Shown here piece after piece: positions 1 to 64,000 of a stretch of 64,000 nt of DNA. The notes under the pieces were generated by a model. It made no database searches. It was not told the DNA's origin and saw only the letters and a list, made by a program, of their open reading frames with translations. Source of the stretch: Gordonia jinghuaiqii (GTDB lineage: Bacteria > Actinomycetota > Actinomycetes > Mycobacteriales > Mycobacteriaceae); NCBI RefSeq assembly GCF_014041935.1, contig NZ_CP059491.1, positions 5,084,001 through 5,148,000 on the forward strand, given 5' to 3'. Each line of letters starts with the position of its first letter. The stretch's first letter is position 1. The position numbers and the translations under genes are program-made.

Positions 1-1959
1 TCCGGCGTGGGCGCCGGAACCGCATCGGCCGAGCCGCCCACGCGCCTGCCGACGTATGTCGTCGACTCCGCGAACGCGATCACCCCGGCCCAACGGACCG
101 AACTCGAGAACGCCGTCGATTCGCTCTACAACGCGCACAACGTCCAGATGTGGATCGTGTACGTACGCGACTTCGACGGTCTCAGCAGTGAGCAGTGGGC
201 CGACCAGACGGCCGTGGCCAGCGAACTCGGCGATCACGACGCGCTACTCGCCGTCGCCACCGACGATCGCGCATACCGCCTGTTCGCGCCGGACAGTGTG
301 GGTGGCCTGGATCAGTCGACCCTCGACGAGGTCGCCACCGACGACGTGGTCCCGCAGTTGCGCGAGGGCAACTGGGCCGACGCCGGACTCGCCGCCGTCA
401 ACGGGCTGTCCGCAGCTCTGGAACCCGGTTACACCGGGGTCATCGCGGCTGGCGTCGTGGGCGGGGCACTCGTCCTCGGTGGCGGGGGCGCAGTGCTGTA
501 CTCGCGGCGTCGCAAGCAGCGGCGCATCGACGGCACCCTCGAGACCCTGCGGGAGCAGGAGTTGACCGTCGACCAGCTCGCGACACAACCTCTCGACGTG
601 CTCGACCCGTGGTCGCGGGAGGTCCTGACCGACCTCGACAACGCCATCCGCACCAGTGAAGAGGAACTGCAGCTGGCCGTCGGCGAGTTCGGGGCCGTCG
701 AGACCGCACCGTTCACCAAGGCCCTCGACCGGGCGAAACAGGCGCTCTCGAACTCGTTTTCCATACGGCAACGCCTCGATGACAACATCCCGGAAACCGA
801 CGACGAGCGCCGATCGATGCTCGTGCAGATCATCACGACGTGCACCGACATCGACAGCGCACTCGACGACCAGGTCGAGACATTCGACGGCATGCGCAAT
901 CTCCTCATCAACGCCGACGCCCGTTTCGACGCGATCACCCAACAGCTCGTCGGGTTGCGCGCACGTCTGGAGTCCGCGTCGCAGCAGCTCACCGACCTCG
1001 TCGCCGAGCACGGCGAGGACACGCTGGCCTCGATCCTCGACAACGTCGACCTCGCCCGTCAGCAGGTCGACTTCGCCGAGGCGACGGCCGATCAGGGCCG
1101 GGCGGCGATCGCCGCGCCGGTCGGCCAGCAAGGTCCGGCGGTGGCCGCGATCCGCTCCGCCGAGGGCTCCATCGAACAGGCCACCACCCTGCTCGACGCC
1201 ATCGACCACGCCGACGCGAACATCGCCGCCGCGCGGACCCGGATGCCCGCACTCATCGAGGAAGTCGAAGGCGAACTCGCCGAAGCCGCCGCGCTCAGCA
1301 CCGACGGAGGCGCCGGCCTCGCCACCGCCGTAGAGGTCGCCACGGCCGCCGTGGCCGCCGCGCGCGACAACTTCGACGCCGACCCGCTGGGCACGTTCAC
1401 CGCGCTGGTCGATGCCGATGCCGACCTCGACGACGCCCTCGCAGCGGCACGCGACGCCGCCGCCGAACGTACGCGGCGCGCTCAGGTGCTGACCGCCGCA
1501 CTCGAGTCGGCGGGCGCGAAGGTGACCACCGCTGCCGATTTCATCGGCACGCGCCGCGGCGCGGTCCAGTCCATCGCTCGGACGCGGCTGTCGGAGGCGC
1601 AGCGCCTACTGCAGACGGCCACCGCCGCCGCGGCGACCGATCCGCCGGCTGCGACGGACGCGGCGCGTCGGGCCGGGTCGCTGGCCGACCAAGCCCTGAT
1701 GGCGGCCCAGGGCGACGTGGTGACCTGGCAACAGACACAGCGGCCGCGGCCCGGCGGCGCGTCGACCACCGGCGCGGTCCTCGGCGGCATCCTCGTCGAC
1801 AGTTTCCTCCGCGGCACGATCGGCGGGCGGGGCGGATACGGCGGGGGTGGCTTCGGCGGGGGCTTCGGCGGGGGCGGCTTCAGCAGCGGCGGACGCAGCC
1901 CGGGCTCGTTCGGCGGCTCGGGCACCTCGGGCCGGATCGGCACCGGCGGACGGTTCTGA
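1..1959 (+). CDS. TPM-domain membrane protein, 5' end outside window
   Basis: The reading frame is open from base 1, so the native start and most of the signal peptide lie upstream; the first visible residues (GVGAGTASAEPP) look like the end of a signal sequence. Counting from the GTG at base 7, residues about 10-135 form a TPM (TLP18.3/Psb32/MOLO-1) domain, residues about 142-165 are a hydrophobic membrane segment followed by a basic RRRKQRR stop-transfer, and then comes a long Ala-rich, probably coiled-coil region. The last 50 residues are a Gly/Phe/Ser-rich tail. The layout predicts an extracytoplasmic TPM domain anchored in the membrane with a large cytoplasmic helical part. TPM domains have been linked to phosphatase activity and membrane-protein quality control in other organisms; the role here is unknown. 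Confidence 0.85.
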   Translation, partial: SGVGAGTASAEPPTRLPTYVVDSANAITPAQRTELENAVDSLYNAHNVQMWIVYVRDFDGLSSEQWADQTAVASELGDHDALLAVATDDRAYRLFAPDSVGGLDQSTLDEVATDDVVPQLREGNWADAGLAAVNGLSAALEPGYTGVIAAGVVGGALVLGGGGAVLYSRRRKQRRIDGTLETLREQELTVDQLATQPLDVLDPWSREVLTDLDNAIRTSEEELQLAVGEFGAVETAPFTKALDRAKQALSNSFSIRQRLDDNIPETDDERRSMLVQIITTCTDIDSALDDQVETFDGMRNLLINADARFDAITQQLVGLRARLESASQQLTDLVAEHGEDTLASILDNVDLARQQVDFAEATADQGRAAIAAPVGQQGPAVAAIRSAEGSIEQATTLLDAIDHADANIAAARTRMPALIEEVEGELAEAAALSTDGGAGLATAVEVATAAVAAARDNFDADPLGTFTALVDADADLDDALAAARDAAAERTRRAQVLTAALESAGAKVTTAADFIGTRRGAVQSIARTRLSEAQRLLQTATAAAATDPPAATDAARRAGSLADQALMAAQGDVVTWQQTQRPRPGGASTTGAVLGGILVDSFLRGTIGGRGGYGGGGFGGGFGGGGFSSGGRSPGSFGGSGTSGRIGTGGRF

Positions 1960-1974
1960 CCGGAGAGCCGGAAA

Positions 1975-1990
1975 TGTTCCACGTGGAACA
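1975..1990. promoter_or_regulatory. parS-like 16-bp palindrome (candidate ParB site)
   Basis: TGTTCCACGTGGAACA is a perfect palindrome in the gap after the TPM gene. It is the form of parS known from Pseudomonas and differs only at the two symmetric inner positions from the classical TGTTTCACGTGAAACA. A generic CACGTG operator is the alternative. I saw no second exact copy in the window. Confidence 0.6.
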
Positions 1991-2126
1991 ATCTGCGTGG
2001 GTGGAACGATCTGCGGTGTTGGGTTCCCGTTCACGCGCGGGTATCCATCGGTTCGCTTCACCCTCTTAACGTACTTCTCGTCGTGCGATCAGCCCCTGAG
2101 CGCGACGTCGCCGAAGAGGAGCACGT

Positions 2127-4256
2127 GTGCGTATTCCGTTGCAGCTGTTCATGTCCACCGGTGAGGATGCCGGGCGTTCCCGACGCGCCCACGTGACCTG
2201 CCGCTACAAGTGCGGCGACGCGTGCCGCCAGGATCCGGGGAACACCAGCGACAACACGTACTTTCGCGATGTGGTGCGCACCGCGGTGTCGCGTCGAAGC
2301 GTCCTGAAGACCTCGGCCGGTGCCGCGGTTGCCGTCGGTGCGACCTCGCTGCTGGCCGCCTGCGGTGACGCCGGGTCGTCGGGCTCTGGGTCGTCGAACG
2401 GCGCAGCCTCACCCGGCGATGCGCTGCCGGGCATGAAGTTCACCGCGGTCGCGCCGAACACCGAAGACGCCGTGGTGATCCCCGAGGGGTATGCGCAGGA
2501 GGTCGTGATCCGGTGGGGTGATCCGGTCCTGCCCGGCGCACCCGAATTCGACTTCGCCAAGCAGACCCCCGAGGCCCAGGCGGGACAGTTCGGCTTCAAC
2601 AACGACTTCGCCGGGCTCATCCCGGTCGACGGTGTGCCCAACCACTTCTACCTCGTCGCCAACCTCGAGTACCCCACCGAACCGTTCATGTTCGCCGGCT
2701 ATCAAGACGGCGAGCCCACCGAGCAGCAGGCCCGGATCGCGATGGCCTCGGTCGGCATCGCGGTGGTCGAGGTGGTCGCGCAGTCCGGTTCCGGGGCCCT
2801 CACACCCGTTGTCGGCCCGCGCAATCAGCGGCTGACGGCGTCGAGTCCGTTCCGGCTCACCGGCCCGGCCGCAGGCAGCGAGTTCGTCACGACGACCGCC
2901 GACCCGGCAGGCACCACCGTCCTGGGGACGTTCGCGAACTGTTCGGGCGGCCTCACGCCCTGGGGCACGATGCTCTCCGGCGAGGAGAACTTCAACACCT
3001 ACTTCGGCAACGCCAGCACGGTCACCGACCCCGAGACGGTCGAGCGCCTCGACCGCTACTCCTTCGACGACGACGGCGACGAGCACCACTGGGGCCGATT
3101 CGAGGACCGTTTCGACCTCGCGAAAGAACCCAACGAGGCCAACCGCTTCGGCTACATCGTCGAGGTCGATCCGCACGACCCAGAAGCCGTTGCGGTCAAA
3201 CACAGTTCGCTGGGCCGATTCAAACACGAGTCGGCCAACATCTACGTCGTCGGCGGTGCTCCAGGCACAGACAGGGGTCCAGGCACAGACAGGGATCCCG
3301 ACAAGGGCACCGTCGTCGCCTACAGCGGTGACGACGAGAAGTTCGAGTACATCTACAAGTTCGTGTCGAGCCGAAAGATCAAGAGCGGATTGTCGAAGAC
3401 CGCGCGCGAACACAACATGGGCATCCTCGACGAGGGCACGCTCTACGTCGCCACCTTCACCGGCGACTCGGCCGAACCCGTCGACGGCGCCGGCGACCTC
3501 CCCTCGGCGGGGAAGTTCGCGGGTAGGGGTTCATGGAAGCCGCTGCTCACCGTCGACGCCGACGGTTCGGCGCGCTCGTACATCCCGGGTATGTCGGCGG
3601 CCGAGGTGGCGGTGTTCACCCGCCAGGCCGCCGACGCCGTCGGTGCCACCAAGATGGACCGTCCCGAGGACATCGAGCCGAACCCGAAGACGGGCAAGGT
3701 GTACTGCGCGCTCACCAACAACAGCGATCGCGGGACCGGTGGTGAGGCGGTCGCCGACGCGGCGAACCCGCGCAACGAGAACAAGAACGGTCAGATCCTG
3801 GAGATTACCGACAACCACGCCGGCACCGAGTTCACCTGGGAACTGTTGCTGGTGTGCGGGGATCCGGCCGCCGCCGACACCTACTACGGCGGTTTCGACA
3901 AGACCGCGGTCAGCCCCATCTCCTGCCCGGACAACGTGGCCTTCGACCCACACGGCAACCTGTGGATCTCCACCGACGGCAACGCCCTCGGCACCAACGA
4001 CGGCCTGTTCGCCGTCGCGCTCGACGGCGAGCGCCGCGGCGAGACCAAGCAGTTCCTGACCGTCCCCAGGGGCGGCGAGACCTGTGGTCCGGTCATCGAC
4101 AGCGACCGCATCCTGATCGCGGTTCAGCACCCGGGCGAGCTCGACGATCACTCGGCCGACAACCCGGCATCGCACTGGCCCGACGGCGGCAACTCCCAGC
4201 CCCGGCCCTCCGTCGTGGCGGTGTGGCGCAACGGCGGCGAACCGATCGGCGTCTGA
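2127..4256 (+). CDS. PhoX-family (DUF839) phosphatase, Tat lipoprotein
   Basis: A 709-residue member of the PhoX/DUF839 family, whose characterised members are calcium- and iron-dependent extracytoplasmic alkaline phosphatases. A long N-region contains C-x3-C-x3-C (CRYKCGDAC, residues 25-33), then a twin-arginine motif SRRSVLK (55-61), a hydrophobic stretch and a lipobox LAAC with Cys79, so Tat export and lipid anchoring are predicted. The body is an acidic beta-propeller-type chain including the family segment GSWKPLL and an EDIEPNPKTG segment. GTG at 2127 was chosen because AGAGGAG lies 6 bases upstream and because the Cys-rich leader is, as I recall, usual in actinobacterial homologues. 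It stands alone, with no pho-box-like repeats that I could see. Phosphate scavenging is the likely role, though many family members are uncharacterised. Confidence 0.88.
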   Translation: MRIPLQLFMSTGEDAGRSRRAHVTCRYKCGDACRQDPGNTSDNTYFRDVVRTAVSRRSVLKTSAGAAVAVGATSLLAACGDAGSSGSGSSNGAASPGDALPGMKFTAVAPNTEDAVVIPEGYAQEVVIRWGDPVLPGAPEFDFAKQTPEAQAGQFGFNNDFAGLIPVDGVPNHFYLVANLEYPTEPFMFAGYQDGEPTEQQARIAMASVGIAVVEVVAQSGSGALTPVVGPRNQRLTASSPFRLTGPAAGSEFVTTTADPAGTTVLGTFANCSGGLTPWGTMLSGEENFNTYFGNASTVTDPETVERLDRYSFDDDGDEHHWGRFEDRFDLAKEPNEANRFGYIVEVDPHDPEAVAVKHSSLGRFKHESANIYVVGGAPGTDRGPGTDRDPDKGTVVAYSGDDEKFEYIYKFVSSRKIKSGLSKTAREHNMGILDEGTLYVATFTGDSAEPVDGAGDLPSAGKFAGRGSWKPLLTVDADGSARSYIPGMSAAEVAVFTRQAADAVGATKMDRPEDIEPNPKTGKVYCALTNNSDRGTGGEAVADAANPRNENKNGQILEITDNHAGTEFTWELLLVCGDPAAADTYYGGFDKTAVSPISCPDNVAFDPHGNLWISTDGNALGTNDGLFAVALDGERRGETKQFLTVPRGGETCGPVIDSDRILIAVQHPGELDDHSADNPASHWPDGGNSQPRPSVVAVWRNGGEPIGV

Positions 4257-4375
4257 CCCGACACCCCCGACACCCCGACACCCCCGACAACTCTTCATCG
4301 CACGCGGCGGCGAGGGTGCGGTGATGCTCCGCGCTGTCTGCATCGTCACAGCGACTCGAGGTATTAATTCGGGAT

Positions 4376-4396
4376 TCTAAGTATTAGAGTATCTAA
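4376..4396. promoter_or_regulatory. Triple half-site operator for the adjacent MarR regulator
   Basis: Three alternating 5-base half-sites, TCTAA, TTAGA and TCTAA, are each separated by GTA. They form two overlapping inverted repeats that end two bases before the GTG start at 4399. The sequence is AT-rich in an otherwise GC-rich region. Its placement suggests autorepression by the MarR protein, with a leaderless or near-leaderless transcript. Confidence 0.6.
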
Positions 4397-4398
4397 AT

Positions 4399-4863
4399 GT
4401 GTCCGCCACCGATCCCGCGCAGCTCGCCGCCACTCTGCGGCCGACACTCACCAGGCTCTACCTGGCGCTTCGTCGGCGAGCGCCGTCGGTCGAGCTCACC
4501 GCGGCGCAGACGTCGGCCCTCAACGTCCTCGCCGATCACGGTCGGATGCGCATGGGTGAACTCGCCGATCGCGAGTCCATTCGGATGCCGACCGCGACCT
4601 CGGTGATCGACGGACTCACCAAACACGAACTCGTCGAACGCAGACCCGACCCGAACGACCGCCGCGCAGTCCTGGTCGGGCTCACCGACCACGGGCGTGC
4701 GCTGGTGGCACAGATCCGCGAAGAACGCGACGTCGTCCTCACCGGCGCGCTCGCCGCCCTGAGCGACGAGGACCGCGCGGCCATCGCGGCGGCCGGACCG
4801 GTTCTGCAAGCCCTGCGCGACCAACTCGACAACCAACCGACGCGGCCGGGTTCCGCAGTGTGA
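4399..4863 (+). CDS. MarR-family transcriptional regulator
   Basis: A 154-residue winged-helix regulator of standard MarR length. The recognition-helix and wing region reads MPTATSVIDGLTKHELVERRPDPNDRRAVLVGLT, with the D-x-R-D/N-R wing signature. The start is the GTG at 4399; an overlapping ATG at 4397 opens a different, short frame. No Shine-Dalgarno sequence precedes the GTG, and the operator-like repeats end immediately before it, so a leaderless transcript is plausible. The MFS transporter begins 46 bases downstream on the same strand, the usual arrangement for a MarR repressor that controls an efflux pump and relieves repression on binding an aromatic ligand. The inducer cannot be read from sequence. 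Confidence 0.88.
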   Translation: MSATDPAQLAATLRPTLTRLYLALRRRAPSVELTAAQTSALNVLADHGRMRMGELADRESIRMPTATSVIDGLTKHELVERRPDPNDRRAVLVGLTDHGRALVAQIREERDVVLTGALAALSDEDRAAIAAAGPVLQALRDQLDNQPTRPGSAV

Positions 4864-4909
4864 TCCGCGCGGACACGTCCCTCATCATCTCGCCGACTCG
4901 AAGGACTTC

Positions 4910-6178
4910 ATGACCGTCACCGAAGACAAGCCGACAGCCGGCGGAGCCACCTCGGAGAAGTCGATGCTCGCCACGTTCCGCGAGCAACCCCGGACCGTGT
5001 GGATCACCGCGTTCGCGGCCACGATCGCCTTCATGGGCATCGGCCTCGTCGACCCGATCCTGCACAGCATCGCCGAAGCGCTCGACGCCCCACCCGAGAA
5101 GGTCACGCTGCTCTTTGGCGTCTACGTGGGCGTGCAGTGCGTCGCGATGCTGCTGACCGGTTGGGCCGCGTACCGTTTCGGCGCCAAGCGGACCCTCACC
5201 GTCGGTCTGGTCCTCATCGTCGTCGCGGCCGGGATCTCCGCCTTCGCCGACAACATCGACCAGCTCATCGCCTTCCGCGTGATCTGGGGCCTCGGCAACG
5301 CCCTGTTCCTCGCGACGGCACTGGCATTCATCGTCTCGGCCGCCACGGGCAGCCGACAGGGCGCGATCATGATGTACGAGGCCGCACTCGGCATCGGCCT
5401 GGCCGTCGGCCCGTTGCTGGGTGCCACCCTCGGTGAATGGACCTGGCGCGCACCGTTTGCCGGTACCGCACTGCTCATGCTCTTCGGTGCCGTGTTGTGC
5501 GCGGTGATGCTGCCCGCCGACGCCGGCCGGGCCACCCGCCAGCGTGTCCGGATCGTCGACCCCCTCAAGGCACTACGCAACCGCACGCTCGCGATCTCCG
5601 GTATCGGTTCGGCCTTCTACACCGGCGCACTGTTCACCGTCATCGCGTGGGCCCCGATCGCCATGGGACTCCGCCCGATTCACGCCGGACTGATCTTCTT
5701 CGGCTGGGGTCTGCTCACCGCGATCGCCGGAGTGTTCGTCGCGCCGGCGCTCGCCAGGACCGTCGGCTCGAAAGCCGGTGTACTGATGGCGATCACGGCC
5801 TACGGGCTCGTGATGGTGCTCGCCGGCGTCGGTACCCTCACCGATCAGATCTGGCTCATCGGTCTGGCCGTCATCCTCTCCGGCCTGCCCTCGGGAACGT
5901 TGAACACCCTCTTCACCGATCTGGCCATGTCCTCGGGCGGCGCCGACACCCCGCGTTCGGTGTCCAGCGCCGGCTTCAGCTTCCTCCGCTGGATGGGTGC
6001 GGCCATCGCCGCGGTGCTCGTCGCCTACCTGGCCAAGTGGTTCGGCTCCGAGGCCGCGCCGTGGTGGTTCGCCGCCGGCTACTGCGTCGTCGCACTCGGA
6101 GCCGTCGCGCTCATCCAGGTCAGGAGCAACCACGAAGTCGACGACGACGCCGCACTCATCGGTGCGGAGGAGTTCTGA
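4910..6178 (+). CDS. MFS transporter (MarR-linked)
   Basis: A 422-residue major facilitator protein with about 12 hydrophobic segments. The first pair of segments is joined by the usual MFS loop (TGWAAYRFGAKRTLTVG, the G-x-x-x-D/Y-R-x-G-x-R/K signature), and the fifth segment carries the MYEAALGIGLAVGPLLGA motif typical of drug:proton antiporters. The start ATG follows GAAGGAC. It probably shares a transcript with the MarR gene and is therefore likely an efflux pump for a toxic organic compound. Substrate unknown. Confidence 0.85.
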   Translation: MTVTEDKPTAGGATSEKSMLATFREQPRTVWITAFAATIAFMGIGLVDPILHSIAEALDAPPEKVTLLFGVYVGVQCVAMLLTGWAAYRFGAKRTLTVGLVLIVVAAGISAFADNIDQLIAFRVIWGLGNALFLATALAFIVSAATGSRQGAIMMYEAALGIGLAVGPLLGATLGEWTWRAPFAGTALLMLFGAVLCAVMLPADAGRATRQRVRIVDPLKALRNRTLAISGIGSAFYTGALFTVIAWAPIAMGLRPIHAGLIFFGWGLLTAIAGVFVAPALARTVGSKAGVLMAITAYGLVMVLAGVGTLTDQIWLIGLAVILSGLPSGTLNTLFTDLAMSSGGADTPRSVSSAGFSFLRWMGAAIAAVLVAYLAKWFGSEAAPWWFAAGYCVVALGAVALIQVRSNHEVDDDAALIGAEEF

Positions 6179-6192
6179 GCTTCTCGATCTGA

Positions 6193-7041
6193 CGCGGCAC
6201 CCCTGCGTCGGGGCTCGAGCCGCTGAAGGACCACAAGCGGGCACACGTCTTCACGCTCGAGGGTCCGAATCCTGCTGCAACGGTAGATCTGCCACTCGAT
6301 GCCGAGATTCGGGGCAGCAGCTCCTTCGGGGTTCCGCTGCTGGTCCGCGGCGCCACCGGAGCACCGACCACCAGAGTTCTGCGCTCCACCGATCTCTCGA
6401 CCAGCTGGACTCATCCTGGCGAGCCGAGCTATGCGTCGGCACCCGATGCGTTGGCGATATTCCACCCGAAAGACGCCAGTCTCGTCGACGTCGTCGATGC
6501 GCGGTCTGGCACCACAATCATGACCGCACCCATTGTCCAGCAGCTGGATTCGCGGAAGCTCCTCGCTTTCACCGATGGTTTCCGGGTCGGGGAGCGCGTC
6601 GTGCGCACCCCTGATGGCAAGGCCCTTCCCGAGGATGCGGACACCTCATTCACCGGACCCTTCTACCAGCTCTCGCGGGACTATTTCCTGGTCAGAAGTT
6701 CGAACCTGCTCCAGGTTTTCGACATGAACACCGGGAAACCTGTGATCGACCGGCGCGGTGAGGATGTGGAGAGCCTCGATCTGCGGGGCGTGAAACTCTT
6801 CGACGACAGGCTCTTTCTGCATTCCACCTCATCGGCTGGTGTCGATACCAAGACGATCATCGGTTTGCCCTCGCAGAACGAATTGGCGACCAGCTGGTCT
6901 GCAATCCCGTACGCCGACCTCGAGGGATGGACATTGACCAGTAGCAACTGCATGTCCGCAGAGCTGGTGATCGAGCATTGCGACGACATGCAACTCGTGA
7001 AAGACGTCGACGGGCGGTACCCACCCTTCTCGGAGCAGTAG
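6193..7041 (+). pseudogene. 5'-truncated remnant of a beta-propeller-like protein
   Basis: An open frame runs from the stop codon at 6190-6192 to TAG at 7039-7041, about 280 codons. It has no ATG or GTG anywhere upstream of a lone TTG at 6451, so the true 5' end appears to be missing. The translated product has repeated short strand motifs (for example LQVFDMNTGKPVIDRRG and SLVDVVDARSGTTIM) resembling a PQQ-like or WD-type propeller protein, but it starts mid-domain. Codon use is visibly less GC-rich at third positions than in neighbouring genes. It begins only 14 bases after the MFS gene. I read it as a remnant left by a deletion; a short protein starting at TTG 6451 (196 residues) cannot be excluded. 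Confidence 0.5.
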
Positions 7042-7121
7042 GCCATCGGCGGGCTGCGATCGCGGGTGCGATTTCGTCGGACCCCACGCCGGCGGATGAG
7101 GCGACGGGTACCGTTCGCGAC

Positions 7122-7808
7122 GTGACTCTCTCGAAGGTCGTCGTCGCCATCAGGAGCGACGAACTCACGCGCGCGACAGCCGAAGTCCTCGTCGAGCGGT
7201 GCGCGGCGGCCGGCGCCGCACGCCTGCAGATCAACATCGGCGACGACGCGGTGTCGGGGGCGATGCGCATCGACGAACTCGCCCCGCCGATCGCGGCGGT
7301 GGTGACGTTCTGGGCCGAGCACATCGAGCCGGTGCTCGATGCGGTCGGCGACTGCATCCGCGGGACCGTCGCCGCGTGGGAGGTCACCGACCGCACTCCC
7401 CTCGACCCGCCGCTACCGGCCGACGGATCCCGCATCGACGCATTGGCCAACGTCGCCTTCCTCCGCCGACCGGCAGACCTAGACCGCGACGAATGGCTCG
7501 ATCGTTGGCTCGGGCATCACACACAGGTCGCCATCGACACACAGGCGACCTTCGGGTACGTGCAGAACATCGTCGAGCGCGCACTCACCGAGGACACCCC
7601 TCAGATCGACGCCATCGTCGAGGAACTGTTTCCGTCCGCGGCCGTCACCGACATCCACGCCTTCTACGGCAGCGGCGGTGACCAGGCCGAACTCGAACGT
7701 CGAATGACACTGATGCTCAACAGCGTTGCGCGCTTCGGAGCAGACCGGAATCTCGACGTGGTGCCGACGTCGCGGTACGACTTCGATCTTCGTGGTGAGG
7801 GGGAGTGA
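7122..7808 (+). CDS. EthD-like dimeric alpha-beta barrel protein
   Basis: A 228-residue protein when started at GTG 7122 (VTLSKVVVAIRSDELTR). The frame stays open upstream, but the sequence there overlaps the preceding remnant and looks non-coding. The N-terminal half has the beta-strand pattern of a ferredoxin-like barrel (KVVVAIRS, LQINIGDDAV, AAVVTFWA). The second half repeats it, with a WLDRWLGHHTQVAIDTQATFGYVQNIVER segment typical of EthD-domain proteins. EthD proteins often accompany oxidative catabolic genes, but the biochemical role is not defined. It is convergent with the XRE regulator that closes the amine locus. Confidence 0.7.
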   Translation: MTLSKVVVAIRSDELTRATAEVLVERCAAAGAARLQINIGDDAVSGAMRIDELAPPIAAVVTFWAEHIEPVLDAVGDCIRGTVAAWEVTDRTPLDPPLPADGSRIDALANVAFLRRPADLDRDEWLDRWLGHHTQVAIDTQATFGYVQNIVERALTEDTPQIDAIVEELFPSAAVTDIHAFYGSGGDQAELERRMTLMLNSVARFGADRNLDVVPTSRYDFDLRGEGE

Positions 7809-7919
7809 CCTCGATCGCGCTCCTCGGGTAGCCCCTCGGAGCTACTCGGCCAACAGGGGGCCACTCTTCGAGCCGCTCGGACAACAGGGAGGCCACCCTC
7901 CGAACCACTCGACCGGCAG

Positions 7920-8567
7920 TCAGATGGCCGAGTCGGGGAAGGCGATCACCGAGAGGAAACGCACCGGCAGTTCGACGAGCTCGACGGGTCCGTGTGCACC
8001 TTCGCCGTCGAGCTGCAGCGAGTCGCCCGGATGCATCCGGTACACCGACCGGCTGTGCGCGTAATCCATCACGCCCTCGAGGACGTGGAGGAACTCCGTA
8101 CCCGCGTGCTGGAACAGCGGCTGCGTCACCGACTTCTCGGTCAGCGTCACGAGCAGGCACTCGAGCCGTTTGTGCTCGCCACGCAGCGATCCGAGCAGCT
8201 CGTACTCGTGTCCTTCGCGGGAACCCTCGCGAATGATCTCCGACCCCTCGCCCGCCTTCACGAACACCGCCGACCGCTCCGTCTCGGCGCCCCGGAACAG
8301 CGAGGTGACCGACACGTTGAAACCGTTGGCGAGTCGCGCGATGGTGGACAGGCTGCACGAGGTCTGGGCGTTCTCGATCTTGGACAGCATCGCCTTCGAG
8401 ATACCGACGCGAGAGGCCATGTCGCCCACCGACAATCCCTCTTGCCTCCGCAACCGGCGAACGTTGTGCGCGATCGCCGTCTCGAGTTCGAGCTCCTCGA
8501 CCGACTGGTCGACGGGGCGTTCCCGCGCGATACCGGACTGGTTGCGGATCAAAGGGTCGTCGGCCAC
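7920..8567 (-). CDS. XRE-family regulator with C-terminal cupin domain
   Basis: A 215-residue protein with an N-terminal helix-turn-helix (residues about 33-85; LSVGDMASRVGISKAMLSKIENAQTS) and a C-terminal cupin (about 130-200; FQHAGTEFLHVLEG, then MHPGDSLQLDGEGAHGP). This HTH-cupin layout is typical of regulators such as PuuR that sense small metabolites, often amines or amino acids. I chose GTG at 8567, which has a TATGCT element about 8 bases upstream and so may be leaderless; an in-frame ATG at 8612 would add 15 residues. It is the last gene of the glnT-glxBCD-oxidase unit, separated from the oxidase by about 100 bases, and is the obvious candidate to control the amine locus. Whether it represses or activates is unknown. 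Confidence 0.82.
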   Translation of the reverse strand: MADDPLIRNQSGIARERPVDQSVEELELETAIAHNVRRLRRQEGLSVGDMASRVGISKAMLSKIENAQTSCSLSTIARLANGFNVSVTSLFRGAETERSAVFVKAGEGSEIIREGSREGHEYELLGSLRGEHKRLECLLVTLTEKSVTQPLFQHAGTEFLHVLEGVMDYAHSRSVYRMHPGDSLQLDGEGAHGPVELVELPVRFLSVIAFPDSAI

Positions 8568-8669
8568 GCTGCCAGCATAGTGAGCCAGGCCGTTTCCTGA
8601 CAGTTGACACACGTTCTGGCGCCCTCTCGTCTGCCGGCCGGGGCCAGGCCGCCCTGGGACCTCGGGGGA

Positions 8670-9860
8670 TCAGCGCATCTCGCCCGCGCCCACGTACGGG
8701 AACCGGGTCTTCAGCAGGTCACCGTCGGCGAACCGTGCGAAGCGAAAGTCCGACTCGGGGATGCGCGGATCGGCACTGCGGCCGTCGACGACCAGGTCGG
8801 CGATCAACCGGCCGACGGCCGGTGAGATCTTGAACCCGTGGCCGCTGAACCCGGCTGCCAGGACGAGACCGTCCAACGGCCCGCGCGAGATGATGGGATT
8901 CCAGTCCGGGGTCACGTCGTAGCAGCCGGCGTAGCTGGTGGTGATCGCCGGAGCGGTGAACCCGGGGAATCGGGTACCGACCTTGTCGACGGTGAGATCG
9001 ATGAAGGCGGAATCGGCGCGGTTGCTGTAGTCGTCGGGGTCGGCGATGTCGAGGGCCGCGAGGTCGCTGTTGCCGAACAGGATTTCGCCACGGACATCTG
9101 GGCGGACATACTGCAGCGACACCAGGTCGGAGAAGACCGGCACCTCACCGAGATCGTCACCGGGGTTGATCATCACGATCTGTTCGCGATGCACCTCGAT
9201 CGGGACGTCGATGCCGTAGGGCGCGAGGAACGGCTTGGACCACACACCGGTCGCGACGACGACGGTGTCCGCGGAGATCGTCGATCCGTCGGCGAGGTGG
9301 ACACCGGTGACGCGGTCGGCGTCGACGATGAGTCCGATGACGTTGGTACCCTGTCGGATTCGGATGCCGGTTGCCCGTGCCGATGCCGCGAAGGCCTGTG
9401 CGGTCTGGTAGGCGTCGCCGTACCCGCCGCGCTCTTCCCAGCCGAAGGCGGCGAAGGGCTCGAGGTCGGCGGTCGGCCACATCTTGGCCACCTCGGCGGC
9501 GTCGATCTCCTCGTTCTGCACCCCGACCTCACGCTGGGCGGCGAGGCTCTTGCGCATGTTCTCGACATTCGCCTCCCCCACCCCGACGACGTATCCCGTC
9601 TGCCGGAAACCGATGTCGGTGCCGAAGATCTCCGCGGCCTTCTCGAACACCTCGAGTCCGACTGCGGCCATCGCGGCCAGAGAACTGACCCCGTAATGGC
9701 AACGGACGATGCCTGAGGACTTGCCGGTCATACCGCCGCCGACGGTGTCCCGTTCGCAGACGACCACATCGGTGACGCCGCGCTGCCCGAGCGCCCACGC
9801 CGCGGCCGCACCTTCGAGGCCGCCGCCGACGATGACGACCGACGCTGTGGTGTCGCTCAC
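8670..9860 (-). CDS. FAD-dependent oxidase, sarcosine oxidase beta / N-methylglutamate dehydrogenase A-like
   Basis: A 396-residue DAO-superfamily flavoenzyme. The N-terminal dinucleotide motif is VVIVGGGLEGAAAAWALGQRG, followed by SSGIVRCHYGV, where family members bind FAD, and a C-terminal AGCYDVTPDWNPII...GFSGHGFKISPAVGR segment that matches the flavin-contact region of sarcosine oxidase beta and glycine oxidases. The GTG start overlaps the glxD stop codon (GTGA), so the two are translationally coupled. In methylotrophs the step after N-methylglutamate synthase is a four-subunit N-methylglutamate dehydrogenase; here only this one subunit-like protein is present, so it may act alone as an N-alkylglutamate oxidase releasing glutamate and an aldehyde. 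A sarcosine or D-amino-acid substrate remains possible. Confidence 0.8.
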   Translation of the reverse strand: MSDTTASVVIVGGGLEGAAAAWALGQRGVTDVVVCERDTVGGGMTGKSSGIVRCHYGVSSLAAMAAVGLEVFEKAAEIFGTDIGFRQTGYVVGVGEANVENMRKSLAAQREVGVQNEEIDAAEVAKMWPTADLEPFAAFGWEERGGYGDAYQTAQAFAASARATGIRIRQGTNVIGLIVDADRVTGVHLADGSTISADTVVVATGVWSKPFLAPYGIDVPIEVHREQIVMINPGDDLGEVPVFSDLVSLQYVRPDVRGEILFGNSDLAALDIADPDDYSNRADSAFIDLTVDKVGTRFPGFTAPAITTSYAGCYDVTPDWNPIISRGPLDGLVLAAGFSGHGFKISPAVGRLIADLVVDGRSADPRIPESDFRFARFADGDLLKTRFPYVGAGEMR

Positions 9861-11188
9861 AGCCCCGTCCCCGGAATCCAGCTGGTGCCGGCGAGCGGGA
9901 CGCGGGCCATGGCCGACGCCTCGATCGAGATGGCCACCAGGTCTTCGGGTTCCAGATGTTGCAGATGCGCCTTGCCGCAGGCACGGGCGATGGTCTGTGC
10001 CTCCATGGTCATCACCCGCAGGAAGTTCGCGAGACGCTTGCCCCCGAGGACCGGGTCGAATCGCGCCGACAGCTCAGGGTCCTGCGTACTGATGCCCGCG
10101 GGGTCGCGTCCGTCCTGGAAGTCGTCGTAGTACCCGGCGGCCGAGCCGAGCGCCTCGTACTCCTCGGCGTAACGGGGATCGTTGTCGCCCAGCGCGATCA
10201 GCGCGGCGGTACCGATCGCGACCGCGTCGGCGCCGAGTGCCATCGCCTTCGCGACGTCGGCACCGTTACGGATGCCGCCCGAGACGATCAGCTGTACTTC
10301 TCGATGAACGCCGAGTTCCTGCAGTGCCTGCACCGCCTGCGGTATCGCGGCGAGGGTCGGGATTCCCACGTGCTCGATGAACACGTCCTGGGTGGCGGCG
10401 GTGCCGCCCTGCATCCCGTCGACCACCACGACGTCGGCACCGGAGTGCACCGCGAGCTTCACGTCGTAGTAGGTCCGGGTGGCTCCGACCTTGACGTAGA
10501 TCGGCTTCTCCCAGTCGGTGATCTCGCGCAGCTCGTTGATCTTGATGGCGAGGTCATCGGGACCGGTCCAGTCGGGGTGACGGCACGCGCTTCGCTGGTC
10601 GATGCCCTGGGGCAGGGTGCGCATCCCGGCGACCCGTTCGGAGATCTTCTGTCCCAGCAACATCCCGCCGCCGCCGGGCTTGGCGCCCTGCCCCAGGACG
10701 ATCTCGATCGCGTCGGCCTTGCGCAGATCGTCGGGGTTCATCCCGTACCGCGACGGCAGGTACTGGTAGACGAGGTGTTTGGACTGACCGCGCTCCTCGG
10801 GGGTCATGCCGCCGTCACCGGTGGTGGTCGACGTGCCGACCTCCGATGCGCCGCGTCCCAGCGCCTCCTTGGCCGCGGCCGACAACGCACCGAAGCTCAT
10901 CCCGGCGATCGTGACCGGAGTCGACAGATGCAGCGGGAACTTCGCATTGCGGCTACCCAGCACGACGTCGGTGTCGCAGCGTTCGCGATATCCCTCGAGG
11001 GGGTAGCGCGACATCGACGCACCGAGGAAGAGCAGATCGTCGAAGTGCGGGAGCTTGCGTTTGGCGCCCCACCCGCGGATGTCGTAGATCCCGGTCTCGG
11101 CCGCGCGCTGGATGGCGGCGATGGTGGTGCGGTCGAAGGTGGCGGATTCACGGAGTCCGCGCTGCTCGACGCTGAGGTTCTCGGTCAT
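9857..11188 (-). CDS. glxD: GlxD / N-methylglutamate synthase subunit C-like (FMN-binding GltB domain)
   Basis: A 443-residue protein equivalent to the FMN-binding (alpha/beta)8 barrel of the glutamate synthase large subunit. Visible motifs are MSFGALSAAAKEALGRGA, the GQGAKPGGGGMLLGQKIS loop and the phosphate-binding VVDGMQGGTAATQDVF, with a Cys-containing segment (DQRSACRHPDW) between them. In the N-methylglutamate pathway the three proteins MgsABC, also called GlxBCD, rearrange gamma-glutamylmethylamide into N-methylglutamate, this subunit performing the reductive or transfer step. It lies downstream of glxC after a 105-base gap carrying a tandem repeat, and is coupled to the FAD oxidase. 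True glutamate synthase would be about 1500 residues and would carry the amidotransferase domain in the same chain; here the domains are split over three genes. Confidence 0.85.
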   Translation of the reverse strand: MTENLSVEQRGLRESATFDRTTIAAIQRAAETGIYDIRGWGAKRKLPHFDDLLFLGASMSRYPLEGYRERCDTDVVLGSRNAKFPLHLSTPVTIAGMSFGALSAAAKEALGRGASEVGTSTTTGDGGMTPEERGQSKHLVYQYLPSRYGMNPDDLRKADAIEIVLGQGAKPGGGGMLLGQKISERVAGMRTLPQGIDQRSACRHPDWTGPDDLAIKINELREITDWEKPIYVKVGATRTYYDVKLAVHSGADVVVVDGMQGGTAATQDVFIEHVGIPTLAAIPQAVQALQELGVHREVQLIVSGGIRNGADVAKAMALGADAVAIGTAALIALGDNDPRYAEEYEALGSAAGYYDDFQDGRDPAGISTQDPELSARFDPVLGGKRLANFLRVMTMEAQTIARACGKAHLQHLEPEDLVAISIEASAMARVPLAGTSWIPGTGL

Positions 11189-11262
11189 GGTGATGTCTCC
11201 GGGGTGCGTGGCCGAGGAACGGGTTCCTCGGGCGGTGAATTCGCGAGAGTTGTTGCGCCCAG

Positions 11263-11307
11263 GTCAATAGGCGCCAGATCAATAGGCGCCAGATCAATAG
11301 GCGGCAG
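11263..11307. repeat. 15-bp tandem repeat, three copies, at the 3' end of glxC
   Basis: Three direct copies of a 15-base unit (plus-strand form ATCAATAGGCGCCAG with one or two changes) start at 11263, 11278 and 11293. The glxC stop codon lies in the third copy. Because the unit is five codons long, each copy places a TGA in the same frame, giving three successive in-frame stops on the coding strand. The repeat fills part of the glxC-glxD gap. Confidence 0.8.
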
Positions 11308-12049
11308 TGTTGTCGACCTTGAAGTGGTACAGCTCGCGGGCCGATCCGTAACGGGTGTAGGTGCGCGGGTCGTCGTCACCGAAGCCGGCAGCCTTCAGCA
11401 GCCCGGTGAGTTCCTCGATGTGTTCCTCTCGCATCGGCTTGGCGATGCAGTCGGCGCCGAGTGACGCGACCTCGCCGCGGACGTAGATGCGGGTCTCGTA
11501 GATGGAGTCACCGAGGCCGTCGCCGGCGTTGCCGCGGACCACCAGGCGTCCGGCCTGCGCCATGAAAGCGCTGTTGTGGCCGACGTTTCCGCCGACGACG
11601 ATGTCGACACCCTTCATCGAGATGCCGCACCGCGCTGCCGCGTCGCCCTCGACCACCAGGAGGCCCCCGTGCGCGGTGGCGCCTGCAGACTGGGAGGCGT
11701 TGCCCCGCACGATGACGCTGCCGCTCATCATGTTCTCGGCGACCCCGGTGCCGGCGTTGCCGTCGATCGTCACCTCGGCCTGCTGGTTCATCCCGGCCGC
11801 GTAGTAGCCGACGTGACCGTTGATCGTGATCTTCACCGGAACATTCACACCGGCGGCGATGCTGTGGGCGCCTGCCGGATTGTCGATGATGATCTCACCC
11901 GAGATGTCACCGTGCAGCGCCGAATTGATCTCGCGCAATGATGTGGTCGCCAGATCGAAGTGGTGATTGGGGCTCATCGTCTCAGCTCTCGCACTGTCTG
12001 TCGGGATGGGGATGGTCGTGGTGACGGGGTCGACGCTCAGCGTGTCCAT
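11294..12049 (-). CDS. glxC: GlxC / N-methylglutamate synthase subunit B-like (GXGXG domain)
   Basis: A 251-residue protein made of the GXGXG beta-helix domain found at the C-terminus of glutamate synthase. Repeated turns such as NGHVGYYAAGMNQQAEVTIDG, GSVIVRGNASQSAGATAHG and DIVVGGNVGHNSAFMAQAG are visible. ATG 12049 was chosen because GGAGGTGG lies 7 bases upstream, and it overlaps the glxB stop by 13 bases, implying coupling; a second ATG at 11977 (MSPNHHFDLATTS) matches the usual start of rhizobial GlxC but has a weak ribosome site. It works with GlxB and GlxD. The last codons are embedded in a triplicated 15-bp repeat. Confidence 0.83.
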   Translation of the reverse strand: MDTLSVDPVTTTIPIPTDSARAETMSPNHHFDLATTSLREINSALHGDISGEIIIDNPAGAHSIAAGVNVPVKITINGHVGYYAAGMNQQAEVTIDGNAGTGVAENMMSGSVIVRGNASQSAGATAHGGLLVVEGDAAARCGISMKGVDIVVGGNVGHNSAFMAQAGRLVVRGNAGDGLGDSIYETRIYVRGEVASLGADCIAKPMREEHIEELTGLLKAAGFGDDDPRTYTRYGSARELYHFKVDNTAAY

Positions 12050-12933
12050 GCGTAGACCACCTCCGGCTCGGGCTCCCAGATGCGGGCGTTCTCCACGCCC
12101 GGCAGCTTGACGAGGGCGCGGTACTCGCTGGCCATCGCGACCCAGTCGTCGGTCTCGGCGATGACTGCGGGCTTGCAGGCGATGGCGTCGCGGACGACGG
12201 CGAAGGAGTCGCGGTTGGACACCAGCAGCGTGTAGAAACCGTCGAAGTTGGCGCACACCTCCTTGAGCGCGGTCTCCACGTCCTTGCCCGCGGCGAGCTG
12301 GTGGGCGACGAAACGCGCCCCGACCTCGGTGTCGTTCTCGCTGTCGAATTCGATTCCCTCGGCGCGCAATTGGCGTCGAATGGTCGCATGGTTGGCGAAC
12401 GACCCGTTGTGCACGAGGCACTGCTCGGGGCCGACGGCGAACGGGTGGGCACCGGAGGAGGTGACCGCAGACTCGGTGGCCATGCGGGTGTGGCCGACAC
12501 CCTGCCAGCCCGAAGCGGACGCCAGGCCCCAGGATTCGGTGAGTTCACGGGGCGCGCCGACACCCTTCAAGACGGTGAGGTCGGAGCCGAACCCGGCGAC
12601 CAGCGCGTCGGGATAGGCGGCACGTGCGGCGGCGAGCAGCTCCTCGGCGCCCACCGGCGCCGACGCCACCAGCGTGACGTCGATCGATTGCGCGGCAACG
12701 GGAACCCCGAGCGCCGCACTGAGCGTGGTCGAGACCTCCTCGGGGAGCACGTCGAGTTCCAGCAGTGAGATGCAGCCGTGGCCGGGTGGGGCCCAGGCAG
12801 CGTTTCCGTAGACGGCGATGCCGGCCGAATCGGCACCGCGGTCCTGCATCTCGCCGAGCATTTCCGCGAGCATCTGCCCGAGACGGGGATGGAGATCCGG
12901 ATTGCGCAGGTGCAACCCGACGATTCCGCACAT
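12037..12933 (-). CDS. glxB: GlxB / N-methylglutamate synthase subunit A-like class II glutamine amidotransferase
   Basis: A 298-residue Ntn-type amidotransferase domain. It begins MCGIVGLHLR, so processing of Met1 exposes the catalytic Cys2; QDRGADSAGIAVYG and WQGVGHTRMATESAV...HPFAVGPEQCLVHNGSFANH are the substrate-binding and oxyanion segments of class II amidotransferases. In GlxBCD/MgsABC this subunit hydrolyses the gamma-glutamyl amide (gamma-glutamylmethylamide or a related amide) and passes on the amine. It sits 57 bases downstream of the type III glutamine synthetase-like gene and overlaps glxC. A stand-alone asparagine synthetase or PurF is ruled out by length and context. Confidence 0.86.
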   Translation of the reverse strand: MCGIVGLHLRNPDLHPRLGQMLAEMLGEMQDRGADSAGIAVYGNAAWAPPGHGCISLLELDVLPEEVSTTLSAALGVPVAAQSIDVTLVASAPVGAEELLAAARAAYPDALVAGFGSDLTVLKGVGAPRELTESWGLASASGWQGVGHTRMATESAVTSSGAHPFAVGPEQCLVHNGSFANHATIRRQLRAEGIEFDSENDTEVGARFVAHQLAAGKDVETALKEVCANFDGFYTLLVSNRDSFAVVRDAIACKPAVIAETDDWVAMASEYRALVKLPGVENARIWEPEPEVVYAWTR

Positions 12934-12990
12934 GATCAGTCCTTTACGTCGAGGTGGGTAGGGTCGTTGCGAAGTCGGGGAGTCGTGGCG

Positions 12991-14352
12991 TCAGAAGGCG
13001 GTGAGGTACTTGTCGACCTCCCACGGCGAGACCGCCGCGTGCCAGTCGAAGAATTCCTCGCGTTTGAGACCGGCGAAGTAGGTGGACACCTTCTGCTGAT
13101 CGGCCGGCCAGTCCTCGGGTATGGCGGCGTCGAGCGATCCGGAGACCACTGCGTCACCCTCGAGCGCCTCGACGGCGTGCAGCAGGGTCAGCGGGATCTC
13201 GGCGATGTGTCCCGGGCACTTGCCGACCTCACCGGGGTCGAGGCTGCGCTTGATGCCGTCGAGTCCGGCAGCGAGGAGCGCCGCGGCCGCGAGGTAGGGG
13301 TTGGCCGAGCCGTCGCCGCCGCGGAGCTCGACGCGCTGCTCGTCCGGCACCCGGATGTAATGGGTTCGGTCGTTGCCGCCGTAGGTGGCCCGCCGCGGCG
13401 CCCACGACGCTCCCGACCTGGTGGCGGTGGCGCCGGTTCGCTTGTAGGAGTTGACCGTCGGGGCGATGACGGCCTGGAGCGCGGGTGCGTGCTCCAGGAT
13501 GCCGCCGATGAATCCGTACGCGGTCTGCGACAGTCCGAGCCCACGCTCGTCGTCGGCGACCTGCGGGAACACCGGCTCCCCGGCCGAGGTGAGCGACAGG
13601 TGGAAGTGCAGTCCCGACCCGGTGCGATCGGCGAACGGCTTGGGCATGAAGGTCGCGATCATGCCCTTCTCGGCAGCCAGCGCCGAGAGCAGGTAGCGCA
13701 GTGTGACGACGCGGTCGGCGGTGGTCAGGGCATCGGAGTAGGCGAAGTTCTGCTCGAACTGTCCGTTGCCGTCCTCGTGATCGTTGGCGTAGTTGCTCCA
13801 CCCCAGCTGGTTCATGGCGGTCGACACCGTGGTGAGGTGCTCGTACATGCGGGTGAGACCGCGGACGTCGTAGCAGGGCTGATCGGAGTCGTCGGCCGCG
13901 TCGGCGGTGACGAGGGACCCGTCCGGCGCGCGCTTGAGCAGGAAGTACTCGACTTCGGCACCCACCCACGGCTCGAAGCCGGCGTCGGCGGTCTGCGCGA
14001 TCAGCGCCTTGAGGATGTTGCGCGGGGCGAACGGCCACGGCTTGCCCTCCACATGTGGATCACACTGGACGACCGCGAGACCCTCCTTGATGAACGGGAT
14101 GGGCAGGAAAGAGCTGACGTCAGGGATCGCGATGAGGTCCGGGTCCTTGGGCTCCTGCCCGATCGCTCCGACCGCGTACCCGGCGAAACCCACTCCGTCG
14201 GTGGCGAGTTCGTCGACTGCCTCGACCGGCACCAGCTTCGCGCAAGGTTTGCCACGAAGGTCGACGAACATCGCGAGGATGAACCTGGTGCCGTGCTCGG
14301 CACACAGTTCGGCGAGGGCGCTGGGGTCGGCGGGCGCTGTGGTGGTGGTCAT
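12991..14352 (-). CDS. glnT: Type III glutamine synthetase-like ligase (gamma-glutamylmethylamide synthetase candidate)
   Basis: A 453-residue glutamine-synthetase fold protein. The catalytic domain shows GAEVEYFLLKR, the metal- and glutamate-binding GSGLHFHLSL, NSYKRTGATATRSGASWAPR for ATP and phosphate contacts, and RVELRGGDGSANPYLAAAALLAAGLDGI. The adenylylation loop of GlnA-I is absent, and the length fits GlnT/GmaS (about 440 residues). Next to glxBCD the expected reaction is ATP-dependent ligation of an amine, such as methylamine, to glutamate. GGAG lies 6 bases before the ATG. The gene starts a new transcription unit after the amt terminator, behind a 17-bp palindrome at 14415-14431. 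Ordinary ammonia assimilation is unlikely given the neighbours but cannot be excluded by sequence. Confidence 0.85.
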   Translation of the reverse strand: MTTTTAPADPSALAELCAEHGTRFILAMFVDLRGKPCAKLVPVEAVDELATDGVGFAGYAVGAIGQEPKDPDLIAIPDVSSFLPIPFIKEGLAVVQCDPHVEGKPWPFAPRNILKALIAQTADAGFEPWVGAEVEYFLLKRAPDGSLVTADAADDSDQPCYDVRGLTRMYEHLTTVSTAMNQLGWSNYANDHEDGNGQFEQNFAYSDALTTADRVVTLRYLLSALAAEKGMIATFMPKPFADRTGSGLHFHLSLTSAGEPVFPQVADDERGLGLSQTAYGFIGGILEHAPALQAVIAPTVNSYKRTGATATRSGASWAPRRATYGGNDRTHYIRVPDEQRVELRGGDGSANPYLAAAALLAAGLDGIKRSLDPGEVGKCPGHIAEIPLTLLHAVEALEGDAVVSGSLDAAIPEDWPADQQKVSTYFAGLKREEFFDWHAAVSPWEVDKYLTAF

Positions 14353-14414
14353 GGTGTGCTCCGGGGGTCGACTTTAGGTGTTCGCGATCGATATGTCCAC
14401 TCGGGTGAATCGTT

Positions 14415-14431
14415 GTCTACTATTAGTAGAC
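14415..14431. promoter_or_regulatory. Palindromic operator upstream of glnT
   Basis: GTCTACTATTAGTAGAC is a perfect inverted repeat (8-base arms around a central T), 63 bases upstream of the glnT start codon. Its symmetry and AT-rich centre suit a dimeric regulator such as a GntR or XRE protein; the XRE-cupin protein of this locus is the first candidate. No other copy was found in the window. Confidence 0.6.
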
Positions 14432-14515
14432 CGGGTGGATGTTGCGGGTCTGTTTCGTCTTCGTGAGCGATGAGTGTCGTTTCAGCCGAGAGGATTTCGG
14501 CCGAGAAACACATGG

Positions 14516-14551
14516 TTCGGGGGCCCGCCGCCGAAACGGTGGGCCCCCGAA
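14516..14551 (-). terminator. Strong hairpin terminator downstream of amt
   Basis: TTCGGGGGCCC (14516-14526) pairs perfectly with GGGCCCCCGAA (14541-14551), and three further pairs, one of them a wobble, extend the stem to 14 pairs around an 8-base loop. It follows amt by 44 bases and separates the monooxygenase-amt unit from the glnT unit. No U-tract is evident, which is common in actinobacterial terminators. Confidence 0.75.
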
Positions 14552-14595
14552 GGATCGTGCACTGAGGTCAGGCCTGAGCAGTCACGGCTGAGCGA

Positions 14596-15963
14596 TCAGA
14601 CCTGCGCAGACGCCGCCGGCGGCGTCGACGCGGGCATGGCCTCCTCCACCTTGTCCGCCGCTCGTGCCGGGGCCATCGTCGCGAGACCGCCGGCGTGTCC
14701 GACGCCCGCACTGGGGATCTCGTAGGCGGTCTCGGCGTGCAGGCCGGCGTCGAGGCCGGTCATCTCCGTCTCCTCGTCGACGCGCAGGCCGATGAGCTTG
14801 TCGAGTCCCTTCGCGATGAGCCAGGTCATGACGAACGAGTAGGTGCAGGTGATGACGATGCCGGTGAGCTCACGCCAGACGATGTCGACCGGGCCGCCGA
14901 ACAGGACGCCCTGGACACCGGCCGGGGCGGCCTCGGCGGCGAACAGGACGATGCAGATGGTGCCGACGATGCCGCCGATGCCGTGCACGGCGAAGGCGTC
15001 GAGGGTTTCGTCGATCTTGAGCCTGCTCTTGAAGCTCAGCAGGAACGCGACCACCGCGGCGGCGAAGATACCGACGAGCAGCGCGCCGAGCGGCGCCATG
15101 CTGCTGGCCGCGGGGGTGATCCCGACGAGTCCGGCGACCGTGCCGGTGATCATGCCCAGCGAGGTCACGTGGCCCTCACGCCACCTCTCGATGGCGGCGA
15201 ATCCGATCATGCCCGCCGAACCCGCGAGCAGCGTGTTGAGAATGACCGCCTGCGCCAGGAAGTTCGCGCCCAGTGCACAGCTGCCGTTGAACCCGAACCA
15301 GCCGAAGAACAGGATGCCGCCGCCCATGATGGTCATCGGCACGTTGTGGGGTCGTTCCATCCGGCGCTTGCGCGCACCGAGGACCACCGCGAGAGCCAGT
15401 GCCGCGACACCGGCGTTCATGTGGACCGCGGTTCCGCCGGCATAGTCGACGATCTCGATGTCGTTGAGCAGGAACCCGCCGCTGTAGTTGTCGTCGACGT
15501 CGGCGGCGAACACCCAGTGCGCGACCGGGAAATACACCACGAGCAGCCAGATCGGCGCGAAGACGAGCCACGACGAGAACTTCATGCGGCCGGCGGCGCC
15601 GCTGGCCACGATCGCGATGGTGATGGCTGCGAACAGGATGAACCACGCGGCGTAGTAGAGGGTTTGGGTGGATCCGGTCGCGTCGTCGGTCAGCCAGTTG
15701 GTGAGTCCGATGTAGTCGGTCGGGTTGCCGATGAGGCCCCACCCGCCCACCGACGGACCCGACACCAGCCCGTGGCCGACGACGACGTAGAGCACCGCCG
15801 TGATGGCGAGGGTGGACATGACCATCGTCATGATGTTGAGGACGTTCTTCGCCCCGACCATGCCGCCGTAGAAGAAGGCGAGGCCGGGGAACATCAGCAG
15901 GACGAAGACAAAGGCGGCCAGCATCCATGCCAGGTCGGCGTTTGCCGCGAGTATCGGTTCCAT
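14596..15963 (-). CDS. amt: Ammonium/methylammonium transporter, Amt family
   Basis: A 455-residue Amt/Mep/Rh channel with about 11 membrane segments. The N-terminus reads DLAWMLAAFVFVLLMFPGLAFFYGGMVGAKN, the hallmark first two helices, and GGTAVHMNAGVAALALA contains the first pore histidine, with the second in FAVHGIGGIVGT. A cytoplasmic tail of about 60 residues ends in an Ala/Pro-rich stretch. It lies 61 bases downstream of the DUF3445 N-demethylase gene on the same strand, in the same transcription unit, and is followed by a terminator. No glnK accompanies it. In this setting it may import methylammonium or recapture ammonium or methylamine lost by diffusion; Amt proteins are known to conduct methylammonium. 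Confidence 0.92.
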   Translation of the reverse strand: MEPILAANADLAWMLAAFVFVLLMFPGLAFFYGGMVGAKNVLNIMTMVMSTLAITAVLYVVVGHGLVSGPSVGGWGLIGNPTDYIGLTNWLTDDATGSTQTLYYAAWFILFAAITIAIVASGAAGRMKFSSWLVFAPIWLLVVYFPVAHWVFAADVDDNYSGGFLLNDIEIVDYAGGTAVHMNAGVAALALAVVLGARKRRMERPHNVPMTIMGGGILFFGWFGFNGSCALGANFLAQAVILNTLLAGSAGMIGFAAIERWREGHVTSLGMITGTVAGLVGITPAASSMAPLGALLVGIFAAAVVAFLLSFKSRLKIDETLDAFAVHGIGGIVGTICIVLFAAEAAPAGVQGVLFGGPVDIVWRELTGIVITCTYSFVMTWLIAKGLDKLIGLRVDEETEMTGLDAGLHAETAYEIPSAGVGHAGGLATMAPARAADKVEEAMPASTPPAASAQV

Positions 15964-16024
15964 GAGCGATCTTTCGGTTCCGGGACTGAGGAGTCGGGTT
16001 ACTGGTACCAGCAGCTCACGGGCA

Positions 16025-17026
16025 TCATTGACCGCGTAGATATGCGACGACGCTGTCGCGGTAGTCGAGAAATCCCTTGTAGGCGGCGATGTCCTCGCCG
16101 AGTGTCTCGATGACGGTCGCCAACTGAGCCGCCCACTCGGGTATGCGCTTCACGTCCTCGAGCGAGGCCATGAATGTCCGGATATTGAACGTCACCGCAC
16201 CCGACATCGGCAACCGGACGAAGTGTTCGAGCTCGATTCGCAGGCGCGCCCTGCCGAAATCGCCGTCGGCGATCATGGCGGGGACGTCGGCCGCCCAGGT
16301 GGGAAGCTCTTCGAGACTGACATCGAGTTTGTGGGAGTCCGACGCCGACAACGTCCAGTTCACCCTGCGGTAGACCTGATCCGCCGGTAGCCTGCGCAGG
16401 AACTGTTCGGCGCGGGCGACGATGCCCTCGCGGAGCATGCGCGGAACCGGTGCGTGGATCTCGTACATGTCCATGCCGACGTCGAAGGACACCGACCAGG
16501 CCGCGGCGAAGGTGACCACGCCGGCGTCGAAGTACAGGTGCCCGTCCCGCTCGACGACGAGGAGGAGATCGTCGGGAACCTCGCGCGCGAGGAACTCCAT
16601 CGGACCGCATCCCAGCGTGTCGGGATCGCCCAGCACGAACTGTTGGTCGGTGCCGAGAACATCGTTGCGCCAATGGAACCGGCCGTCGCCGTACTCGACC
16701 AGATGCATCTGGTCGGGATAGGCGAGGTCGAGATCACGGAGGTAGTACAGCAGCAGGTCCCAGCAGGCGAGTTCCATCCCGGGGCGGACCCGGACGCGCG
16801 ACGGGTCGTCGTCGAGGATGCGTCGACGTTCGGCCATGATCTCGGGATACTCGGCTCCGCCGAGATCGACCAGATGCCTGCCCCATTCGCCGCCGCGGGT
16901 CGCGCGCGGGATTCGTGCGGGTTCGACGTTGACGCTGTAGGCGAACTCCTCGAGGTCGTCGGGGAACGGCCACGGCAGGTTCGCGAGGTGGTCGACGTCG
17001 CGCGCCGGGAACGAATCGATGCTCAC
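16025..17026 (-). CDS. Haem-dependent oxidative N-demethylase family protein (DUF3445), second copy
   Basis: A 333-residue stand-alone DUF3445 protein. The GTG start at 17026 overlaps the reductase stop (GTGA). Family blocks visible are a start PWPFPDDLEEFAYSVNVEPARIPRAT, HWRNDVLGTDQQFVLGD, LYFDAGVVTFAAAWSVSFDVGM, the IHAPVPR segment, YRRVNWTLSAS and RLPMSGAVTFNIRTFM. Characterised relatives are the haem subunit of dimethylamine monooxygenase, which oxidises a secondary amine N-alkyl group to release aldehyde. It is paralogous to the N-terminal two-thirds of the protein at 18021-19553 but lacks that protein's zinc-ribbon tail. With the adjacent reductase it may form a second monooxygenase of different substrate range. 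Confidence 0.83.
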   Translation of the reverse strand: MSIDSFPARDVDHLANLPWPFPDDLEEFAYSVNVEPARIPRATRGGEWGRHLVDLGGAEYPEIMAERRRILDDDPSRVRVRPGMELACWDLLLYYLRDLDLAYPDQMHLVEYGDGRFHWRNDVLGTDQQFVLGDPDTLGCGPMEFLAREVPDDLLLVVERDGHLYFDAGVVTFAAAWSVSFDVGMDMYEIHAPVPRMLREGIVARAEQFLRRLPADQVYRRVNWTLSASDSHKLDVSLEELPTWAADVPAMIADGDFGRARLRIELEHFVRLPMSGAVTFNIRTFMASLEDVKRIPEWAAQLATVIETLGEDIAAYKGFLDYRDSVVAYLRGQ

Positions 17027-18024
17027 AGGTCCACCTCGATGTCCTGACCCCGGGATACGCAGCACAGCATCGCCTCCCCCGCGGCCTTCTCGTCGTCGGT
17101 CAGTACGAAGTCACGGTGCTCGATGCTCCCGCGACGCACCGGTATTCGGCATTCGCCGCACACACCCTGCCGGCACAGGTTGGGTACGGCGACACCGTTG
17201 TCGAGCAGGCGTTGGAGCAGTGACACGCCGGCGGGGACGTCGATGGTTGCCCCGGTGGAGGTCAGGGTCGCCGTGAACGGGTCGCCGGGCGCCTGATCGG
17301 GTGCGGTGAACCGCTCGAGATGCACTCGTGCGGCGGGCCACCCGGCATCGGCGGCCAGCTCGGTGTAGGCCTCCAGCAACGACCCGGGGCCACAGGCGTA
17401 GGCGTGGGTTCCGAGCGGCTGCACCCGAAGGCGTTCGGCCAGCAGCTGCGCGGTGGCCTCCGTACCGGACACCTCGTACAGGGTGATCTGCGGCTGCTCG
17501 GCCAGCGCGCGGAGATCGTCGGCGTGCGCGCCCTGTCCGGGGCGGTACGAGTAGACGATGTCGGCACGACGCCCGGTGCGGGCGAGCGCCCGTGCGTGCG
17601 ACAGCACCGGCGTCACACCGATCCCCCCGGCCACGAGCAACGCGCCACGCTGCTCGAGCACCGGCGCGAACATCGATCGCGGCCCCTCCACCTCGACGAC
17701 GGAACCCTCGGACAGGTTGTCGTGCAACCAGTCCGACCCGCCGCCGGCCCCTCGTCGCAGTACCGAGATGCCGTACGTGAGAGGGAACATCCCATCGTCG
17801 GTCAGCGAGTAGGCATTGCGATGCTCACCTGCGGTGAGAATCAGGTGACTGCCCGGTTGATACGCGGTCAGCGCGGCGGGTGGGCCCTCGACGGGGCCGA
17901 ACCTGAAGTGGGTGATGTCGGCGGTCAGTGCACGCACCGCGACGACCCGCATCGGTCGGGGTGCGGTGGCGTAGGCCGGATGCAGGTGCGCCGGGGGCTG
18001 CTCCGGTGTCATGACAGCCGTCAT
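17023..18024 (-). CDS. PDR/VanB-family oxidoreductase (flavin plus 2Fe-2S), second copy
   Basis: A 333-residue phthalate-dioxygenase-reductase-like electron carrier. The N-terminal half is a flavin-binding barrel (YQPGSHLILTAGEHRNAYSLTDDG), then an NAD-binding domain (LLVAGGIGVTPVLSHARALA), and a C-terminal plant-type ferredoxin with CRQGVCGECRIPV and a fourth Cys in MLCCVSRG. It should pass electrons from NAD(P)H to the DUF3445 oxygenase. ATGA and GTGA overlaps on both sides couple it to the two DUF3445 genes. It is a paralogue of the reductase at 19550-20554 (same motifs, diverged sequence). Confidence 0.88.
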   Translation of the reverse strand: MTAVMTPEQPPAHLHPAYATAPRPMRVVAVRALTADITHFRFGPVEGPPAALTAYQPGSHLILTAGEHRNAYSLTDDGMFPLTYGISVLRRGAGGGSDWLHDNLSEGSVVEVEGPRSMFAPVLEQRGALLVAGGIGVTPVLSHARALARTGRRADIVYSYRPGQGAHADDLRALAEQPQITLYEVSGTEATAQLLAERLRVQPLGTHAYACGPGSLLEAYTELAADAGWPAARVHLERFTAPDQAPGDPFTATLTSTGATIDVPAGVSLLQRLLDNGVAVPNLCRQGVCGECRIPVRRGSIEHRDFVLTDDEKAAGEAMLCCVSRGQDIEVDL

Positions 18025-19553
18025 GTGTCACCTCCCGCTGCCGAACCGAGGAAGCCGCCCAGGGTGGCCGAATGGTGCTGGTGGATCTCGAGATCGCGTG
18101 CGCATCCCGGGCACGCGACCGTTCCGCCTGCGACGCCCTCGACGCGGAAGACGTCGCGGCAGTGCGCGCAGTACAGCGGCAGGTCGCCGAGGTCGGTGAC
18201 GTAGGCCGACAGTTCCGCCGGCGCCGCCCCACCCGCGCGGGCGAGCGCCAGGCCCGTCATCACGTCGTACTGTCCACCGGTGATCAGAATTCTGGTACCT
18301 GTCACGGCCTCGTCGAGGGCACTGCGCAGCGTCGCGCGATCAGCGTCCTCGGTCAGCGAGTCGAGGACCACCGTCCTGGTGGGGCCGATCATCTCCGCGG
18401 CGGAAACCCAGGCACGGGAGACGTGCGCGGTCTCGGCGCCGTCGCCGACCGCGATCACGAGGAACGCGGCCCCACAGGCGTCGACGGCGGGGGGTGTGCT
18501 CGGCCATACGGGCATGCCCGGCCCGATGGGTGCGGTGTCCTCCGGGACCGACACGGCGGGCGCGGCGGCCCGCAGCCACTGCGCCGCCCGATCCCGGAAC
18601 TTGATGATGCCCTTGTAGTCGGCCATGTCGGCAGGCAACTCGGCGAAGACCTCGGCTGCACGACGACGCCACGGTTCGACGGTGGCCAGTTGCTCGAGCG
18701 GGAGCAGATACGTCCGGATCAGGAACATCACCGCACCCGAATCCGGTAGACGGATGAGATGTTGGACTTCGACACGCAGATGTACTCGGCGTCCGAATTC
18801 GGCGTCGTCGACCTGTTGGATCAGCTCCCGGTCCGGACCCCAGTCGGGGTAGAGCTCGGTCGACACGTCGAGGCGGCGGTCGATGGTCAGGGTCCAGTTG
18901 GTGCGGCGGTATGGCTGATGGGGTTGCAGACGTTTGAGGAACTCATGCGCCCGGGTGATCACTCCCTCCTCGCGCACACGCGGCACCGGACCGTGGATCT
19001 CGAGGAAGCTCATCCCGACGTCGAAGCCGAAGCTCCAATCGGCGGCGAAGGTGACGACGCCGGCGTCGACGAAGAGCTGGTCGTTGCGCTGATCGAGGAG
19101 GGCGACATCCTCCTGGACCTGAGAGGTGATGTAGCGCAGCGGCTCTTCCGGGAGGGTCGAGTCGTCACCGTAGCGGAACCGCTGCTCGATCCCGAGGATC
19201 GTGTTGCGCCACGACCACTCGTCGGGACCGGTCGCCCGAAGCTGCATCTGCTCCGGATAGGCGGCACCGAGTTCGCGCATCAGGGTCAGCATCGCGTCCC
19301 AGGCCGCGGGTGCCATGTGCGGGAGGACGGCATGACGTGTCGGGTCGGCGGCGAGAATCATCGCACGCCGGTCGAGTTCGGCGCAGTACTCCGAATCGAC
19401 GTCGACGACTGCGGCGCCCCACTGACCGACCGGAGTGATCACCGGCGTCGAAGCGGGCTCGACGTTGGTGCTGTATCGGTATCGATCCTCGGGGAAGGGA
19501 AACGGGAATCCGGCGATGAGATCCGCACTCCCCGTCTCGATTGCGGTGGTCAC
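18021..19553 (-). CDS. Fusion of haem-dependent N-demethylase (DUF3445) and DmmA-like domain
   Basis: A 510-residue two-part protein. Residues about 10-335 are a DUF3445 haem-dependent N-demethylase domain (FPFPFPEDRYRYSTNVEPAS near the start, WSWRNTILGIEQRFRYG, LFVDAGVVTFAADWSFGFD, YRRTNWTLTI). Residues about 350-510 resemble the separate DmmA-like protein at 20551-21117, ending with two CxxC pairs (CAHC and CPGC) followed by DLEIHQHHSATLGGFLG. GTG 19553 was chosen because it overlaps the reductase stop (GTGA) and because the DUF3445 domain starts just after it; the longer open frame upstream is Arg-rich shadow sequence. The fusion joins two subunits of dimethylamine monooxygenase that are separate genes elsewhere. 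Confidence 0.85.
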   Translation of the reverse strand: MTTAIETGSADLIAGFPFPFPEDRYRYSTNVEPASTPVITPVGQWGAAVVDVDSEYCAELDRRAMILAADPTRHAVLPHMAPAAWDAMLTLMRELGAAYPEQMQLRATGPDEWSWRNTILGIEQRFRYGDDSTLPEEPLRYITSQVQEDVALLDQRNDQLFVDAGVVTFAADWSFGFDVGMSFLEIHGPVPRVREEGVITRAHEFLKRLQPHQPYRRTNWTLTIDRRLDVSTELYPDWGPDRELIQQVDDAEFGRRVHLRVEVQHLIRLPDSGAVMFLIRTYLLPLEQLATVEPWRRRAAEVFAELPADMADYKGIIKFRDRAAQWLRAAAPAVSVPEDTAPIGPGMPVWPSTPPAVDACGAAFLVIAVGDGAETAHVSRAWVSAAEMIGPTRTVVLDSLTEDADRATLRSALDEAVTGTRILITGGQYDVMTGLALARAGGAAPAELSAYVTDLGDLPLYCAHCRDVFRVEGVAGGTVACPGCARDLEIHQHHSATLGGFLGSAAGGDT

Positions 19554-20554
19554 AGGGGAACCTCCAGGGTGCAGCCTGCCGGGGCGCGCGAGACGCACGG
19601 CATGATGGCATCGGCGGCGTCCTTCTCCTCGGCACTGAGAAAGAGGTCGCGGTGGACGGGTGTTCCGGCGGCGAGCGGGAGGCGGCATTCACCGCACACG
19701 CCCTGACGGCAGAGATTGGGGATCGGGACCCCCTCGTGCTCCAGCGCCTCGAGCATGCTGGTCCCCGCGGGGACCACTATCGTGCGGCCCGAGTCGGTCA
19801 GGTCGACGCGGAACGGTTCACCGCCATCGAGTGCGTCGATCCCGAAGCGTTCGTGATGGATTCGCGAGTTCGGCCACCCCGCATCGGTTGCGGCGTCGAC
19901 CACCGCGTCGATCATCGACGACGGCCCGCAGACATACAGGTGGGTGCCGATCGGTTGGGAGCGCAGTACCTGGTCGAGCCGTTCGGCAAAGGACACCCGA
20001 TCGGTGAACAGTTCCGCGCGCGTACCGGCCAGGCCGGTGACATCGGCCAGATGGGCCGCCGATGCCTGACGGAACACGTAGAGCAGCTGGACGTCTCGGC
20101 GCCAGCGCACGGCGGCGCGCAGGTGCGACACCATCGGTGTGATCCCGATGCCGCCGGCGACCAGCAGGTGCTTCCGTGCCCGCGCGATGGGCGCGAAGGC
20201 GTTTCGCGGCATACCGACGGTCAGTGTGTCACCGACCATCAGGTGCTCGTGCAGCCATCGCGATCCGCCGTTGCCGTTGTCGAGACCGAGAACCGAGATG
20301 GAGTACTGCGACGGGTGTGCGCCGTCGCCGGTGAGGCTGTATGCGTTGGTGCGTGTCCCGGCGTGCACCACCAGGTGGCTTCCCGGGACGAACCCGGGGA
20401 GCGCCCGGCCCGCGGGATCGGCGAGGGTGATGGATCGGATGTCGCGTGCGACGACGTCGATCGCGGTCACCACCAGCTCCATCGTCGTCGCGGTGCCTGC
20501 GCCGCGGGGAGCCGGCGCGGTGCGCGTATCGGGCTGTGCCACTGCGGTGTTCAT
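19550..20554 (-). CDS. PDR/VanB-family oxidoreductase (flavin plus 2Fe-2S), first copy
   Basis: A 334-residue reductase with the order flavin domain (FVPGSHLVVHAGTRTNAYSLTGDG), NAD-binding domain (LLVAGGIGITPMVSHLRAAV) and ferredoxin domain (CRQGVCGECRLPLAAG, then IMPCVSRAPAG). It overlaps the DmmA-like gene upstream by ATGA and the fusion N-demethylase downstream by GTGA, so the three form a tightly coupled set. Expected role: NAD(P)H oxidation and electron delivery to the haem N-demethylase, as in dimethylamine monooxygenase. The VanB class also serves Rieske oxygenases, but no Rieske gene is present here. Confidence 0.88.
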   Translation of the reverse strand: MNTAVAQPDTRTAPAPRGAGTATTMELVVTAIDVVARDIRSITLADPAGRALPGFVPGSHLVVHAGTRTNAYSLTGDGAHPSQYSISVLGLDNGNGGSRWLHEHLMVGDTLTVGMPRNAFAPIARARKHLLVAGGIGITPMVSHLRAAVRWRRDVQLLYVFRQASAAHLADVTGLAGTRAELFTDRVSFAERLDQVLRSQPIGTHLYVCGPSSMIDAVVDAATDAGWPNSRIHHERFGIDALDGGEPFRVDLTDSGRTIVVPAGTSMLEALEHEGVPIPNLCRQGVCGECRLPLAAGTPVHRDLFLSAEEKDAADAIMPCVSRAPAGCTLEVPL

Positions 20555-21117
20555 CGGGAGGCCTCCGCAACGGGTTGGATGTCGACGGATGGGACGGGGT
20601 TCTCGGCGTCGACCATGAACCCCAGGAAACGACCCGATCGACGCGAGACGTGGTGATAGACGAGTAGATCGCGCCGGCAGCCGACACAGGCGACCACGTC
20701 GTCGACGACGACCTCGGCGCTGGTGACCGTCCGGCAGTGCGCACAGAACACCTCGACGGTGCCCGTACCGAGCGTCGCGGTGGTCACGACCTCGATCTCG
20801 TCGTCCTCGAGCCCTGCGCTCAAGGCCACCGCGCGCAGGGCCAGGGCGGCCCCGATGTCGGCGATGATCCAGACACGTATGCCGACAACGGAATCGGCCA
20901 ACGCGCTGGCCAGCAGGCCGGCGACGGTGCCACGGTCCCCGTGGATCCGGGTGGACGCCCGCGGGGGTAGGTCGGACTCCCAGCGACTCAGTTCGTCCGC
21001 GACATCCCCGACACCGACCAGCAGATAGGTGCTGCCCGTCGGCGCGGGGGACGCCGGTTCGACCGGGTCACCAGGTCGTACCCACGACGCCACGCTGGAG
21101 TACGCGATCTGGGACAT
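20551..21117 (-). CDS. Dimethylamine monooxygenase subunit DmmA-like protein
   Basis: A 188-residue protein with an N-terminal alpha/beta region containing YLLVGVGDVADELSRWESDL and a C-terminal metal-binding module with two CxxC pairs (VFCAHCRTV and VACVGCRRD) followed by LLVYHHVSRRSGRFLGF. The same tail occurs fused to the N-demethylase at 18021-19553. DmmA-family proteins are required for dimethylamine monooxygenase activity. It begins 5 bases after the cupin gene and overlaps the reductase by ATGA. Assignment rests on the Cys pattern and the gene set. Confidence 0.75.
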   Translation of the reverse strand: MSQIAYSSVASWVRPGDPVEPASPAPTGSTYLLVGVGDVADELSRWESDLPPRASTRIHGDRGTVAGLLASALADSVVGIRVWIIADIGAALALRAVALSAGLEDDEIEVVTTATLGTGTVEVFCAHCRTVTSAEVVVDDVVACVGCRRDLLVYHHVSRRSGRFLGFMVDAENPVPSVDIQPVAEASR

Positions 21118-21122
21118 GCGGC

Positions 21123-21506
21123 TCAGAGGAGAGTCGCGTCGCGCAGCCCCGTGTAGAAGGCGAGCGCGTAGTCGGGGGTGCTGAAGTAGATCTTGGATCC
21201 CTTGGGGAAGAAGATCGCATCCTTGGCCTTCGCGACCGTCTTCTGACCGGTCTCCTTGTTCTCCAAGAGGAACTCGCCCTCGAGAACGACCTTCATCTCG
21301 TCGTATTCGTACTCGTAGTACAGCGGCTCATCGGTGTGGCGCAGCTCGAAGTACCCGCTGCACATGGGACTTCCGTCGGGGTTCTCGTAGACATCGCCGA
21401 TGAAACCCTCGGTACCCGGATACTCGGCTTCGGGCATCTTCGGCAGGTTCTCGTATCCGTCGCCGGTCACCCGGAATTCCAACGCCTTGGCACTCTCGAT
21501 GGTCAC
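21123..21506 (-). CDS. Small cupin protein leading the amine monooxygenase operon
   Basis: A 127-residue single-domain cupin. Strand motifs are PMCSGYFELRHTDEPLYYEYEYDEMKVVLEGEF and DAIFFPKGSKIYFSTPDYALAFYTG, similar to the EutQ-like and ethanolamine-utilisation cupins. The metal-binding histidines of motif 1 are only partly present, since YYEYEYDEMK replaces the usual HxH...E. It is the first gene of the monooxygenase unit, with an inverted repeat about 116-134 bases upstream. Its role is unknown; small cupins of this type recur near amine-oxidation genes and may handle a product or metal. Confidence 0.7.
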   Translation of the reverse strand: MTIESAKALEFRVTGDGYENLPKMPEAEYPGTEGFIGDVYENPDGSPMCSGYFELRHTDEPLYYEYEYDEMKVVLEGEFLLENKETGQKTVAKAKDAIFFPKGSKIYFSTPDYALAFYTGLRDATLL

Positions 21507-21621
21507 AATGCTCCTTCACAAAGGTTCTGCGGGACGTACGCGCGAAAGCGGTACGCGACCACGTCCTGCTCCAGACCACCAGTGACGGTGAATCATGTGA
21601 GTGGACGTTGTCCTCTGTTAT

Positions 21622-21640
21622 GAAACAAGCGATATGTTTC
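21622..21640. promoter_or_regulatory. Inverted repeat upstream of the amine monooxygenase operon
   Basis: GAAACA and TGTTTC flank a 7-base AT-rich spacer in the roughly 250-base gap between the cupin gene and the small membrane-protein gene. It is a plausible operator for a regulator of the operon. The rest of the gap (21507-21767) shows nothing else I can name. Confidence 0.45.
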
Positions 21641-21767
21641 CGCAGTGTGACGGCTTTGTAATGGAGTGCTACGCGGGTGAGATGCTCCGGACTACCTGCG
21701 AGGTAGTGGCTTTCGCGACGTGCGAAGCCGACTCTGGAATCACGGCCGATCCCGGAGGAGGCGTCCG

Positions 21768-22106
21768 ATGATCAGACACCCGAAACCCACGACAGCGGTG
21801 ACGAGACCCGCGGCGTTCTCGGGTCCGACCGCGTCGAGCCCGAAGTGGTTGACCGCGGTGATGCGGTGCGACCGGGCGCTGTCGTCGTGGTTCATCGGAG
21901 CCGGCTTCTTCTTCGCACCGGTCCTGCTGATCCTCGACCCGTGGCCGTTCGCCGTCGTCATCGCCTGGGCGGCGATCTCGATCTCCGGACTGTGGCTCGG
22001 CCTACTCGGGATCCTCATGGCCGCCGGACTCGCGCGCGTGCTGCGCGCCGGCGAGGAGATCCCCGAGGAGTTCTGGTTCGGGCTGCTCGAGTACCGGGCC
22101 CGATGA
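21768..22106 (+). CDS. Small two-helix membrane protein
   Basis: A 112-residue protein with two hydrophobic segments (ALSSWFIGAGFFFAPVLLILDPWPF and VVIAWAAISISGLWLGLLGILMAAGLARVL) and an acidic C-terminus EEIPEEFWFGLLEYRAR. ATG 21768 is preceded by GGAGGAGG 6 bases upstream, a strong ribosome site. I do not recognise the family. It converges with the MFS exporter gene, 29 bases away. Function unknown. Confidence 0.65.
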   Translation: MIRHPKPTTAVTRPAAFSGPTASSPKWLTAVMRCDRALSSWFIGAGFFFAPVLLILDPWPFAVVIAWAAISISGLWLGLLGILMAAGLARVLRAGEEIPEEFWFGLLEYRAR

Positions 22107-22135
22107 CGCCACCGGGTGCGTCGCAACCTCCGACG

Positions 22136-23611
22136 TCAGGCGGTGCCGACCGTGCCGGCCTTCGGGGCACCGGTCCGTCCGCGCACCAGCGCGGCCGCCG
22201 CGATGAGTACCAGGGACAGGCAGGCCGCGACGACAAAGGCGGTGTGGATGCCATCGGCGCCCGCCTGGAGCGGGTTCACCCCGTCGTCGATGGCCGACTG
22301 GGTGCCACGGGTCATCAGAGTGATGAACAGTGCCGTGCCCGCCGCGCCGGCGACCTGCTGGATCGTGCTGACCGTTGCGCTGCCGTGCGAGTACAGTTCG
22401 GGACCCAGCGATCCCAGCGCCGAGGTCATCAGCGGAGTGAGCCCGAAAGCGATTCCCGCGCTGAGGATCACGTGTGCGGCGATCACCATGCCGAGTGACG
22501 AACCGGCGTCGAGGGTGGTGAGCAGCCAGGTGCCCGCACTCACCGCCACCGTGCCGGGCAGAACCAGCGGTCGGGCACCGACCTTGTCGAACAGTGCACC
22601 GACGAAGGGGGCCATCAGACCCATCACCAGACCGCCGGGCAAGAGCACCAGGCCGGTCGTCAGGACATCCTTGCCCATCACGTTCTGCAGGTACAGCGGC
22701 AGCAGGATCAGGGCACCGAACAGTGTCAGCATGAATCCGGCCATCAGCACGACGGCGAGGCGGAACGGCGCGGCCGCGAAGGTCCGCAGGTCGAGCAGAG
22801 CGCGTCCACCGTCGGCCAGCTTGAGCTGACGCAGGACGAACAGCCCCAGCGCCACGACACCGATGACCAGCGGCACCCACGGCGGGACCGGGGCATGTCC
22901 GCTCGCGGACTCGCCGATACTGCTGAGGCCGTAGACGATCCCGCCGAATCCGAGCGCCGAGAGCGGTACGGAGATGAGGTCGAGGTGGGACGGACGCTGC
23001 TCGGTGACGTTGCGGACGAACACCCCGCCGAGGACCAGTACGGCGACCGCGATCGGCAGCACGATCCAGAACATCGCACGCCAGCTCAAGGACTGCAGGA
23101 TCAGCCCGGACACCGTCGGACCGACGGCAGGCGCGACGGCGATGACGATGGAGACGAGGCCCATCGTGCGTCCGCGGTTCTGCTCCGGGACCACGTTGAG
23201 GATGGTCGTCATCAGCAACGGCACCATGAGCGCGGTACCCGACGCCTGCACCACGCGCGCCACGATCAGGAGCTCGAAGCCCGGTGCCAGTGCGGCCACG
23301 AGCGTGCCGGCCGTGAAGAGGATCATCGCCGCGAGGTAGATGGAGCGAACGGTGAATCGCTGCATCAGGAAGCCGGTGGTCGGGATGACGATCGCCATGG
23401 TGAGCAGGAAGCCACTGGTCAGCCACTGGGCCGTGGCCGCGGTGATGTCGAGGTCGGTCATCAGGGTGGGCAGGGCCACGCTGAGGATCGTCTCGTTCAG
23501 GATCATGACGAAGGCGGCCGCCAGCAAGATGCCGATGAGCAGTACGGCACTGCGATCATGGCCGGTGCGCGGGCGCTGGTCCGTGCCCGTGAGGGCTGCA
23601 TTCTCGGTCAC
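22136..23611 (-). CDS. DHA2-family (EmrB/QacA-type) MFS multidrug exporter
   Basis: A 491-residue transporter with about 14 hydrophobic segments. It shows the first-helix motif FVMILNETILSVALPTLMTDLDI, TGFLMQRFTVRSIY (motif A) and motif C-like VAPAVGPTVSGLILQSLSWRAMFWI, all typical of drug:proton antiporters of the EmrB/QacA subfamily. Its start lies 125 bases from a divergent TetR gene, and the gap holds two palindromes, so repression by that TetR protein is likely. Substrate not predictable. Confidence 0.9.
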   Translation of the reverse strand: MTENAALTGTDQRPRTGHDRSAVLLIGILLAAAFVMILNETILSVALPTLMTDLDITAATAQWLTSGFLLTMAIVIPTTGFLMQRFTVRSIYLAAMILFTAGTLVAALAPGFELLIVARVVQASGTALMVPLLMTTILNVVPEQNRGRTMGLVSIVIAVAPAVGPTVSGLILQSLSWRAMFWIVLPIAVAVLVLGGVFVRNVTEQRPSHLDLISVPLSALGFGGIVYGLSSIGESASGHAPVPPWVPLVIGVVALGLFVLRQLKLADGGRALLDLRTFAAAPFRLAVVLMAGFMLTLFGALILLPLYLQNVMGKDVLTTGLVLLPGGLVMGLMAPFVGALFDKVGARPLVLPGTVAVSAGTWLLTTLDAGSSLGMVIAAHVILSAGIAFGLTPLMTSALGSLGPELYSHGSATVSTIQQVAGAAGTALFITLMTRGTQSAIDDGVNPLQAGADGIHTAFVVAACLSLVLIAAAALVRGRTGAPKAGTVGTA

Positions 23612-23669
23612 TGTCGCTCTTCCATCTCGTGTTCTCCCCGGGTCGATCAGATGGCGACGCTACCGCACT

Positions 23670-23686
23670 GTGGCAGTGACTGCCAC
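23670..23686. promoter_or_regulatory. TetR operator palindrome 1
   Basis: GTGGCAGTGACTGCCAC is a perfect inverted repeat with a central G, between the divergent exporter and TetR genes. Its centre is 18 bases from the centre of the second palindrome, which shares the TGGCA...TGCCA core. Confidence 0.7.
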
Positions 23687-23688
23687 CT

Positions 23689-23703
23689 TGGCATCAGATG
23701 CCA
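23689..23703. promoter_or_regulatory. TetR operator palindrome 2
   Basis: TGGCATCAGATGCCA is a perfect inverted repeat with a central A, adjacent to palindrome 1. Both could be bound by TetR dimers to control both divergent promoters. Confidence 0.68.
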
Positions 23704-23736
23704 TCGATCAAGGGGTGCGGGCGCTAGTCTCGGCTC

Positions 23737-24360
23737 ATGTCAGATTCCTTCGAGAGTGGCGACCTGAGAGCCCGCCGACGCGATGCGACGCGCTTGGAGA
23801 TCCACGAGGCCGCGGTGGATCTGTTCGAGCGCAACGGTTTCGACGAGACGACGGTCGACGAGATCGCCGCCGCCGCAGGGGTGTCGCCGCGGACCTTCTT
23901 TCGCTACTTCCCCACCAAAGAGGAATGCGTGCTCTTCGACCGCTTCGGCTTCGACCGCGCGCTCGACGACCATCTCGCTGCGATCGATCCCGACGCCTTC
24001 AGCCTCGCCGACATCGAAAGCGCCTATCGCGCACTGCTGGAAGGGTTCGGTGACCGCGGCGACGACGTGTCGGCACACTTCCTGCGCGTGCAGAAACTGG
24101 TGCTCGCGACACCGACCCTGAGCCGAGCAGCACTCGGACGCTACGCCGAGAGGTCACGGCGTCGACCCGAGGCGCTCGGCGACCGCAGTTCGGCGCGTAC
24201 CCGCAGCCAGATCCGGATGATCCTCGAGATCGCCAACCTCGAGGTGCAGTGCGCCTTCGAGGAGTGGGTCGAGACGAACGACGCCACCGGCGGTTCGGTG
24301 TCGACGCGGTCGTTGGTGGCCGTCTACGACGACGTCTGCCGCCGGATGCGGGAGTTGTAG
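23737..24360 (+). CDS. TetR-family regulator, divergent from the DHA2 exporter
   Basis: A 207-residue protein with a canonical TetR DNA-binding domain at residues about 14-60: RLEIHEAAVDLFERNGFDETTVDEIAAAAGVSPRTFFRYFPTKEE. The HTH recognition helix is VSPRTFFRYF. The C-terminal ligand domain resembles the MftR or AcrR-C type, with a Trp/Glu-rich ending. The two tandem palindromes in the divergent promoter region are the expected binding sites; it probably represses both itself and the exporter. A weak hairpin follows the stop. Confidence 0.88.
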   Translation: MSDSFESGDLRARRRDATRLEIHEAAVDLFERNGFDETTVDEIAAAAGVSPRTFFRYFPTKEECVLFDRFGFDRALDDHLAAIDPDAFSLADIESAYRALLEGFGDRGDDVSAHFLRVQKLVLATPTLSRAALGRYAERSRRRPEALGDRSSARTRSQIRMILEIANLEVQCAFEEWVETNDATGGSVSTRSLVAVYDDVCRRMREL

Positions 24361-24362
24361 CC

Positions 24363-24384
24363 GGTTTCCGGTGAACCGGAGACC
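24363..24384. terminator. Hairpin between convergent TetR and glucosylglycerate hydrolase genes
   Basis: GGTTTCCGGT (24363-24372) pairs with ACCGGAGACC (24375-24384), with one wobble and a two-base loop. It is directly downstream of the TetR stop and could act in both directions. Confidence 0.5.
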
Positions 24385-24418
24385 GACCTCCTCACAGGAC
24401 GCCCGGCTCCGGCGACCC

Positions 24419-25759
24419 TCAGTCCAACCAGTCCAGCACCGACGCAGCGGTCCAGCTCTGCTGCATGCTGCCGAGGGGTTCGCCGGTGAAGGGCTCGTAG
24501 TACTCGGCGAAGGTCCCGTCGGTGGCCTGGCGCAGACCTTCGTCGCGCAGACGGGCGGACCGTTCGGTCCAGCCGCGTCGCCCGAACGCCCAGCTGAACA
24601 GCCAGGTCATGACCGGCCACACCGGACCGCGCCAGTACTCGCGGGGCCGGAAGTCCGCGGAGATCGGCGACGTCGACGGCGGCACCGCATAACGCAGGTC
24701 GGGGTGGCCGCAGTACCGCGGGCCTTCGAAGAGCCGCAGCAGGGCGCGTTCCCGATCCCGCGACAGTCCGCCGCAGAGCAGCGGGGCGAACACGGCGATC
24801 GTCTCGGTGTTGATCCACGAGTTCGCACGCAGGTCGAAATCCCTTGCGGCACCGTTGCGATCATTGGCCGCCGACACCACGCCGGCGCGGAACCGATCCG
24901 CCCACGCACGAAGGTCGCGGACGTCGGAGCGCGGTTTGGAGTAGTCCTCACCGATGGTCGCGAGCACGTCGCAGGCGACCGAGAAGATGGCGCTGACGAA
25001 GACGTCCTCGACGGCGAAGCTCATCACCTTCGGGAGGATCTCGTCGTCGTAGTTGGCGCGCTTCATCTGCTCGACCAGCCAGATGTAGCGGTCGTACTCG
25101 AGATCGGAGGGGCGCATCGACAGATCGGACACATGGTCGAGGTCGGCTCGCTGATACGGCGGAAGATCCTCTCCGGGAACCACATTCGCGTAGGCGGAGT
25201 CCCACCTCGGCGAGTTGTCCATCCCGGATTCCCAGCCGTGGAAGAGAGTGATCCGGCCGCGGCCATTGGGATCCCGGGCGTGGGCCAGCCAGCGATGCCA
25301 CCGCACGAGCGAGCTCCACCGGCGATCGATGAACTCGTTGGCCACCGCCCGGGTGGTGCGGCCGTGGCGTCGGGAATGGTCGAGGATGCGCTGCACCGCG
25401 ATCGCGTGGACCGGCGGCTGGGTGATACCCGACGTGTCGGGGAAGTCGGGAGCGCAGTCTGCCAGCCGGGAGCACTCCCACCGTGCCGGGCCGGGGAAGT
25501 AACCGTCGCGACCGTTGGCGAAGACGATGTGGGGGATCATGCCGTTGCGCCACTGCGCCGACAGCAGGGTGTCCATCTCGATCACCGCGCGCTCCACCGA
25601 CAACGGCGCGAGGCCGACGGTCACGAACGCCGCATCCCAGCTCCACATGTGCGGATACAACTTGGGCGCAGCGCTTGTCATCGTGCCCAGGTCGTTGCCT
25701 CGCAACAGGTAAGCGGCGCGTGCCGACAGCTGCGTTGGGGTGAATCCATACCTGGCCAC
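24419..25759 (-). CDS. ggh: Glucosylglycerate hydrolase (GH63-like, GgH)
   Basis: A 446-residue (alpha/alpha)6-barrel glycosidase matching the length and motifs of mycobacterial glucosylglycerate hydrolase: LYPHMWSWDAAFVTVGLAPLS near the N-terminus, FHGWESGMDNSPRWDS with Asp181 as candidate general acid, and GTFAEYYEPFTGEPLGSMQQSW with Glu419 as candidate base. The enzyme hydrolyses glucosylglycerate (and mannosylglycerate), a compatible solute accumulated under nitrogen limitation, to the hexose plus glycerate when growth resumes. No signal peptide, so cytosolic. It lies divergent from an SDR gene, 86 bases apart. The name rests on my recollection of the family; a general GH63/GH15-like glucosidase is the alternative. 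Confidence 0.82.
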   Translation of the reverse strand: MARYGFTPTQLSARAAYLLRGNDLGTMTSAAPKLYPHMWSWDAAFVTVGLAPLSVERAVIEMDTLLSAQWRNGMIPHIVFANGRDGYFPGPARWECSRLADCAPDFPDTSGITQPPVHAIAVQRILDHSRRHGRTTRAVANEFIDRRWSSLVRWHRWLAHARDPNGRGRITLFHGWESGMDNSPRWDSAYANVVPGEDLPPYQRADLDHVSDLSMRPSDLEYDRYIWLVEQMKRANYDDEILPKVMSFAVEDVFVSAIFSVACDVLATIGEDYSKPRSDVRDLRAWADRFRAGVVSAANDRNGAARDFDLRANSWINTETIAVFAPLLCGGLSRDRERALLRLFEGPRYCGHPDLRYAVPPSTSPISADFRPREYWRGPVWPVMTWLFSWAFGRRGWTERSARLRDEGLRQATDGTFAEYYEPFTGEPLGSMQQSWTAASVLDWLD

Positions 25760-25845
25760 CCCGACGATTGTGCCCCGCGACGCCCGGCTCTGCTCACCGA
25801 GGTCGTCGAGGTCACCCGACGACGATCAGCCAGTAGGGTCGAGGA

Positions 25846-26526
25846 GTGCCCACCGCATTGATCACCGGCGCGAGTCGAGGTCTCGGCGCCCACATCGCCC
25901 GACAACTCGCACCGACACATGACCTGCTGCTGGGCGGACGCCCCTCCCCCGAACTCGATCAGCTCGCCGTCGAGCTCGACGGCGCCAGCACTTTCGCCGT
26001 CGAGTTGACCGATTACGACGAGGTCGAGGCGGCCGTGGAGGCCGTCAATGAACTCGACGTGCTCGTCCACAACGCCGGGGTCGGGAGCAGTCTGGAGATG
26101 GTCGCCGAGACCCCCGTCGAGGAATGGCGGCACGTGCTCGAGGTGAACCTGGTGGCCGCCGCCGAGCTGACCCGGCTGCTGCTGCCCGCATTGCGTTCGG
26201 CGCAGGGGCACGTCGTGTTCGTCAACTCCGGCGCCGGCCGCAACGCCAAACCGCGGTGGGCGCCCTACGCGGCCAGCAAGTTCGGGTTGAGGGCGCTCGC
26301 CGACTCGCTGCGCGGCGAGGAGCCGACGCTGCGGGTCACCTCGGTCTACCCGGGACGGATCGACACCGACATGCAACGCGAACTCGTCGCGATCGAGGGA
26401 CGCGACTACGACGCCTCACAGTTCCTGCGGCCGGAGTCGGTGGCGGCCGCGGTCGTCCACGCCATCCAGACGCCGGGCGACGCCCACCCCCAGGACATCG
26501 TGTTGCGGCCGACGGGGCGGGGATGA
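25846..26526 (+). CDS. Short-chain dehydrogenase/reductase
   Basis: A 226-residue classical SDR: cofactor loop TGASRGLG (residues 7-14), LVHNAGVG, a catalytic Ser in VNSGAGRN, YAASK (Tyr-x-x-x-Lys), and PGRIDTDM. The start is GTG with no clear ribosome site. The downstream membrane-protein gene overlaps it by ATGA. Substrate unknown; the NADP-type loop with Arg is suggestive of NADPH use. Confidence 0.87.
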   Translation: MPTALITGASRGLGAHIARQLAPTHDLLLGGRPSPELDQLAVELDGASTFAVELTDYDEVEAAVEAVNELDVLVHNAGVGSSLEMVAETPVEEWRHVLEVNLVAAAELTRLLLPALRSAQGHVVFVNSGAGRNAKPRWAPYAASKFGLRALADSLRGEEPTLRVTSVYPGRIDTDMQRELVAIEGRDYDASQFLRPESVAAAVVHAIQTPGDAHPQDIVLRPTGRG

Positions 26527-27065
26527 GAACTCCAGCGAACCACCCGTCGTCGAACACCTTTCGTCCCGATCTCGGGTCTGGCGGAACTCCCGCGCCTGCA
26601 ACTCGCCGAGGCATCACCTGGGTACGTGCGGGTTGGTTGGTCCTAGCAGCACTCGCCGTATCGTTCGCTGTGTGGCAGGCGTTCGGACCCGCGGGCACGG
26701 TTTCGTTGTCGTGCTCCAAGACGGGCGAGCTCGACGACCCCGGCATGCGCGCGGGGACGACCTGCGACGACCCGATGTGGTCTGCCGTCGGGATCTGGCC
26801 GCTGGTCATGCTCGGCACGCTGTTGTGCGCCGCACCCGCTCTGGCCGCACTCATCATGCGCTGGTGGGCGTCCTGTCTGGCGACCGCAGTGCTTGCCGGT
26901 CTGACTGTGCTCGGGTTGAGTAACTGGACCGGCTTCTGGGGCCTGCTGATGTTCGGTGGTGTTCCGATGACCGCCGCGGCGATCGGGATCTCGGCGTTTC
27001 ATCTCCGCGTGAAGCACTGCAACGCGGTTGCCCAACCGTCGGACCGCCCCAGGACCGCGGGCTAG
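26523..27065 (+). CDS. Membrane protein of unknown function coupled to the SDR
   Basis: A 180-residue protein starting at ATG 26523, which overlaps the SDR stop (ATGA). About four hydrophobic segments are visible (WLVLAALAVSFAVWQAF, WPLVMLGTLLCAAPALAALIM, CLATAVLAGLTVLGLSNWTGFW and LLMFGGVPMTAAAIGISAF). Between the first and second is a probable extracellular loop with two Cys (SLSCSKTGELDDPGMRAGTTCDD) that could form a disulfide. No family recognised. Its stop region overlaps the end of the convergent ketosteroid isomerase gene by 4 bases. Confidence 0.72.
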   Translation: MRTPANHPSSNTFRPDLGSGGTPAPATRRGITWVRAGWLVLAALAVSFAVWQAFGPAGTVSLSCSKTGELDDPGMRAGTTCDDPMWSAVGIWPLVMLGTLLCAAPALAALIMRWWASCLATAVLAGLTVLGLSNWTGFWGLLMFGGVPMTAAAIGISAFHLRVKHCNAVAQPSDRPRTAG

Positions 27066-27451
27066 AGCTGCGTGAGGTCTTCCGGCTTCCACACCGCGCG
27101 CATCGAGGAGACCTTGCCCTCGTCGTCGAAGACCATGATGTCGACGGGGGTGATCTCGAAGGCGAGTCCCGAGGTCTTGGTCACCAGGGTGAACTCGAAG
27201 ACGGCGGTGTCGCCCGCGATTTTCTTCCACTTCAGGGTCGCGGTGCGCTCGTCCATGCCGGTGATGACCGAGTAGAACTCGACGAGCTGTTCGCGGGTGT
27301 TGCGGATGTCGGCGCCGATCGGGTCCTCGACCGTCGCGTCGGCGGCATACAGGTCGGCGATCTGTTCGGCAGTACCCGAGTTGAGCAGGTCGATGTAGGC
27401 GGTCACCGCTGCGTCGATCTTGTCGGCAAGTCCGGCTTGTTCCACGGTCAT
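27062..27451 (-). CDS. Delta5-3-ketosteroid isomerase (SnoaL/NTF2 fold)
   Basis: A 129-residue NTF2-fold protein. Tyr19 (in TAYIDLLNSG), Asp43 (in TVEDPIG) and Asp104 (in ITPVDIMVFDD) are spaced 24 and 61 residues apart, exactly the spacing of the catalytic Tyr14, Asp38 and Asp99 of the Comamonas enzyme. It would shift the double bond of 5-ene-3-ketosteroids to the conjugated 4-ene form in sterol or cholesterol breakdown. A KstR-like box lies 17-30 bases upstream of the ATG, supporting a steroid role. No other steroid genes adjoin it, so it is a stand-alone regulon member. Start codon supported by GGAGGA just upstream (reverse strand of tcctcc). Confidence 0.85.
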   Translation of the reverse strand: MTVEQAGLADKIDAAVTAYIDLLNSGTAEQIADLYAADATVEDPIGADIRNTREQLVEFYSVITGMDERTATLKWKKIAGDTAVFEFTLVTKTSGLAFEITPVDIMVFDDEGKVSSMRAVWKPEDLTQL

Positions 27452-27467
27452 GAATGTCCTCCAGAAT

Positions 27468-27481
27468 TAGAACGTGTTCTA
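27468..27481 (-). promoter_or_regulatory. KstR-like operator upstream of ketosteroid isomerase
   Basis: TAGAACGTGTTCTA is a perfect palindrome that fits the KstR consensus TnnAACnnGTTnnA of the mycobacterial and rhodococcal cholesterol regulon. It sits in the promoter of the isomerase gene and also within reach of the divergent DUF4129 gene at 27597. Confidence 0.75.
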
Positions 27482-27596
27482 GTTCGGCACGCTAGCACGC
27501 TGTCCGCCGACCGGTGGATGGTTTGGGTTCCCGGGGCTGGTTCTTTGATACGTTCGCCGCACAGATCTTCCGCGGGGAAAGGCCGGTGTCCTGTTG

Positions 27597-28301
27597 ATGT
27601 CCGAGTCCCCGCACGACCGCGCAGTGACCCCGGTTCTCGCCGCACCGCTGGACCCCGGCAACGACGAGGCACGGCAGTGGGCCGAACGCGAATTGTCGGA
27701 GCCCGAGTATCAGCCGCCGGAACCGTCGTGGCTGGACCGTCTCGTCGAACGGTTCTGGAATTGGGTCGGTGAGAACATCTTCGACTGGTTCGGTGGGTCC
27801 GACACCGTCCGGGCGATCGTCCTCGTGCTCGCGATCGCACTCGTGCTGTCGCTGATCGTGGTGGTGGTCCGGCATGTTCGCCGCAACCCGCGTGCGCCCG
27901 GGACTCCCGGCGGCACGCGATCCGAGAAGGTACTGCAAGGGACACCCAGGACTGCCGACGAACTGCGTTCCGAGGCCGAGAACGACTATGCCGCCGGTGA
28001 TTACAACGCAAGCGTCATCGCCGCCGTCCGCGCCCTGGCACGCCGCTCGATCGAACGCGAGCTCCTCGCCGACGTACCGTCACTCACCGCGCATGAGGTC
28101 GCCGTCAACCTGAGTCCACGCTTTCCCAGTTCCAGCACCGCCTTACGCGAAGCCACCGACCTGTTCGACGCGATCGCCTACGGCGACCGGTACGCCTCGG
28201 CCGGGTCGGCGCGCGCAGTCCTCGACCTCGAACGAGCGGTGGCCTCCGCGCGTCCGGCCGAGGTCGGTTCCTCGCATCGTCGCCTGGCGGTTCCGAGATG
28301 A
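27597..28301 (+). CDS. DUF4129-domain membrane protein
   Basis: A 234-residue protein with an acidic, Pro/Trp-rich N-terminal region (SEPEYQPPEPSWLDRLVERFWNWV), one membrane segment (AIVLVLAIALVLSLIVVVV), and a cytoplasmic DUF4129 domain (TADELRSEAENDYAAGDYNASVIAAVRALARRSIER...SLTAHEVA). It begins a four-gene run with DUF4350, MoxR and DUF58, each overlapping the next. This is the block known in mycobacteria next to moxR2; such MoxR-DUF58 sets are thought to be chaperone systems acting on membrane or secreted proteins. ATG 27597 is preferred over the in-frame TTG three bases earlier. Confidence 0.85.
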   Translation: MSESPHDRAVTPVLAAPLDPGNDEARQWAERELSEPEYQPPEPSWLDRLVERFWNWVGENIFDWFGGSDTVRAIVLVLAIALVLSLIVVVVRHVRRNPRAPGTPGGTRSEKVLQGTPRTADELRSEAENDYAAGDYNASVIAAVRALARRSIERELLADVPSLTAHEVAVNLSPRFPSSSTALREATDLFDAIAYGDRYASAGSARAVLDLERAVASARPAEVGSSHRRLAVPR

Positions 28302-29601
28302 CCACCCGTGCGCAGGCTCCTGCACCCTCAGGGCCGACCACAACGGGGAGGCCAGCCACGACGGGCAGGCCGACCGCGAAGGCCAGGACACCGCGGTGGG
28401 TGTGGTGGCTCATCGGGGTGATCGTCGTGGTGGTGGTAGTGCTCGTCGGCCTTCTCGGCCTCACGGCACTGTCCGGTGCCGGCGGTCCGCGTGGTCCCGG
28501 CGTCGACAACGATCCCGACAACGCGCAGCCCAACGGCTCGCGGGCACTGGCCCAGATCATCGCCGACCACGGCGTCGACGTCCGTCAGACGCGGGGCTTG
28601 GACGAGTTCACCGATGCGCCGCGCCCGGATCGCGACACCACCGTGGTCGTGTCATCGACGTCGTCGTTGAATCCCGGTACCACCGACCAGTTCCGGGAGC
28701 GAGTGGGGCGGGCCCACCGAGTGATCCTGATCGCCCCGGAGGACGGCGTGCTGACCGCGCTCGGCCTACCCGTCACCACGAGTTTCGGCGGTGCGGCGGG
28801 TGTCTCCGGAGTGCCTGCCGGCTGCCGGGCCCCTGACATCTCCGCGGACGACGTCGTCACTCCCGGCCCGCTCGGTTACACCCCGACCTCGCCCGACGCC
28901 GTGCCCTGTTTCACCTCGGACGGGTCGTCGAATGTGGTGGTCGTGCCGGAGACCGCCGACCGGTCCGAGTACGTGATCGTGACCGGTGACATGCTGACCA
29001 ACGCCGCACTCGCCGCCGAGGACAACGCCGGCGCCGCGGTCCGGATCTTCGCCGACTCCGACGAGATCCTCTGGTACATCCCGTTGTTCACCGATCAGGT
29101 GACCGCCGAGAAGGAACCATCCGAGGTCCCCGAGGCTCTCGGGCCGCTGATCGTGTTGACGGTGTTCGCGGTGCTGGCGCTGATGTTGTGGCGTGGCAGG
29201 CGATTCGGGGCGCTGGTCACCGAGCCACTACCCGCGGTCGTCAGAGCGATCGAGACCACGCGGGCACGTGGCCGGATGTACCACAAGGCGGGGGCCGCCG
29301 CGCGTGCCGCCGCGGCGCTGCGCATCCACACGCTGTCGTCGTTGGCCTCGGTCCTCGGGCTGCCCTACGACGCCGCACGCGCGACCGATGCCCTGTCCCG
29401 CCCGGATCGGGAATCGACACTCGCACCCGACCAGGCCGATCCGTCGGTCGCCGCCATCATCACGACCGTGGTCAGCGTGACCGGTCGTGACCCCGACGTC
29501 GTGCGGGCGCTCCTCGCCGGGCCGTTGCCCACGACCGATGAACAACTGGTGCACTTCACCACCGAGTTGACCGCCCTCGAGAAGGAAGTCCGACACACAC
29601 C

Positions 29602-29605
<4 letters not shown>
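28298..29605 (+). CDS. DUF4350-domain membrane protein
   Basis: A 435-residue protein: a Thr/Pro/Gly-rich cytoplasmic start, a membrane segment (WVWWLIGVIVVVVVVLVGLLGL), an extracytoplasmic DUF4350 domain (NDPDNAQPNGSRALAQIIADHGVDVRQTRG, VILIAPEDGVL), a second membrane segment (PLIVLTVFAVLALMLWRGRRFG) and a cytoplasmic tail of about 130 residues. It overlaps its neighbours by ATGA on both sides. DUF4350 is a regular partner of MoxR/DUF58 sets, probably the membrane sensor or substrate-binding component. Exact function not established. Confidence 0.87.
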
Positions 29606-30659
<1,054 letters not shown>

Positions 30660-30660
<1 letters not shown>

Positions 30661-31952
30661 TGTTCCTCACCGGCCGGTTCCTGCTCCTGGTGCTGTTCGG
30701 CGCGATACCGATCCTGGTGTGGCCGAACTACGCGGTCCCGCTGCTCTGGGTGCTGTTCTGCGTACTGCTCATGTGTCTGGATCTGGCGCTCGCGGGATCG
30801 ACCAAGACCATCGGCCTGGCCCGTTCGGTGCCAGGACCCGTACGCCTCGGTGAGAGCACCACATGTCCGATCGCGATCACCAACCACGGGACGGGCACCT
30901 TCCGGGGTGTCCTGCGCGACAGCTGGCAACCGTCGGCCGGCGCCGTCGGCACCATCCACCGCGTTTCGGTGCCGGCGAGCGAGACCCGCACGGTCACAAC
31001 CACACTCACCCCTGAACGACGCGGTGACCGGCTCGCCGTGCGGGTGACGGTCCGACGCCTCGGCCCACTCGGGCTCGCCGGGCGGCAACGCGGTGTCCCG
31101 CTGCCGGGACGGGTGCGAGCACTCCCCCCGTTCGGTTCGCGGCGACTGTTGCCCTCACGCCTGGCACATCTGCGCCAGCTCGATGGCCGGTCGGCCGTTC
31201 GGGTCCGAGGGCAGGGCACCGAATTCGATTCTCTCCGCGACTATGTGGAGGGCGACGACGTCCGCAGCATCGACTGGCGGGCCACCGCACGTCGACGTTC
31301 CACCGTCGTCCGCACGTGGCAACCGGAGAAGGACCGGCACATCGTCATCGTGCTGGACACCTCGCGCACCTCTGCGGGTCGTGTCGGCGACATCCCGCGC
31401 CTCGACGCCGCGATGGACGCCGCACTGTTGCTCGCCGCCCTCGCCTCGCACGCCGGCGACCGTGTCGACCTCATCGCCGGGGACCGACGCGTCCACCGGC
31501 GGGTCGCCGGAGTGGGCCGAACCATGTTGCTGAACAACCTGGTCACGGCGATGGCCGACCTGGAACCCGCGCTGCTGGAAGCAGATTGGCCGATGCTCGG
31601 AGCCGAGGTCGCCAAGATCAGCCGTCAGCGCGCGCTGCTGGTGCTGCTCACCCCGCTCGAACCCGCCGCCGTCGAGGAATCGCTGCTGCCGCCCCTGTCG
31701 GTGCTGGCACAGCGCTACAAGGTGGTCATCGGTTCCGTCGCCGACCCCTCCCTGGAGACCATGCTCACCGAACGCGGGAACGCCGGGCAGGTCTACGACG
31801 CCGCCGCGGCGGCACGCACCATCACGCTGCGCAACCGGACGGCAACCGCGGTGAGCCGCCTCGGTGTCGACGTGGTGGACGCGCCACCTGACAAACTGCC
31901 CGCCAAGCTCGCCGATCACTACCTGCAGTTGAAGTCGCGGGGGTTGCTGTAG
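30660..31952 (+). CDS. DUF58 / VWA-like protein, MoxR partner
   Basis: A 430-residue protein with two N-terminal hydrophobic segments (FLLLVLFGAIPILVWPNYAVPLLWVLFCVLLMCLDLALA), then a beta-rich region and the DUF58 motif RGQGTEFDSLRDYVEGDDVRSIDWRATARR, followed by a VWA-like fold (HIVIVLDTSRTSA). The start ATG overlaps the MoxR stop (TGATG). DUF58 proteins are the usual clients or adaptors of MoxR ATPases. In mycobacteria the next gene is the reverse-strand SpoIIM protein; here that neighbour is about 23 kb away. Confidence 0.9.
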
Positions 31953-31986
31953 CTAGGTCGCCACGTTCGCCGCCGTCGCGATCTGA

Positions 31987-31998
31987 CAATGAACATTG
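31987..31998. promoter_or_regulatory. Short inverted repeat upstream of the esterase operon
   Basis: CAATG and CATTG flank AA, about 25 bases before a TTGACA promoter element. A second repeat, TGCCA and TGGCA around TTGACAAC, brackets the -35 element itself (32014-32031). Either could be an operator for the mymA-like operon. Confidence 0.4.
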
Positions 31999-32018
31999 CG
32001 CCATCGAGCTCCTTGCCA

Positions 32019-32048
32019 TTGACAACTGGCACAGTATGCGGTGACTAT
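32019..32048 (+). promoter_or_regulatory. Probable promoter of the mymA-like operon
   Basis: A perfect TTGACA (32019-32024) is followed after 18 bases by GACTAT (32043-32048). A start site about 7 bases further falls at the ATG of 32056, which suggests a leaderless transcript. Confidence 0.5.
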
Positions 32049-32055
32049 CGTCACC

Positions 32056-33000
32056 ATGACGTCCACGTTGCCGTTGCCGACTCGAGGTTCGGTGAGATCG
32101 CGACTTGCCGCCACGGCGACCGCGCTCACGCTGAAACCGGTCGCCTCACGGTTGCCTTATGGCAGCGGGGGCGAGGCAATCGCGCGCGTACTCGTCGGGG
32201 TCGCGATGCGCGCCTGCGGGCCCGTGGCTCGCGGGACCCGGGTGTGTGCTGTCGACGAGGACGGCGTGGTCGGCGAATGGGTCAGCGCCGGTGTGACGGC
32301 GTCGAACCGCGTGGTGCTGTACCTGCATGGCAGCGCCTATGCGATCTGCTCGGCGCGGAGCCACCGCGGACTCGCCTCCCGGTTGTCGCGTGAGACCGGC
32401 CTACCGGCGTTCGTCGTCGACTACAGCCTGGCGCCGGAGTTCCCGTTCCCGACCGCCGCCGACGACGTCGAACGCGCCTACCGGTGGTTGCTGTCGCAGG
32501 GTTTCCGCCCCGACGACATCACTGTCGCGGGTGACTCCGCCGGCGGTCACCTGGCACTGGATCTGGTGCTCGACAACGCACGTCGAGCAATACCTCAGCC
32601 CGGTGCCGTGGTGCTCTTCTCGCCGCTGATCGATCTGACATACACCCTCGCGAGCACGCGGGAACAGCTTCGGCCCGACCCGATGATCTCCGCCACCGCG
32701 GCGCGAGCATTGACCCGGTTGTACACCCGCGCCCAGTCACCAGACATCCCCCGGCTGCGACTGGCAGTCGAGGCGGGAACAGTGTTGCCTCGCTTCATCA
32801 TCCAGGCGGGTGGCGCAGAGATGCTGGTTGCCGACGCCGAGCATCTCCGCGACCTCGTCGTCGACGCGGGTGGGGACTGCACCCTGGAGGTCTGGCCCGA
32901 CCAGATGCACGTCTTCCAGGCTCTTCCTCGGATCGCGCCCGAGGCGGATCGCGCGCTGCGCCGCGCAGCCGAACTGCTCGATCGCGTTCCCACGCGCTGA
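32056..33000 (+). CDS. Alpha/beta-hydrolase esterase (HSL family, LipR-like)
   Basis: A 314-residue hormone-sensitive-lipase-type esterase. Oxyanion motif HGSAY (residues 91-95, a variant of HGGG), nucleophile GDSAGG with Ser161, the acid near GGAEMLVADAE and a candidate His in WPDQMHVFQALP. Position at the head of an operon with an SDR, a di-iron protein and a flavin monooxygenase parallels lipR of the mycobacterial mymA operon. ATG 32056 fits the promoter spacing; a GTG at 32041 would add five residues. Likely hydrolyses esters formed by the downstream Baeyer-Villiger-type monooxygenase or cell-envelope lipids. Confidence 0.85.
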   Translation: MTSTLPLPTRGSVRSRLAATATALTLKPVASRLPYGSGGEAIARVLVGVAMRACGPVARGTRVCAVDEDGVVGEWVSAGVTASNRVVLYLHGSAYAICSARSHRGLASRLSRETGLPAFVVDYSLAPEFPFPTAADDVERAYRWLLSQGFRPDDITVAGDSAGGHLALDLVLDNARRAIPQPGAVVLFSPLIDLTYTLASTREQLRPDPMISATAARALTRLYTRAQSPDIPRLRLAVEAGTVLPRFIIQAGGAEMLVADAEHLRDLVVDAGGDCTLEVWPDQMHVFQALPRIAPEADRALRRAAELLDRVPTR

Positions 33001-33021
33001 CCACGAACCGAAAAGAGAACC

Positions 33022-33891
33022 ATGTTAACTCACCACAGGTCACTTCCCTCTCGCGGCGCGGACGCCGTGGTCACCGGTGCCGGCAGCGGAATCGGGCGCG
33101 CATTCGCCATCGAACTCTCTCGACGGGGCGGTCGCGTCGTGTGCGCCGACATCTCCGGTGAGCGTGCCGAGGAGACGGTTGCACTCTTGGAAGGTCCCGG
33201 CTTCGCCGTCACATGCGACGTCGCGGTGCGGTCCCAGGTAGAGGATCTCGCCCTGTTCGCCGAGCTCGAGTTCGGGCATGCCCCCACGCTGGTGATCAAC
33301 AACGCCGGTGTGGGGATCGGCGGACAACCCATCGGTCGCATCGGTTTCGACGACTGGAACTGGGCGCTGGGCATCAACCTCTGGGGCGCGATCCACGGGT
33401 GCGAGATCTTCGTCCCACAGATGCGGGCGGCCCGCCGTGGCGGCATCATCAACGTCGCCTCCGCAGCCGGCTTCGCCGCCGCCCCCACCATGGGGGCCTA
33501 CAACGTGGGCAAAGCAGCAGTGATGTCGCTGTCGGAGACGCTCGCCGCCGAGCTGTCCGGGTCGGGCGTGAAGGTGAGCGTGCTCTGCCCGACATTCGTC
33601 AAGACCAACGTGGCTGTCGACGGCCGGATCACCGACGGCTCGATGCACCTGGCCCAGACCCTCATGCGGTGGACGGGACTGTCTGCCGAGCGGGTGGCGA
33701 TCACCACGCTCGACGCGCACGACAAGGGACGCCTCTACGTCGTACCGCAGCCCGACGCCAAAGCGATCTGGTTGCTCAAACGCCTGACCCCGACCCTCTA
33801 CACCCGCGGCGCGGGCCTGCTGGACAGGATCCTGCCCAATGCGCCTGCGCCTCAGGCGATTTCCGATTTATCCACCACGACAGGAGCATGA
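33022..33891 (+). CDS. Short-chain dehydrogenase (SadH-like)
   Basis: A 289-residue SDR: TGAGSGIGRAFAIEL cofactor loop, NNAGVG, Ser in NVASAAGFAAAP, YNVGK catalytic pair, and a C-terminal extension after PTFVKTNVAVDGR typical of the longer SadH-type SDRs. NAD(H) use is suggested by the acidic VCADISGERAEE after strand 2. Twenty-one bases after the esterase gene. Likely oxidises an alcohol to the ketone used by the downstream monooxygenase. Confidence 0.87.
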   Translation: MLTHHRSLPSRGADAVVTGAGSGIGRAFAIELSRRGGRVVCADISGERAEETVALLEGPGFAVTCDVAVRSQVEDLALFAELEFGHAPTLVINNAGVGIGGQPIGRIGFDDWNWALGINLWGAIHGCEIFVPQMRAARRGGIINVASAAGFAAAPTMGAYNVGKAAVMSLSETLAAELSGSGVKVSVLCPTFVKTNVAVDGRITDGSMHLAQTLMRWTGLSAERVAITTLDAHDKGRLYVVPQPDAKAIWLLKRLTPTLYTRGAGLLDRILPNAPAPQAISDLSTTTGA

Positions 33892-33893
33892 CT

Positions 33894-34814
33894 ATGGCCT
33901 TCGACTTCGATGCCATGCTGACCAAGATCAAGGACCGCCAATGGTCCCTGGCCGACATCGACTGGGATGCGCCAGGTGCAGAAACGCTCAGTCCTGAACT
34001 CCACGCGAAACTGAAGCCCTTCATGGCCGACCTCATGTGGATCGAGAACGTCGGCGCGCGCGGGTTCGCCGCCATGGCACGCAAAGCACCCACGGAGACA
34101 CTGCGAGACATCTATCGGCACTTCCACGCCGAAGAGCAGAAGCACGCCAACGCCGAGCTGGCACTGATGCGCCGGTGGGGCATGCTCGAGAACGATGAGA
34201 TCCCGCAACCGAACGTCAACGTCAAACTCGTCATCGATTGGCTGGACAAGTACTCCGACGAGACACCGCTCGCCGTGCTCGGCACCGTGATCCCGATGCT
34301 CGAGGTCGCACTCGACGGTGCGCTGGTCAAGTTCATCGTGGACGAGATCGAGGATCCGGTGTGCCAGGAGGTGTTCAAGCGCATCAACGCCGACGAATCC
34401 CGTCATCTGGCAGTGGATTTCGAGGTCATCGAGTTACTCGGACACGCGAAGATGCGCCGGATTCTTGTCGAGACGATCGGAGCATGGCTGAATCCCTCGC
34501 TGATCGTCGGCACGCTGCGCTACATCCCGCTGCTGAACAAGATGCGCGACAACATCGTCGACATGGGCGTCGACGAGGAACGCCTCTACTCGGCGATGAA
34601 GCGTTTCAAGAAGGTCGGCGAGCGTAGCGAGTTCCCGAAGCGGTTGCCGATGTACCGATTCATCAGCTGGCACGGAGGTGTGGTGGTCAATCGGAAGCAC
34701 CCGTATCACCTGTTCGCCGACGGCATGGTGAAGCTGACCGCCAAGTACCCCACCCGGTTGCTACGCCCGCAACCCACCTGGTCCAAGGAACTCACCTACG
34801 AGCCCGTCGCATGA
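33894..34814 (+). CDS. Ferritin-like di-iron carboxylate protein
   Basis: A 306-residue helical protein with the full ligand set of a di-iron carboxylate centre: Glu51 (MWIENVG), Glu81-x2-His84 (AEEQKH), Glu137 (MLEVAL) and Glu168-x2-His171 (DESRH). ATG 33894 was preferred over ATG 33888, since the CAGGAG ribosome site is 7 bases before the former and only 1 before the latter. It overlaps the following monooxygenase by ATGA. The architecture fits oxygenases, desaturases or aldehyde-deformylating enzymes as well as oxidases; the reaction is unknown. Its constant company with esterase, SDR and flavin monooxygenase points to lipid or alkanone metabolism. Confidence 0.8.
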   Translation: MAFDFDAMLTKIKDRQWSLADIDWDAPGAETLSPELHAKLKPFMADLMWIENVGARGFAAMARKAPTETLRDIYRHFHAEEQKHANAELALMRRWGMLENDEIPQPNVNVKLVIDWLDKYSDETPLAVLGTVIPMLEVALDGALVKFIVDEIEDPVCQEVFKRINADESRHLAVDFEVIELLGHAKMRRILVETIGAWLNPSLIVGTLRYIPLLNKMRDNIVDMGVDEERLYSAMKRFKKVGERSEFPKRLPMYRFISWHGGVVVNRKHPYHLFADGMVKLTAKYPTRLLRPQPTWSKELTYEPVA

Positions 34815-36304
34815 GCGAGATCGTCTCGACCGCGATCATCGGAGCGGGATTCGCCGGTATCGGCGCCGCCATCCGGCTGCAGCAGCGAGGTATTCGCGAC
34901 TTCGCCATCTTCGAACGCGGAGTCCGGGTGGGAGGTACGTGGCGCGACAACACCTACCCCGGCGCAGCGTGCGACATTCCCTCGCGCCTGTACTCCTACA
35001 GCTTCGCGCCCAACCCCGACTGGTCACGCACGTACTCGGGCAGCGACGAGATCCTGGCGTACATCGACTCGATGGTCGACAAGTTCGAGTTGACGAAGTA
35101 CGTGCGATTCGATCACACGGTCGTCGACATCACCTGGCATGAGTCCCGGTCGTTGTGGGAGATCACCATTGCCGATCGTTCCCCAGTGCTCGCCCGGACC
35201 GTCGTGATGGCGTCGGGACCTCTGGCGAACGTCAGTCTCCCTCAGATCCCGGGGATCGAGAAGTTCGAGGGCGCCAAGATACACAGCGCCAAATGGGATC
35301 ACGACTACGACTTCACCGGCAAGAAGGTGGCCGTGGTGGGCACCGGTGCCAGCGGCGTGCAAATCGTGCCGGAACTGGTGAAGGTCGCCAAATCGGTCAA
35401 GGTCTTTCAGCGGACGCCCGGGTGGGTGCTCCCCCGCACCAATATGCGCACGCGAGCCATCACCAGCGAGATCTACCGGCGAGTTCCCTTCAGCCAGGAT
35501 CTCGCCCGCACGGCGTGGTTCTGGGGCCACGAATCGGTCGCCCTGGGGGTGGTCTGGAACACCCCGTTGACCAGGGTGGTCGAGGGTGTGTCGAAGCTCC
35601 ATCTCCGTCGGCAGGTGTCCGACCCGTGGTTGCGTCGCCAACTGACGCCGGAGTTCCGTGCCGGATGCAAACGGCTTCTGATGACCAGCTCGTATTACCC
35701 TGCGCTGCAACAGGACAACTGCAAACTGGTCACCTGGCCGATTGCGAGTATCTCCGAGAAGGGCATCCGGACCGTCGAAGGAATCGAGCATCGGTTCGAC
35801 GCCATCGTGTTCGCGACGGGTTTCGACGTGTCCAAGGCGGGCTCGCCGATCCCGATCACCGGACGCGACGGGCGGGTGCTCGCCGACGAATGGAGCTCAG
35901 GGGCGTACGCCTATAAGTCCATCGCCGTATCGGGCTACCCCAACATGTACTTCACGTTCGGGCCCAACTCCGGTCCCGGGCACAGCTCCGCACTGGTGTA
36001 CATGGAGGCGCAGATCGACTATCTCGTCGATGCGATCGCCACGGCGGTGAACCAGGACTTCGTACTCGATGTGCGCGCGTCCGTGCAAGCCGAGTACAAC
36101 GCCGAACTGCAGCGTCGTCTGACGAAGACGACCTGGAACTCCGGGTGCTCGAGCTGGTATCTCACCGACGACGGCTTCAACGCCACGATGTTCCCCGGCT
36201 TCGCGACGCAGTACGTCAAACAGTTGCAGACGGTTGCGCTGCCGGACTACGCGGTCACCGCGGCAGCGCCGACCACCGCCGACGCACTCGCCGAGGTGCG
36301 CTAA
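34811..36304 (+). CDS. Flavin-containing (Baeyer-Villiger-type) monooxygenase, MymA-like
   Basis: A 497-residue class B flavoprotein monooxygenase. FAD-binding GAGFAGIG (residues 11-18), NADPH-binding GTGASG (177-182), and the Baeyer-Villiger fingerprint variant FEGAKIHSAKWD (152-163) between them; WRDNTYPGAACDIPSRLYSYSFAPNPDW is the typical active-site segment. The C-terminal FATGFD and GPNSGPGHSS motifs complete the family pattern. It probably oxygenates a ketone to an ester, for the upstream esterase to open. Mycobacterial MymA, in an operon with lipR and sadH, is the closest known arrangement. Confidence 0.88.
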   Translation: MSEIVSTAIIGAGFAGIGAAIRLQQRGIRDFAIFERGVRVGGTWRDNTYPGAACDIPSRLYSYSFAPNPDWSRTYSGSDEILAYIDSMVDKFELTKYVRFDHTVVDITWHESRSLWEITIADRSPVLARTVVMASGPLANVSLPQIPGIEKFEGAKIHSAKWDHDYDFTGKKVAVVGTGASGVQIVPELVKVAKSVKVFQRTPGWVLPRTNMRTRAITSEIYRRVPFSQDLARTAWFWGHESVALGVVWNTPLTRVVEGVSKLHLRRQVSDPWLRRQLTPEFRAGCKRLLMTSSYYPALQQDNCKLVTWPIASISEKGIRTVEGIEHRFDAIVFATGFDVSKAGSPIPITGRDGRVLADEWSSGAYAYKSIAVSGYPNMYFTFGPNSGPGHSSALVYMEAQIDYLVDAIATAVNQDFVLDVRASVQAEYNAELQRRLTKTTWNSGCSSWYLTDDGFNATMFPGFATQYVKQLQTVALPDYAVTAAAPTTADALAEVR

Positions 36305-36348
36305 TCTGGCCGGGCGCCGCTGGATGAACGTTGCGGGAGGGAGCCACA

Positions 36349-37107
36349 GTGACCGAGTACCGCATCGACGAGCTCGCCCGCGCCGCCGGAACGACGACAC
36401 GAAACGTCCGGGCCTACCGTGAACGGGGTCTGCTCCCGCCTCCGGACAAACGCGGGCGGGTGGGCATCTACACCGACGCCCACCTGGCCCGGCTCCGGCT
36501 GATCGACATCCTGCTCCAGCGCGGGTACACCACCTCCCACATCGCGGATTTCATCGAAGGATGGGAGAGCGGGAAGAACCTCACGGAGGTGCTCGGACTG
36601 CAACAGGCCGTCACCGAGCCGTGGTCCAGCTCCGATGAGGGCACCACGGTGTCGGTTTCCGACGCGCGTGCGATGCTCGACGACCCCGATGGCGTGCAAC
36701 TGTCCCGCCTGGTCACCTACGGTCTCGCGCGCGTGGACGGTGACCAATGCACGTTCACCGATCCGAAACTGTTACAGGGCTTTGTCTCCCTGGCCGGATA
36801 CGGCTTCGGTGTCGATGCACTGATGACCATTCACGAGCGGTTGTACTCGGCCATCAACACCATTTCCAAAGACATGATCTCGACTGTCAAACAGCACATC
36901 GAGAGCAGTCACGGCCAAGGCTGGATCCCGGAGAACGACGACATCCAGCGCACCACCGAGATGTTGCAGATCATGCGAACTCTCGCGGTGGACTCGGTGA
37001 ACTCGATCCTCGGTCGCACGCTGGACCAGAACCTCCAGGAACAGCTGGGCGAATACCTCCAGGTCGCCATCGACAACTCGAGACGTTCGGGCCGCAACTC
37101 CGCCTGA
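36349..37107 (+). CDS. MerR-family regulator
   Basis: A 252-residue protein with a MerR winged-helix domain at the start (YRIDELARAAGTTTRNVRAYRERGLLPPPDKRGRVGIYTDAHLARLRLIDILLQRGYTTSHI; the recognition region NVRAYRERGLL is typical) and a helical C-terminal domain of about 150 residues without Cys, so not a metal sensor. GTG 36349 has GGGAGGG upstream. It lies 44 bases after the monooxygenase on the same strand, where it may regulate the mymA-like operon. In mycobacteria the comparable operon is controlled instead by the AraC-type VirS. Confidence 0.83.
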   Translation: MTEYRIDELARAAGTTTRNVRAYRERGLLPPPDKRGRVGIYTDAHLARLRLIDILLQRGYTTSHIADFIEGWESGKNLTEVLGLQQAVTEPWSSSDEGTTVSVSDARAMLDDPDGVQLSRLVTYGLARVDGDQCTFTDPKLLQGFVSLAGYGFGVDALMTIHERLYSAINTISKDMISTVKQHIESSHGQGWIPENDDIQRTTEMLQIMRTLAVDSVNSILGRTLDQNLQEQLGEYLQVAIDNSRRSGRNSA

Positions 37108-37142
37108 CGGCGGGGCACCAAGCACGGCGCGCGGCGTCGGTT

Positions 37143-37910
37143 CTACGCCGGATCACCTCGCCCCGCAGGCCCTGACCGAGAAGGTCCGTCTCCTCGCATC
37201 TCCCTCTCGAGATACTCCAGACCCTGCCGCATCTGGGCGATGACCCGCTCGGGACCCGACACCAGACTGTCGGCATCCGGGTCGAGGACCGCGCTGACCG
37301 CCATGTCGGCGAGCTGGCGTGCCACTCGTCGATCGGACTCGGCATCCCCAGGATGGTGCCACCACGCGAGCCAGTTCAGCATTCCGACGATGCCCAGCGC
37401 CGAGACCCGCGGGTCGGCGGCGCGGAATCGGCCCGCGGCGATCCCCTCCTCCATCACCGCGACCAGTTCCTTGAGCACCCGTCGACGGCTTTGCCGGTAG
37501 GTCTCGGCGAGCTCCGGCGGGAGTTCGGCCTCGGAACGGATCAGGAGCCGGAACCGGTCCAGAGTTTGCGTCTGGTGAAGCGCGATGGACATCGCCATCT
37601 CGTGGATCTTTCCGACCGGGTCGAGGTCGCTGCGCTGATTGATCTCGTGGAGGAGCACAGCGGGTTCTTCGGCGATCTCGCTGACGAGCCGGGCGAACAA
37701 CTCGTCCTTGTTGGCCACGTAGTGGTAGAGCGCCGGGCGGGTGAGGCCGGTGGCGTCGGCGATGTCCTGGAGAGTGGTGCTGGCGAGACCGCGCTCGGCG
37801 AACAGGCGGGTCGCCTGTTCCATGATCTCGCGCTCGACCAGCTCACGCCGCGAGTTGCTGCGTCCGCTCTTGGCACTGGCAGTCGGCTGCTCCGGCGTCG
37901 AGCTGGTCAT
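37143..37910 (-). CDS. TetR-family regulator of the aryl-acid catabolic unit
   Basis: A 255-residue TetR protein: DNA-binding domain at residues about 22-68 (REIMEQATRLFAERGLASTTLQDIADATGLTRPALYHYVANKDEL), followed by a ligand domain ending WWHHPGDAESDRRVARQLADMAVSAVL. The ATG at 37910 overlaps the stop of the FAD monooxygenase (ATGA), so it is the last gene of the hyuA-hyuB-ligase-monooxygenase unit and is translated with it. The inverted repeat in the 45.8-45.9 kb divergent promoter region is a candidate target. Confidence 0.85.
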   Translation of the reverse strand: MTSSTPEQPTASAKSGRSNSRRELVEREIMEQATRLFAERGLASTTLQDIADATGLTRPALYHYVANKDELFARLVSEIAEEPAVLLHEINQRSDLDPVGKIHEMAMSIALHQTQTLDRFRLLIRSEAELPPELAETYRQSRRRVLKELVAVMEEGIAAGRFRAADPRVSALGIVGMLNWLAWWHHPGDAESDRRVARQLADMAVSAVLDPDADSLVSGPERVIAQMRQGLEYLEREMRGDGPSRSGPAGRGDPA

Positions 37911-39508
37911 AAGCGAAGAATAGTGCGTTCCACCCCGGCGGTGCGCGCGACCTCGGGCACGCCGCCGATCGCCGCGTCGTCGGCGATGTACACCAGATCG
38001 GTCCGCAGGCTCACGAGGCCGGCGACCAGGTCGTCGTGGGCTGTGCGAGGTGCCTCCACGACGACGACGGCGCCGGTCTCGCGGCGCGCGCGCTCGCCGA
38101 GATCGAGTCGTGTCAACACTGAATCGCGGTCGCCGGCGCCGGTCAGCCACAGCACGGAGCAACCGCTAGCGTCGGCGACGAGACGGTCGGCGTCCTCCCC
38201 CCACGCAGAGATCAGATCCACGTCGACGACCACCGTTCCCGGAGCTCGACGCAGCGCCTCAGGCGCGACGCGGCCCGCGAAGGTGCGGCCGCGCCGGGTG
38301 ACCGGACGTTCCAGTGCCCACCGCGCGACGTCGGTGTCCGGGACATCGGCGGACTCCACTCCGGCATAGTCGGCCAGGCCCCGCTTGGCGACTTCCGGCG
38401 CGGAGGACATGAACCGCTCCAGACCCACCTTTCCCGCGCGGGTCATGTAGGCGATCATCAGTTGGTCGACCGGTATGTCGCTCCGTTCGGGGAACGACTC
38501 CCACCACTGCTCGCTACGGGCGGCGATCGACTGCAGATACTCGACACCCGGGCGGCGGGCCGCCTCGTAGGCCGACAGAGCCTCCTCGAGCGTCGACGCA
38601 TCGCTCACCGCGCGGTCGAGCGCGATCGCGTCCTCCATCGCCAGCTTGGTGCCCGACCCGATCGAGTAGTGGGCGGTGTGGGCGGCGTCGCCGAGAAGCA
38701 CGACGTTCCCGACATGCCACCGTTCGCATGTCACGGTCCGGAACCTCAGCCACCGCGTCCGGTTGCCGATCAACCGGTGGCCCTCGAGGGTGTCGGCGAA
38801 CGCCTCCTGCAGGTAGTCCAGCGCCTTCTCGTCGCTGTCCGCAGGAGCGGTGAGCTCTGTCGACAGATCGAAGCCTGCTGCGCGCCAGGTCTTCTCATCG
38901 GTCTCGATCAGGAAGGTGCTGCGATCCGGGGCGTACGGGTAGGCATGTGCGACAAACGTCCCGTGTTGGGTCGACACCGGCGTGAAGATCGCACTCGGCA
39001 GTGCGAAATCCGTTCCACACCAGAGGTACAGACCCTCGCCCGTGGTGATGTGCGGTTGGAACGCGTCCGCGAACGCGGCGCGCGTCGCACTGTTCACGCC
39101 GTCCGCGGCGATGATCAGGTCGGCGTCGAGGTCTGCCACCGTGGCTCGGCAGTCGAACTCGAGCCGGACACCGGCTGCGGCGGCGTGGTGCTGGAGAACG
39201 TCGAGGAGTGTCGTGCGGGCGATGGCGAGCAGCTCCCCGTGCGACAGCCGGGCGACGACGCCGCCGACCTTCATCGACATCTCATGCGGATGGGACACCG
39301 CGACGATGGCGTCGAGCGAAGCGGGGTCGGCGTCACGCAGATTGCGCTGGGTCCGGGATGCGAGTCCGACGCCGAAGCCGAAAGTGGTGTCCGGCGAACC
39401 CTGTTCATACACGGTCACCTCGGCGGTGGGGTAGCTGCGCTTGAGCAGACGAGCGGCGTACAACCCGCCGGGCCCGCCGCCGAGCACGGCGATACGACTG
39501 AGTTTCAT
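37907..39508 (-). CDS. FAD monooxygenase resembling aryl-CoA (salicylyl/anthraniloyl-CoA) 5-hydroxylases
   Basis: A 533-residue class A flavin hydroxylase. N-terminal IAVLGGGPGGLYAARLLKRSYPTAEVTVYEQGSPDTTFGFGVGL has the GxGxxG and the DTFGxGV segment characteristic of salicylyl-CoA and 2-aminobenzoyl-CoA monooxygenases; GVNSATRAAF is the DG motif region and VVLLGDAAHTAHYSIGSGTKLAMEDA the second FAD motif. ATG 39508 has GAGGAAG upstream and overlaps the ligase stop (ATGA). With the aryl-acid ligase just upstream, hydroxylation of an activated aromatic acid is the likely reaction. The last about 130 residues extend beyond the core and are unassigned. Confidence 0.8.
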   Translation of the reverse strand: MKLSRIAVLGGGPGGLYAARLLKRSYPTAEVTVYEQGSPDTTFGFGVGLASRTQRNLRDADPASLDAIVAVSHPHEMSMKVGGVVARLSHGELLAIARTTLLDVLQHHAAAAGVRLEFDCRATVADLDADLIIAADGVNSATRAAFADAFQPHITTGEGLYLWCGTDFALPSAIFTPVSTQHGTFVAHAYPYAPDRSTFLIETDEKTWRAAGFDLSTELTAPADSDEKALDYLQEAFADTLEGHRLIGNRTRWLRFRTVTCERWHVGNVVLLGDAAHTAHYSIGSGTKLAMEDAIALDRAVSDASTLEEALSAYEAARRPGVEYLQSIAARSEQWWESFPERSDIPVDQLMIAYMTRAGKVGLERFMSSAPEVAKRGLADYAGVESADVPDTDVARWALERPVTRRGRTFAGRVAPEALRRAPGTVVVDVDLISAWGEDADRLVADASGCSVLWLTGAGDRDSVLTRLDLGERARRETGAVVVVEAPRTAHDDLVAGLVSLRTDLVYIADDAAIGGVPEVARTAGVERTILRL

Positions 39509-41265
39509 CGTTTCTTCCTCACTGGCCAGGATCGCTCGAGCTTGCCGACGATGTCTGCGCGAAGCCGCTTCTTGTCGATCTTCCCGACGTTCGTCTGCGG
39601 GAGTTCCCGCACATGTTCGAGCCGTTCGGGCCACTTGAACTTGGCCACGCCGAGCGCATCGAGATGGTCCTGGATTGTGGTCATGGCCAACGGTTCCCCG
39701 TCGACGGTCACCAGATAGGCGCATGTCCGCTCACCGAGGCGCGGGTCGGGCATCGCCACGACCGCCGCGTTGGCGACCTTCGGATGTGCGACGAGCAGCT
39801 GTTCCACCTCTTCGGCGTTGATCTTCTCCCCGCCGCGGTTGATGAGGTCCTTGATCCGGCCCTCGATCGACAGGTACCGCACGCCGGCGATGCTCACCAT
39901 CGTCGCCAGATCCCCGGTTCGATAGAAGCCGTCGGAGGTGAAAGCGGTCTGGTTGTGCTCCGCTGCATCGAAATAGCCCGGGATCGTGTACGGGCCGCGG
40001 CAGGACAGTTCTCCGACCTCGCCGTCGTCGACCTCGGTCTCGCTCCCGGGTTCGAGGATGCGGATTTCGTCTCCACCGGCGATCGGTGTCCCGACGGTGG
40101 CGAGGCGGGCGCGCGTCGGCGCGTCGTGCGGGGACACGGTGAACAATCCCTCCGACATCCCGAACAACTGCCCGGCCCAGCGGTTGTCACCGTCGTCGGC
40201 CCGATCGAACAGCTCGCTGCCGACCTTGGCACCGGAGAGGATCACGTTGCGCAGGTACGGGCGCGGTTCGTCGAACGCCGGGCTCGTCACCGCCTGATAG
40301 TGGCCGTGACCGATCAGGACGTCGGTCGCCCGCTCACGTGCCATGAGCGGGAAGGCGCTCGAGACGTCAGCCGTGGCGAGGATCAGGCATGCACCCACCG
40401 AGTGCGCGGCGTGGAGGCCGCAACTGATGCCCGCGTTGTGGATGATCGGGATCAGGTGGGCGACGCGCGTGTCCGCTGTCCAGCCGAGCCGGCGCGCATA
40501 CAGCCGCGCGTTGTCCCAGTACTCGACGTGGAGTCGTGGGATCACCTTGGGCACACCGGTTGTCCCCCCGGAGAGCTGGAAGACACACACGTCCAGCGGG
40601 TCGATCCCCGCCTGAACCTGCACGACCCGCTCCCGCGCCACGTCCGGCGCGATGTCTGTCCCCAGTGTCTTCACCGCCGCGGTCCCACCTCCGGCCACCT
40701 CGCCGGCACCGTGCGGCATGCCGATGGTCAGGATCGTGCGCAGCGTCGGGTGCCCCTGTGCCTGTGTTCGCGCGAAGTCGACGAGGTCGAACGACAGACC
40801 CGCCTCGACGACATGGCCGACCGCGCCGACCACCCGGGAGATGTGCCCGATCTCGTGACCCCGATGAGCTGCGAGCGTCGCCACCGGCACCAAACCTGCT
40901 TTGAGACACGCGTACCAGACGAGGACCGTCTCCAACCGATTGGTCGCCTGGAAGAGCACCGGATCCCCGGGCGCCAGTCCTTGGTCGAGCAGGGCGACGG
41001 CCATCTGATCCGTCCGAACCCCCAACTCGCCGTAAGTCACCGCCGCCACATCCGTGACGACCGCGGGACGCTCGGGATGGAGCTCGACGGTGTCCTGCAA
41101 CCGTGTGGCCAACGGCCGGTCGGTCCACTCCCCCGACCGGCGGTACGTCTCCGCCCGGTCACCGGGGTACCCGACCAGCCGATCACCCCACCGGGAACGG
41201 CCGGTCAGTGGAGTCCGCGCAACCGACTCCGGCGACGTAGGTGTGCACATGGACGACACGGTCAT
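39505..41265 (-). CDS. Aryl-acid AMP/CoA ligase (DhbE/EntE/SdgA-like)
   Basis: A 586-residue adenylate-forming enzyme. Core motifs: LSGGTTGVPKVIPRLH (phosphate loop), FGMSEGLF, FYRTGDLATM, NRGGEKINAEEVE and the catalytic lysine segment LPQTNVGKIDKKRLR. The stretches before and after (VEYWDNARLYARRLGW, HNAGISCGLHAAHSVGACLILA and AKFKWPERLEHV) resemble 2,3-dihydroxybenzoate-AMP ligases and salicylyl-AMP ligase more than fatty-acyl ligases. ATG 41265 overlaps the hyuB stop (ATGA). It should activate an aromatic acid for the following hydroxylase. No carrier protein is nearby, so CoA is the expected acceptor. Confidence 0.83.
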   Translation of the reverse strand: MTVSSMCTPTSPESVARTPLTGRSRWGDRLVGYPGDRAETYRRSGEWTDRPLATRLQDTVELHPERPAVVTDVAAVTYGELGVRTDQMAVALLDQGLAPGDPVLFQATNRLETVLVWYACLKAGLVPVATLAAHRGHEIGHISRVVGAVGHVVEAGLSFDLVDFARTQAQGHPTLRTILTIGMPHGAGEVAGGGTAAVKTLGTDIAPDVARERVVQVQAGIDPLDVCVFQLSGGTTGVPKVIPRLHVEYWDNARLYARRLGWTADTRVAHLIPIIHNAGISCGLHAAHSVGACLILATADVSSAFPLMARERATDVLIGHGHYQAVTSPAFDEPRPYLRNVILSGAKVGSELFDRADDGDNRWAGQLFGMSEGLFTVSPHDAPTRARLATVGTPIAGGDEIRILEPGSETEVDDGEVGELSCRGPYTIPGYFDAAEHNQTAFTSDGFYRTGDLATMVSIAGVRYLSIEGRIKDLINRGGEKINAEEVEQLLVAHPKVANAAVVAMPDPRLGERTCAYLVTVDGEPLAMTTIQDHLDALGVAKFKWPERLEHVRELPQTNVGKIDKKRLRADIVGKLERSWPVRKKR

Positions 41266-43583
41266 CGACCTGCCACCGCCGGGAGCAGCTGGGCGAGTTC
41301 GGCGACACGGTCGGGATGGTCGACGGGCACGATGCCCGAGTAGATCGCGGTGAAGCACCCGGGGCAACACTGCTGACGGAACACGATCTCGGTGTCTACG
41401 TACTCGCCGGGGGCGGACGTGACCTGCGGGCCGGCGTCACTCGACGGACCGTCGTACCGCGCGAGATCCAGTCGTCCGGACTTGCTGTCGCCCAGAAGCC
41501 TTCCGCAGTGGGCGCATCCGACGACGCGTGAGTCGCCGATGGTGGCCTCGACGAGGTTGTCGTCGAGCCGCCGCGCGCGTTCGAGGTCGATGGTCGCCTC
41601 TTGGCTTGCGGGGATCTCGGACCTGCTGCGGCGCAGCTCGCGCAGTTCCGTTCGTTTGGCCTCGGTGCGGGCGTCGTCGACCTCCCCGCCGGCGAGCACC
41701 ACTCCGTACCCCTCGCTCGCCCCGGCCATGGTCACCTTGCCGTTGCGCACATCGGCCGCGACGGCCTCGGGCTCGCGACGCAGCGGGTCACCGTAACCCC
41801 CGCCGCCCTGCCAGTGCATGTAGAGCACCTCGCCGGGCGCGAGGTAGCTCTCCGCGTAGCAGGCACCGATCTCCTTCGAGCCCGCGAGATCGTCGAGGTC
41901 TCCGGGAATCTTCCCCTGCGCCAACAGGTCCTGCACGCCCGAGTCGCGGGCCAGGATCTCCAGACCCGTGTTGCCGGGCAGGCCGCCGGCCAGGCCGGAG
42001 TTCTGCGCGACGGCCTTACCGGCCGAGGCGAACACGAGTCCCATCGGCAGGCTGGTGCCGTACGGGGTGACCGCCAGCGACGCCGACACACCTCCCCGGT
42101 GGCGTCCGGGGCCGCCGGAGTCGGGTTCCTCGCGTCGCCACAGGGTGAGCAGAGGATAGAGGAACTCAGTCATCTCGGTGTCGGGGATGCGGCCCATCGG
42201 GATGCAGAACAACCCGCCGGTGTCCATGCCGTCGGCGACGGGACGCGCCCCGTAGCCACCCGCCATCGGCTCCATCATGATGTTGAGGAACGGCACCGGT
42301 TGTTCGCCGCGTTCGTCGAGGCCGGCGACGACGGCGGTGTCCCAGGTACCACAGCACGACGCCGCGACGTTCTTGCCGAACTCGAGGTGACGGTCGAGCA
42401 TCTGGGCCAGACATTCGGCGATCAGATTGCCGGTCAGCCACGCCGGACCGATCGGCCCGCGGCTCACCGCTGCCGGGAAGGTGGCGTTGTTGATAGTCCC
42501 TTCCTCGGCGATGAGGTCGAAGCATCGCATCAGGCCGCCGGCGGACCACGGGATGTCGCCGGCGAGGATGGGCAGCAGCGCGAGCATCACGCCGCCACGC
42601 ATACCGGCGTAGGTGCAGTTGATGACGCCGGTCTGCGCGTCGGTGCCGGTGAAGTCGAACTCCAGATGGTCGTCCCTCTTGGTCATCGCGACCGTGATCT
42701 TGTGCACCTCGCGGTCGCCCGTCTGGGCCTGGTCCTGATAGCCGGTCGCATGCCACGTGCCATTCGGCAGATCACTGAGCTTGGCGCGCAACCGGCCCTC
42801 GGCGTCGGACATCATCCGCTTCATCACGGCCTTGACCGTGTCGGCGCCGTACTGCTCGATGACCGCGAGCAGGCGATCGCGGCCGACACTGTTGGCGCCG
42901 ATCTTGGCCCGCAGGTCCAGTCCGACGAGCATGGGGACCCGGCTGCGCCGAACCCAGACGTCGGCCACGTCGCGCTGCAGCTCGAAATCGCGCACCACCT
43001 TGATCGGGGGCGTCGGAAGTGACTCGGAGAAAACATCTTTGGCGGCCGGGTCGAAGGAGCCCAGGCCCGACCCACCGAGGTCGGGTTCGTGGCAGATCGC
43101 ACTGGTCCAGGCGAACAGCTTGCCCTCGTGGAAGACCGGCTGGTAGACGATCACGTCGCTCTGGTGCAGGCCGCCGCCGACCCAGGGGTCATTGCACAGG
43201 AACATGTCGCCCTCGGCGATCCCGGGGTTGAGCGATCGGTTCTGCAGGGTCCAGTAGATCGCGAGGTCGACCGCACCCACGAGCATCGTGTTGTAGAGCC
43301 CGACCTGGACCTCCTGGCCGATCTCGTCGCTGATGGCGAAGTCGAAATCGTTGGCGTCGGTGACGATCGGCGAACCGGACATGCGCTTGAGCGCCTCACC
43401 CATCTCGTCGGTGACCGACCAGAGGCGATGCCGGATGACCTCGTAGGTCAGCGGGTCGAGGGCGTCGATCTGCTCCTGAGAGACGGTGTGGACGGGTAGC
43501 GATGGCGGCAACGACCGGGCGAGGGCGTCGAGATCCGTCGGGCGGCTGGAGAAGACCTCCGAGCCGGGGATGGGTGCGGTCAT
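41262..43583 (-). CDS. Hydantoinase B/oxoprolinase-family protein with C-terminal Cys-rich domain
   Basis: A 773-residue HyuB-type protein. The core to about residue 655 shows DPLTYEVIRHRLWSVTDEMGEALKRMSGSPIV, FLCNDPWVGGGLHQSDV, FDFTGTDAQT and YMHWQGGGGYGDPLRREPEAVAADV, as in N-methylhydantoinase B and acetone/acetophenone carboxylase alpha subunits. The last 115 residues form an added domain with CAHC (690-693) and CCPGC (739-743), a zinc-ribbon-like pattern reminiscent of the small gamma subunit of acetone carboxylase. It pairs with the HyuA protein upstream (52 bases apart). Either ATP-dependent opening of a cyclic amide or ATP-dependent carboxylation of a ketone is possible. Confidence 0.85.
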   Translation of the reverse strand: MTAPIPGSEVFSSRPTDLDALARSLPPSLPVHTVSQEQIDALDPLTYEVIRHRLWSVTDEMGEALKRMSGSPIVTDANDFDFAISDEIGQEVQVGLYNTMLVGAVDLAIYWTLQNRSLNPGIAEGDMFLCNDPWVGGGLHQSDVIVYQPVFHEGKLFAWTSAICHEPDLGGSGLGSFDPAAKDVFSESLPTPPIKVVRDFELQRDVADVWVRRSRVPMLVGLDLRAKIGANSVGRDRLLAVIEQYGADTVKAVMKRMMSDAEGRLRAKLSDLPNGTWHATGYQDQAQTGDREVHKITVAMTKRDDHLEFDFTGTDAQTGVINCTYAGMRGGVMLALLPILAGDIPWSAGGLMRCFDLIAEEGTINNATFPAAVSRGPIGPAWLTGNLIAECLAQMLDRHLEFGKNVAASCCGTWDTAVVAGLDERGEQPVPFLNIMMEPMAGGYGARPVADGMDTGGLFCIPMGRIPDTEMTEFLYPLLTLWRREEPDSGGPGRHRGGVSASLAVTPYGTSLPMGLVFASAGKAVAQNSGLAGGLPGNTGLEILARDSGVQDLLAQGKIPGDLDDLAGSKEIGACYAESYLAPGEVLYMHWQGGGGYGDPLRREPEAVAADVRNGKVTMAGASEGYGVVLAGGEVDDARTEAKRTELRELRRSRSEIPASQEATIDLERARRLDDNLVEATIGDSRVVGCAHCGRLLGDSKSGRLDLARYDGPSSDAGPQVTSAPGEYVDTEIVFRQQCCPGCFTAIYSGIVPVDHPDRVAELAQLLPAVAGR

Positions 43584-43635
43584 GAGTGCAGCTCCTGTGG
43601 CGCTTGCTGATGGTCGGTCGGGAGATGTCGGTGCG

Positions 43636-45744
43636 TCACGACGCGTCGACGGTGATGGTCAGGTTGCCGAGACGATCGATCTCGCCGGTGGTGTCATGCG
43701 GCACGACGACGGTCGTGGTCGGCACCTCGATGACGGCGGGGCCGCGGATGATGTGACCGGCCCGCAGACCCGCGTAGTCGTAGATGTCGGTGTCGACGAA
43801 TCCGCGGCGTCCGTCTAGACAGACCTTGCGGACACCGACATGCGCCGAACTCGGATCCGCGGAGTCCGCAGTTGCCAGTTCCGGCAGCCCCGGGGAGAAG
43901 GGCAGCACGCCGGTCCCGCGCACGCGGTAGGTGATCGCCTGGATGCCGGCCTCCCGGAATCCGCTGTCCTTACCGTACAGATCGGCATACCGCGCTTCGA
44001 AAGCCGCTGCAGCACCGACGATCTCGGTAGAGGTCAGCGATCCTTCCGGCAGCGGTGTCGCGACCTCGGCCAACTGCATGGTGTAGCGCATGTCGATCTC
44101 GCGCTCGATCTCGACCGAGGCGAAGTGCAACCCCTGACGATCGAGCTGGCCGCGCACCTGCTCCTCGAGGATCTTGAAGTTCTCCTCCACCCGGGCCGGG
44201 TCGAGCGGCATGGCAGCCGGGTCGGAGAGTTCCTTGGCGAGAACGATGTTCGACGACGCGAGGCCGTAGGCAGAGAACGCGGAGGCCACCTGTCCCAGCG
44301 GTACGACGACGCGTGAGACCCCGATCTCCTGCGCGTAGAGGCCGCAGTGCGCCGGTCCCGAACCACCGAAGGCGTAGACGATGAAATTGCGGGGGTCGTG
44401 CCCGGCCTCGACGACGGTCTTGCGCAGCAGGTCCCCGGTCTGGGCGTTCTGCACCGCGAAGATCGCCGCGGCGGCGTCCTCCACCGACAGACCCAACGGG
44501 TCGGCGATCCGTGTTCGGATGGCCTCCCGCGCCAGGTGGAGGTTGAGTGCCTTGCGGCCACCCAGCAATCCGCGCTCAGGGAGAATCCCGAGCACCAGGT
44601 TCGCGTCGGTGTTGGTGGGCTCGGTGCCGCCCTGTCCGTAACACGCCGGTCCCGGTACGGCCTGTGCACTGTGGGGACCGATCTGGAGGTTCCCACCGGC
44701 GTCGAGCCAGGCGATCGCGCCACCGCCGGCGCCGATCGCGTGGACCTCGAGACTGGGAACGTTGATGGGGTGGTGGTTGATGATCGTGGTGGAGGAGCGC
44801 ACCGGTTCGCCATCGACGATCAGGCCGACGAGGAACGTCGTGCCGCCGGCGTCGGTGGCGATGATGTTGTCGTGGCCCAGCTGGCGGCCCAGGGACACTG
44901 ATCCGACCACACCACCGGTGAGGACCGAGCCCACCGTGGAGATCGCATTGCCCGGCGCCTCGGCGGCGGCAACCGCTCCCCCGTTGCTCTGCATCACCAA
45001 AAGCGGCCCGGACAAGCGGTGCTCGCGCAGTCGGCCTTCGAGTTCACCCAGGTAGTCGCGGAGACCGGGCCCGATCTGGGTGCTCATGATGGTCGTCGCG
45101 TTGCGCGCGAACTCCCGGATGCGGGGGCTGACCTCGCTCGACAGCGAGACGAACACCGATGGGTCGATTTCCTGCACGATCTCGCGAATGCGTTGCTCGT
45201 GGGACGGGTTGCGGAACGACCACAGCAGCGACACGGCGATGGCCGAGATGCCCTCGTCGAGAAGCGTGCGGACCGCCGTGCGCACCTCGTCCTCGTCGAG
45301 CTCGACGACCACACGTCCGTCGCGATCGACCCGCTCGGTGACCTCGAGTGCGTGTCGTTTGTGGATCAGTCCGTGAGACTTGCTCTGCGCCATCACGTTC
45401 TGCAGTTGCTCAGGTGAACGACCGAGGTAACGGCCCTCGACGTTCATGATGAAGATCGAGTCCCGGTGCCCCTTGGTGGTGATGAACCCGACGTCGGGCA
45501 CACGGCCCATCACCAGGGCGTTCAACGAGGACGTGGTGCCGTGAGCGATGTGGTGTGTGTCGGCGAGCATGTCGTCGAGCGGGCGCCCGAGTTGCTCGGC
45601 GAGCACGGCCAGGACGTCCATCACGCCTTCTGAATAGTCCGGTGGAGTCGAGGGCGCTTTCCCCGCGACCACCAAACCCTTGCCGTCATCGAGGACGGCG
45701 TCGGTGAACGTCCCGCCGACGTCCACGCCGATCACGTATGCCAT
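43636..45744 (-). CDS. Hydantoinase A/oxoprolinase-family ATPase subunit
   Basis: A 702-residue HyuA-type protein of the actin-like ATPase fold. N-terminal VIGVDVGGTFTDAVLDD is the phosphate-1 motif; HGTTSSLNALVMG, DAGGTTFLVGLIVDGEP and HAIGAGGGAIAWLDAGGNLQIGPHSAQAVPGPACYGQGG are the further hallmark segments; VYAFGGSGPAHCGLYAQEIG closes the site. ATG 45744 was chosen with AAAGGAGT upstream; the longer open frame has no support. It is the first gene of the minus-strand unit and would phosphorylate substrate or bicarbonate for HyuB. Confidence 0.87.
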   Translation of the reverse strand: MAYVIGVDVGGTFTDAVLDDGKGLVVAGKAPSTPPDYSEGVMDVLAVLAEQLGRPLDDMLADTHHIAHGTTSSLNALVMGRVPDVGFITTKGHRDSIFIMNVEGRYLGRSPEQLQNVMAQSKSHGLIHKRHALEVTERVDRDGRVVVELDEDEVRTAVRTLLDEGISAIAVSLLWSFRNPSHEQRIREIVQEIDPSVFVSLSSEVSPRIREFARNATTIMSTQIGPGLRDYLGELEGRLREHRLSGPLLVMQSNGGAVAAAEAPGNAISTVGSVLTGGVVGSVSLGRQLGHDNIIATDAGGTTFLVGLIVDGEPVRSSTTIINHHPINVPSLEVHAIGAGGGAIAWLDAGGNLQIGPHSAQAVPGPACYGQGGTEPTNTDANLVLGILPERGLLGGRKALNLHLAREAIRTRIADPLGLSVEDAAAAIFAVQNAQTGDLLRKTVVEAGHDPRNFIVYAFGGSGPAHCGLYAQEIGVSRVVVPLGQVASAFSAYGLASSNIVLAKELSDPAAMPLDPARVEENFKILEEQVRGQLDRQGLHFASVEIEREIDMRYTMQLAEVATPLPEGSLTSTEIVGAAAAFEARYADLYGKDSGFREAGIQAITYRVRGTGVLPFSPGLPELATADSADPSSAHVGVRKVCLDGRRGFVDTDIYDYAGLRAGHIIRGPAVIEVPTTTVVVPHDTTGEIDRLGNLTITVDAS

Positions 45745-45806
45745 GGCCAGGTACTCCTTTGTTGTCCGGGCCGCGAAGCCCACCACGTGTTTACGTTGGC
45801 GTTGAG

Positions 45807-45940
45807 TATTCGACGTCGATGACCAGGTGTCAAGCATGTTCTGTGATGTCAGTCACCGAATGATCCCACCTTCTGCGACATCTGCCCAGCTCAGCGTGCC
45901 CTCAGGCGACTTCTTGACTAATCGTCGTCCACGTCGAATA
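45807..45940. promoter_or_regulatory. Divergent promoter region with spaced inverted repeat
   Basis: TATTCGACGT (45807-45816), 63 bases before hyuA, and its inverse ACGTCGAATA (45931-45940), 69 bases before the maleate isomerase gene, are arranged symmetrically between the divergent genes. A direct repeat TAATCGTCGTC (45919 and 45939) overlaps the right-hand copy. Likely binding sites for the pathway regulator. Confidence 0.45.
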
Positions 45941-46008
45941 ATCGTCGTCAGCGTCAACTCGGCGTGGATCGGCCAGCCACTGCGGCCGAAATCGAAAGGA
46001 CCGCACAC

Positions 46009-46764
46009 ATGGGTGTCCACCGCATCGGCCTCGTGGTGCCGAGCTCGAACGTCACTGTCGAAACCGAGATGCCGGCACTGCTCAACCGGCATCCGGCTTC
46101 GGAGTTCTCGTTTCACTCGACCCGGATGAGAATGCACACGGTCTCCCCCGAGCAGCTCGCGGCGATGAACGCCCAGCGTGAGCGCTGCGTTCTCGAGATC
46201 GCCGACGCGTCCCCCGACGCGATCCTCTATGCGTGTCTGGTCGCCCTGATGGTCGGCGGGCCCGGGGAGCATCAGCGCGTCGAGAGTGCCGTCGCCGAGC
46301 AACTTGCGACCGGCGGCTCGGAGGCGATCATCCGGTCGAGCGCGGGCGCGCTCACCGAGGCCCTCCGGGCGCTCGGAGCCACGCGGATCGCGCTCGTCAC
46401 GCCCTACCTACGGCCGCTCGCCGAGAAGGTCGTCGAGTATCTCGACGCCGAGGGATTCGAGGTCATGGACTGGCGAGCCCTCGAGGTCGCCGACAACGCC
46501 GAGGTGGGCTGCATCCCCGGTGAGCGCGTCATGGCTGCCGCGCGGTCTCTCGACCTCACCGGCGTCGATGCCCTCGTGCTCTCCTGCTGCGTCCAGATGC
46601 CGTCGCTCGGGTTGATCGACGACGCCGAGCGCGAATTCGGCCTGCCCGTTCTGTCGGCAGCGACGGCCGGCGCCTACAGCATCCTCCGCGGCCTCGGCCT
46701 CACGGCCGCCATCGAGGGAGCCGGCAGCCTCCTGCGTGCCGACCTCGCCACCGTCCCCGCCTGA
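46009..46764 (+). CDS. maiA: Maleate cis-trans isomerase
   Basis: A 251-residue Asp/Glu-racemase-superfamily enzyme. GLVVPSSNVTVETEMPALL opens the protein, Cys76 (in LYACLV) and Cys194 (in LSCCVQMPS) are the two catalytic cysteines at the positions known for Nocardia farcinica maleate isomerase, and the rest aligns closely from memory. It converts maleate to fumarate, the final step of several ring-cleavage routes (nicotinate, hydroxypyridine, gentisate via maleate). ATG 46009 has GAAAGGA upstream. First gene of a plus-strand unit divergent from hyuA. Arylmalonate decarboxylase is a relative, but the two-Cys pattern and sequence favour maleate isomerase. Confidence 0.9.
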   Translation: MGVHRIGLVVPSSNVTVETEMPALLNRHPASEFSFHSTRMRMHTVSPEQLAAMNAQRERCVLEIADASPDAILYACLVALMVGGPGEHQRVESAVAEQLATGGSEAIIRSSAGALTEALRALGATRIALVTPYLRPLAEKVVEYLDAEGFEVMDWRALEVADNAEVGCIPGERVMAAARSLDLTGVDALVLSCCVQMPSLGLIDDAEREFGLPVLSAATAGAYSILRGLGLTAAIEGAGSLLRADLATVPA

Positions 46765-46796
46765 AAGCTCTTTCATCGATCAACTGGAGACACACC

Positions 46797-47459
46797 ATGA
46801 GTCAACTCCCCCACAAGGTTCGGGGCGTCGATCACGTCGCCTACCCCACGTTCGATCCGGGCGGCACCGTCCGCTTCTACCGCGACGTACTCGGATTTCC
46901 GGTGGTGCACTCGATCTGCGCCGCCGGCTGGGGGCCCGACAAACATCCCGACTTCATCCACTTCTTCTTCGACATCGGCAACGACGACCGGCTGGCGTTC
47001 TTCTACTACTTCGGCCTAGAACCCTACGCCGGAGGACCACAGGGTGATTCGTACTCCCGCTTCGCCGAGGACGTGCCGATCTGGTTCATCCGGTCCCGAC
47101 ACCTGGCCATCCACGTCGACGACGAGGCCGACCTGCTGGAGTACCGGCGCCGGCTGGATGCCAGCGAATGGCCCGTGGAGATGCAGATCCAGCACGAGAC
47201 GATCGAATCGATCTACACCCACGACCCCAACGGCTACATGATCGAGATCACCCGCGCGATGCGACCGGTCACCCCACAGGAGGACCTCGACGCCAACCTC
47301 ACCATCGAGGCCTTGATAGACGTGGTGTCGCAACCGAATCCGAGCATGGATGCACTACTCGCCCGCAAGGCGGAGCGGATCGTCGAACGGGCCGCTGCGT
47401 GGCAGCTGGCACAGGACGGCGGCCAAGCCCGGGCCGCTGAGGCGGTGGCGGCCCGATGA
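46797..47459 (+). CDS. VOC-superfamily (glyoxalase/extradiol dioxygenase-like) protein
   Basis: A 220-residue vicinal-oxygen-chelate protein. VRGVDHVAYPTFDPGGTVRFYRDVLGFPVVHS provides the first His; SRHLAIHVDDEADLLEYRRRL the second; and HDPNGYMIEITRAM the terminal Glu, so the 2-His-1-Glu metal site appears intact. A 65-residue helical tail follows the VOC fold. It could be a ring-cleaving dioxygenase, an isomerase or an epimerase. It follows maleate isomerase by 32 bases and overlaps the next small gene by ATGA, so it belongs to the same pathway. Confidence 0.8.
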   Translation: MSQLPHKVRGVDHVAYPTFDPGGTVRFYRDVLGFPVVHSICAAGWGPDKHPDFIHFFFDIGNDDRLAFFYYFGLEPYAGGPQGDSYSRFAEDVPIWFIRSRHLAIHVDDEADLLEYRRRLDASEWPVEMQIQHETIESIYTHDPNGYMIEITRAMRPVTPQEDLDANLTIEALIDVVSQPNPSMDALLARKAERIVERAAAWQLAQDGGQARAAEAVAAR

Positions 47460-47701
47460 CCACCCTGTTCATCCTCGACGTTCCCGAGAACAAGCCGGTC
47501 GCCGCCGTCGCGGGCGAGGATCCCGGCGTTTCCGTCGACCACCTCGGACCATACTTCCGGATCACCTCCGATGCGGCCATCGTCATCGACCGACGGTCGA
47601 CCGGCTGCCGCCACGCCGTCTGGTACAGCAGCGTCGCCGGCCTCGCCGACTCCCGGATCACCCAGTGGGACAAGGACGCACTGAAGGTCGAACCGCGATG
47701 A
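47456..47701 (+). CDS. Small uncharacterised protein in the maleate isomerase operon
   Basis: An 81-residue soluble protein overlapping the VOC gene by ATGA at its start and the alpha/beta hydrolase by ATGA at its end, which strongly supports translation. No domain recognised; beta-rich with VDHLGPYFRITSDAAIVIDRRSTGCRHAVWYSSVAG. It could be a subunit of a neighbouring enzyme. Confidence 0.7.
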   Translation: MTTLFILDVPENKPVAAVAGEDPGVSVDHLGPYFRITSDAAIVIDRRSTGCRHAVWYSSVAGLADSRITQWDKDALKVEPR

Positions 47702-48942
47702 GCGTGACCACCCCCGGTACCGACAGTCTTGGCGCGGGACGCTACATCGAGGCCGCCGAACAACCCACCGAGACCACCACGTCGGTCCACGAACTGTCGA
47801 CCGCCGACGGTGCAAAGGTCACCGGCGTGCTCCGGAAGGTCCCGGGTGCCACCACGGTGGTCGCACTCATGCACCCCCGACAGGACCTGACCCACCACGT
47901 GCTGGTACCCGAACTGCTCGCACGTGGCTTCGACGTGTGGACGCAGGGCACTCGGTCGGTCAACAACGATGTCAACCTCGTCCACGAACAGGCGATCCTC
48001 GACGTCGCCGCGGGCCAGGTGTTTCTGCGCGACAAAGCCTTCGGCGCAGTCATCACGCTCGGCCACTCCGGGGGCGGCACGCTGTTCGCGTTCTACCACG
48101 AGCAGGCGGGCCGGTCGCCCGACGACCGCTTGACTCAGACACCCGCGGGCCGGCCGGTCGACCTGGCCGGCGCCGACATGCCGGTTCCCGACGGCACGAT
48201 CTTCCTGGCCCCGCACCCAGGTCAGGGTGAACTGCTTCTGCGGCTCATCGATCCGTCGGTGACCGATGAGAACGACCCGCTCAGCGCCGATCCGACCCTG
48301 AATCCCTTCGATCCCGCCAACGGTTTCGCCGAACCACCCGAATCAGCCTCGTACTCTGCGGAATTCGTCGGCCGATACCGCGCGGCACAACGTGCGCGGG
48401 TGGAACGCCTCGACGCGATCGCGCGGGCTCACGTCGCCCAGACCGCCGCTGCCCGTGCCCGATTCGCCGAGAGCCACGACCCGACTGATCGTCGGGCCGC
48501 GCTCGCTCCCCGGGTGATGACGGTGTACCGCACCGATGCCGACCTGCGCTTCGTGGACCTGTCGCTGAGTCCCAACGACCGCCCCTACGGATCCCTGTTC
48601 GGCCGGCGACCCGACCTCACTGACTACGGTCTGGTCGGCTTCGGTCGATTGGCGACCCCCGACGCGTGGTTGTCGACGTGGTCGGGTCTTTCGAGCAATG
48701 CCGGCTTTCTCCGCTGCGCGCCGGGGGTTCGCGTGCCCGCTCTCTTTGTCGAGTTAACCGGCGATCAGGCGTGTTTCCCCGAGGACGCCATGGCGATGGT
48801 GAACGCCCTCGGCGCGGACGATGTGACCCACGTCCGCGTCGAGGGGACCCACTTCGGCGGCCCGATCCGGCACGGTGCCCCGACCGGGGCGAGTCTGGCC
48901 GCAGCCGAGATCGGCGGGTGGATCGCGGATCGCTTCTCGTAA
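47698..48942 (+). CDS. Alpha/beta-hydrolase in the maleate isomerase operon
   Basis: A 414-residue hydrolase with the nucleophile elbow GHSGGG (Ser124) after strand 5 and a likely catalytic Asp/His pair in the ELTGDQACFPEDA and HVRVEGTHFGGPI segments. An insert of about 180 residues lies between the nucleophile and the acid, probably a lid domain. No signal peptide. It is coupled to the small upstream gene. Possible role: hydrolysis of an acyl or C-C bond in the intermediate made by the VOC protein or the HyuAB enzyme; the actual substrate is unknown. Confidence 0.8.
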   Translation: MSVTTPGTDSLGAGRYIEAAEQPTETTTSVHELSTADGAKVTGVLRKVPGATTVVALMHPRQDLTHHVLVPELLARGFDVWTQGTRSVNNDVNLVHEQAILDVAAGQVFLRDKAFGAVITLGHSGGGTLFAFYHEQAGRSPDDRLTQTPAGRPVDLAGADMPVPDGTIFLAPHPGQGELLLRLIDPSVTDENDPLSADPTLNPFDPANGFAEPPESASYSAEFVGRYRAAQRARVERLDAIARAHVAQTAAARARFAESHDPTDRRAALAPRVMTVYRTDADLRFVDLSLSPNDRPYGSLFGRRPDLTDYGLVGFGRLATPDAWLSTWSGLSSNAGFLRCAPGVRVPALFVELTGDQACFPEDAMAMVNALGADDVTHVRVEGTHFGGPIRHGAPTGASLAAAEIGGWIADRFS

Positions 48943-48969
48943 GGCGCGTCAGCGATTCTGCTCGGGCGG

Positions 48970-49245
48970 TCAGCTCTTCGCGAGCACCGCACGGTAGCTG
49001 AGGAAACCGAGGTAGCCCCCGAGCCCGACCAGCCCGAACTTGCGGGTGCGCGGCGACACCAACGCCAACCCGATCGCGGTCTCGCACGCACCGTTGCGGT
49101 AGGTCCAGGAGGTGGTGTCGTCGGGGAAGATCGGGGCCGTGATCGGCGCGAACAGCTCGGGCTTGGCGAAGTGCGTCAGACCTACTGCGGCGAGTCCACC
49201 TCCCACGAGCGAGACGATGTCCAGCGATCCTGTGCGAGCGGCCAT
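48970..49245 (-). CDS. Small DoxX-like membrane protein
   Basis: A 91-residue protein with hydrophobic segments at LDIVSLVGGGLAAVGLTHFA, GACETAIGLALVSP and FGLVGLGGYLGFLSYRAVL. The pattern of a loop with HFAKPELFAPITAPIFPD followed by helices is typical of short DoxX-like proteins in Mycobacteriales. Single gene, convergent with the alpha/beta hydrolase operon. Function unknown. Confidence 0.7.
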   Translation of the reverse strand: MAARTGSLDIVSLVGGGLAAVGLTHFAKPELFAPITAPIFPDDTTSWTYRNGACETAIGLALVSPRTRKFGLVGLGGYLGFLSYRAVLAKS

Positions 49246-49515
49246 TCCGGTGTTCCCTTCGTTGAGGTTTCGGTGCGTCGGGGTGATCGTATGCGACCGG
49301 TCGAGGGTGGCATCGGGATCGAACGCTCGTCAACACCAGTGGCCGCCTACGCGAAGTTCATGCGACGGTAATCGACACTCCGAGTTATGGGCAGCTCGTC
49401 GACGCATGCGGTCGGCATCGTCGAGCCACGTAGGGCACATTACCCAGTCGCACAAGCGCTGCTTGACCGTGGACTCGGAGCGACCTGACGCAGGTCTCGG
49501 CTTGGTGCCGGAGGG
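49246..49515. other. Gap between DoxX-like gene and response regulator
   Basis: No coding frame with gene-like composition was seen in either strand. It should hold the promoters of the two flanking genes, which are transcribed away from each other; no clear -35/-10 pair or long palindrome was identified apart from the 11-bp repeat that follows. Confidence 0.5.
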
Positions 49516-49537
49516 GCACGCGTGGTGCACGCGTGGT
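49516..49537 (+). promoter_or_regulatory. 11-bp tandem repeat before the response regulator gene
   Basis: Two directly adjacent copies of GCACGCGTGGT end 8 bases before the ATG at 49546. An 11-bp period is the usual spacing for tandem half-sites of OmpR-type response regulators, so this may be an autoregulatory site. Confidence 0.5.
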
Positions 49538-49545
49538 ATCAGTGC

Positions 49546-50280
49546 ATGACGACTTATCCTCGACATGTGCGTAAAGACGCGACTCAGCCGCTCCCCACGA
49601 TTCTCGTCGTCGACGATGAACAGTCCATCCGCAACTTGTTGCGCATGGCCCTGCGGATGAGTGGTTTTCAGGTGATCGAAGCGTCCGACGGGAGAACCGC
49701 ACTCGGCCTGGCGGCCAGGGCCGCCCCGGACCTGCTCGTCCTGGACGTCAGGTTGCCCGATCTCGACGGTTTCTCGCTGGCGAAGGCGCTGCGTGCCGGC
49801 GGAAACGACGTCCCGATCCTGTTCCTGACAGCACGGGGTACCCAGCAGGATCGCATCGAAGGGCTCGAGTCCGGTGGCGATGATTTCGTCGTCAAGCCCT
49901 TCAGCATCGCGGAGGTCGTCCTGCGCATACGGGCCATCTTGCGGCGAACCCGCGGTGAGGACACATCGAGCTCTCGACTCGTGTACCACGATCTCGAGAT
50001 CGATCTCGATGCCCATCGGGTGTTCCGCGGCGGGGATGAGATATGGCTTTCGGCAACAGAATTCAATGTCCTCGAGTGCCTGACCCGCAACGTGGAGAAG
50101 GTCATGAGCAAGAACCAGATCTTCGAATACGTGTGGGGACACGGCGACGGTCAGAACGAGCGAGTGGTACAGACCTTTGTCAGCCAACTCCGACGGAAAG
50201 TCGACCATGCCCGGTCTCCACTCATCCACACGGTCCGGGGCATCGGATACACGATCCGCACTGAGCCCACACGGTTGTGA
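49546..50280 (+). CDS. OmpR-family response regulator
   Basis: A 244-residue two-domain regulator. Receiver: acidic pair Asp23/Asp24, phospho-acceptor Asp67 (LLVLDVRLP), Thr95 and Lys117 (DDFVVKPFS). C-terminal winged helix: LSATEFNVLECLTRNVEKVMSKNQIFEYVWG and VVQTFVSQLRRKVD...IHTVRGIGYTIR. The start is uncertain: ATG 49546 or GTG 49567. The stop overlaps the GTG of the sensor kinase gene (GTGA). Its target may include the VTC/DUF4956/CotH cassette downstream. It resembles mycobacterial TrcR/TcrA-type regulators. Confidence 0.9.
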   Translation: MTTYPRHVRKDATQPLPTILVVDDEQSIRNLLRMALRMSGFQVIEASDGRTALGLAARAAPDLLVLDVRLPDLDGFSLAKALRAGGNDVPILFLTARGTQQDRIEGLESGGDDFVVKPFSIAEVVLRIRAILRRTRGEDTSSSRLVYHDLEIDLDAHRVFRGGDEIWLSATEFNVLECLTRNVEKVMSKNQIFEYVWGHGDGQNERVVQTFVSQLRRKVDHARSPLIHTVRGIGYTIRTEPTRL

Positions 50281-51749
50281 GAGTGCTTCATAGACCATCG
50301 GATTGGAGCATCCGGTCCCGGCTGGTCGCTGTCCTCACGGCCGTCACGGTCGTCGGGTTCGTGACCTTCGGGACGATCAACAGCCTGATATTGGAGCAGA
50401 TCCAGGTTGTTCGAATCGACAGCCAACTCAACGTGATAGCCAACGACATCAGTGGTTCCGAACAACCACTACCGAGGTCGCTACCGGATGAAGATCAGGC
50501 TCCCTCGGAGTTCCGCCTCATGTACTTCGACAGCGATGGCAGAGTTGTGAGCCGCCTCGGTGCGCCGGTGGGGAAGAGTACATATCCTCGGTTACCGGAC
50601 ATGAACATCGACGCCGTTCGGGATCAAGGCCCAACGGTGTTCACCGTTCGCGACGAGCAATCCGGCGTGCGGTGGCGGGTACGCACATTCGTGCTTCCGG
50701 CATCCACGACGGAAAACTCGGCCGGGACCGCGGCAGTGGCCATCTCGATGGAGACCGCGGACGGCACGATCGCCTGGCTGCGGTCGATCGCACTCATCGT
50801 GGGAGCTGTTCTGCTCATCGGGATGACGCTGGTGGCCACTGTGGTGGTACGGATCGGACTCCGCCCGCTGAAAAGTATCGAACTCGCGGCGACATCGATC
50901 GCCGAAGGTGGCGACTTGGAACGGCGGGTTTCTCTCGACGGAGGAACCGAGGTCGCCCGTCTCGGGGCCGCGTTCAACACCATGCTGGATCGCTTGGCCG
51001 ACGCCATGCAACAACTGGCGGGCTCCGAAGAGCGGATGAGGACCTTCATCGCCGATGCATCGCATGATCTTCGGACACCTCTGACAGCGATCCGCGGGTA
51101 CGCCGAACTCTATCGGTATGGCGCTCCTGATGAAGCAACGCGCACCGCGCTCGTCGCGCAGATCGAGACGGCTGCGGTGAGAATGGGCCGACTGGTCGAC
51201 GACCTGATGGAACTCGCTGAGTACGACGCCCGACCTGCTCTCAGCTTTGCCGACATGGATATCGCACAGACAGCCCGCGACGCGGTCGATGAGGCGCGCT
51301 CCGGGGCTCCGGGCCGTGACCTGACGATCTCCGGGGCCGAGGAGCCCGTGGTCGTTCGCGGCGACGACGCGGCGTTGCGACGGGTCTTCAGCAACCTGAT
51401 CGCAAACGCGCTCATCCATACTGATGACGCAATCCACGTCGCGATCGCCTTGCCGGGCGAGTTCGACCGATTCGCCCAGGTGCCGGTGCGGGCCCGCGCC
51501 GGCACGCAAGGGTACGTCGCCGACGGCGTGAAGATATACGTCAGTGACGACGGACCAGGTATTCCTGTGGAGAAATCCTCGTATGTCTTCGAGCGCTTCT
51601 ACCAGGAGGACGACTCGCGCGAGCGCGGCGCCGGGTCTGGCCTGGGCCTGGCCATCGTGACCACCATCCTCGATGCCCATGGCGGTCGTATCGAGTTGCT
51701 CGACACACACCGCGGGACGACTTTCCGGATCGTTCTGCCGTACGGCTGA
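50277..51749 (+). CDS. Sensor histidine kinase
   Basis: A 490-residue membrane kinase: TM1 at about 17-37, an extracytoplasmic domain of about 130 residues without Cys, TM2 at about 170-193, HAMP (RIGLRPLKSIELAATSIAEGG), phospho-acceptor His263 in FIADASHDLRTPLTAIRGYAEL, then the ATPase domain with N box (RRVFSNLIANALIHT), G1 (VSDDGPGIP), F (VFERFYQED) and G2 (GAGSGLGLAIV). GTG start overlapping the regulator stop. A complete, probably functional partner; signal unknown. Confidence 0.92.
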   Translation: MRVLHRPSDWSIRSRLVAVLTAVTVVGFVTFGTINSLILEQIQVVRIDSQLNVIANDISGSEQPLPRSLPDEDQAPSEFRLMYFDSDGRVVSRLGAPVGKSTYPRLPDMNIDAVRDQGPTVFTVRDEQSGVRWRVRTFVLPASTTENSAGTAAVAISMETADGTIAWLRSIALIVGAVLLIGMTLVATVVVRIGLRPLKSIELAATSIAEGGDLERRVSLDGGTEVARLGAAFNTMLDRLADAMQQLAGSEERMRTFIADASHDLRTPLTAIRGYAELYRYGAPDEATRTALVAQIETAAVRMGRLVDDLMELAEYDARPALSFADMDIAQTARDAVDEARSGAPGRDLTISGAEEPVVVRGDDAALRRVFSNLIANALIHTDDAIHVAIALPGEFDRFAQVPVRARAGTQGYVADGVKIYVSDDGPGIPVEKSSYVFERFYQEDDSRERGAGSGLGLAIVTTILDAHGGRIELLDTHRGTTFRIVLPYG

Positions 51750-51951
51750 CAGCAAACTCCAAGGCTCGCCGAACAGTCTCCGAAGGTTCATCATCTTTAC
51801 TTGTTTCAGTGGTGGTTGCGGTACCGCCGACGCGCGGAGGCGCCTGGGTGCGACGGGCGGCTGCCGCTGGTGCCGCGGCGCCTCCGCATCGGCCTGTGCT
51901 GCCCGAAGGTGAAACGGTGTGAGGTGGGCGGACGGAACAACTGGTGGCGGC

Positions 51952-51975
51952 ATTGCGAACGAGATTGCGAACGAG
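51952..51975 (+). repeat. 12-bp tandem duplication in the VTC gene leader
   Basis: Two adjacent copies of ATTGCGAACGAG end 19 bases before the ATG at 51995. No function can be assigned; it may be a regulator half-site pair or a simple duplication. The rest of the 51750-51994 gap has no recognisable gene. Confidence 0.5.
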
Positions 51976-51994
51976 AGGAACGGGTGAGGCCCCT

Positions 51995-52915
51995 ATGGGT
52001 GTGTTCGACAGATGGGGCAGGCGATCCCGCGTAGAGCGGGCTGAAGCAGAGGACACACCGACCGAACCGGTCGGCTATCAGCAAACCGCGAGCAAACTGC
52101 ACGCGTTCAACCGTTACGAGATCAAGTACTTCGTCGACGAACTGAAAGTACCCGAGCTGCGGCGCGAGCTGGCGGCGCGTATGGACACAGACCCGTTCTC
52201 CCCGCACGGCGGTTACCCGGTGACCTCGCTCTATTACGACACTCCCGACCTGCGGTTCTACTGGGAGAAGATCGAGGGCCTGAGGTTCCGGCGCAAGCTA
52301 CGCGTTCGTTTGTACGGCGACCCGGCCGAGTGCACCGACGACACCCCTGTGCAGATCGAGATCAAGCAGCGCGTCAATCGGGTCACCCAGAAGAGACGTA
52401 CCGCGATGCCCTACCGGGTTGCGCAACGATGGTTGAACGGGCGCGAGGAGATCGACTGCGAAGACTCGCAGCGGCCCTTCGTCAACGAGGTCTCCACACT
52501 GATCGGAAACCTGGATCTACGTCCGATCGTGACGACCGGATATCTACGGGAGGCGTTCGTCGGACGGGAGGCCGATCTCGGTCTGCGCATGACGATCGAC
52601 CACAAGGTCCACGGCCGCGACCGCGACTTCCACTTCGCCTCGGGTGCGCCGAACCGCTTCATCATTCCGCCGAAACTGGCCATCGTGGAACTCAAGGCGA
52701 ACGAACGCGTGCCCTACTGGGCCACCGACCTGACCGCGCGACTCGACATGTCGGTCGTCCGTGTCTCGAAGTACTGTCAGTCGGTCGAGGCGTTCGGCCT
52801 CGCACCCCGGTCCCGCATGGGCGCACCCGAACTGGTCCTCCCTGAGGGTTCCGACACGCGGGTTCCGCCCGACCTGTTCGCCACATCGCCGACCGGATCG
52901 ACGCTCGCGGGCTGA
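51995..52915 (+). CDS. VTC-domain (polyphosphate polymerase-like) protein
   Basis: A 306-residue protein with a VTC (vacuolar transporter chaperone) tunnel domain: FNRYEIKYFVDELKV, TSLYYDTPDLRFYWEKIEGLRFRRKLRVRLYG, VQIEIKQRVNRVTQKRR and IVELKANERVPYWATDL give the basic residues and acidic metal ligands expected on the tunnel strands. In yeast Vtc4 the domain makes polyphosphate from ATP. No membrane segment; the next gene supplies one (DUF4956). ATG 51995 is used; GGTGAGG lies upstream, and the longer frame to 51944 lacks a ribosome site. Such proteins with DUF4956 and CotH partners form a recurring bacterial cassette. Confidence 0.85.
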   Translation: MGVFDRWGRRSRVERAEAEDTPTEPVGYQQTASKLHAFNRYEIKYFVDELKVPELRRELAARMDTDPFSPHGGYPVTSLYYDTPDLRFYWEKIEGLRFRRKLRVRLYGDPAECTDDTPVQIEIKQRVNRVTQKRRTAMPYRVAQRWLNGREEIDCEDSQRPFVNEVSTLIGNLDLRPIVTTGYLREAFVGREADLGLRMTIDHKVHGRDRDFHFASGAPNRFIIPPKLAIVELKANERVPYWATDLTARLDMSVVRVSKYCQSVEAFGLAPRSRMGAPELVLPEGSDTRVPPDLFATSPTGSTLAG

Positions 52916-53014
52916 CCTAACCCCCAGATCGCACTGACCGCGGAGTCGGTGTCCTCCGCACGCCCAGGTGCCAGCGGTCCGTCCTTTCGTCCCGAAACAG
53001 ATAGCAGGATTGTC

Positions 53015-53692
53015 ATGAACTTCGATTTCCAAGACCTGAGTGGCACGTTCACGGCGTTCGACATCGTTGTGTCCCTGTCGTTGTCCTTCGTGCTCTCGGC
53101 GATCATCGCCTGGGTCTACCGCTATACCCACAAGAATGTGTCCTACAGCCAGTCCTACGCGCAGACACTTGTGTTGTGCGGCATGATCATCGCACTGATC
53201 ATGCTCGTGGTCGGTTCGAACATTGCTCGCGCGTTCGCCCTGGTCGGTGCGCTGTCGGTGATCCGATTCCGCAACGCGATAAAGGAAACCCGCGACGTCG
53301 GATTCATCTTCCTGGTGATGGCGATCGGCATGACCACCGGCACACGTTTCTATGTGCTCGCGATCGCCGCCACCGTCGCGATCTGCCTCGTGCTGCTGAT
53401 CATGAACAAGTTCAACTGGTTCAAGCTCGATGTCAGCCGCCAGGTCGTCAAGGTCCAGGTGCCGCCGGAGCCGGAATACACCTCTCGCGTCGAGGATGTT
53501 CTCATCAAGAACTGCAAGGAGTACGAGTTGGTGTCCACCGAGTCGATACGCGCCGGCGCGCTGACCGAGCTGTACTACACCGCCACGATGAAAAAGGGCG
53601 TCTCCTCGAGCCAGTTGATCTCCGAGCTCAGCGGAGTCAACACCGGCCAGCGGGTGACTGTCCTGACCGGATACGACCAGACCGATCTCTGA
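53015..53692 (+). CDS. DUF4956-domain membrane protein
   Basis: A 225-residue protein with four hydrophobic segments (FDIVVSLSLSFVLSAIIAWVY, TLVLCGMIIALIMLVVGS, FALVGALSVIRFRNAI and YVLAIAATVAICLVLLIMN) and a soluble C-terminal domain of about 90 residues (EYTSRVEDVLIKNCKEYELVSTESIRAG). The IARAFALVGALSVIRFRNAIKETRDVGF segment is the DUF4956 hallmark. Its stop overlaps the CotH start (TGATG). Presumed membrane anchor or channel for the VTC protein and CotH partner. Confidence 0.87.
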   Translation: MNFDFQDLSGTFTAFDIVVSLSLSFVLSAIIAWVYRYTHKNVSYSQSYAQTLVLCGMIIALIMLVVGSNIARAFALVGALSVIRFRNAIKETRDVGFIFLVMAIGMTTGTRFYVLAIAATVAICLVLLIMNKFNWFKLDVSRQVVKVQVPPEPEYTSRVEDVLIKNCKEYELVSTESIRAGALTELYYTATMKKGVSSSQLISELSGVNTGQRVTVLTGYDQTDL

Positions 53693-55275
53693 TGACCAAC
53701 CCGACCGCGGTGCCGGTGCCGCCCAAACGACGGTGGCGGCACCGGATTCCCAAATCACTTCGCCAACACTGGAAGCTGCCCGTGGTCTTCGTGCTGTTCG
53801 TGGTCATCGTGGCATCGGTCTTCGGTGCCACCACAATCCGTCCGTACATCACCGGAGACGCTGACATCATCGCCTCCGAGATCACCGACAACATCACCGG
53901 CACAGTCGATCTGTTCGACACCTCGGTGACCCACGAACTCTCTGTCGAGATGAGCGACGCCGAGTACAACGACATGATCACGTCGTTTCAGAAAGGTGGC
54001 GACAAAAAGTGGATCACCGCTGACGTGGTCATCGACGACACGCGGATCAACGACATATCGGTCCGGTTGAAAGGCAACTCGACGCTCATGGGCGTCAGGG
54101 GCATCAGCATGCCGGACGGACCCCCCGAAGGTGCCGGCGCAGGACACGGCGGGCCGCCTCCAGGAATGGATACCCTGACACAGGCGTCGGCAGACGACCC
54201 GACGTCGCTCCCCCTGCTGATCAGTTTCGACGAGAACGCCGACGGACGCGCCTACCAGGGCATGACCGAGCTGTCGGTACGTCCTGGTTCGCCGGTACTC
54301 AACGAGTCGATGGCACTGTCGCTCACTGCCGCAACGAATCAGCCGACCCAGCGGTACGCGTACATGGTGTATTCGGTGAACGACAGCCCCACTGCAACTC
54401 GGTTGGTGCTCGAGCATCCCGACGACACCTACGCCAACTCGCTGTTCGACTCGGACGGCTACCTGTACAAGGCCGATGCGTCCTCCCGGTTGGAGTACCG
54501 CGGCGACGACCAGTCCGCCTACGCTGACCAGTTCAAACAGATCAATGCAGTCGACACCGGAAACCTGCAGCCGCTCATCGACTTTCTGAGGTGGCTCGAC
54601 TCCGCCGACAACGAGGAGTTCAACACGCTCCTCACCGAACATGTCGACGTCAAGTCCCTCGCGAAATATTTAGCGACGCAGAACCTCCTCGTCAACGCCG
54701 ACGATATGAGCGGCCCCGGCCAGAACTACTACCTGTGGTACGACCTCGAGACCAAGAAGTTCTCCGTGGTGTCCTGGGACCTGAACCTGGCCATGATCGG
54801 CGACGCGACCCTCGGCCCTGAGGAGAGCGCCTCGATGGGGCCGGGCAGAAAACCCGACGGCGAGGCAGGCGGCCCGGCATTCGGCGGCGGCGCGCCGGGA
54901 GGCCCCGGCGGCAAGGCAGGCGGCCCGGCATTCGGCGGCGGAGCGCCGGGAGGCCCCGGCGGCGAGGCAGGCGGCCCGGCATTCGGCGACGGCGCGCCGG
55001 GAGGCCCCGGCGGCAAGGCACCCCGGATAGGGAACAAACTCAAGGAACGCTTCCTCGAGTCCGACGCCTTCACCGACCTGTACGACGAAACCTACTGGGA
55101 GCTCTATGACCAGATCTACGGCAACCAAACGGCACTGCGCATTCTCGACGAGTTGTCCACCACCGTCCCCAGATCCGACGAACTCTCGGCGGAATCACTG
55201 AGAACCAGCGTCGACTCGATGCGGTCGTGGGTCGAGCAGCGCACCACCAGTCTCGGCGCGCTTCGCCAGACGTAG
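53692..55275 (+). CDS. CotH-kinase family protein with Gly/Pro-rich insert repeats
   Basis: A 527-residue membrane-anchored protein: a basic N-terminus, one membrane segment (LPVVFVLFVVIVASVFGATTI) and an extracytoplasmic CotH domain (VRLKGNSTLMG, LSVRPGSPVLNESMALSLTAATNQPTQRYAYMVYSVN, VVSWDLNLAMIG). CotH proteins are atypical kinases that phosphorylate secreted proteins in Bacillus spore coats. Between the SWDLN motif and the C-terminal helical part lie three 17-residue repeats rich in Gly, Pro and Ala. The VTC/DUF4956/CotH combination suggests phosphate-polymer or envelope-protein modification, not sporulation. Confidence 0.85.
   Translation: MTNPTAVPVPPKRRWRHRIPKSLRQHWKLPVVFVLFVVIVASVFGATTIRPYITGDADIIASEITDNITGTVDLFDTSVTHELSVEMSDAEYNDMITSFQKGGDKKWITADVVIDDTRINDISVRLKGNSTLMGVRGISMPDGPPEGAGAGHGGPPPGMDTLTQASADDPTSLPLLISFDENADGRAYQGMTELSVRPGSPVLNESMALSLTAATNQPTQRYAYMVYSVNDSPTATRLVLEHPDDTYANSLFDSDGYLYKADASSRLEYRGDDQSAYADQFKQINAVDTGNLQPLIDFLRWLDSADNEEFNTLLTEHVDVKSLAKYLATQNLLVNADDMSGPGQNYYLWYDLETKKFSVVSWDLNLAMIGDATLGPEESASMGPGRKPDGEAGGPAFGGGAPGGPGGKAGGPAFGGGAPGGPGGEAGGPAFGDGAPGGPGGKAPRIGNKLKERFLESDAFTDLYDETYWELYDQIYGNQTALRILDELSTTVPRSDELSAESLRTSVDSMRSWVEQRTTSLGALRQT
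54862..55014 (+). repeat. Three 51-bp tandem repeats inside the CotH gene
   Basis: Three near-identical in-frame 51-base copies encode a 17-residue unit (E/K-AGGPAFGGGAPGGPGG). The first residue alternates Glu, Lys, Glu, and one Gly is replaced by Asp in the third copy. High similarity at DNA level implies recent expansion or homogenisation; copy number may vary between strains. Confidence 0.9.
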
Positions 55276-55436
55276 GATGCAAGACAGCGAAAACAACGGG
55301 CATCGTCGTCCTGGCGCTCGTCGTCCGCGGGCTATCAGGACGATTAGTCCGTACCGCTGTGGTGCATTTTCCTCACCGCCGCAGTACTGGCCGCGGGGAT
55401 CCGCCCAGGCGGGGTCGGAATGCTGTGTGCGGGGGA

Positions 55437-56429
55437 CTATGCCGTCGACGCGGTGAGCCCGCGTTCGGCCTCGTCGAGATCGCCGGTGTCGCCGTGTGCA
55501 TACGCCCGGCGTCCGGCGATGAACACGTAGGCCATGAACAACCCCCATGCAGTCACCCCGATGCCGATCCGCGCCCACGTGGGCAACGGTGACGGCGTCA
55601 CGAACGCCTCGATCACACCGCACAACAGCAGCACGACGACCAGGCCGAGTGCCACACCGATGGCTGCACGGCCCTCCTCGCCGAGAGCTGTTGCGCGCGT
55701 TCGAGCTCCCGGTGACACCCAGGCCCAGAAGATCCGCAGACCGACCCCGGCAGCGACGAACAGACAGGTCAGCTCGAGCATCCCGTGCGGCAGGATCAGC
55801 CCGAAGAACAGGTCGCCCCGACCGTGGCGGATCATGATCGAGGCGACCACCACCAGGTTCAGCACGTTGCTGTAGAGCATCCAGATCACCGGGAACCCGA
55901 ACACGCCCACGACGATGCACATCGCGGAGAGCCAGAAGTTGTTGGTCCAGACCCGCGCGGCGAATGACGTCGCCTCGTATTCGCTGTAATAGCTCTCGAA
56001 GTCGTTGGTGACCAGTCGCTCGATCTCCCCCGGCGAGGCGAACGAACTCTCGATTCCCGGATGCTCCAGCACCCACCACGTCATGATCACCGCAGCCAGC
56101 AGCGACACCCCCATCACCGTGAGCCACCACCAGCGCATCCGGTACAGCGCCGCCGGAAACGAGCGGGTGAAGAACTCGATCACCGTCGAGGCCGTGCTGA
56201 CGCGGGTGCCCGACGCGCGGCCACGCGCACGGGCGAGAAGCGACGACAGATAGGCGACCAGCGAGGCGTCGGGGACCGTGGATCGGATGACCGAGAGATG
56301 TGTGGCCACGCGCTGATAGGTGTCGATCATCTCGTCGGCCTCGGCCCCGCTCAGTCGACGTTGACGCGAGAGTGCGTCGAGGCGCTCCCACGTCGCGCGA
56401 TGCGCGGACACATAGGCGTCGAGATCCAC
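55437..56429 (-). CDS. SpoIIM-family (stage II sporulation protein M-like) membrane protein
   Basis: A 330-residue protein: a cytoplasmic helical N-terminal region (VDLDAYVSAHRATWERLDALSRQRRLSGAEADEMIDTYQRVATHLS), then five or six membrane segments including WWWLTVMGVSLLAAVIMTWWVLEH and the SpoIIM core FFGLILPHGMLELTCLFVAAGVGLRIFWAWV. GTG 56429 gives the same length (330) as its mycobacterial counterpart next to moxR2. It is divergent from the RDD gene and convergent with CotH. Despite the name no sporulation is implied; in Actinobacteria it is tied to the MoxR/DUF58 block. Confidence 0.87.
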   Translation of the reverse strand: MDLDAYVSAHRATWERLDALSRQRRLSGAEADEMIDTYQRVATHLSVIRSTVPDASLVAYLSSLLARARGRASGTRVSTASTVIEFFTRSFPAALYRMRWWWLTVMGVSLLAAVIMTWWVLEHPGIESSFASPGEIERLVTNDFESYYSEYEATSFAARVWTNNFWLSAMCIVVGVFGFPVIWMLYSNVLNLVVVASIMIRHGRGDLFFGLILPHGMLELTCLFVAAGVGLRIFWAWVSPGARTRATALGEEGRAAIGVALGLVVVLLLCGVIEAFVTPSPLPTWARIGIGVTAWGLFMAYVFIAGRRAYAHGDTGDLDEAERGLTASTA

Positions 56430-56540
56430 CCGGCCAGCGTAACCGGCTCCACCGCCGAGTCGGCAGGTGTCATTCATGCGGCGTCGTGCCTGTGCGGTGA
56501 TCGGGCCGCACCGCCGCGCCGCGTCGTATGGTGGGGCGTG

Positions 56541-57410
56541 ATGTCGCCTCCTCCGCCGCCCCGGCCACCAGGGTTTCCCGGTGGTGCGCCTCCGAGCGCG
56601 TGGGGCACCGGGGCGTCGGCGACCGTCGGCGTGGGACGCGACGATCTCGTCTCCGGAGAGGCGGTCGCGCTGGCCCTTCCGCCGGCCCACCTCGGTTATC
56701 GGATCCTGTCCGGTGCCATCGATGTCGTTCTCGGCGTCGCCCTCTGGCTGTTTCTGTGGTGGTTGTCGTACAAGGTGGCGATCGACGTCAACCAGGCATG
56801 GCGCGGTTCGATCAACACCCTGCTCCCCATAGTGAGCGTCGTGGCGCTACCGACCGTCGTGGAGACGCTGACCCGCGGCAAGACCGTCGGTCACCTCGTG
56901 GTCGGTCTGCGTACCCTCCGGGATGATGCGGGCCCCACCGGTTTTCGACACTCCGTCACCCGCGCGCTGGTCGGGTTCATCGAGCTCTACGCGTGCCTGG
57001 GGCTGCCGGCACTGATCTCCGCGGCGATCTCGCGCAAGAACAAACGACTCGGCGACCTGCTCGCCGGAACCTATGTGATCCGGGACCGGCACCGCATCGT
57101 CGAGCAGTACCCCATCGAGATGCCGCCGCAACTCGAGGCATGGGCGGTATCGGCCGACATCGCCGCGCTCCCCGATCATCTCGCCGTGGTCATCCGCCAG
57201 TTCCTCCACGGACGGCACGACATGAAACCCGAGCCACGGGCGTTCGCGGCGCGTCGAATCGTGTTCGACGTCGCGCCTTTCGTCGCCCCCGCTCCCCCGC
57301 CGGGCGCCCCGTTCGAAGACGTGTTGTCGGCGATCATGGCCGAACGACGCCGCCGCGACACCGCCCGGTTGGCGCGTGAGGCGCGGCTGCGGGAACGTCT
57401 GCTGCGCTGA
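56541..57410 (+). CDS. RDD-family membrane protein
   Basis: A 289-residue protein with a Pro-rich N-terminus (SPPPPPRPPGFPGG), then an RDD domain with hydrophobic segments YRILSGAIDVVLGVALWLFLWWLSY (containing the family Arg and Asp), TLLPIVSVVALPTVVETLTRGKTVGHLVVGLRTL, VTRALVGFIELYACLGLPALISA and the conserved KNKRLGDLLAGTYVI. A soluble tail of about 110 residues follows. It is the plus-strand partner of the SpoIIM gene, 111 bases away. RDD proteins have been proposed as transporters or membrane-stress factors; function here unknown. Confidence 0.87.
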   Translation: MSPPPPPRPPGFPGGAPPSAWGTGASATVGVGRDDLVSGEAVALALPPAHLGYRILSGAIDVVLGVALWLFLWWLSYKVAIDVNQAWRGSINTLLPIVSVVALPTVVETLTRGKTVGHLVVGLRTLRDDAGPTGFRHSVTRALVGFIELYACLGLPALISAAISRKNKRLGDLLAGTYVIRDRHRIVEQYPIEMPPQLEAWAVSADIAALPDHLAVVIRQFLHGRHDMKPEPRAFAARRIVFDVAPFVAPAPPPGAPFEDVLSAIMAERRRRDTARLAREARLRERLLR

Positions 57411-57441
57411 GATCACGCCTCACACTGCGGTCGGGCCCTTC

Positions 57442-57471
57442 CGAAACGAAGTCGTCCGCGACCTCGTTTCG
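57442..57471. terminator. Hairpin 1 of a convergent terminator pair
   Basis: CGAAACGA (57442-57449) pairs with TCGTTTCG (57464-57471) between the convergent RDD and acyl-CoA dehydrogenase genes; the enclosed loop is 14 bases. Confidence 0.55.
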
Positions 57472-57503
57472 ACTGTGCGACGTCGATCGAGGTCGCACAG
57501 TCG
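57470..57503. terminator. Hairpin 2 of a convergent terminator pair
   Basis: CGACTGTGCGAC (57470-57481) and GTCGCACAGTCG (57492-57503) are perfect 12-base complements with a 10-base loop. A direct repeat GAATTGAAGT (57503 and 57519) follows. Together with hairpin 1 it is a likely bidirectional terminator. Confidence 0.7.
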
Positions 57504-57547
57504 AATTGAAGTCTGTCCGAATTGAAGTATGTCGCCGACGCGCCGAC

Positions 57548-58741
57548 TTACTTGAGGTCGGCGCTGGATTTCCCGAGCACACGACGAGCGATGATCAACT
57601 GCTGAATCTGCTGAGTTCCCTCGAAGATGTCGAGGATCTTCGAGTCACGCGCCCACTTCTCCAGCAGCGAGGTCTCCGAGAAGCCCGCTGTCGCAGCAAC
57701 TTCGACGGCCTTGTTGGTGATGTCGGTGACCGTGCGCCCGGCCTTGGCCTTCGACATCGACGCCTCGGACGAGTTCGGTTGCGAGTTGTCGGCCATCCAC
57801 GCCGCCCGCAGCGTGTGCAACCACGAGGCCTCCCAATCCGATTCGAGCCGGATGAACTCGGCGACCGTCGCGTGCTGGGAGGCGGCCGGCCGGTCGTAAT
57901 CGATCTCGTGGCCGGCCTCTTCGAGCATCCGCCGCAGCTCCTCGAGCGCCGCACGACCGAGGCCCACCGCCATCGCCGCGACCACCGGGCGCGTGTTGTC
58001 GAAGGTCTGCATGACCCCGCCGAAAGCCTTCTTGGTGTCGATCTCCGGCGAACCGAGCAAGTTCTCGGCCGGGACGCGCGCATTTTCGAACCGGATGACC
58101 GCGGTGTCGGAGGCCTTGATGCCGAGCTTGTGTTCGAGGCGGGCAACCGTCACACCCTCGGTGGTCATCGGCACGACGAAACTCTTGATCGCCGCCCGCC
58201 CGACCGACTTGTCGATGGTGGCCCACACGACCACATGGTCGGCCCGCGAACCCGCGGTCACGAAGATCTTCTCGCCGTTGAGGACATAGTCCTCGCCGTC
58301 GAGCGTCGCGGTCGTGGTGACCGCGGCGGAATCCGATCCGAAGCTCGGTTCGGTGATGGCCATGGCCGCCCACACATCGCCGAATCGCTCGAGCTGCTCC
58401 GGAGTGGCCACGGCCGCGATCGCGGCATTGCCCAGACCCTGTCCGGGGATCGAGAGCAGCAGACCGACGTCGCCCCAGCTCATTTCCAGAGCGGAGAGCA
58501 GGCCGCGCATGTTGGCGCCGTTCACCGACGGTGCGTCGTCGGCGGTCTTGTCGGTGTCGGCGGTCTTCTCCGCGCCTCGCCCCTGTTTGGCAAGTTTCGC
58601 CAGCTCATCGAGCTCGACGGGATATTCGTGCTCGGCCTTGTCGTATTTGCGGGAGATCGGCCGGAACAGGTGCTCGGCAGCCATATGGGTGCGCTCCACC
58701 GTCGAATCGAACTTCTTCGGGAGCTCCAGGTTGATCGCCAT
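57548..58741 (-). CDS. Acyl-CoA dehydrogenase (FadE-type)
   Basis: A 397-residue acyl-CoA dehydrogenase: FAD/substrate segments AMAITEPSFGSDSAAVTTTATLDG and YVLNGEKIFVTAGSRADHVVVWATID, the middle domain, and the C-terminal ILDIFEGTQQIQQLIIARRVLG that is diagnostic of the family. Catalyses alpha,beta-dehydrogenation of an acyl-CoA using electron-transferring flavoprotein. A palindrome lies 9-24 bases upstream of the ATG, indicating control by a TetR-type fatty-acid or lipid regulator. Chain length specificity is not evident. Single-gene unit. Confidence 0.9.
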   Translation of the reverse strand: MAINLELPKKFDSTVERTHMAAEHLFRPISRKYDKAEHEYPVELDELAKLAKQGRGAEKTADTDKTADDAPSVNGANMRGLLSALEMSWGDVGLLLSIPGQGLGNAAIAAVATPEQLERFGDVWAAMAITEPSFGSDSAAVTTTATLDGEDYVLNGEKIFVTAGSRADHVVVWATIDKSVGRAAIKSFVVPMTTEGVTVARLEHKLGIKASDTAVIRFENARVPAENLLGSPEIDTKKAFGGVMQTFDNTRPVVAAMAVGLGRAALEELRRMLEEAGHEIDYDRPAASQHATVAEFIRLESDWEASWLHTLRAAWMADNSQPNSSEASMSKAKAGRTVTDITNKAVEVAATAGFSETSLLEKWARDSKILDIFEGTQQIQQLIIARRVLGKSSADLK

Positions 58742-58749
58742 GGCGATAC

Positions 58750-58765
58750 CTTACTGCCCAGTAAG
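58750..58765 (-). promoter_or_regulatory. Palindromic operator upstream of the acyl-CoA dehydrogenase
   Basis: CTTACTGCCCAGTAAG has 7-base arms (CTTACTG and CAGTAAG) around CC. It lies immediately before the start of the fadE-type gene and also 48 bases from the divergent TfoX-domain gene. The TTACTG...CAGTAA form is typical of TetR-family lipid regulators. Confidence 0.65.
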
Positions 58766-58813
58766 TTGGTTGCCAAGTCTCTCACCGATTCGGCGTCCGA
58801 ATAGCCTGGACCC

Positions 58814-59143
58814 GTGGCCTACGACGAGGAACTCGCCTACCGCATCCGCGCCCTGCTCGCGACTGAGTGCCGCGTCGAGGAGAAGCCGATGTTCGGCGGG
58901 CTGGCGTTCCTGATCCAGGGCAACATGGTGGTCGCCGGGGGGCAGGACGACATCATGGTCCGCGTCCCGCCGGAGCAGACCGCCGACCTACTCGAGTACC
59001 CGCATACAGAACCGGTCGTGATGTCGGGACGCGAGATCCGCGGTTGGCTCCGGGTCTGCGAGGACGGCATCGCCAGCGACCGTCAGCTCAGCCGCTGGGT
59101 CGCCATCGGCGCCGACTACGCCCGCAAGCTACCGCCGAAGTAG
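58814..59143 (+). CDS. TfoX/Sxy N-terminal-domain protein
   Basis: A 109-residue single-domain protein matching the TfoX N-terminal domain: RIRALLATECRVEEKPMFGGLAFLIQGNMVVAGGQDDIMVRVPPEQ, with the MFGG(L/I)AF signature, and GREIRGWLRV near the end. The C-terminal TfoX domain is absent. Proteobacterial TfoX regulates competence; the short actinobacterial proteins have no known role. GTG start, leaderless or weak ribosome site. Divergent from the acyl-CoA dehydrogenase gene. Confidence 0.83.
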   Translation: MAYDEELAYRIRALLATECRVEEKPMFGGLAFLIQGNMVVAGGQDDIMVRVPPEQTADLLEYPHTEPVVMSGREIRGWLRVCEDGIASDRQLSRWVAIGADYARKLPPK

Positions 59144-59182
59144 TTCGACGGCGGTAGCCGGCGAGGTCGGACGCCTCACGCG

Positions 59183-62095
59183 TCAGGGAACGACGTTCAC
59201 CATGCGTCCGGGTACGACGATCACCTTGCGGGGCTCCGCACCGTCGAGCAGCGCGACGATCTTCTCGTCGGCCAGTGCGGTGCTGCGCAGGGTCTCTTCG
59301 TCGGCGTCGGCCGCCACCGTGATGCGGCTACGGACCTTGCCCTTCACCTGGACGGGGATCTCGACGGTGTCCTCCACCAGCCACGCCTCGTCGGCCACCG
59401 GGAACGACGTCCGCACGACGAGGGTGTCGTGGCCCAGACGGTGCCACAGCTCCTCGGCGACGTGCGGAGCCAACGGTGCGAGCATGATGATCAGCGATTC
59501 GACGGCTTCCCTCGGGGCGCCGGTCTTCTCGAAGTTCTTGGTGAGGTGGTTGGTCAGCACCGTGAGCTTGGCGACCGCCGTGTTGTTGCGCAGCGCATCG
59601 TAATCCTCGCGCACACCGGCAATCGTCTTGTGCAGCAGGCGCTTGGTCTCCTCGTCCAGCTCGGTGTCGGCCACACGGACGGCACCGGACTCCTCGTCGA
59701 CGACGAGGCGCCAGATGCGCTGCAGGAACCGCTGCGAGCCGACGACGTCCTTGGTCGCCCACGGCCGCGACTGGTCGAGCGGACCCATGAACATCTCGTA
59801 GACGCGAAGTGTGTCGGCGCCGTAGTCGCGACAGATGTCATCGGGGGTCACCGAGTTCTTCAGCGACTTGCCCATCTTGCCGTACTCCTGGTTCACCTGT
59901 TCACCGTTGTAGAAGAACGTGCCGTTCTCCTCGGTGACCTCTTCGGCCGGCACATAGATGCCGCGCGAGTCGGTGTAGGCGTACGCCTGGATCATGCCCT
60001 GGTTGAACAGCTTTCGGTACGGTTCGCGACTGGTGACGTACCCCAGGTCGAACAGGACCTTGTGCCAGAAACGTGAATACAGCAGGTGCAGCACCGCGTG
60101 CTCCACGCCACCGATGTACAGGTCCAGGCCGCCCGGGTCGTCCGCGCCGTGCTGCGCCGGACGCGGACCCATCCAGTAGGCCTCGTTCTCCTTGGCGCAC
60201 AGCGTTTCCGAGTTGGTCGGATCGATGTACCGCAGCTGGTACCACGAGCTGCCCGCCCACTGCGGCATGACGTTGGCGTCACGCGTGTAGGTCTTGACGC
60301 CGTCGCCCAGATCGAGTTCGACGGTCATCCAGTCGGTGGCCTTGGCCAGCGGGGGAGAGGGCTCGCTGTCGGCGTCATCGGGGTCGAAGGACACCGGCGC
60401 GTAGTCCTCGACCTCCGGAAGCTCAACCGGCAGCATCGATTCGGGCAGCGCGTGCGGCTGACCGTCGGCGTCGTAGACAATGGGGAAGGGCTCGCCCCAG
60501 TAGCGCTGGCGTGCGAAGAGCCAGTCGCGCAGCTTGTACTGGATCTTGCCGGTGCCCCGGCCGTCGGCCTCGAGGCGCTCGATGATGGCGGCCTTCGCGT
60601 CGTCGACCCGGAGACCATCGAGGAAGTCGGAGTTCACCAGCGGTCCGTCACCCACGTAGGCCTGCGCCTGCACGTCGGTGTCGGATCCGATGACCTCACG
60701 GATCGGCAGGCCGAACACGGTCGCGAACTCGTGGTCGCGGGCGTCGTGCGCGGGCACGGCCATGATCGCGCCGGTGCCGTAGCCCATCAGGACGTAGTCG
60801 GCGACGAACACCGGAACCTGTTCGCCGTTGACCGGATTGACCGCGAAACTGCCGGTGAAGACACCGGTCTTGTCCTTGTTCTCCTGACGCTCCAGATCGG
60901 ACTTCGCCGCGATCGATGCGCGGTACTCCGCGATCGCGGCCGCCGGAGTCGGTGCCCCACGCGTCCAGCGTTCGTCCGTGTCGGCCGGCCACGCGTCGGT
61001 GATCAGCGCATCGACAAGCGCATGCTCGGGCGCGAGGACCATGTAGGTGGCGCCGAACAGGGTGTCCGGTCGGGTGGTGAAGACCTCGATGTCGCCGATT
61101 CCGGGCACCGCGAAGGTGACCTGCGCGCCGCGCGAGCGGCCGATCCAGTTGCGCTGCATGGTCTTGACCTTGTCCGGCCAGTCCAGCAGGTCCAGGTCGT
61201 CGAGCAGGCGGTCGGAGTAGGCGGTGATCCGCATCATCCACTGGCGCAGGTGTTTCCGGAAGACCGGGAAGTTGCCCCGATCGCTGCGACCGTCGGCGGT
61301 GACCTCCTCGTTGGCCAGCACGGTGCCCAATCCGGGGCACCAGTTGACCAGCGAATCACTCAGGTACACCAGGCGGTGGTCGTCGATGACCTCGGTGCGC
61401 TCGGTGGGGGAGAGGTCGGCCCATGAGCGTCCCTCGTGTTTTCCGGTCAATGCTCGTGTGCCGGAGGCGAACTCGTCGACGAGTTCGGAAACTCGACGGG
61501 CCTTGCCCTGGTCGGCGTCGTACCAGGCGTTGTAGATCTGCAGGAAGATCCACTGCGTCCAGCGATAGAAGTCGACGTCGGTGGTGGCCACGCGGCGCCG
61601 TTCGTCGTGACCGAGTCCCAGGCGCCGGATCTGTCCGAGGTAGCGCTCGATGTTCTGCTCGGTGGTGGTGCGCGGATGCGTGCCGGTCTGCACCGCGTAC
61701 TGCTCGGCGGGCAGGCCGAAGGAGTCGAAGCCCATCGTGTGCAGCACGTTCTTGCCGGTCATCCGGTGGTAGCGGGCGTAGACGTCGCTGGCGATGAAGC
61801 CCAGGGGATGGCCGACGTGCAGGCCCGCACCCGACGGGTACGGGAACATGTCCTGGACGAAGAGCTTGTCGGGGGACTGGGTCACGTCACTCGACGAGGA
61901 CGCGTCGCCGGGAGCGCCGCTGCCGAAGACGCTCAGGTCACCGGCGAGCGGCCCGACGGGGTTGGGAGCCTCATAGGCGTGCTCGTCGGACCAGGTCTGC
62001 TGCCAGCGCTGCTCGATCTCGCCGGCCACCGCGGCCGTGTAGCGGTGCGCGGTCGTGTCGGCGGTGCCGGGGCTCGTCGTGTCAGCTGAAGTCAC
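59183..62095 (-). CDS. leuS: Leucyl-tRNA synthetase
   Basis: A 970-residue class I aminoacyl-tRNA synthetase charging tRNA-Leu. HIGH-type motif in [16 protein letters not shown], editing (CP1) domain with the Thr-rich [18 protein letters not shown] and [26 protein letters not shown], and the KMSKS-type loop as KMGKSLKN in [18 protein letters not shown]. An additional insertion ([12 protein letters not shown]) precedes the HIGH motif. GTG 62095 was chosen because homologues begin about there; the open frame continues upstream only as Arg-rich non-coding sequence. In mycobacteria leuS is near oriC, consistent with the parS-like site in this window. Confidence 0.95.
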
Positions 62096-62220
62096 GCGAC
62101 CAGGGTAAATCCTGCCCGGGTGCAGCCTGAAATCCCCCTCGGCCTCGGCGGCCCGGTCGCAGGCGCGGCGACGGCACCTCGATTGGGTCTCGTACGACGG
62201 CCGGTCGTATGCTGTGGGTC

Positions 62221-62721
62221 GTGAATGCCCTGTCCGTCGCCGTCGCCGTCCTGCTCCTCGCACTCGGCGCACTCTGGGCCGTGGTCGGAGTTCGCGGGAT
62301 GCGCGGCACGCTGCCACGTAATCGCTGGCTGGGCGTCCGTTCCGGCGAGACGATGCGCTCGGAGGAGACATTCCGCGTCGCCAACCGTGTGGCCGGACCC
62401 GGCACCCTCGGTGCCGGCGTCATCCTCCTCTTCGGTGCCGTTGCCACCTTCGCCGTCCCCGGCGGCTGGGCAGTGGCATTCGGCCTGGTCGCCCTGGTGG
62501 TCGCGCTCGTGGTCATCGGCCTGGTCAGCGGCATCGGCGTACGTGCGGCCATGACCGTGCCCGCCGACGACGACGGTTGTTCGTGCTGCTCGGGTGGAGA
62601 GGCGCACGATCACGCCTCGGCAGGCGAGGACGCGTCGAACCCGGCCGCCGACTGCGGGACCAGCAGCTGTGGCGCGTGCTCGCTGCGGGGTGTCTGCGCC
62701 GGCGACACCGCGCAGGCCTGA
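62221..62721 (+). CDS. SdpI-like membrane protein with Cys/His-rich tail
   Basis: A 166-residue protein: first membrane helix ([21 protein letters not shown]), the SdpI/YhfL-like segment [30 protein letters not shown], and two more helices ([19 protein letters not shown] and [22 protein letters not shown]). The last 45 residues hold seven Cys (CSCC, DCG, SCGAC, GVC) and an HDH, suggesting metal binding. A TATGCT element at 62208-62213 would place transcription start at the GTG 62221; ATG 62209 is the alternative start. Function unknown; SdpI relatives confer immunity to secreted peptides in Bacillus. Confidence 0.75.
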
Positions 62722-62751
62722 GCCGGCCCCGGCTCGAGAGACTCCTTCCGC

Positions 62752-63750
62752 ATGCGCACACTCCGGAACCTTCTCGCCCGTTCGCCGATCGACGGCTTCA
62801 TCCTGGCGATCGTGGTCGCCGTCGTCGTCGCGGCACTGCTGCCGGTCCGCGGATCCGCCGCCGAGGTGCTCGACTGGGTCGTCGTCGTCGCGATCGCGGC
62901 GCTGTTCTTCCTCTACGGCACACGGTTGCACCCGCGCGAAGCCCTCGAAGGTCTCAAGCACTGGCGTCTGCACGTCACGATCCTCGCGTTCACCTTCGTC
63001 GCCTTCCCGCTCATCGGCCTGGCACTCAAGCCGGTTGTCGAACCGCTGATCGGGGACGACCTCTACGCCGGGCTGCTGTTCATGTGCCTCGTGCCGTCGA
63101 CCGTGCAGTCCTCGATCGCATTCACCTCGATGGCCCGCGGCAACATCGCCGGCGCGATCGTCAGCGCCTCGACGTCGAACATCCTCGGCGTCTTCCTGAC
63201 ACCGCTGCTGGTCGTGGCGCTGATGCAGAGCACCGGTGACGTGAGTATCGACGCGACATCTGTGCTCAAGATCGTGGCGCAGATCCTGGTGCCGTTCCTC
63301 CTCGGACAGCTCGCCCGACCGTGGGTGGGCCCGTTCTTCGCCCGCCACGCCGGCGTCACCAAGCTCGCCGATCGCGGCGCGATCGTGCTCGTCGTCTACG
63401 TCGCCTTCAGCGAGGGCGTCAACAGCGGCATCTGGTCGGCGGTGGGGGTGGGGCAGGTCATCGCCGTGTCGGTGATCTCGCTGGTGCTGGTCATCGTGAT
63501 GCTCGTGATCACCGGCTGGCTACCGAAACGCCTCGGCTTCGACCGCGCCGACACCATCGCCATCCAGTTCTGCGGCACCAAGAAAAGTCTCGCCACCGGA
63601 CTGCCCATGGCGACCGTGCTCTTCGCCGGCAGCACCGTCGGCCTGATCGTGCTGCCGCTGATGATCTTCCACCAGATCCAGCTCATCATCTGCTCGTGGC
63701 TGGCCACGCGGTACGGCCGCGAGGCCGACGACGCGGAGACCGCGGCGTAG
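62752..63750 (+). CDS. Bile acid:sodium symporter-family transporter (SBF-like, SLC10A7-type)
   Basis: A 332-residue carrier with about 10 hydrophobic segments. The segments LFFLYGTRLHPREALEGLKHWRLH, CLVPSTVQSSIAFTSMARGNIAGAIVSASTSNILGVFLTPLL and QFCGTKKSLATGLPMA are characteristic of the SBF-like (YfeH, SLC10A7) family, with Gly/Ser/Thr/Pro-rich crossing helices. It probably transports an organic anion or other small solute; the substrate is unknown. It follows the SdpI-like gene by 30 bases and may be co-transcribed. Confidence 0.87.
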   Translation: MRTLRNLLARSPIDGFILAIVVAVVVAALLPVRGSAAEVLDWVVVVAIAALFFLYGTRLHPREALEGLKHWRLHVTILAFTFVAFPLIGLALKPVVEPLIGDDLYAGLLFMCLVPSTVQSSIAFTSMARGNIAGAIVSASTSNILGVFLTPLLVVALMQSTGDVSIDATSVLKIVAQILVPFLLGQLARPWVGPFFARHAGVTKLADRGAIVLVVYVAFSEGVNSGIWSAVGVGQVIAVSVISLVLVIVMLVITGWLPKRLGFDRADTIAIQFCGTKKSLATGLPMATVLFAGSTVGLIVLPLMIFHQIQLIICSWLATRYGREADDAETAA

Positions 63751-63816
63751 CCATTCGGGACTGGCCGGATCGATCGGCGGCTTACGAGTACGTTCTGAAA
63801 GCGCGATTCGAACAGC

Positions 63817-64000
63817 TCAGCTGGGAGTGGACACAGCCATCGCAGCGGGGCAGATCCCCACGATGGTCAGATCGAGCAACCGGTGCGCCTCCGAGGTGGC
63901 ATCCGCGAGATGTTCGGTGGCCAACGCAATCCCTGTCACGAATGTCACCAGGTCGGCGGCCCTCTCACAACCCTGTGGAACCAATGACCACGACATCTGC
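63817..64000 (-). CDS. 3' end of a probable TetR-family regulator, cut by the window edge
   Basis: The minus-strand frame ending at TGA 63817-63819 is open to the window edge (60 codons). The visible part (for example ERAADLVTFVTGIALATEHLADA and EAHRLLDLTIVGICPAAMA) is helical with Ala/Leu heptads, in keeping with the C-terminal ligand-binding domain of a TetR regulator. The DNA-binding domain would lie outside the window, so this family assignment is tentative. Confidence 0.5.
   Translation of the reverse strand, partial: QMSWSLVPQGCERAADLVTFVTGIALATEHLADATSEAHRLLDLTIVGICPAAMAVSTPS

Follow-up and report, generated by a model that had tools for sequence, protein, structure and literature searches.

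The window analysed here is a stretch of 64,000 nt of Gordonia jinghuaiqii contig NZ_CP059491.1, and all coordinates are positions within it. By ORF and profile scans, a cluster of 13 genes was identified on the minus strand (7920–21506), with two haem N-demethylase modules, Amt, a ligase of the GmaS type, GlxBCD and a 396-aa FAD protein, preceded by a EutQ-type cupin and closed by an XRE-cupin regulator. In domain scans, every gene described in an earlier note on this DNA was recovered on the minus strand within this range; the count is 13 instead of the twelve given there because the EutQ-type cupin (21123–21506) had not been named.

The cupin gene (PF06249, 49.4 bits; cut-off 21) comes first and has homologues in 51 of 80 related loci; in excerpts of PMC5023230, a part in methylated-amine oxidation was proposed for the EutQ cupin. 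The first demethylase module consists of a DmmA-like small subunit (20551–21117; NF041259, 108 bits, cut-off 60; PF22289), an FAD/2Fe-2S reductase (19550–20554; PF00111, PF22290, PF00175) and haem N-demethylase 1 of the DUF3445/HODM type (18021–19553; PF11927), which carries a further DmmA-like subunit (PF22289) as an in-frame fusion. For the second module, a further FAD/2Fe-2S reductase (17023–18024; PF00111, PF22290) and haem N-demethylase 2, again of the DUF3445/HODM type (16025–17023; PF11927), were found. The two demethylases are 44% identical and matched HODM_asu-like/PF11927 with about 226.6–228.8 and 195.7–196.1 bits, respectively (cut-off 25), and the structure 5lte_A with E values of 8e-94 and 3e-65. 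The reductases are 48% identical and both carry Fer2 and DmmA-like_N domains. Within the cluster NF041259 exceeded its cut-off twice, and the PF22289 domain of the fusion covers residues 505–548 of ORF 18021–19688. Of the DmmA-like modules listed in the earlier note, one corresponds to the C-terminal end of demethylase 1. Joining demethylase 1 to the small subunit of module 2, this fusion was seen in Gordonia only, where it is present in 19/20 two-module loci.

Dimethylamine monooxygenases are composed of a haem DUF3445 subunit, a reductase and a DmmA-type subunit, and the cluster holds the features of DmmABC membership, i.e. a HODM_asu-like haem subunit (two copies), an FAD/2Fe-2S reductase and a DmmA-type subunit. 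No dmmD-type gene (GcvT domain) was found among the scanned cluster proteins. This is compatible with DmmABC membership since dmmD is accessory; according to excerpts of PMC5520151, dmmABC without dmmD is active in E. coli. A search of the open-access literature under 'heme-dependent oxidative N-demethylase' returned no paper.

The remaining genes encode an Amt ammonium-type transporter (14596–15963; TIGR00836, 388 bits, cut-off 343), a GlnT/GmaS-type gamma-glutamylmethylamide synthetase (12991–14352; TIGR03105, 600.8 bits, cut-off 469.6) and all three subunits of an N-methylglutamate synthase (MgsABC/GlxBCD), namely the GlxB/MgsA-like amidotransferase (GATase) subunit (12037–12933; PF13522, PF13537), the GlxC/MgsB-like GXGXG subunit (11294–12043, start approximate; PF01493) and the GlxD/MgsC-like glutamate-synthase-type subunit (Glu_synthase; 9857–11188; PF01645, 303.5 bits). 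They are followed by the single-chain FAD protein, a predicted N-methylglutamate oxidase/dehydrogenase (8670–9860; PF01266, 216 bits), and by the XRE-cupin regulator (7920–8612; PF13560, PF01381, PF07883).

Conservation and candidate operators

The gene order is kept in other genomes: all 13 genes were found in ten Gordonia loci (L003–L011, L019), and GlnT-GlxBCD together with the FAD protein in 30 of 80 related loci. The cluster is common, whole or in part, to many relatives of G. jinghuaiqii, and the idea of a unique arrangement was rejected on these counts. Also the view of the earlier note that such a combination is unusual in an actinobacterium could not be upheld, as there are in addition reports of dmmABC in Nesterenkonia (excerpts of PMC8875376) and of Gma-MgsABC in Mycobacterium (excerpts of PMC5023230).

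Two different, conserved palindromes were detected as candidate operators, one before each half of the cluster. GAAACA-N7-TGTTTC (21622–21640) lies 115 bp upstream of the EutQ-type cupin gene; in 1.88 Mb of sequence searched, 9/9 occurrences were upstream of the EutQ cupin, and 8 were present in the 80 loci where 0.009 were expected by base composition. The perfect palindrome GTCTAC-N5-GTAGAC (14415–14431), candidate operator of the second half, is located 62 bp upstream of GlnT. In the same 1.88 Mb, 21 of its 22 occurrences were upstream of GlnT, with 19 in the 80 loci against 0.04 expected by base composition. Separate control of the two halves is therefore likely, and the XRE-cupin protein possibly controls one of them.

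Proposed pathway for dimethylamine nitrogen

From the sequence comparisons we predict, with a probability of roughly 0.7, that the cluster with its two dimethylamine-monooxygenase-like modules, Amt, GmaS-type ligase, GlxBCD and FAD protein moves dimethylamine nitrogen into glutamate, the FAD protein likely replacing the four-subunit N-methylglutamate dehydrogenase at the last step. Judging from the protein family, each module of haem demethylase, NAD(P)H-FAD-2Fe-2S reductase and small DmmA-type subunit would produce formaldehyde and methylamine. Amt would bring in methylammonium or ammonium, the ligase would use ATP to join methylamine to glutamate, and GlxBCD would presumably rearrange gamma-glutamylmethylamide to N-methylglutamate. 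The N-methyl group would then be oxidised by the FAD protein, and hydrolysis of the resulting imine would give formaldehyde and glutamate. Since the FAD gene has no adjoining folate-binding alpha-type gene, the one-carbon unit would be released as free formaldehyde and not as methylene-folate. The full route outlined in the earlier note, from dimethylamine via methylamine, gamma-glutamylmethylamide and N-methylglutamate to glutamate, is backed by comparative genomics, with substrates that we infer.

The ligase keeps six of the seven methylamine-pocket residues of RhGmaS given in excerpts of PMC7948447 (Lys30', Tyr147, Asp177, Glu179, Glu186 and Asn188, not Gln175). It also keeps Ala48' and Trp300, the residues separating GmaS from ammonia-using glutamine synthetase (loss of the GS ammonia-site Asp/Glu). 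The Gln175 position is occupied by Ala in 56/56 homologues and the ATP-site Trp189 by Phe in 53 of these 56, and because of these exchanges the ligase could take an amine other than methylamine. In a reading with the same chemistry and other amines, larger secondary amines (e.g. N-alkylmethylamines or cyclic amines) are the substrates of at least one of the demethylases, the primary amine formed is glutamylated by the ligase, and an N-alkylglutamate is oxidised by the FAD protein. The Ala could widen the amine pocket, and the demethylases form two classes with class-specific residues, the second being one clade with a support of only 0.58. We nevertheless consider this reading unlikely: the nearest solved relatives are a GmaS (7cql_A; E 7.9e-111) and a 'Glutamate--methylamine ligase' (9qur_A; E 4.6e-101) for the ligase, and for the demethylases a 'heme dependent oxidative N-demethylase' (5lte). 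Moreover, the Ala was likewise seen in L117, L118 and L120, in which the oxidase is of the four-subunit type, and thus marks no special branch.

The single-chain FAD protein as probable last enzyme

The predicted role of the FAD protein in N-methylglutamate oxidation is well supported by its co-occurrence with GlxD and by the search for other suitable enzymes. Among 59 Gordonia genomes, the FAD protein was present in 33/33 GlxD-positive and 1/26 GlxD-negative ones, and in the family sample in 39/40 and 2/121, respectively, with counts that in both samples ignore kinship. In the one family exception (G098), this slot is filled by an FAD protein of the monomeric-sarcosine-oxidase-like type. SoxD gave no match in 21 of the 33 GlxD-positive Gordonia genomes (present in 12) and in 35 of the 40 GlxD-positive family genomes. 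In the class-wide sample, all 43 GlxD genomes had one of three flavoenzyme types: the FAD protein type (31), the monomeric-sarcosine-oxidase-like type (7) or the four-subunit Sox/Mgd type (5). In five genomes of this sample, the FAD protein was found with no GlxD match at the cut-off; in two of these, GlxD or a fragment of it adjoins.

The search for mgdABCD or soxBDAG in the G. jinghuaiqii genome was made through the SoxD subunit, for which the profile search gave 0 matches. As all 14 control genomes were also without a match, the Gordonia genomes served as positive control, with 16/59 positive for the SoxD model. An unlinked mgdABCD or soxBDAG was rejected on this basis; a complete and induced mgdABCD set elsewhere in the genome had been named in the earlier note as a finding that would refute its proposal. 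Among the six next strongest PF01266 (DAO) matches in the genome, the five that were scanned (L084, L085, L086, L087, L089) comprised L-2-hydroxyglutarate-oxidase-like (under cut-off), aminophosphonate-oxidase-like (far under) and GlpD-like (just under) proteins, ThiO (over) and, in L089, a protein that fell into no family at 1e-30. The sixth, L088, is GlpD-like by eye only. Another enzyme of the sarcosine-oxidase type was likewise rejected, with only ThiO being of glycine/sarcosine type among the scanned DAO proteins. This glycine oxidase could act on N-methyl amino acids as a side activity.

Alternatively, the FAD protein could be an amino-acid oxidase of an ordinary kind (for sarcosine, proline or another substrate) travelling with the operon, N-methylglutamate being oxidised by another enzyme. 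This is quite unlikely in view of the genome searches, and hitch-hiking alone is insufficient for the co-occurrence since the FAD protein is kept although it lies away from any Glx gene in 6 of the 31 class-sample genomes having both. The replacement of MgdABCD by one FAD chain, as suggested in the earlier note, is supported by the genome without a SoxD match and by the tight co-occurrence with GlxD.

The predicted model of the FAD protein has a fold of the sarcosine-oxidase/proline-dehydrogenase/glycine-oxidase type, is of fair quality only (mean pLDDT 77, residues 43–60 below 50) and gives no separation among these three by fold matches. The protein stayed below the cut-offs of both TIGR01373 (heterotetrameric sarcosine oxidase/MgdA beta; 156 bits, cut-off 529.45) and TIGR01377 (monomeric sarcosine oxidase; 103.5 bits, cut-off 479.65). 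It has Ala in the column that is His in 17/17 SoxB, the FMN-anchoring His, and Gly in the column that is Cys in 11/11 MSOX-like proteins, the flavinylated Cys. One Arg and one Lys found in nearly all 83 aligned proteins are kept. That it works as the catalytic subunit of a two-part enzyme with a partner encoded elsewhere, like the archaeal alpha-beta proline dehydrogenase whose beta chain (1y56_B) is its best solved relative by sequence, is highly improbable given the lack of a partner-like gene in the cluster scan and of the His that anchors FMN in the four-subunit type. In the open-access literature, searched in part, no paper on a single-chain N-methylglutamate oxidase was found.

Distant homologues of the FAD protein and some MSOX-like ones adjoin genes for an M20 amidohydrolase and HutD, a neighbourhood that may point to a different or further function of these proteins. 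That the neighbours form a histidine-utilisation operon was rejected, as the four genes scanned next to them in L142 are MFS, LeuA-type, aldehyde dehydrogenase and alanine dehydrogenase genes; further HutD-M20-oxidase neighbours were judged by eye.

Because three flavoenzyme types cover 43/43 GlxD genomes, the N-methylglutamate step appears interchangeable. We give about even odds to the wider proposal that Actinobacteria can end the N-methylglutamate pathway with interchangeable enzymes (a single-chain FAD oxidase dedicated to N-methylglutamate, a monomeric-sarcosine-oxidase-like enzyme recruited separately, or the classical four-subunit one) and that the Gordonia dimethylamine monooxygenase modules are one complex joined by the demethylase-1/DmmA' fusion. 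If true, the enzyme that completes the use of methylamine nitrogen would be named for a large actinobacterial group, and a four-part, folate-linked enzyme would be replaceable by single flavoproteins from two subfamilies. A genome without mgdABCD would then no longer imply that the pathway is missing, and free formaldehyde would be released at the N-methylglutamate step in these bacteria.

Comparison with known systems

With heterotetrameric sarcosine oxidase beta (SoxB; 2gag_B) and the P. horikoshii L-proline dehydrogenase beta chain (1y56_B), the FAD protein shares the fold, 25–27% identity in structural alignments and the Arg/Lys pair, whereas the FMN-anchoring His and a gene for an alpha, gamma or delta partner in the cluster are absent. 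Monomeric sarcosine oxidase/N-methyltryptophan oxidase (MSOX/MTOX) is single-chain like the FAD protein, and in other actinobacteria a related protein takes the position of the FAD gene; in contrast to MSOX/MTOX, the FAD protein has no flavinylated Cys and scores far below the family cut-offs. DmmABC(D) is known from Ruegeria pomeroyi and Methylocella silvestris (excerpts of PMC5520151). Dimethylamine monooxygenase has the same three kinds of subunits, but the Gordonia cluster has two tandem modules with DmmA' fused to demethylase 1, no gene for the folate-binding DmmD and a EutQ cupin in front. The Gma-MgsABC cluster of Mycobacterium sp. 141 and 155 likewise combines GmaS and MgsABC of an actinobacterium, with genes for EutQ cupins nearby; unlike in Gordonia, no separate dimethylamine monooxygenase candidate was found there according to PMC5023230, and mgdABCD homologues were assigned elsewhere in the genome. 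The GmaS-type ligase and GlxBCD/MgsABC are shared with the GmaS-MgsABC-MgdABCD pathway, represented by mgsABC-gmaS-mgdABCD of Aminobacter NyZ550 (excerpts of PMC11446756) and glnT-glxBCD-soxBDAG of SAR11 (excerpts of PMC3160333), from which Gordonia differs by one predicted FAD chain in place of MgdABCD and by Ala at the position of RhGmaS Gln175.

Organization, distribution and candidate regulatory sites of the cluster

The gene cluster described in the earlier note is real, and the families named there are encoded on the minus strand at 7920–21506 of the window, which spans 5,084,001–5,148,000 of a host genome consisting of a single contig of 5.18 Mb. It comprises 13 genes instead of the twelve counted previously, as a EutQ cupin gene (21123–21506), with homologues at 51 of the 80 related loci, had gone unnamed. 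From 21506 down to 7920, the order is EutQ cupin, DmmA, reductase 1, demethylase 1-DmmA′ fusion, reductase 2, demethylase 2, Amt, GlnT, GlxB, GlxC, GlxD, FAD protein, and XRE-cupin, with overlaps or gaps of at most 105 bp except for one gap of 243 bp ahead of GlnT. An EmrB-type MFS efflux gene (22136–23611) is located upstream of the cluster. Also, the window carries an FMO-like flavin monooxygenase gene (34811–36304) and tandem hydantoinase B and A type genes on the minus strand (41262–45837).

For the locus survey, GTDB with one genome per species was used. Here, 423 stretches fitted the demethylase-1 patterns and 366 encoded a relative; all locus counts rest on the best 80 of these 366, i.e. 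the closest relatives and not a random draw. The 20 top-ranked relatives of demethylase 1 were all from Gordonia. GlnT and GlxBCD (MgsABC-like) were found in 37 of the 80 loci, and 30 of these 37 also encoded the FAD protein, so that the former view of an arrangement unusual for an actinobacterium was not supported. The FAD gene was missing from its usual slot after GlxD in L020 and L021 (G. desulfuricans, G. rhizosphera), a monomeric-sarcosine-oxidase-like (MSOX-like) protein took its place in L040, L042, and L075, and in L029 and L062 none was counted, the locus stopping near GlxD.

Two different conserved palindromes precede the cluster halves, GTCTAC-N5-GTAGAC before GlnT (14415–14431) and GAAACA-N7-TGTTTC upstream of the EutQ cupin gene (21622–21640). 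In 1.88 Mb of sequence, 21 of 22 occurrences of the former were upstream of GlnT, the 22nd being so close to the L014 end (about 115 bases) that the next gene is beyond the sequence, while all nine occurrences of the latter were upstream of the EutQ cupin gene. With spacers of 3–7, the GTCTAC palindrome preceded 21 of 45 GlnT genes having enough upstream sequence, and the GAAACA palindrome in relaxed form preceded 15 of 54 cupin genes; neither is thus universal. With two mismatches, the GTCTAC palindrome was no more frequent in the window than by chance, and the case for these candidate regulatory sites depends on the exact copies and their position.

Two monooxygenase modules and the GlnT ligase

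Each module comprises a DmmA-type subunit, a reductase, and a haem N-demethylase. Identities between the modules were 44% for the demethylases, 48% for the reductases, and 34% for DmmA and DmmA′, and the alignments of both demethylases with the solved haem N-demethylase 5lte span most of the latter. Of the 80 loci, 37 have both modules (36 if counted with the length rule), and the demethylase-2 sequences formed one clade (37 vs 81 sequences; support 0.58, midpoint root). In other genera (L044, L059, L060, L068, L069, and others), the order EutQ-DmmA′-reductase 2-demethylase 2-DmmA-reductase 1-demethylase 1 occurs, and this shows each module to be a full set of DmmA, reductase, and demethylase. 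Of 20 two-module Gordonia loci, 19 have the demethylase 1-DmmA′ fusion and only L028 (G. jinhuaensis) lacks it; the 17 two-module loci outside this genus all lack it. As DmmA′ is the partner of module 2 by position, the fusion ties both modules together, and we infer that they may work as one complex.

GlnT scored over the TIGR03105 cut-off, and its best matches among solved structures were 7cql, a Rhodovulum GmaS, and 9qur, a methylamine ligase. Of the seven methylamine-pocket residues of GmaS listed in PMC7948447, six are kept (Lys30′, Tyr147, Asp177, Glu179, Glu186, and Asn188); Ala48′ and Trp300 are also retained. The position of Gln175 is occupied by Ala in GlnT and in all 56 homologues from the loci, among which Glu186 is replaced by Lys in one and Trp189 by Phe in 53. 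Judged by these matches and residues, GlnT is GmaS-like with one consistent pocket change (Gln175 to Ala) and not an ammonia-using glutamine synthetase.

Flavoenzymes accompanying GlxBCD

The FAD protein (396 aa; 8670–9860, minus strand) contains a DAO domain (216 bits) and scored far below the cut-offs for soxB, monomeric sarcosine oxidase, and N-methyltryptophan oxidase. A structure model of fair quality was about as similar to proline dehydrogenase beta as to glycine oxidase and sarcosine oxidases, and the database names of the best 120 of 2810 homologues were generic (for example, FAD-dependent oxidoreductase or sarcosine oxidase subunit beta). One homologue with 85% identity to the FAD protein, P0081, is assigned to Streptomyces sp. 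SID6673, possibly due to a mislabelled genome or transfer. We compared 83 flavoproteins from the loci (24 close and 31 distant (<60%) homologues, 17 SoxB, and 11 MSOX-like), with certain species present more than once. At the position of the His that anchors FMN in SoxB, His was found in 17/17 SoxB and Ala in 24/24 close and 30/31 distant homologues; at that of the Cys flavinylated in MSOX, Cys was found in 11/11 MSOX-like proteins and Gly in 24/24 close homologues. Arg53 and Lys344 were conserved in 82/83 flavoproteins and in 80/82 having a letter at that column, respectively. By this residue pattern, the FAD protein resembles a stand-alone FAD enzyme that oxidises amino-acid amines.

Among 59 Gordonia genomes including that of the window, GlxD was present in 33 (G010 with a 37% match being excluded) and the FAD protein in 34, namely all 33 GlxD genomes and G027, where the match is a fragment at a contig edge. 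These comprised 24 full-length close proteins (83–100%), one partial, and nine at 51–53%; no Gordonia genome of the 59 had two at E ≤ 1e-60. A demethylase was present in 33 genomes, 32 of them GlxD-positive, and SoxD in 16 of 59 (12/33 with and 4/26 without GlxD). In the family sample (161 genomes, 31 genera), GlxD was found in 40, the FAD protein in 41, and both in 39 genomes, with SoxD in 5/40 GlxD-positive and 10/121 GlxD-negative ones. G112 and G155 (partial) had the FAD protein without GlxD, and G066, G095, and G113 had two FAD proteins. The only GlxD genome without the FAD protein, G098, carries an MSOX-like gene overlapping the GlxD end (L106; NF008425 247 bits, cut-off 257), and its SoxD is encoded on a different contig, next to a SoxB that passes the soxB cut-off (L107). 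In L106, the Amt match is divided between two overlapping reading frames (4494–5911), reflecting a sequencing error or a broken gene.

In the class sample (394 genomes; GlxD at E ≤ 1e-150, FAD protein at E ≤ 1e-60), GlxD was found in 43, the FAD protein in 36, and both in 31 genomes. Fisher tests of their association, which ignore relatedness, gave 8.6e-16 (genus), 8.6e-34 (family), and 4.7e-31 (class). In 24 of the 31, the FAD gene and GlxD are neighbours with the same orientation, spaced by ≤33 bases in 20 and by 384–981 bases in four with partial matches. In the other seven it is 274 kb away or on another contig, and the stretch examined around GlxD held no oxidase match; G521 carries the FAD gene together with adjacent GlxB and GlxC on a separate contig, and no Glx gene is close to it in the remaining six. 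Five genomes had the FAD protein without a GlxD match (G359, G376, G416, G443, G466), with GlxD at 66% in G416 and a GlxD fragment beside the FAD gene in G359. All 12 GlxD genomes without FAD protein were examined at their loci: an MSOX-like gene lies beside GlnT-GlxBCD in seven (L111–L116, L122) and a SoxB gene on the far side of the XRE-cupin gene in five (L117–L121). Four of these SoxB were scanned and reached 487–519 bits, slightly below the soxB cut-off of 529; further four-subunit parts were confirmed by scan in L117 and L121 (SoxD) and L118 (folate-domain SoxA). Hence, all 43 GlxD genomes have one of three flavoenzyme types.

An M20 amidohydrolase gene (NF006770), often with HutD, is a neighbour of the more distantly related FAD genes and of several MSOX-like genes. 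Both genes occur in L014 (17490–20503), L015, L017, L101, L102, L108, and L142–L144, and with an MSOX-like gene in L040 and L113; M20 only was seen in L023, L051, L078–L082, L103, L109, L135, L136, L138–L140, L075, and L112. Judged by eye, a divergent LysR-like gene sometimes accompanies them. These genes form a small module that may handle N-substituted glutamates; the window contains no M20 or HutD match.

Predicted pathway and comparison with known systems

With substrates assigned from the protein families, either module would convert dimethylamine with O2 and NAD(P)H to methylamine and formaldehyde, GlnT would form gamma-glutamylmethylamide from methylamine, glutamate, and ATP, GlxBCD would convert this to N-methylglutamate, and the FAD protein would yield glutamate and formaldehyde. 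This route from dimethylamine to glutamate with a single FAD chain last, as proposed in the earlier note, is well supported by comparative genomics. The four-subunit type has a folate domain, as seen in L118, whereas the single-chain FAD protein has none, so that free formaldehyde is expected at the N-methylglutamate step.

DmmABC, GmaS, MgsABC, and the four-subunit N-methylglutamate dehydrogenase MgdABCD are known from Proteobacteria (PMC5520151, PMC11446756, PMC3160333), and dmmABC is reported for the actinobacterium Nesterenkonia (PMC8875376). For Mycobacterium, PMC5023230 places Gma-MgsABC near EutQ genes, gives no separate dimethylamine monooxygenase candidate, and assigns mgdABCD elsewhere. 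The open-access literature searched yielded no description of an N-methylglutamate oxidase made of a single chain. Thus, the cluster itself is of a known type and new only at one step, and its interest lies in the apparent replacement of MgdABCD by single-chain flavoenzymes from two different subfamilies.
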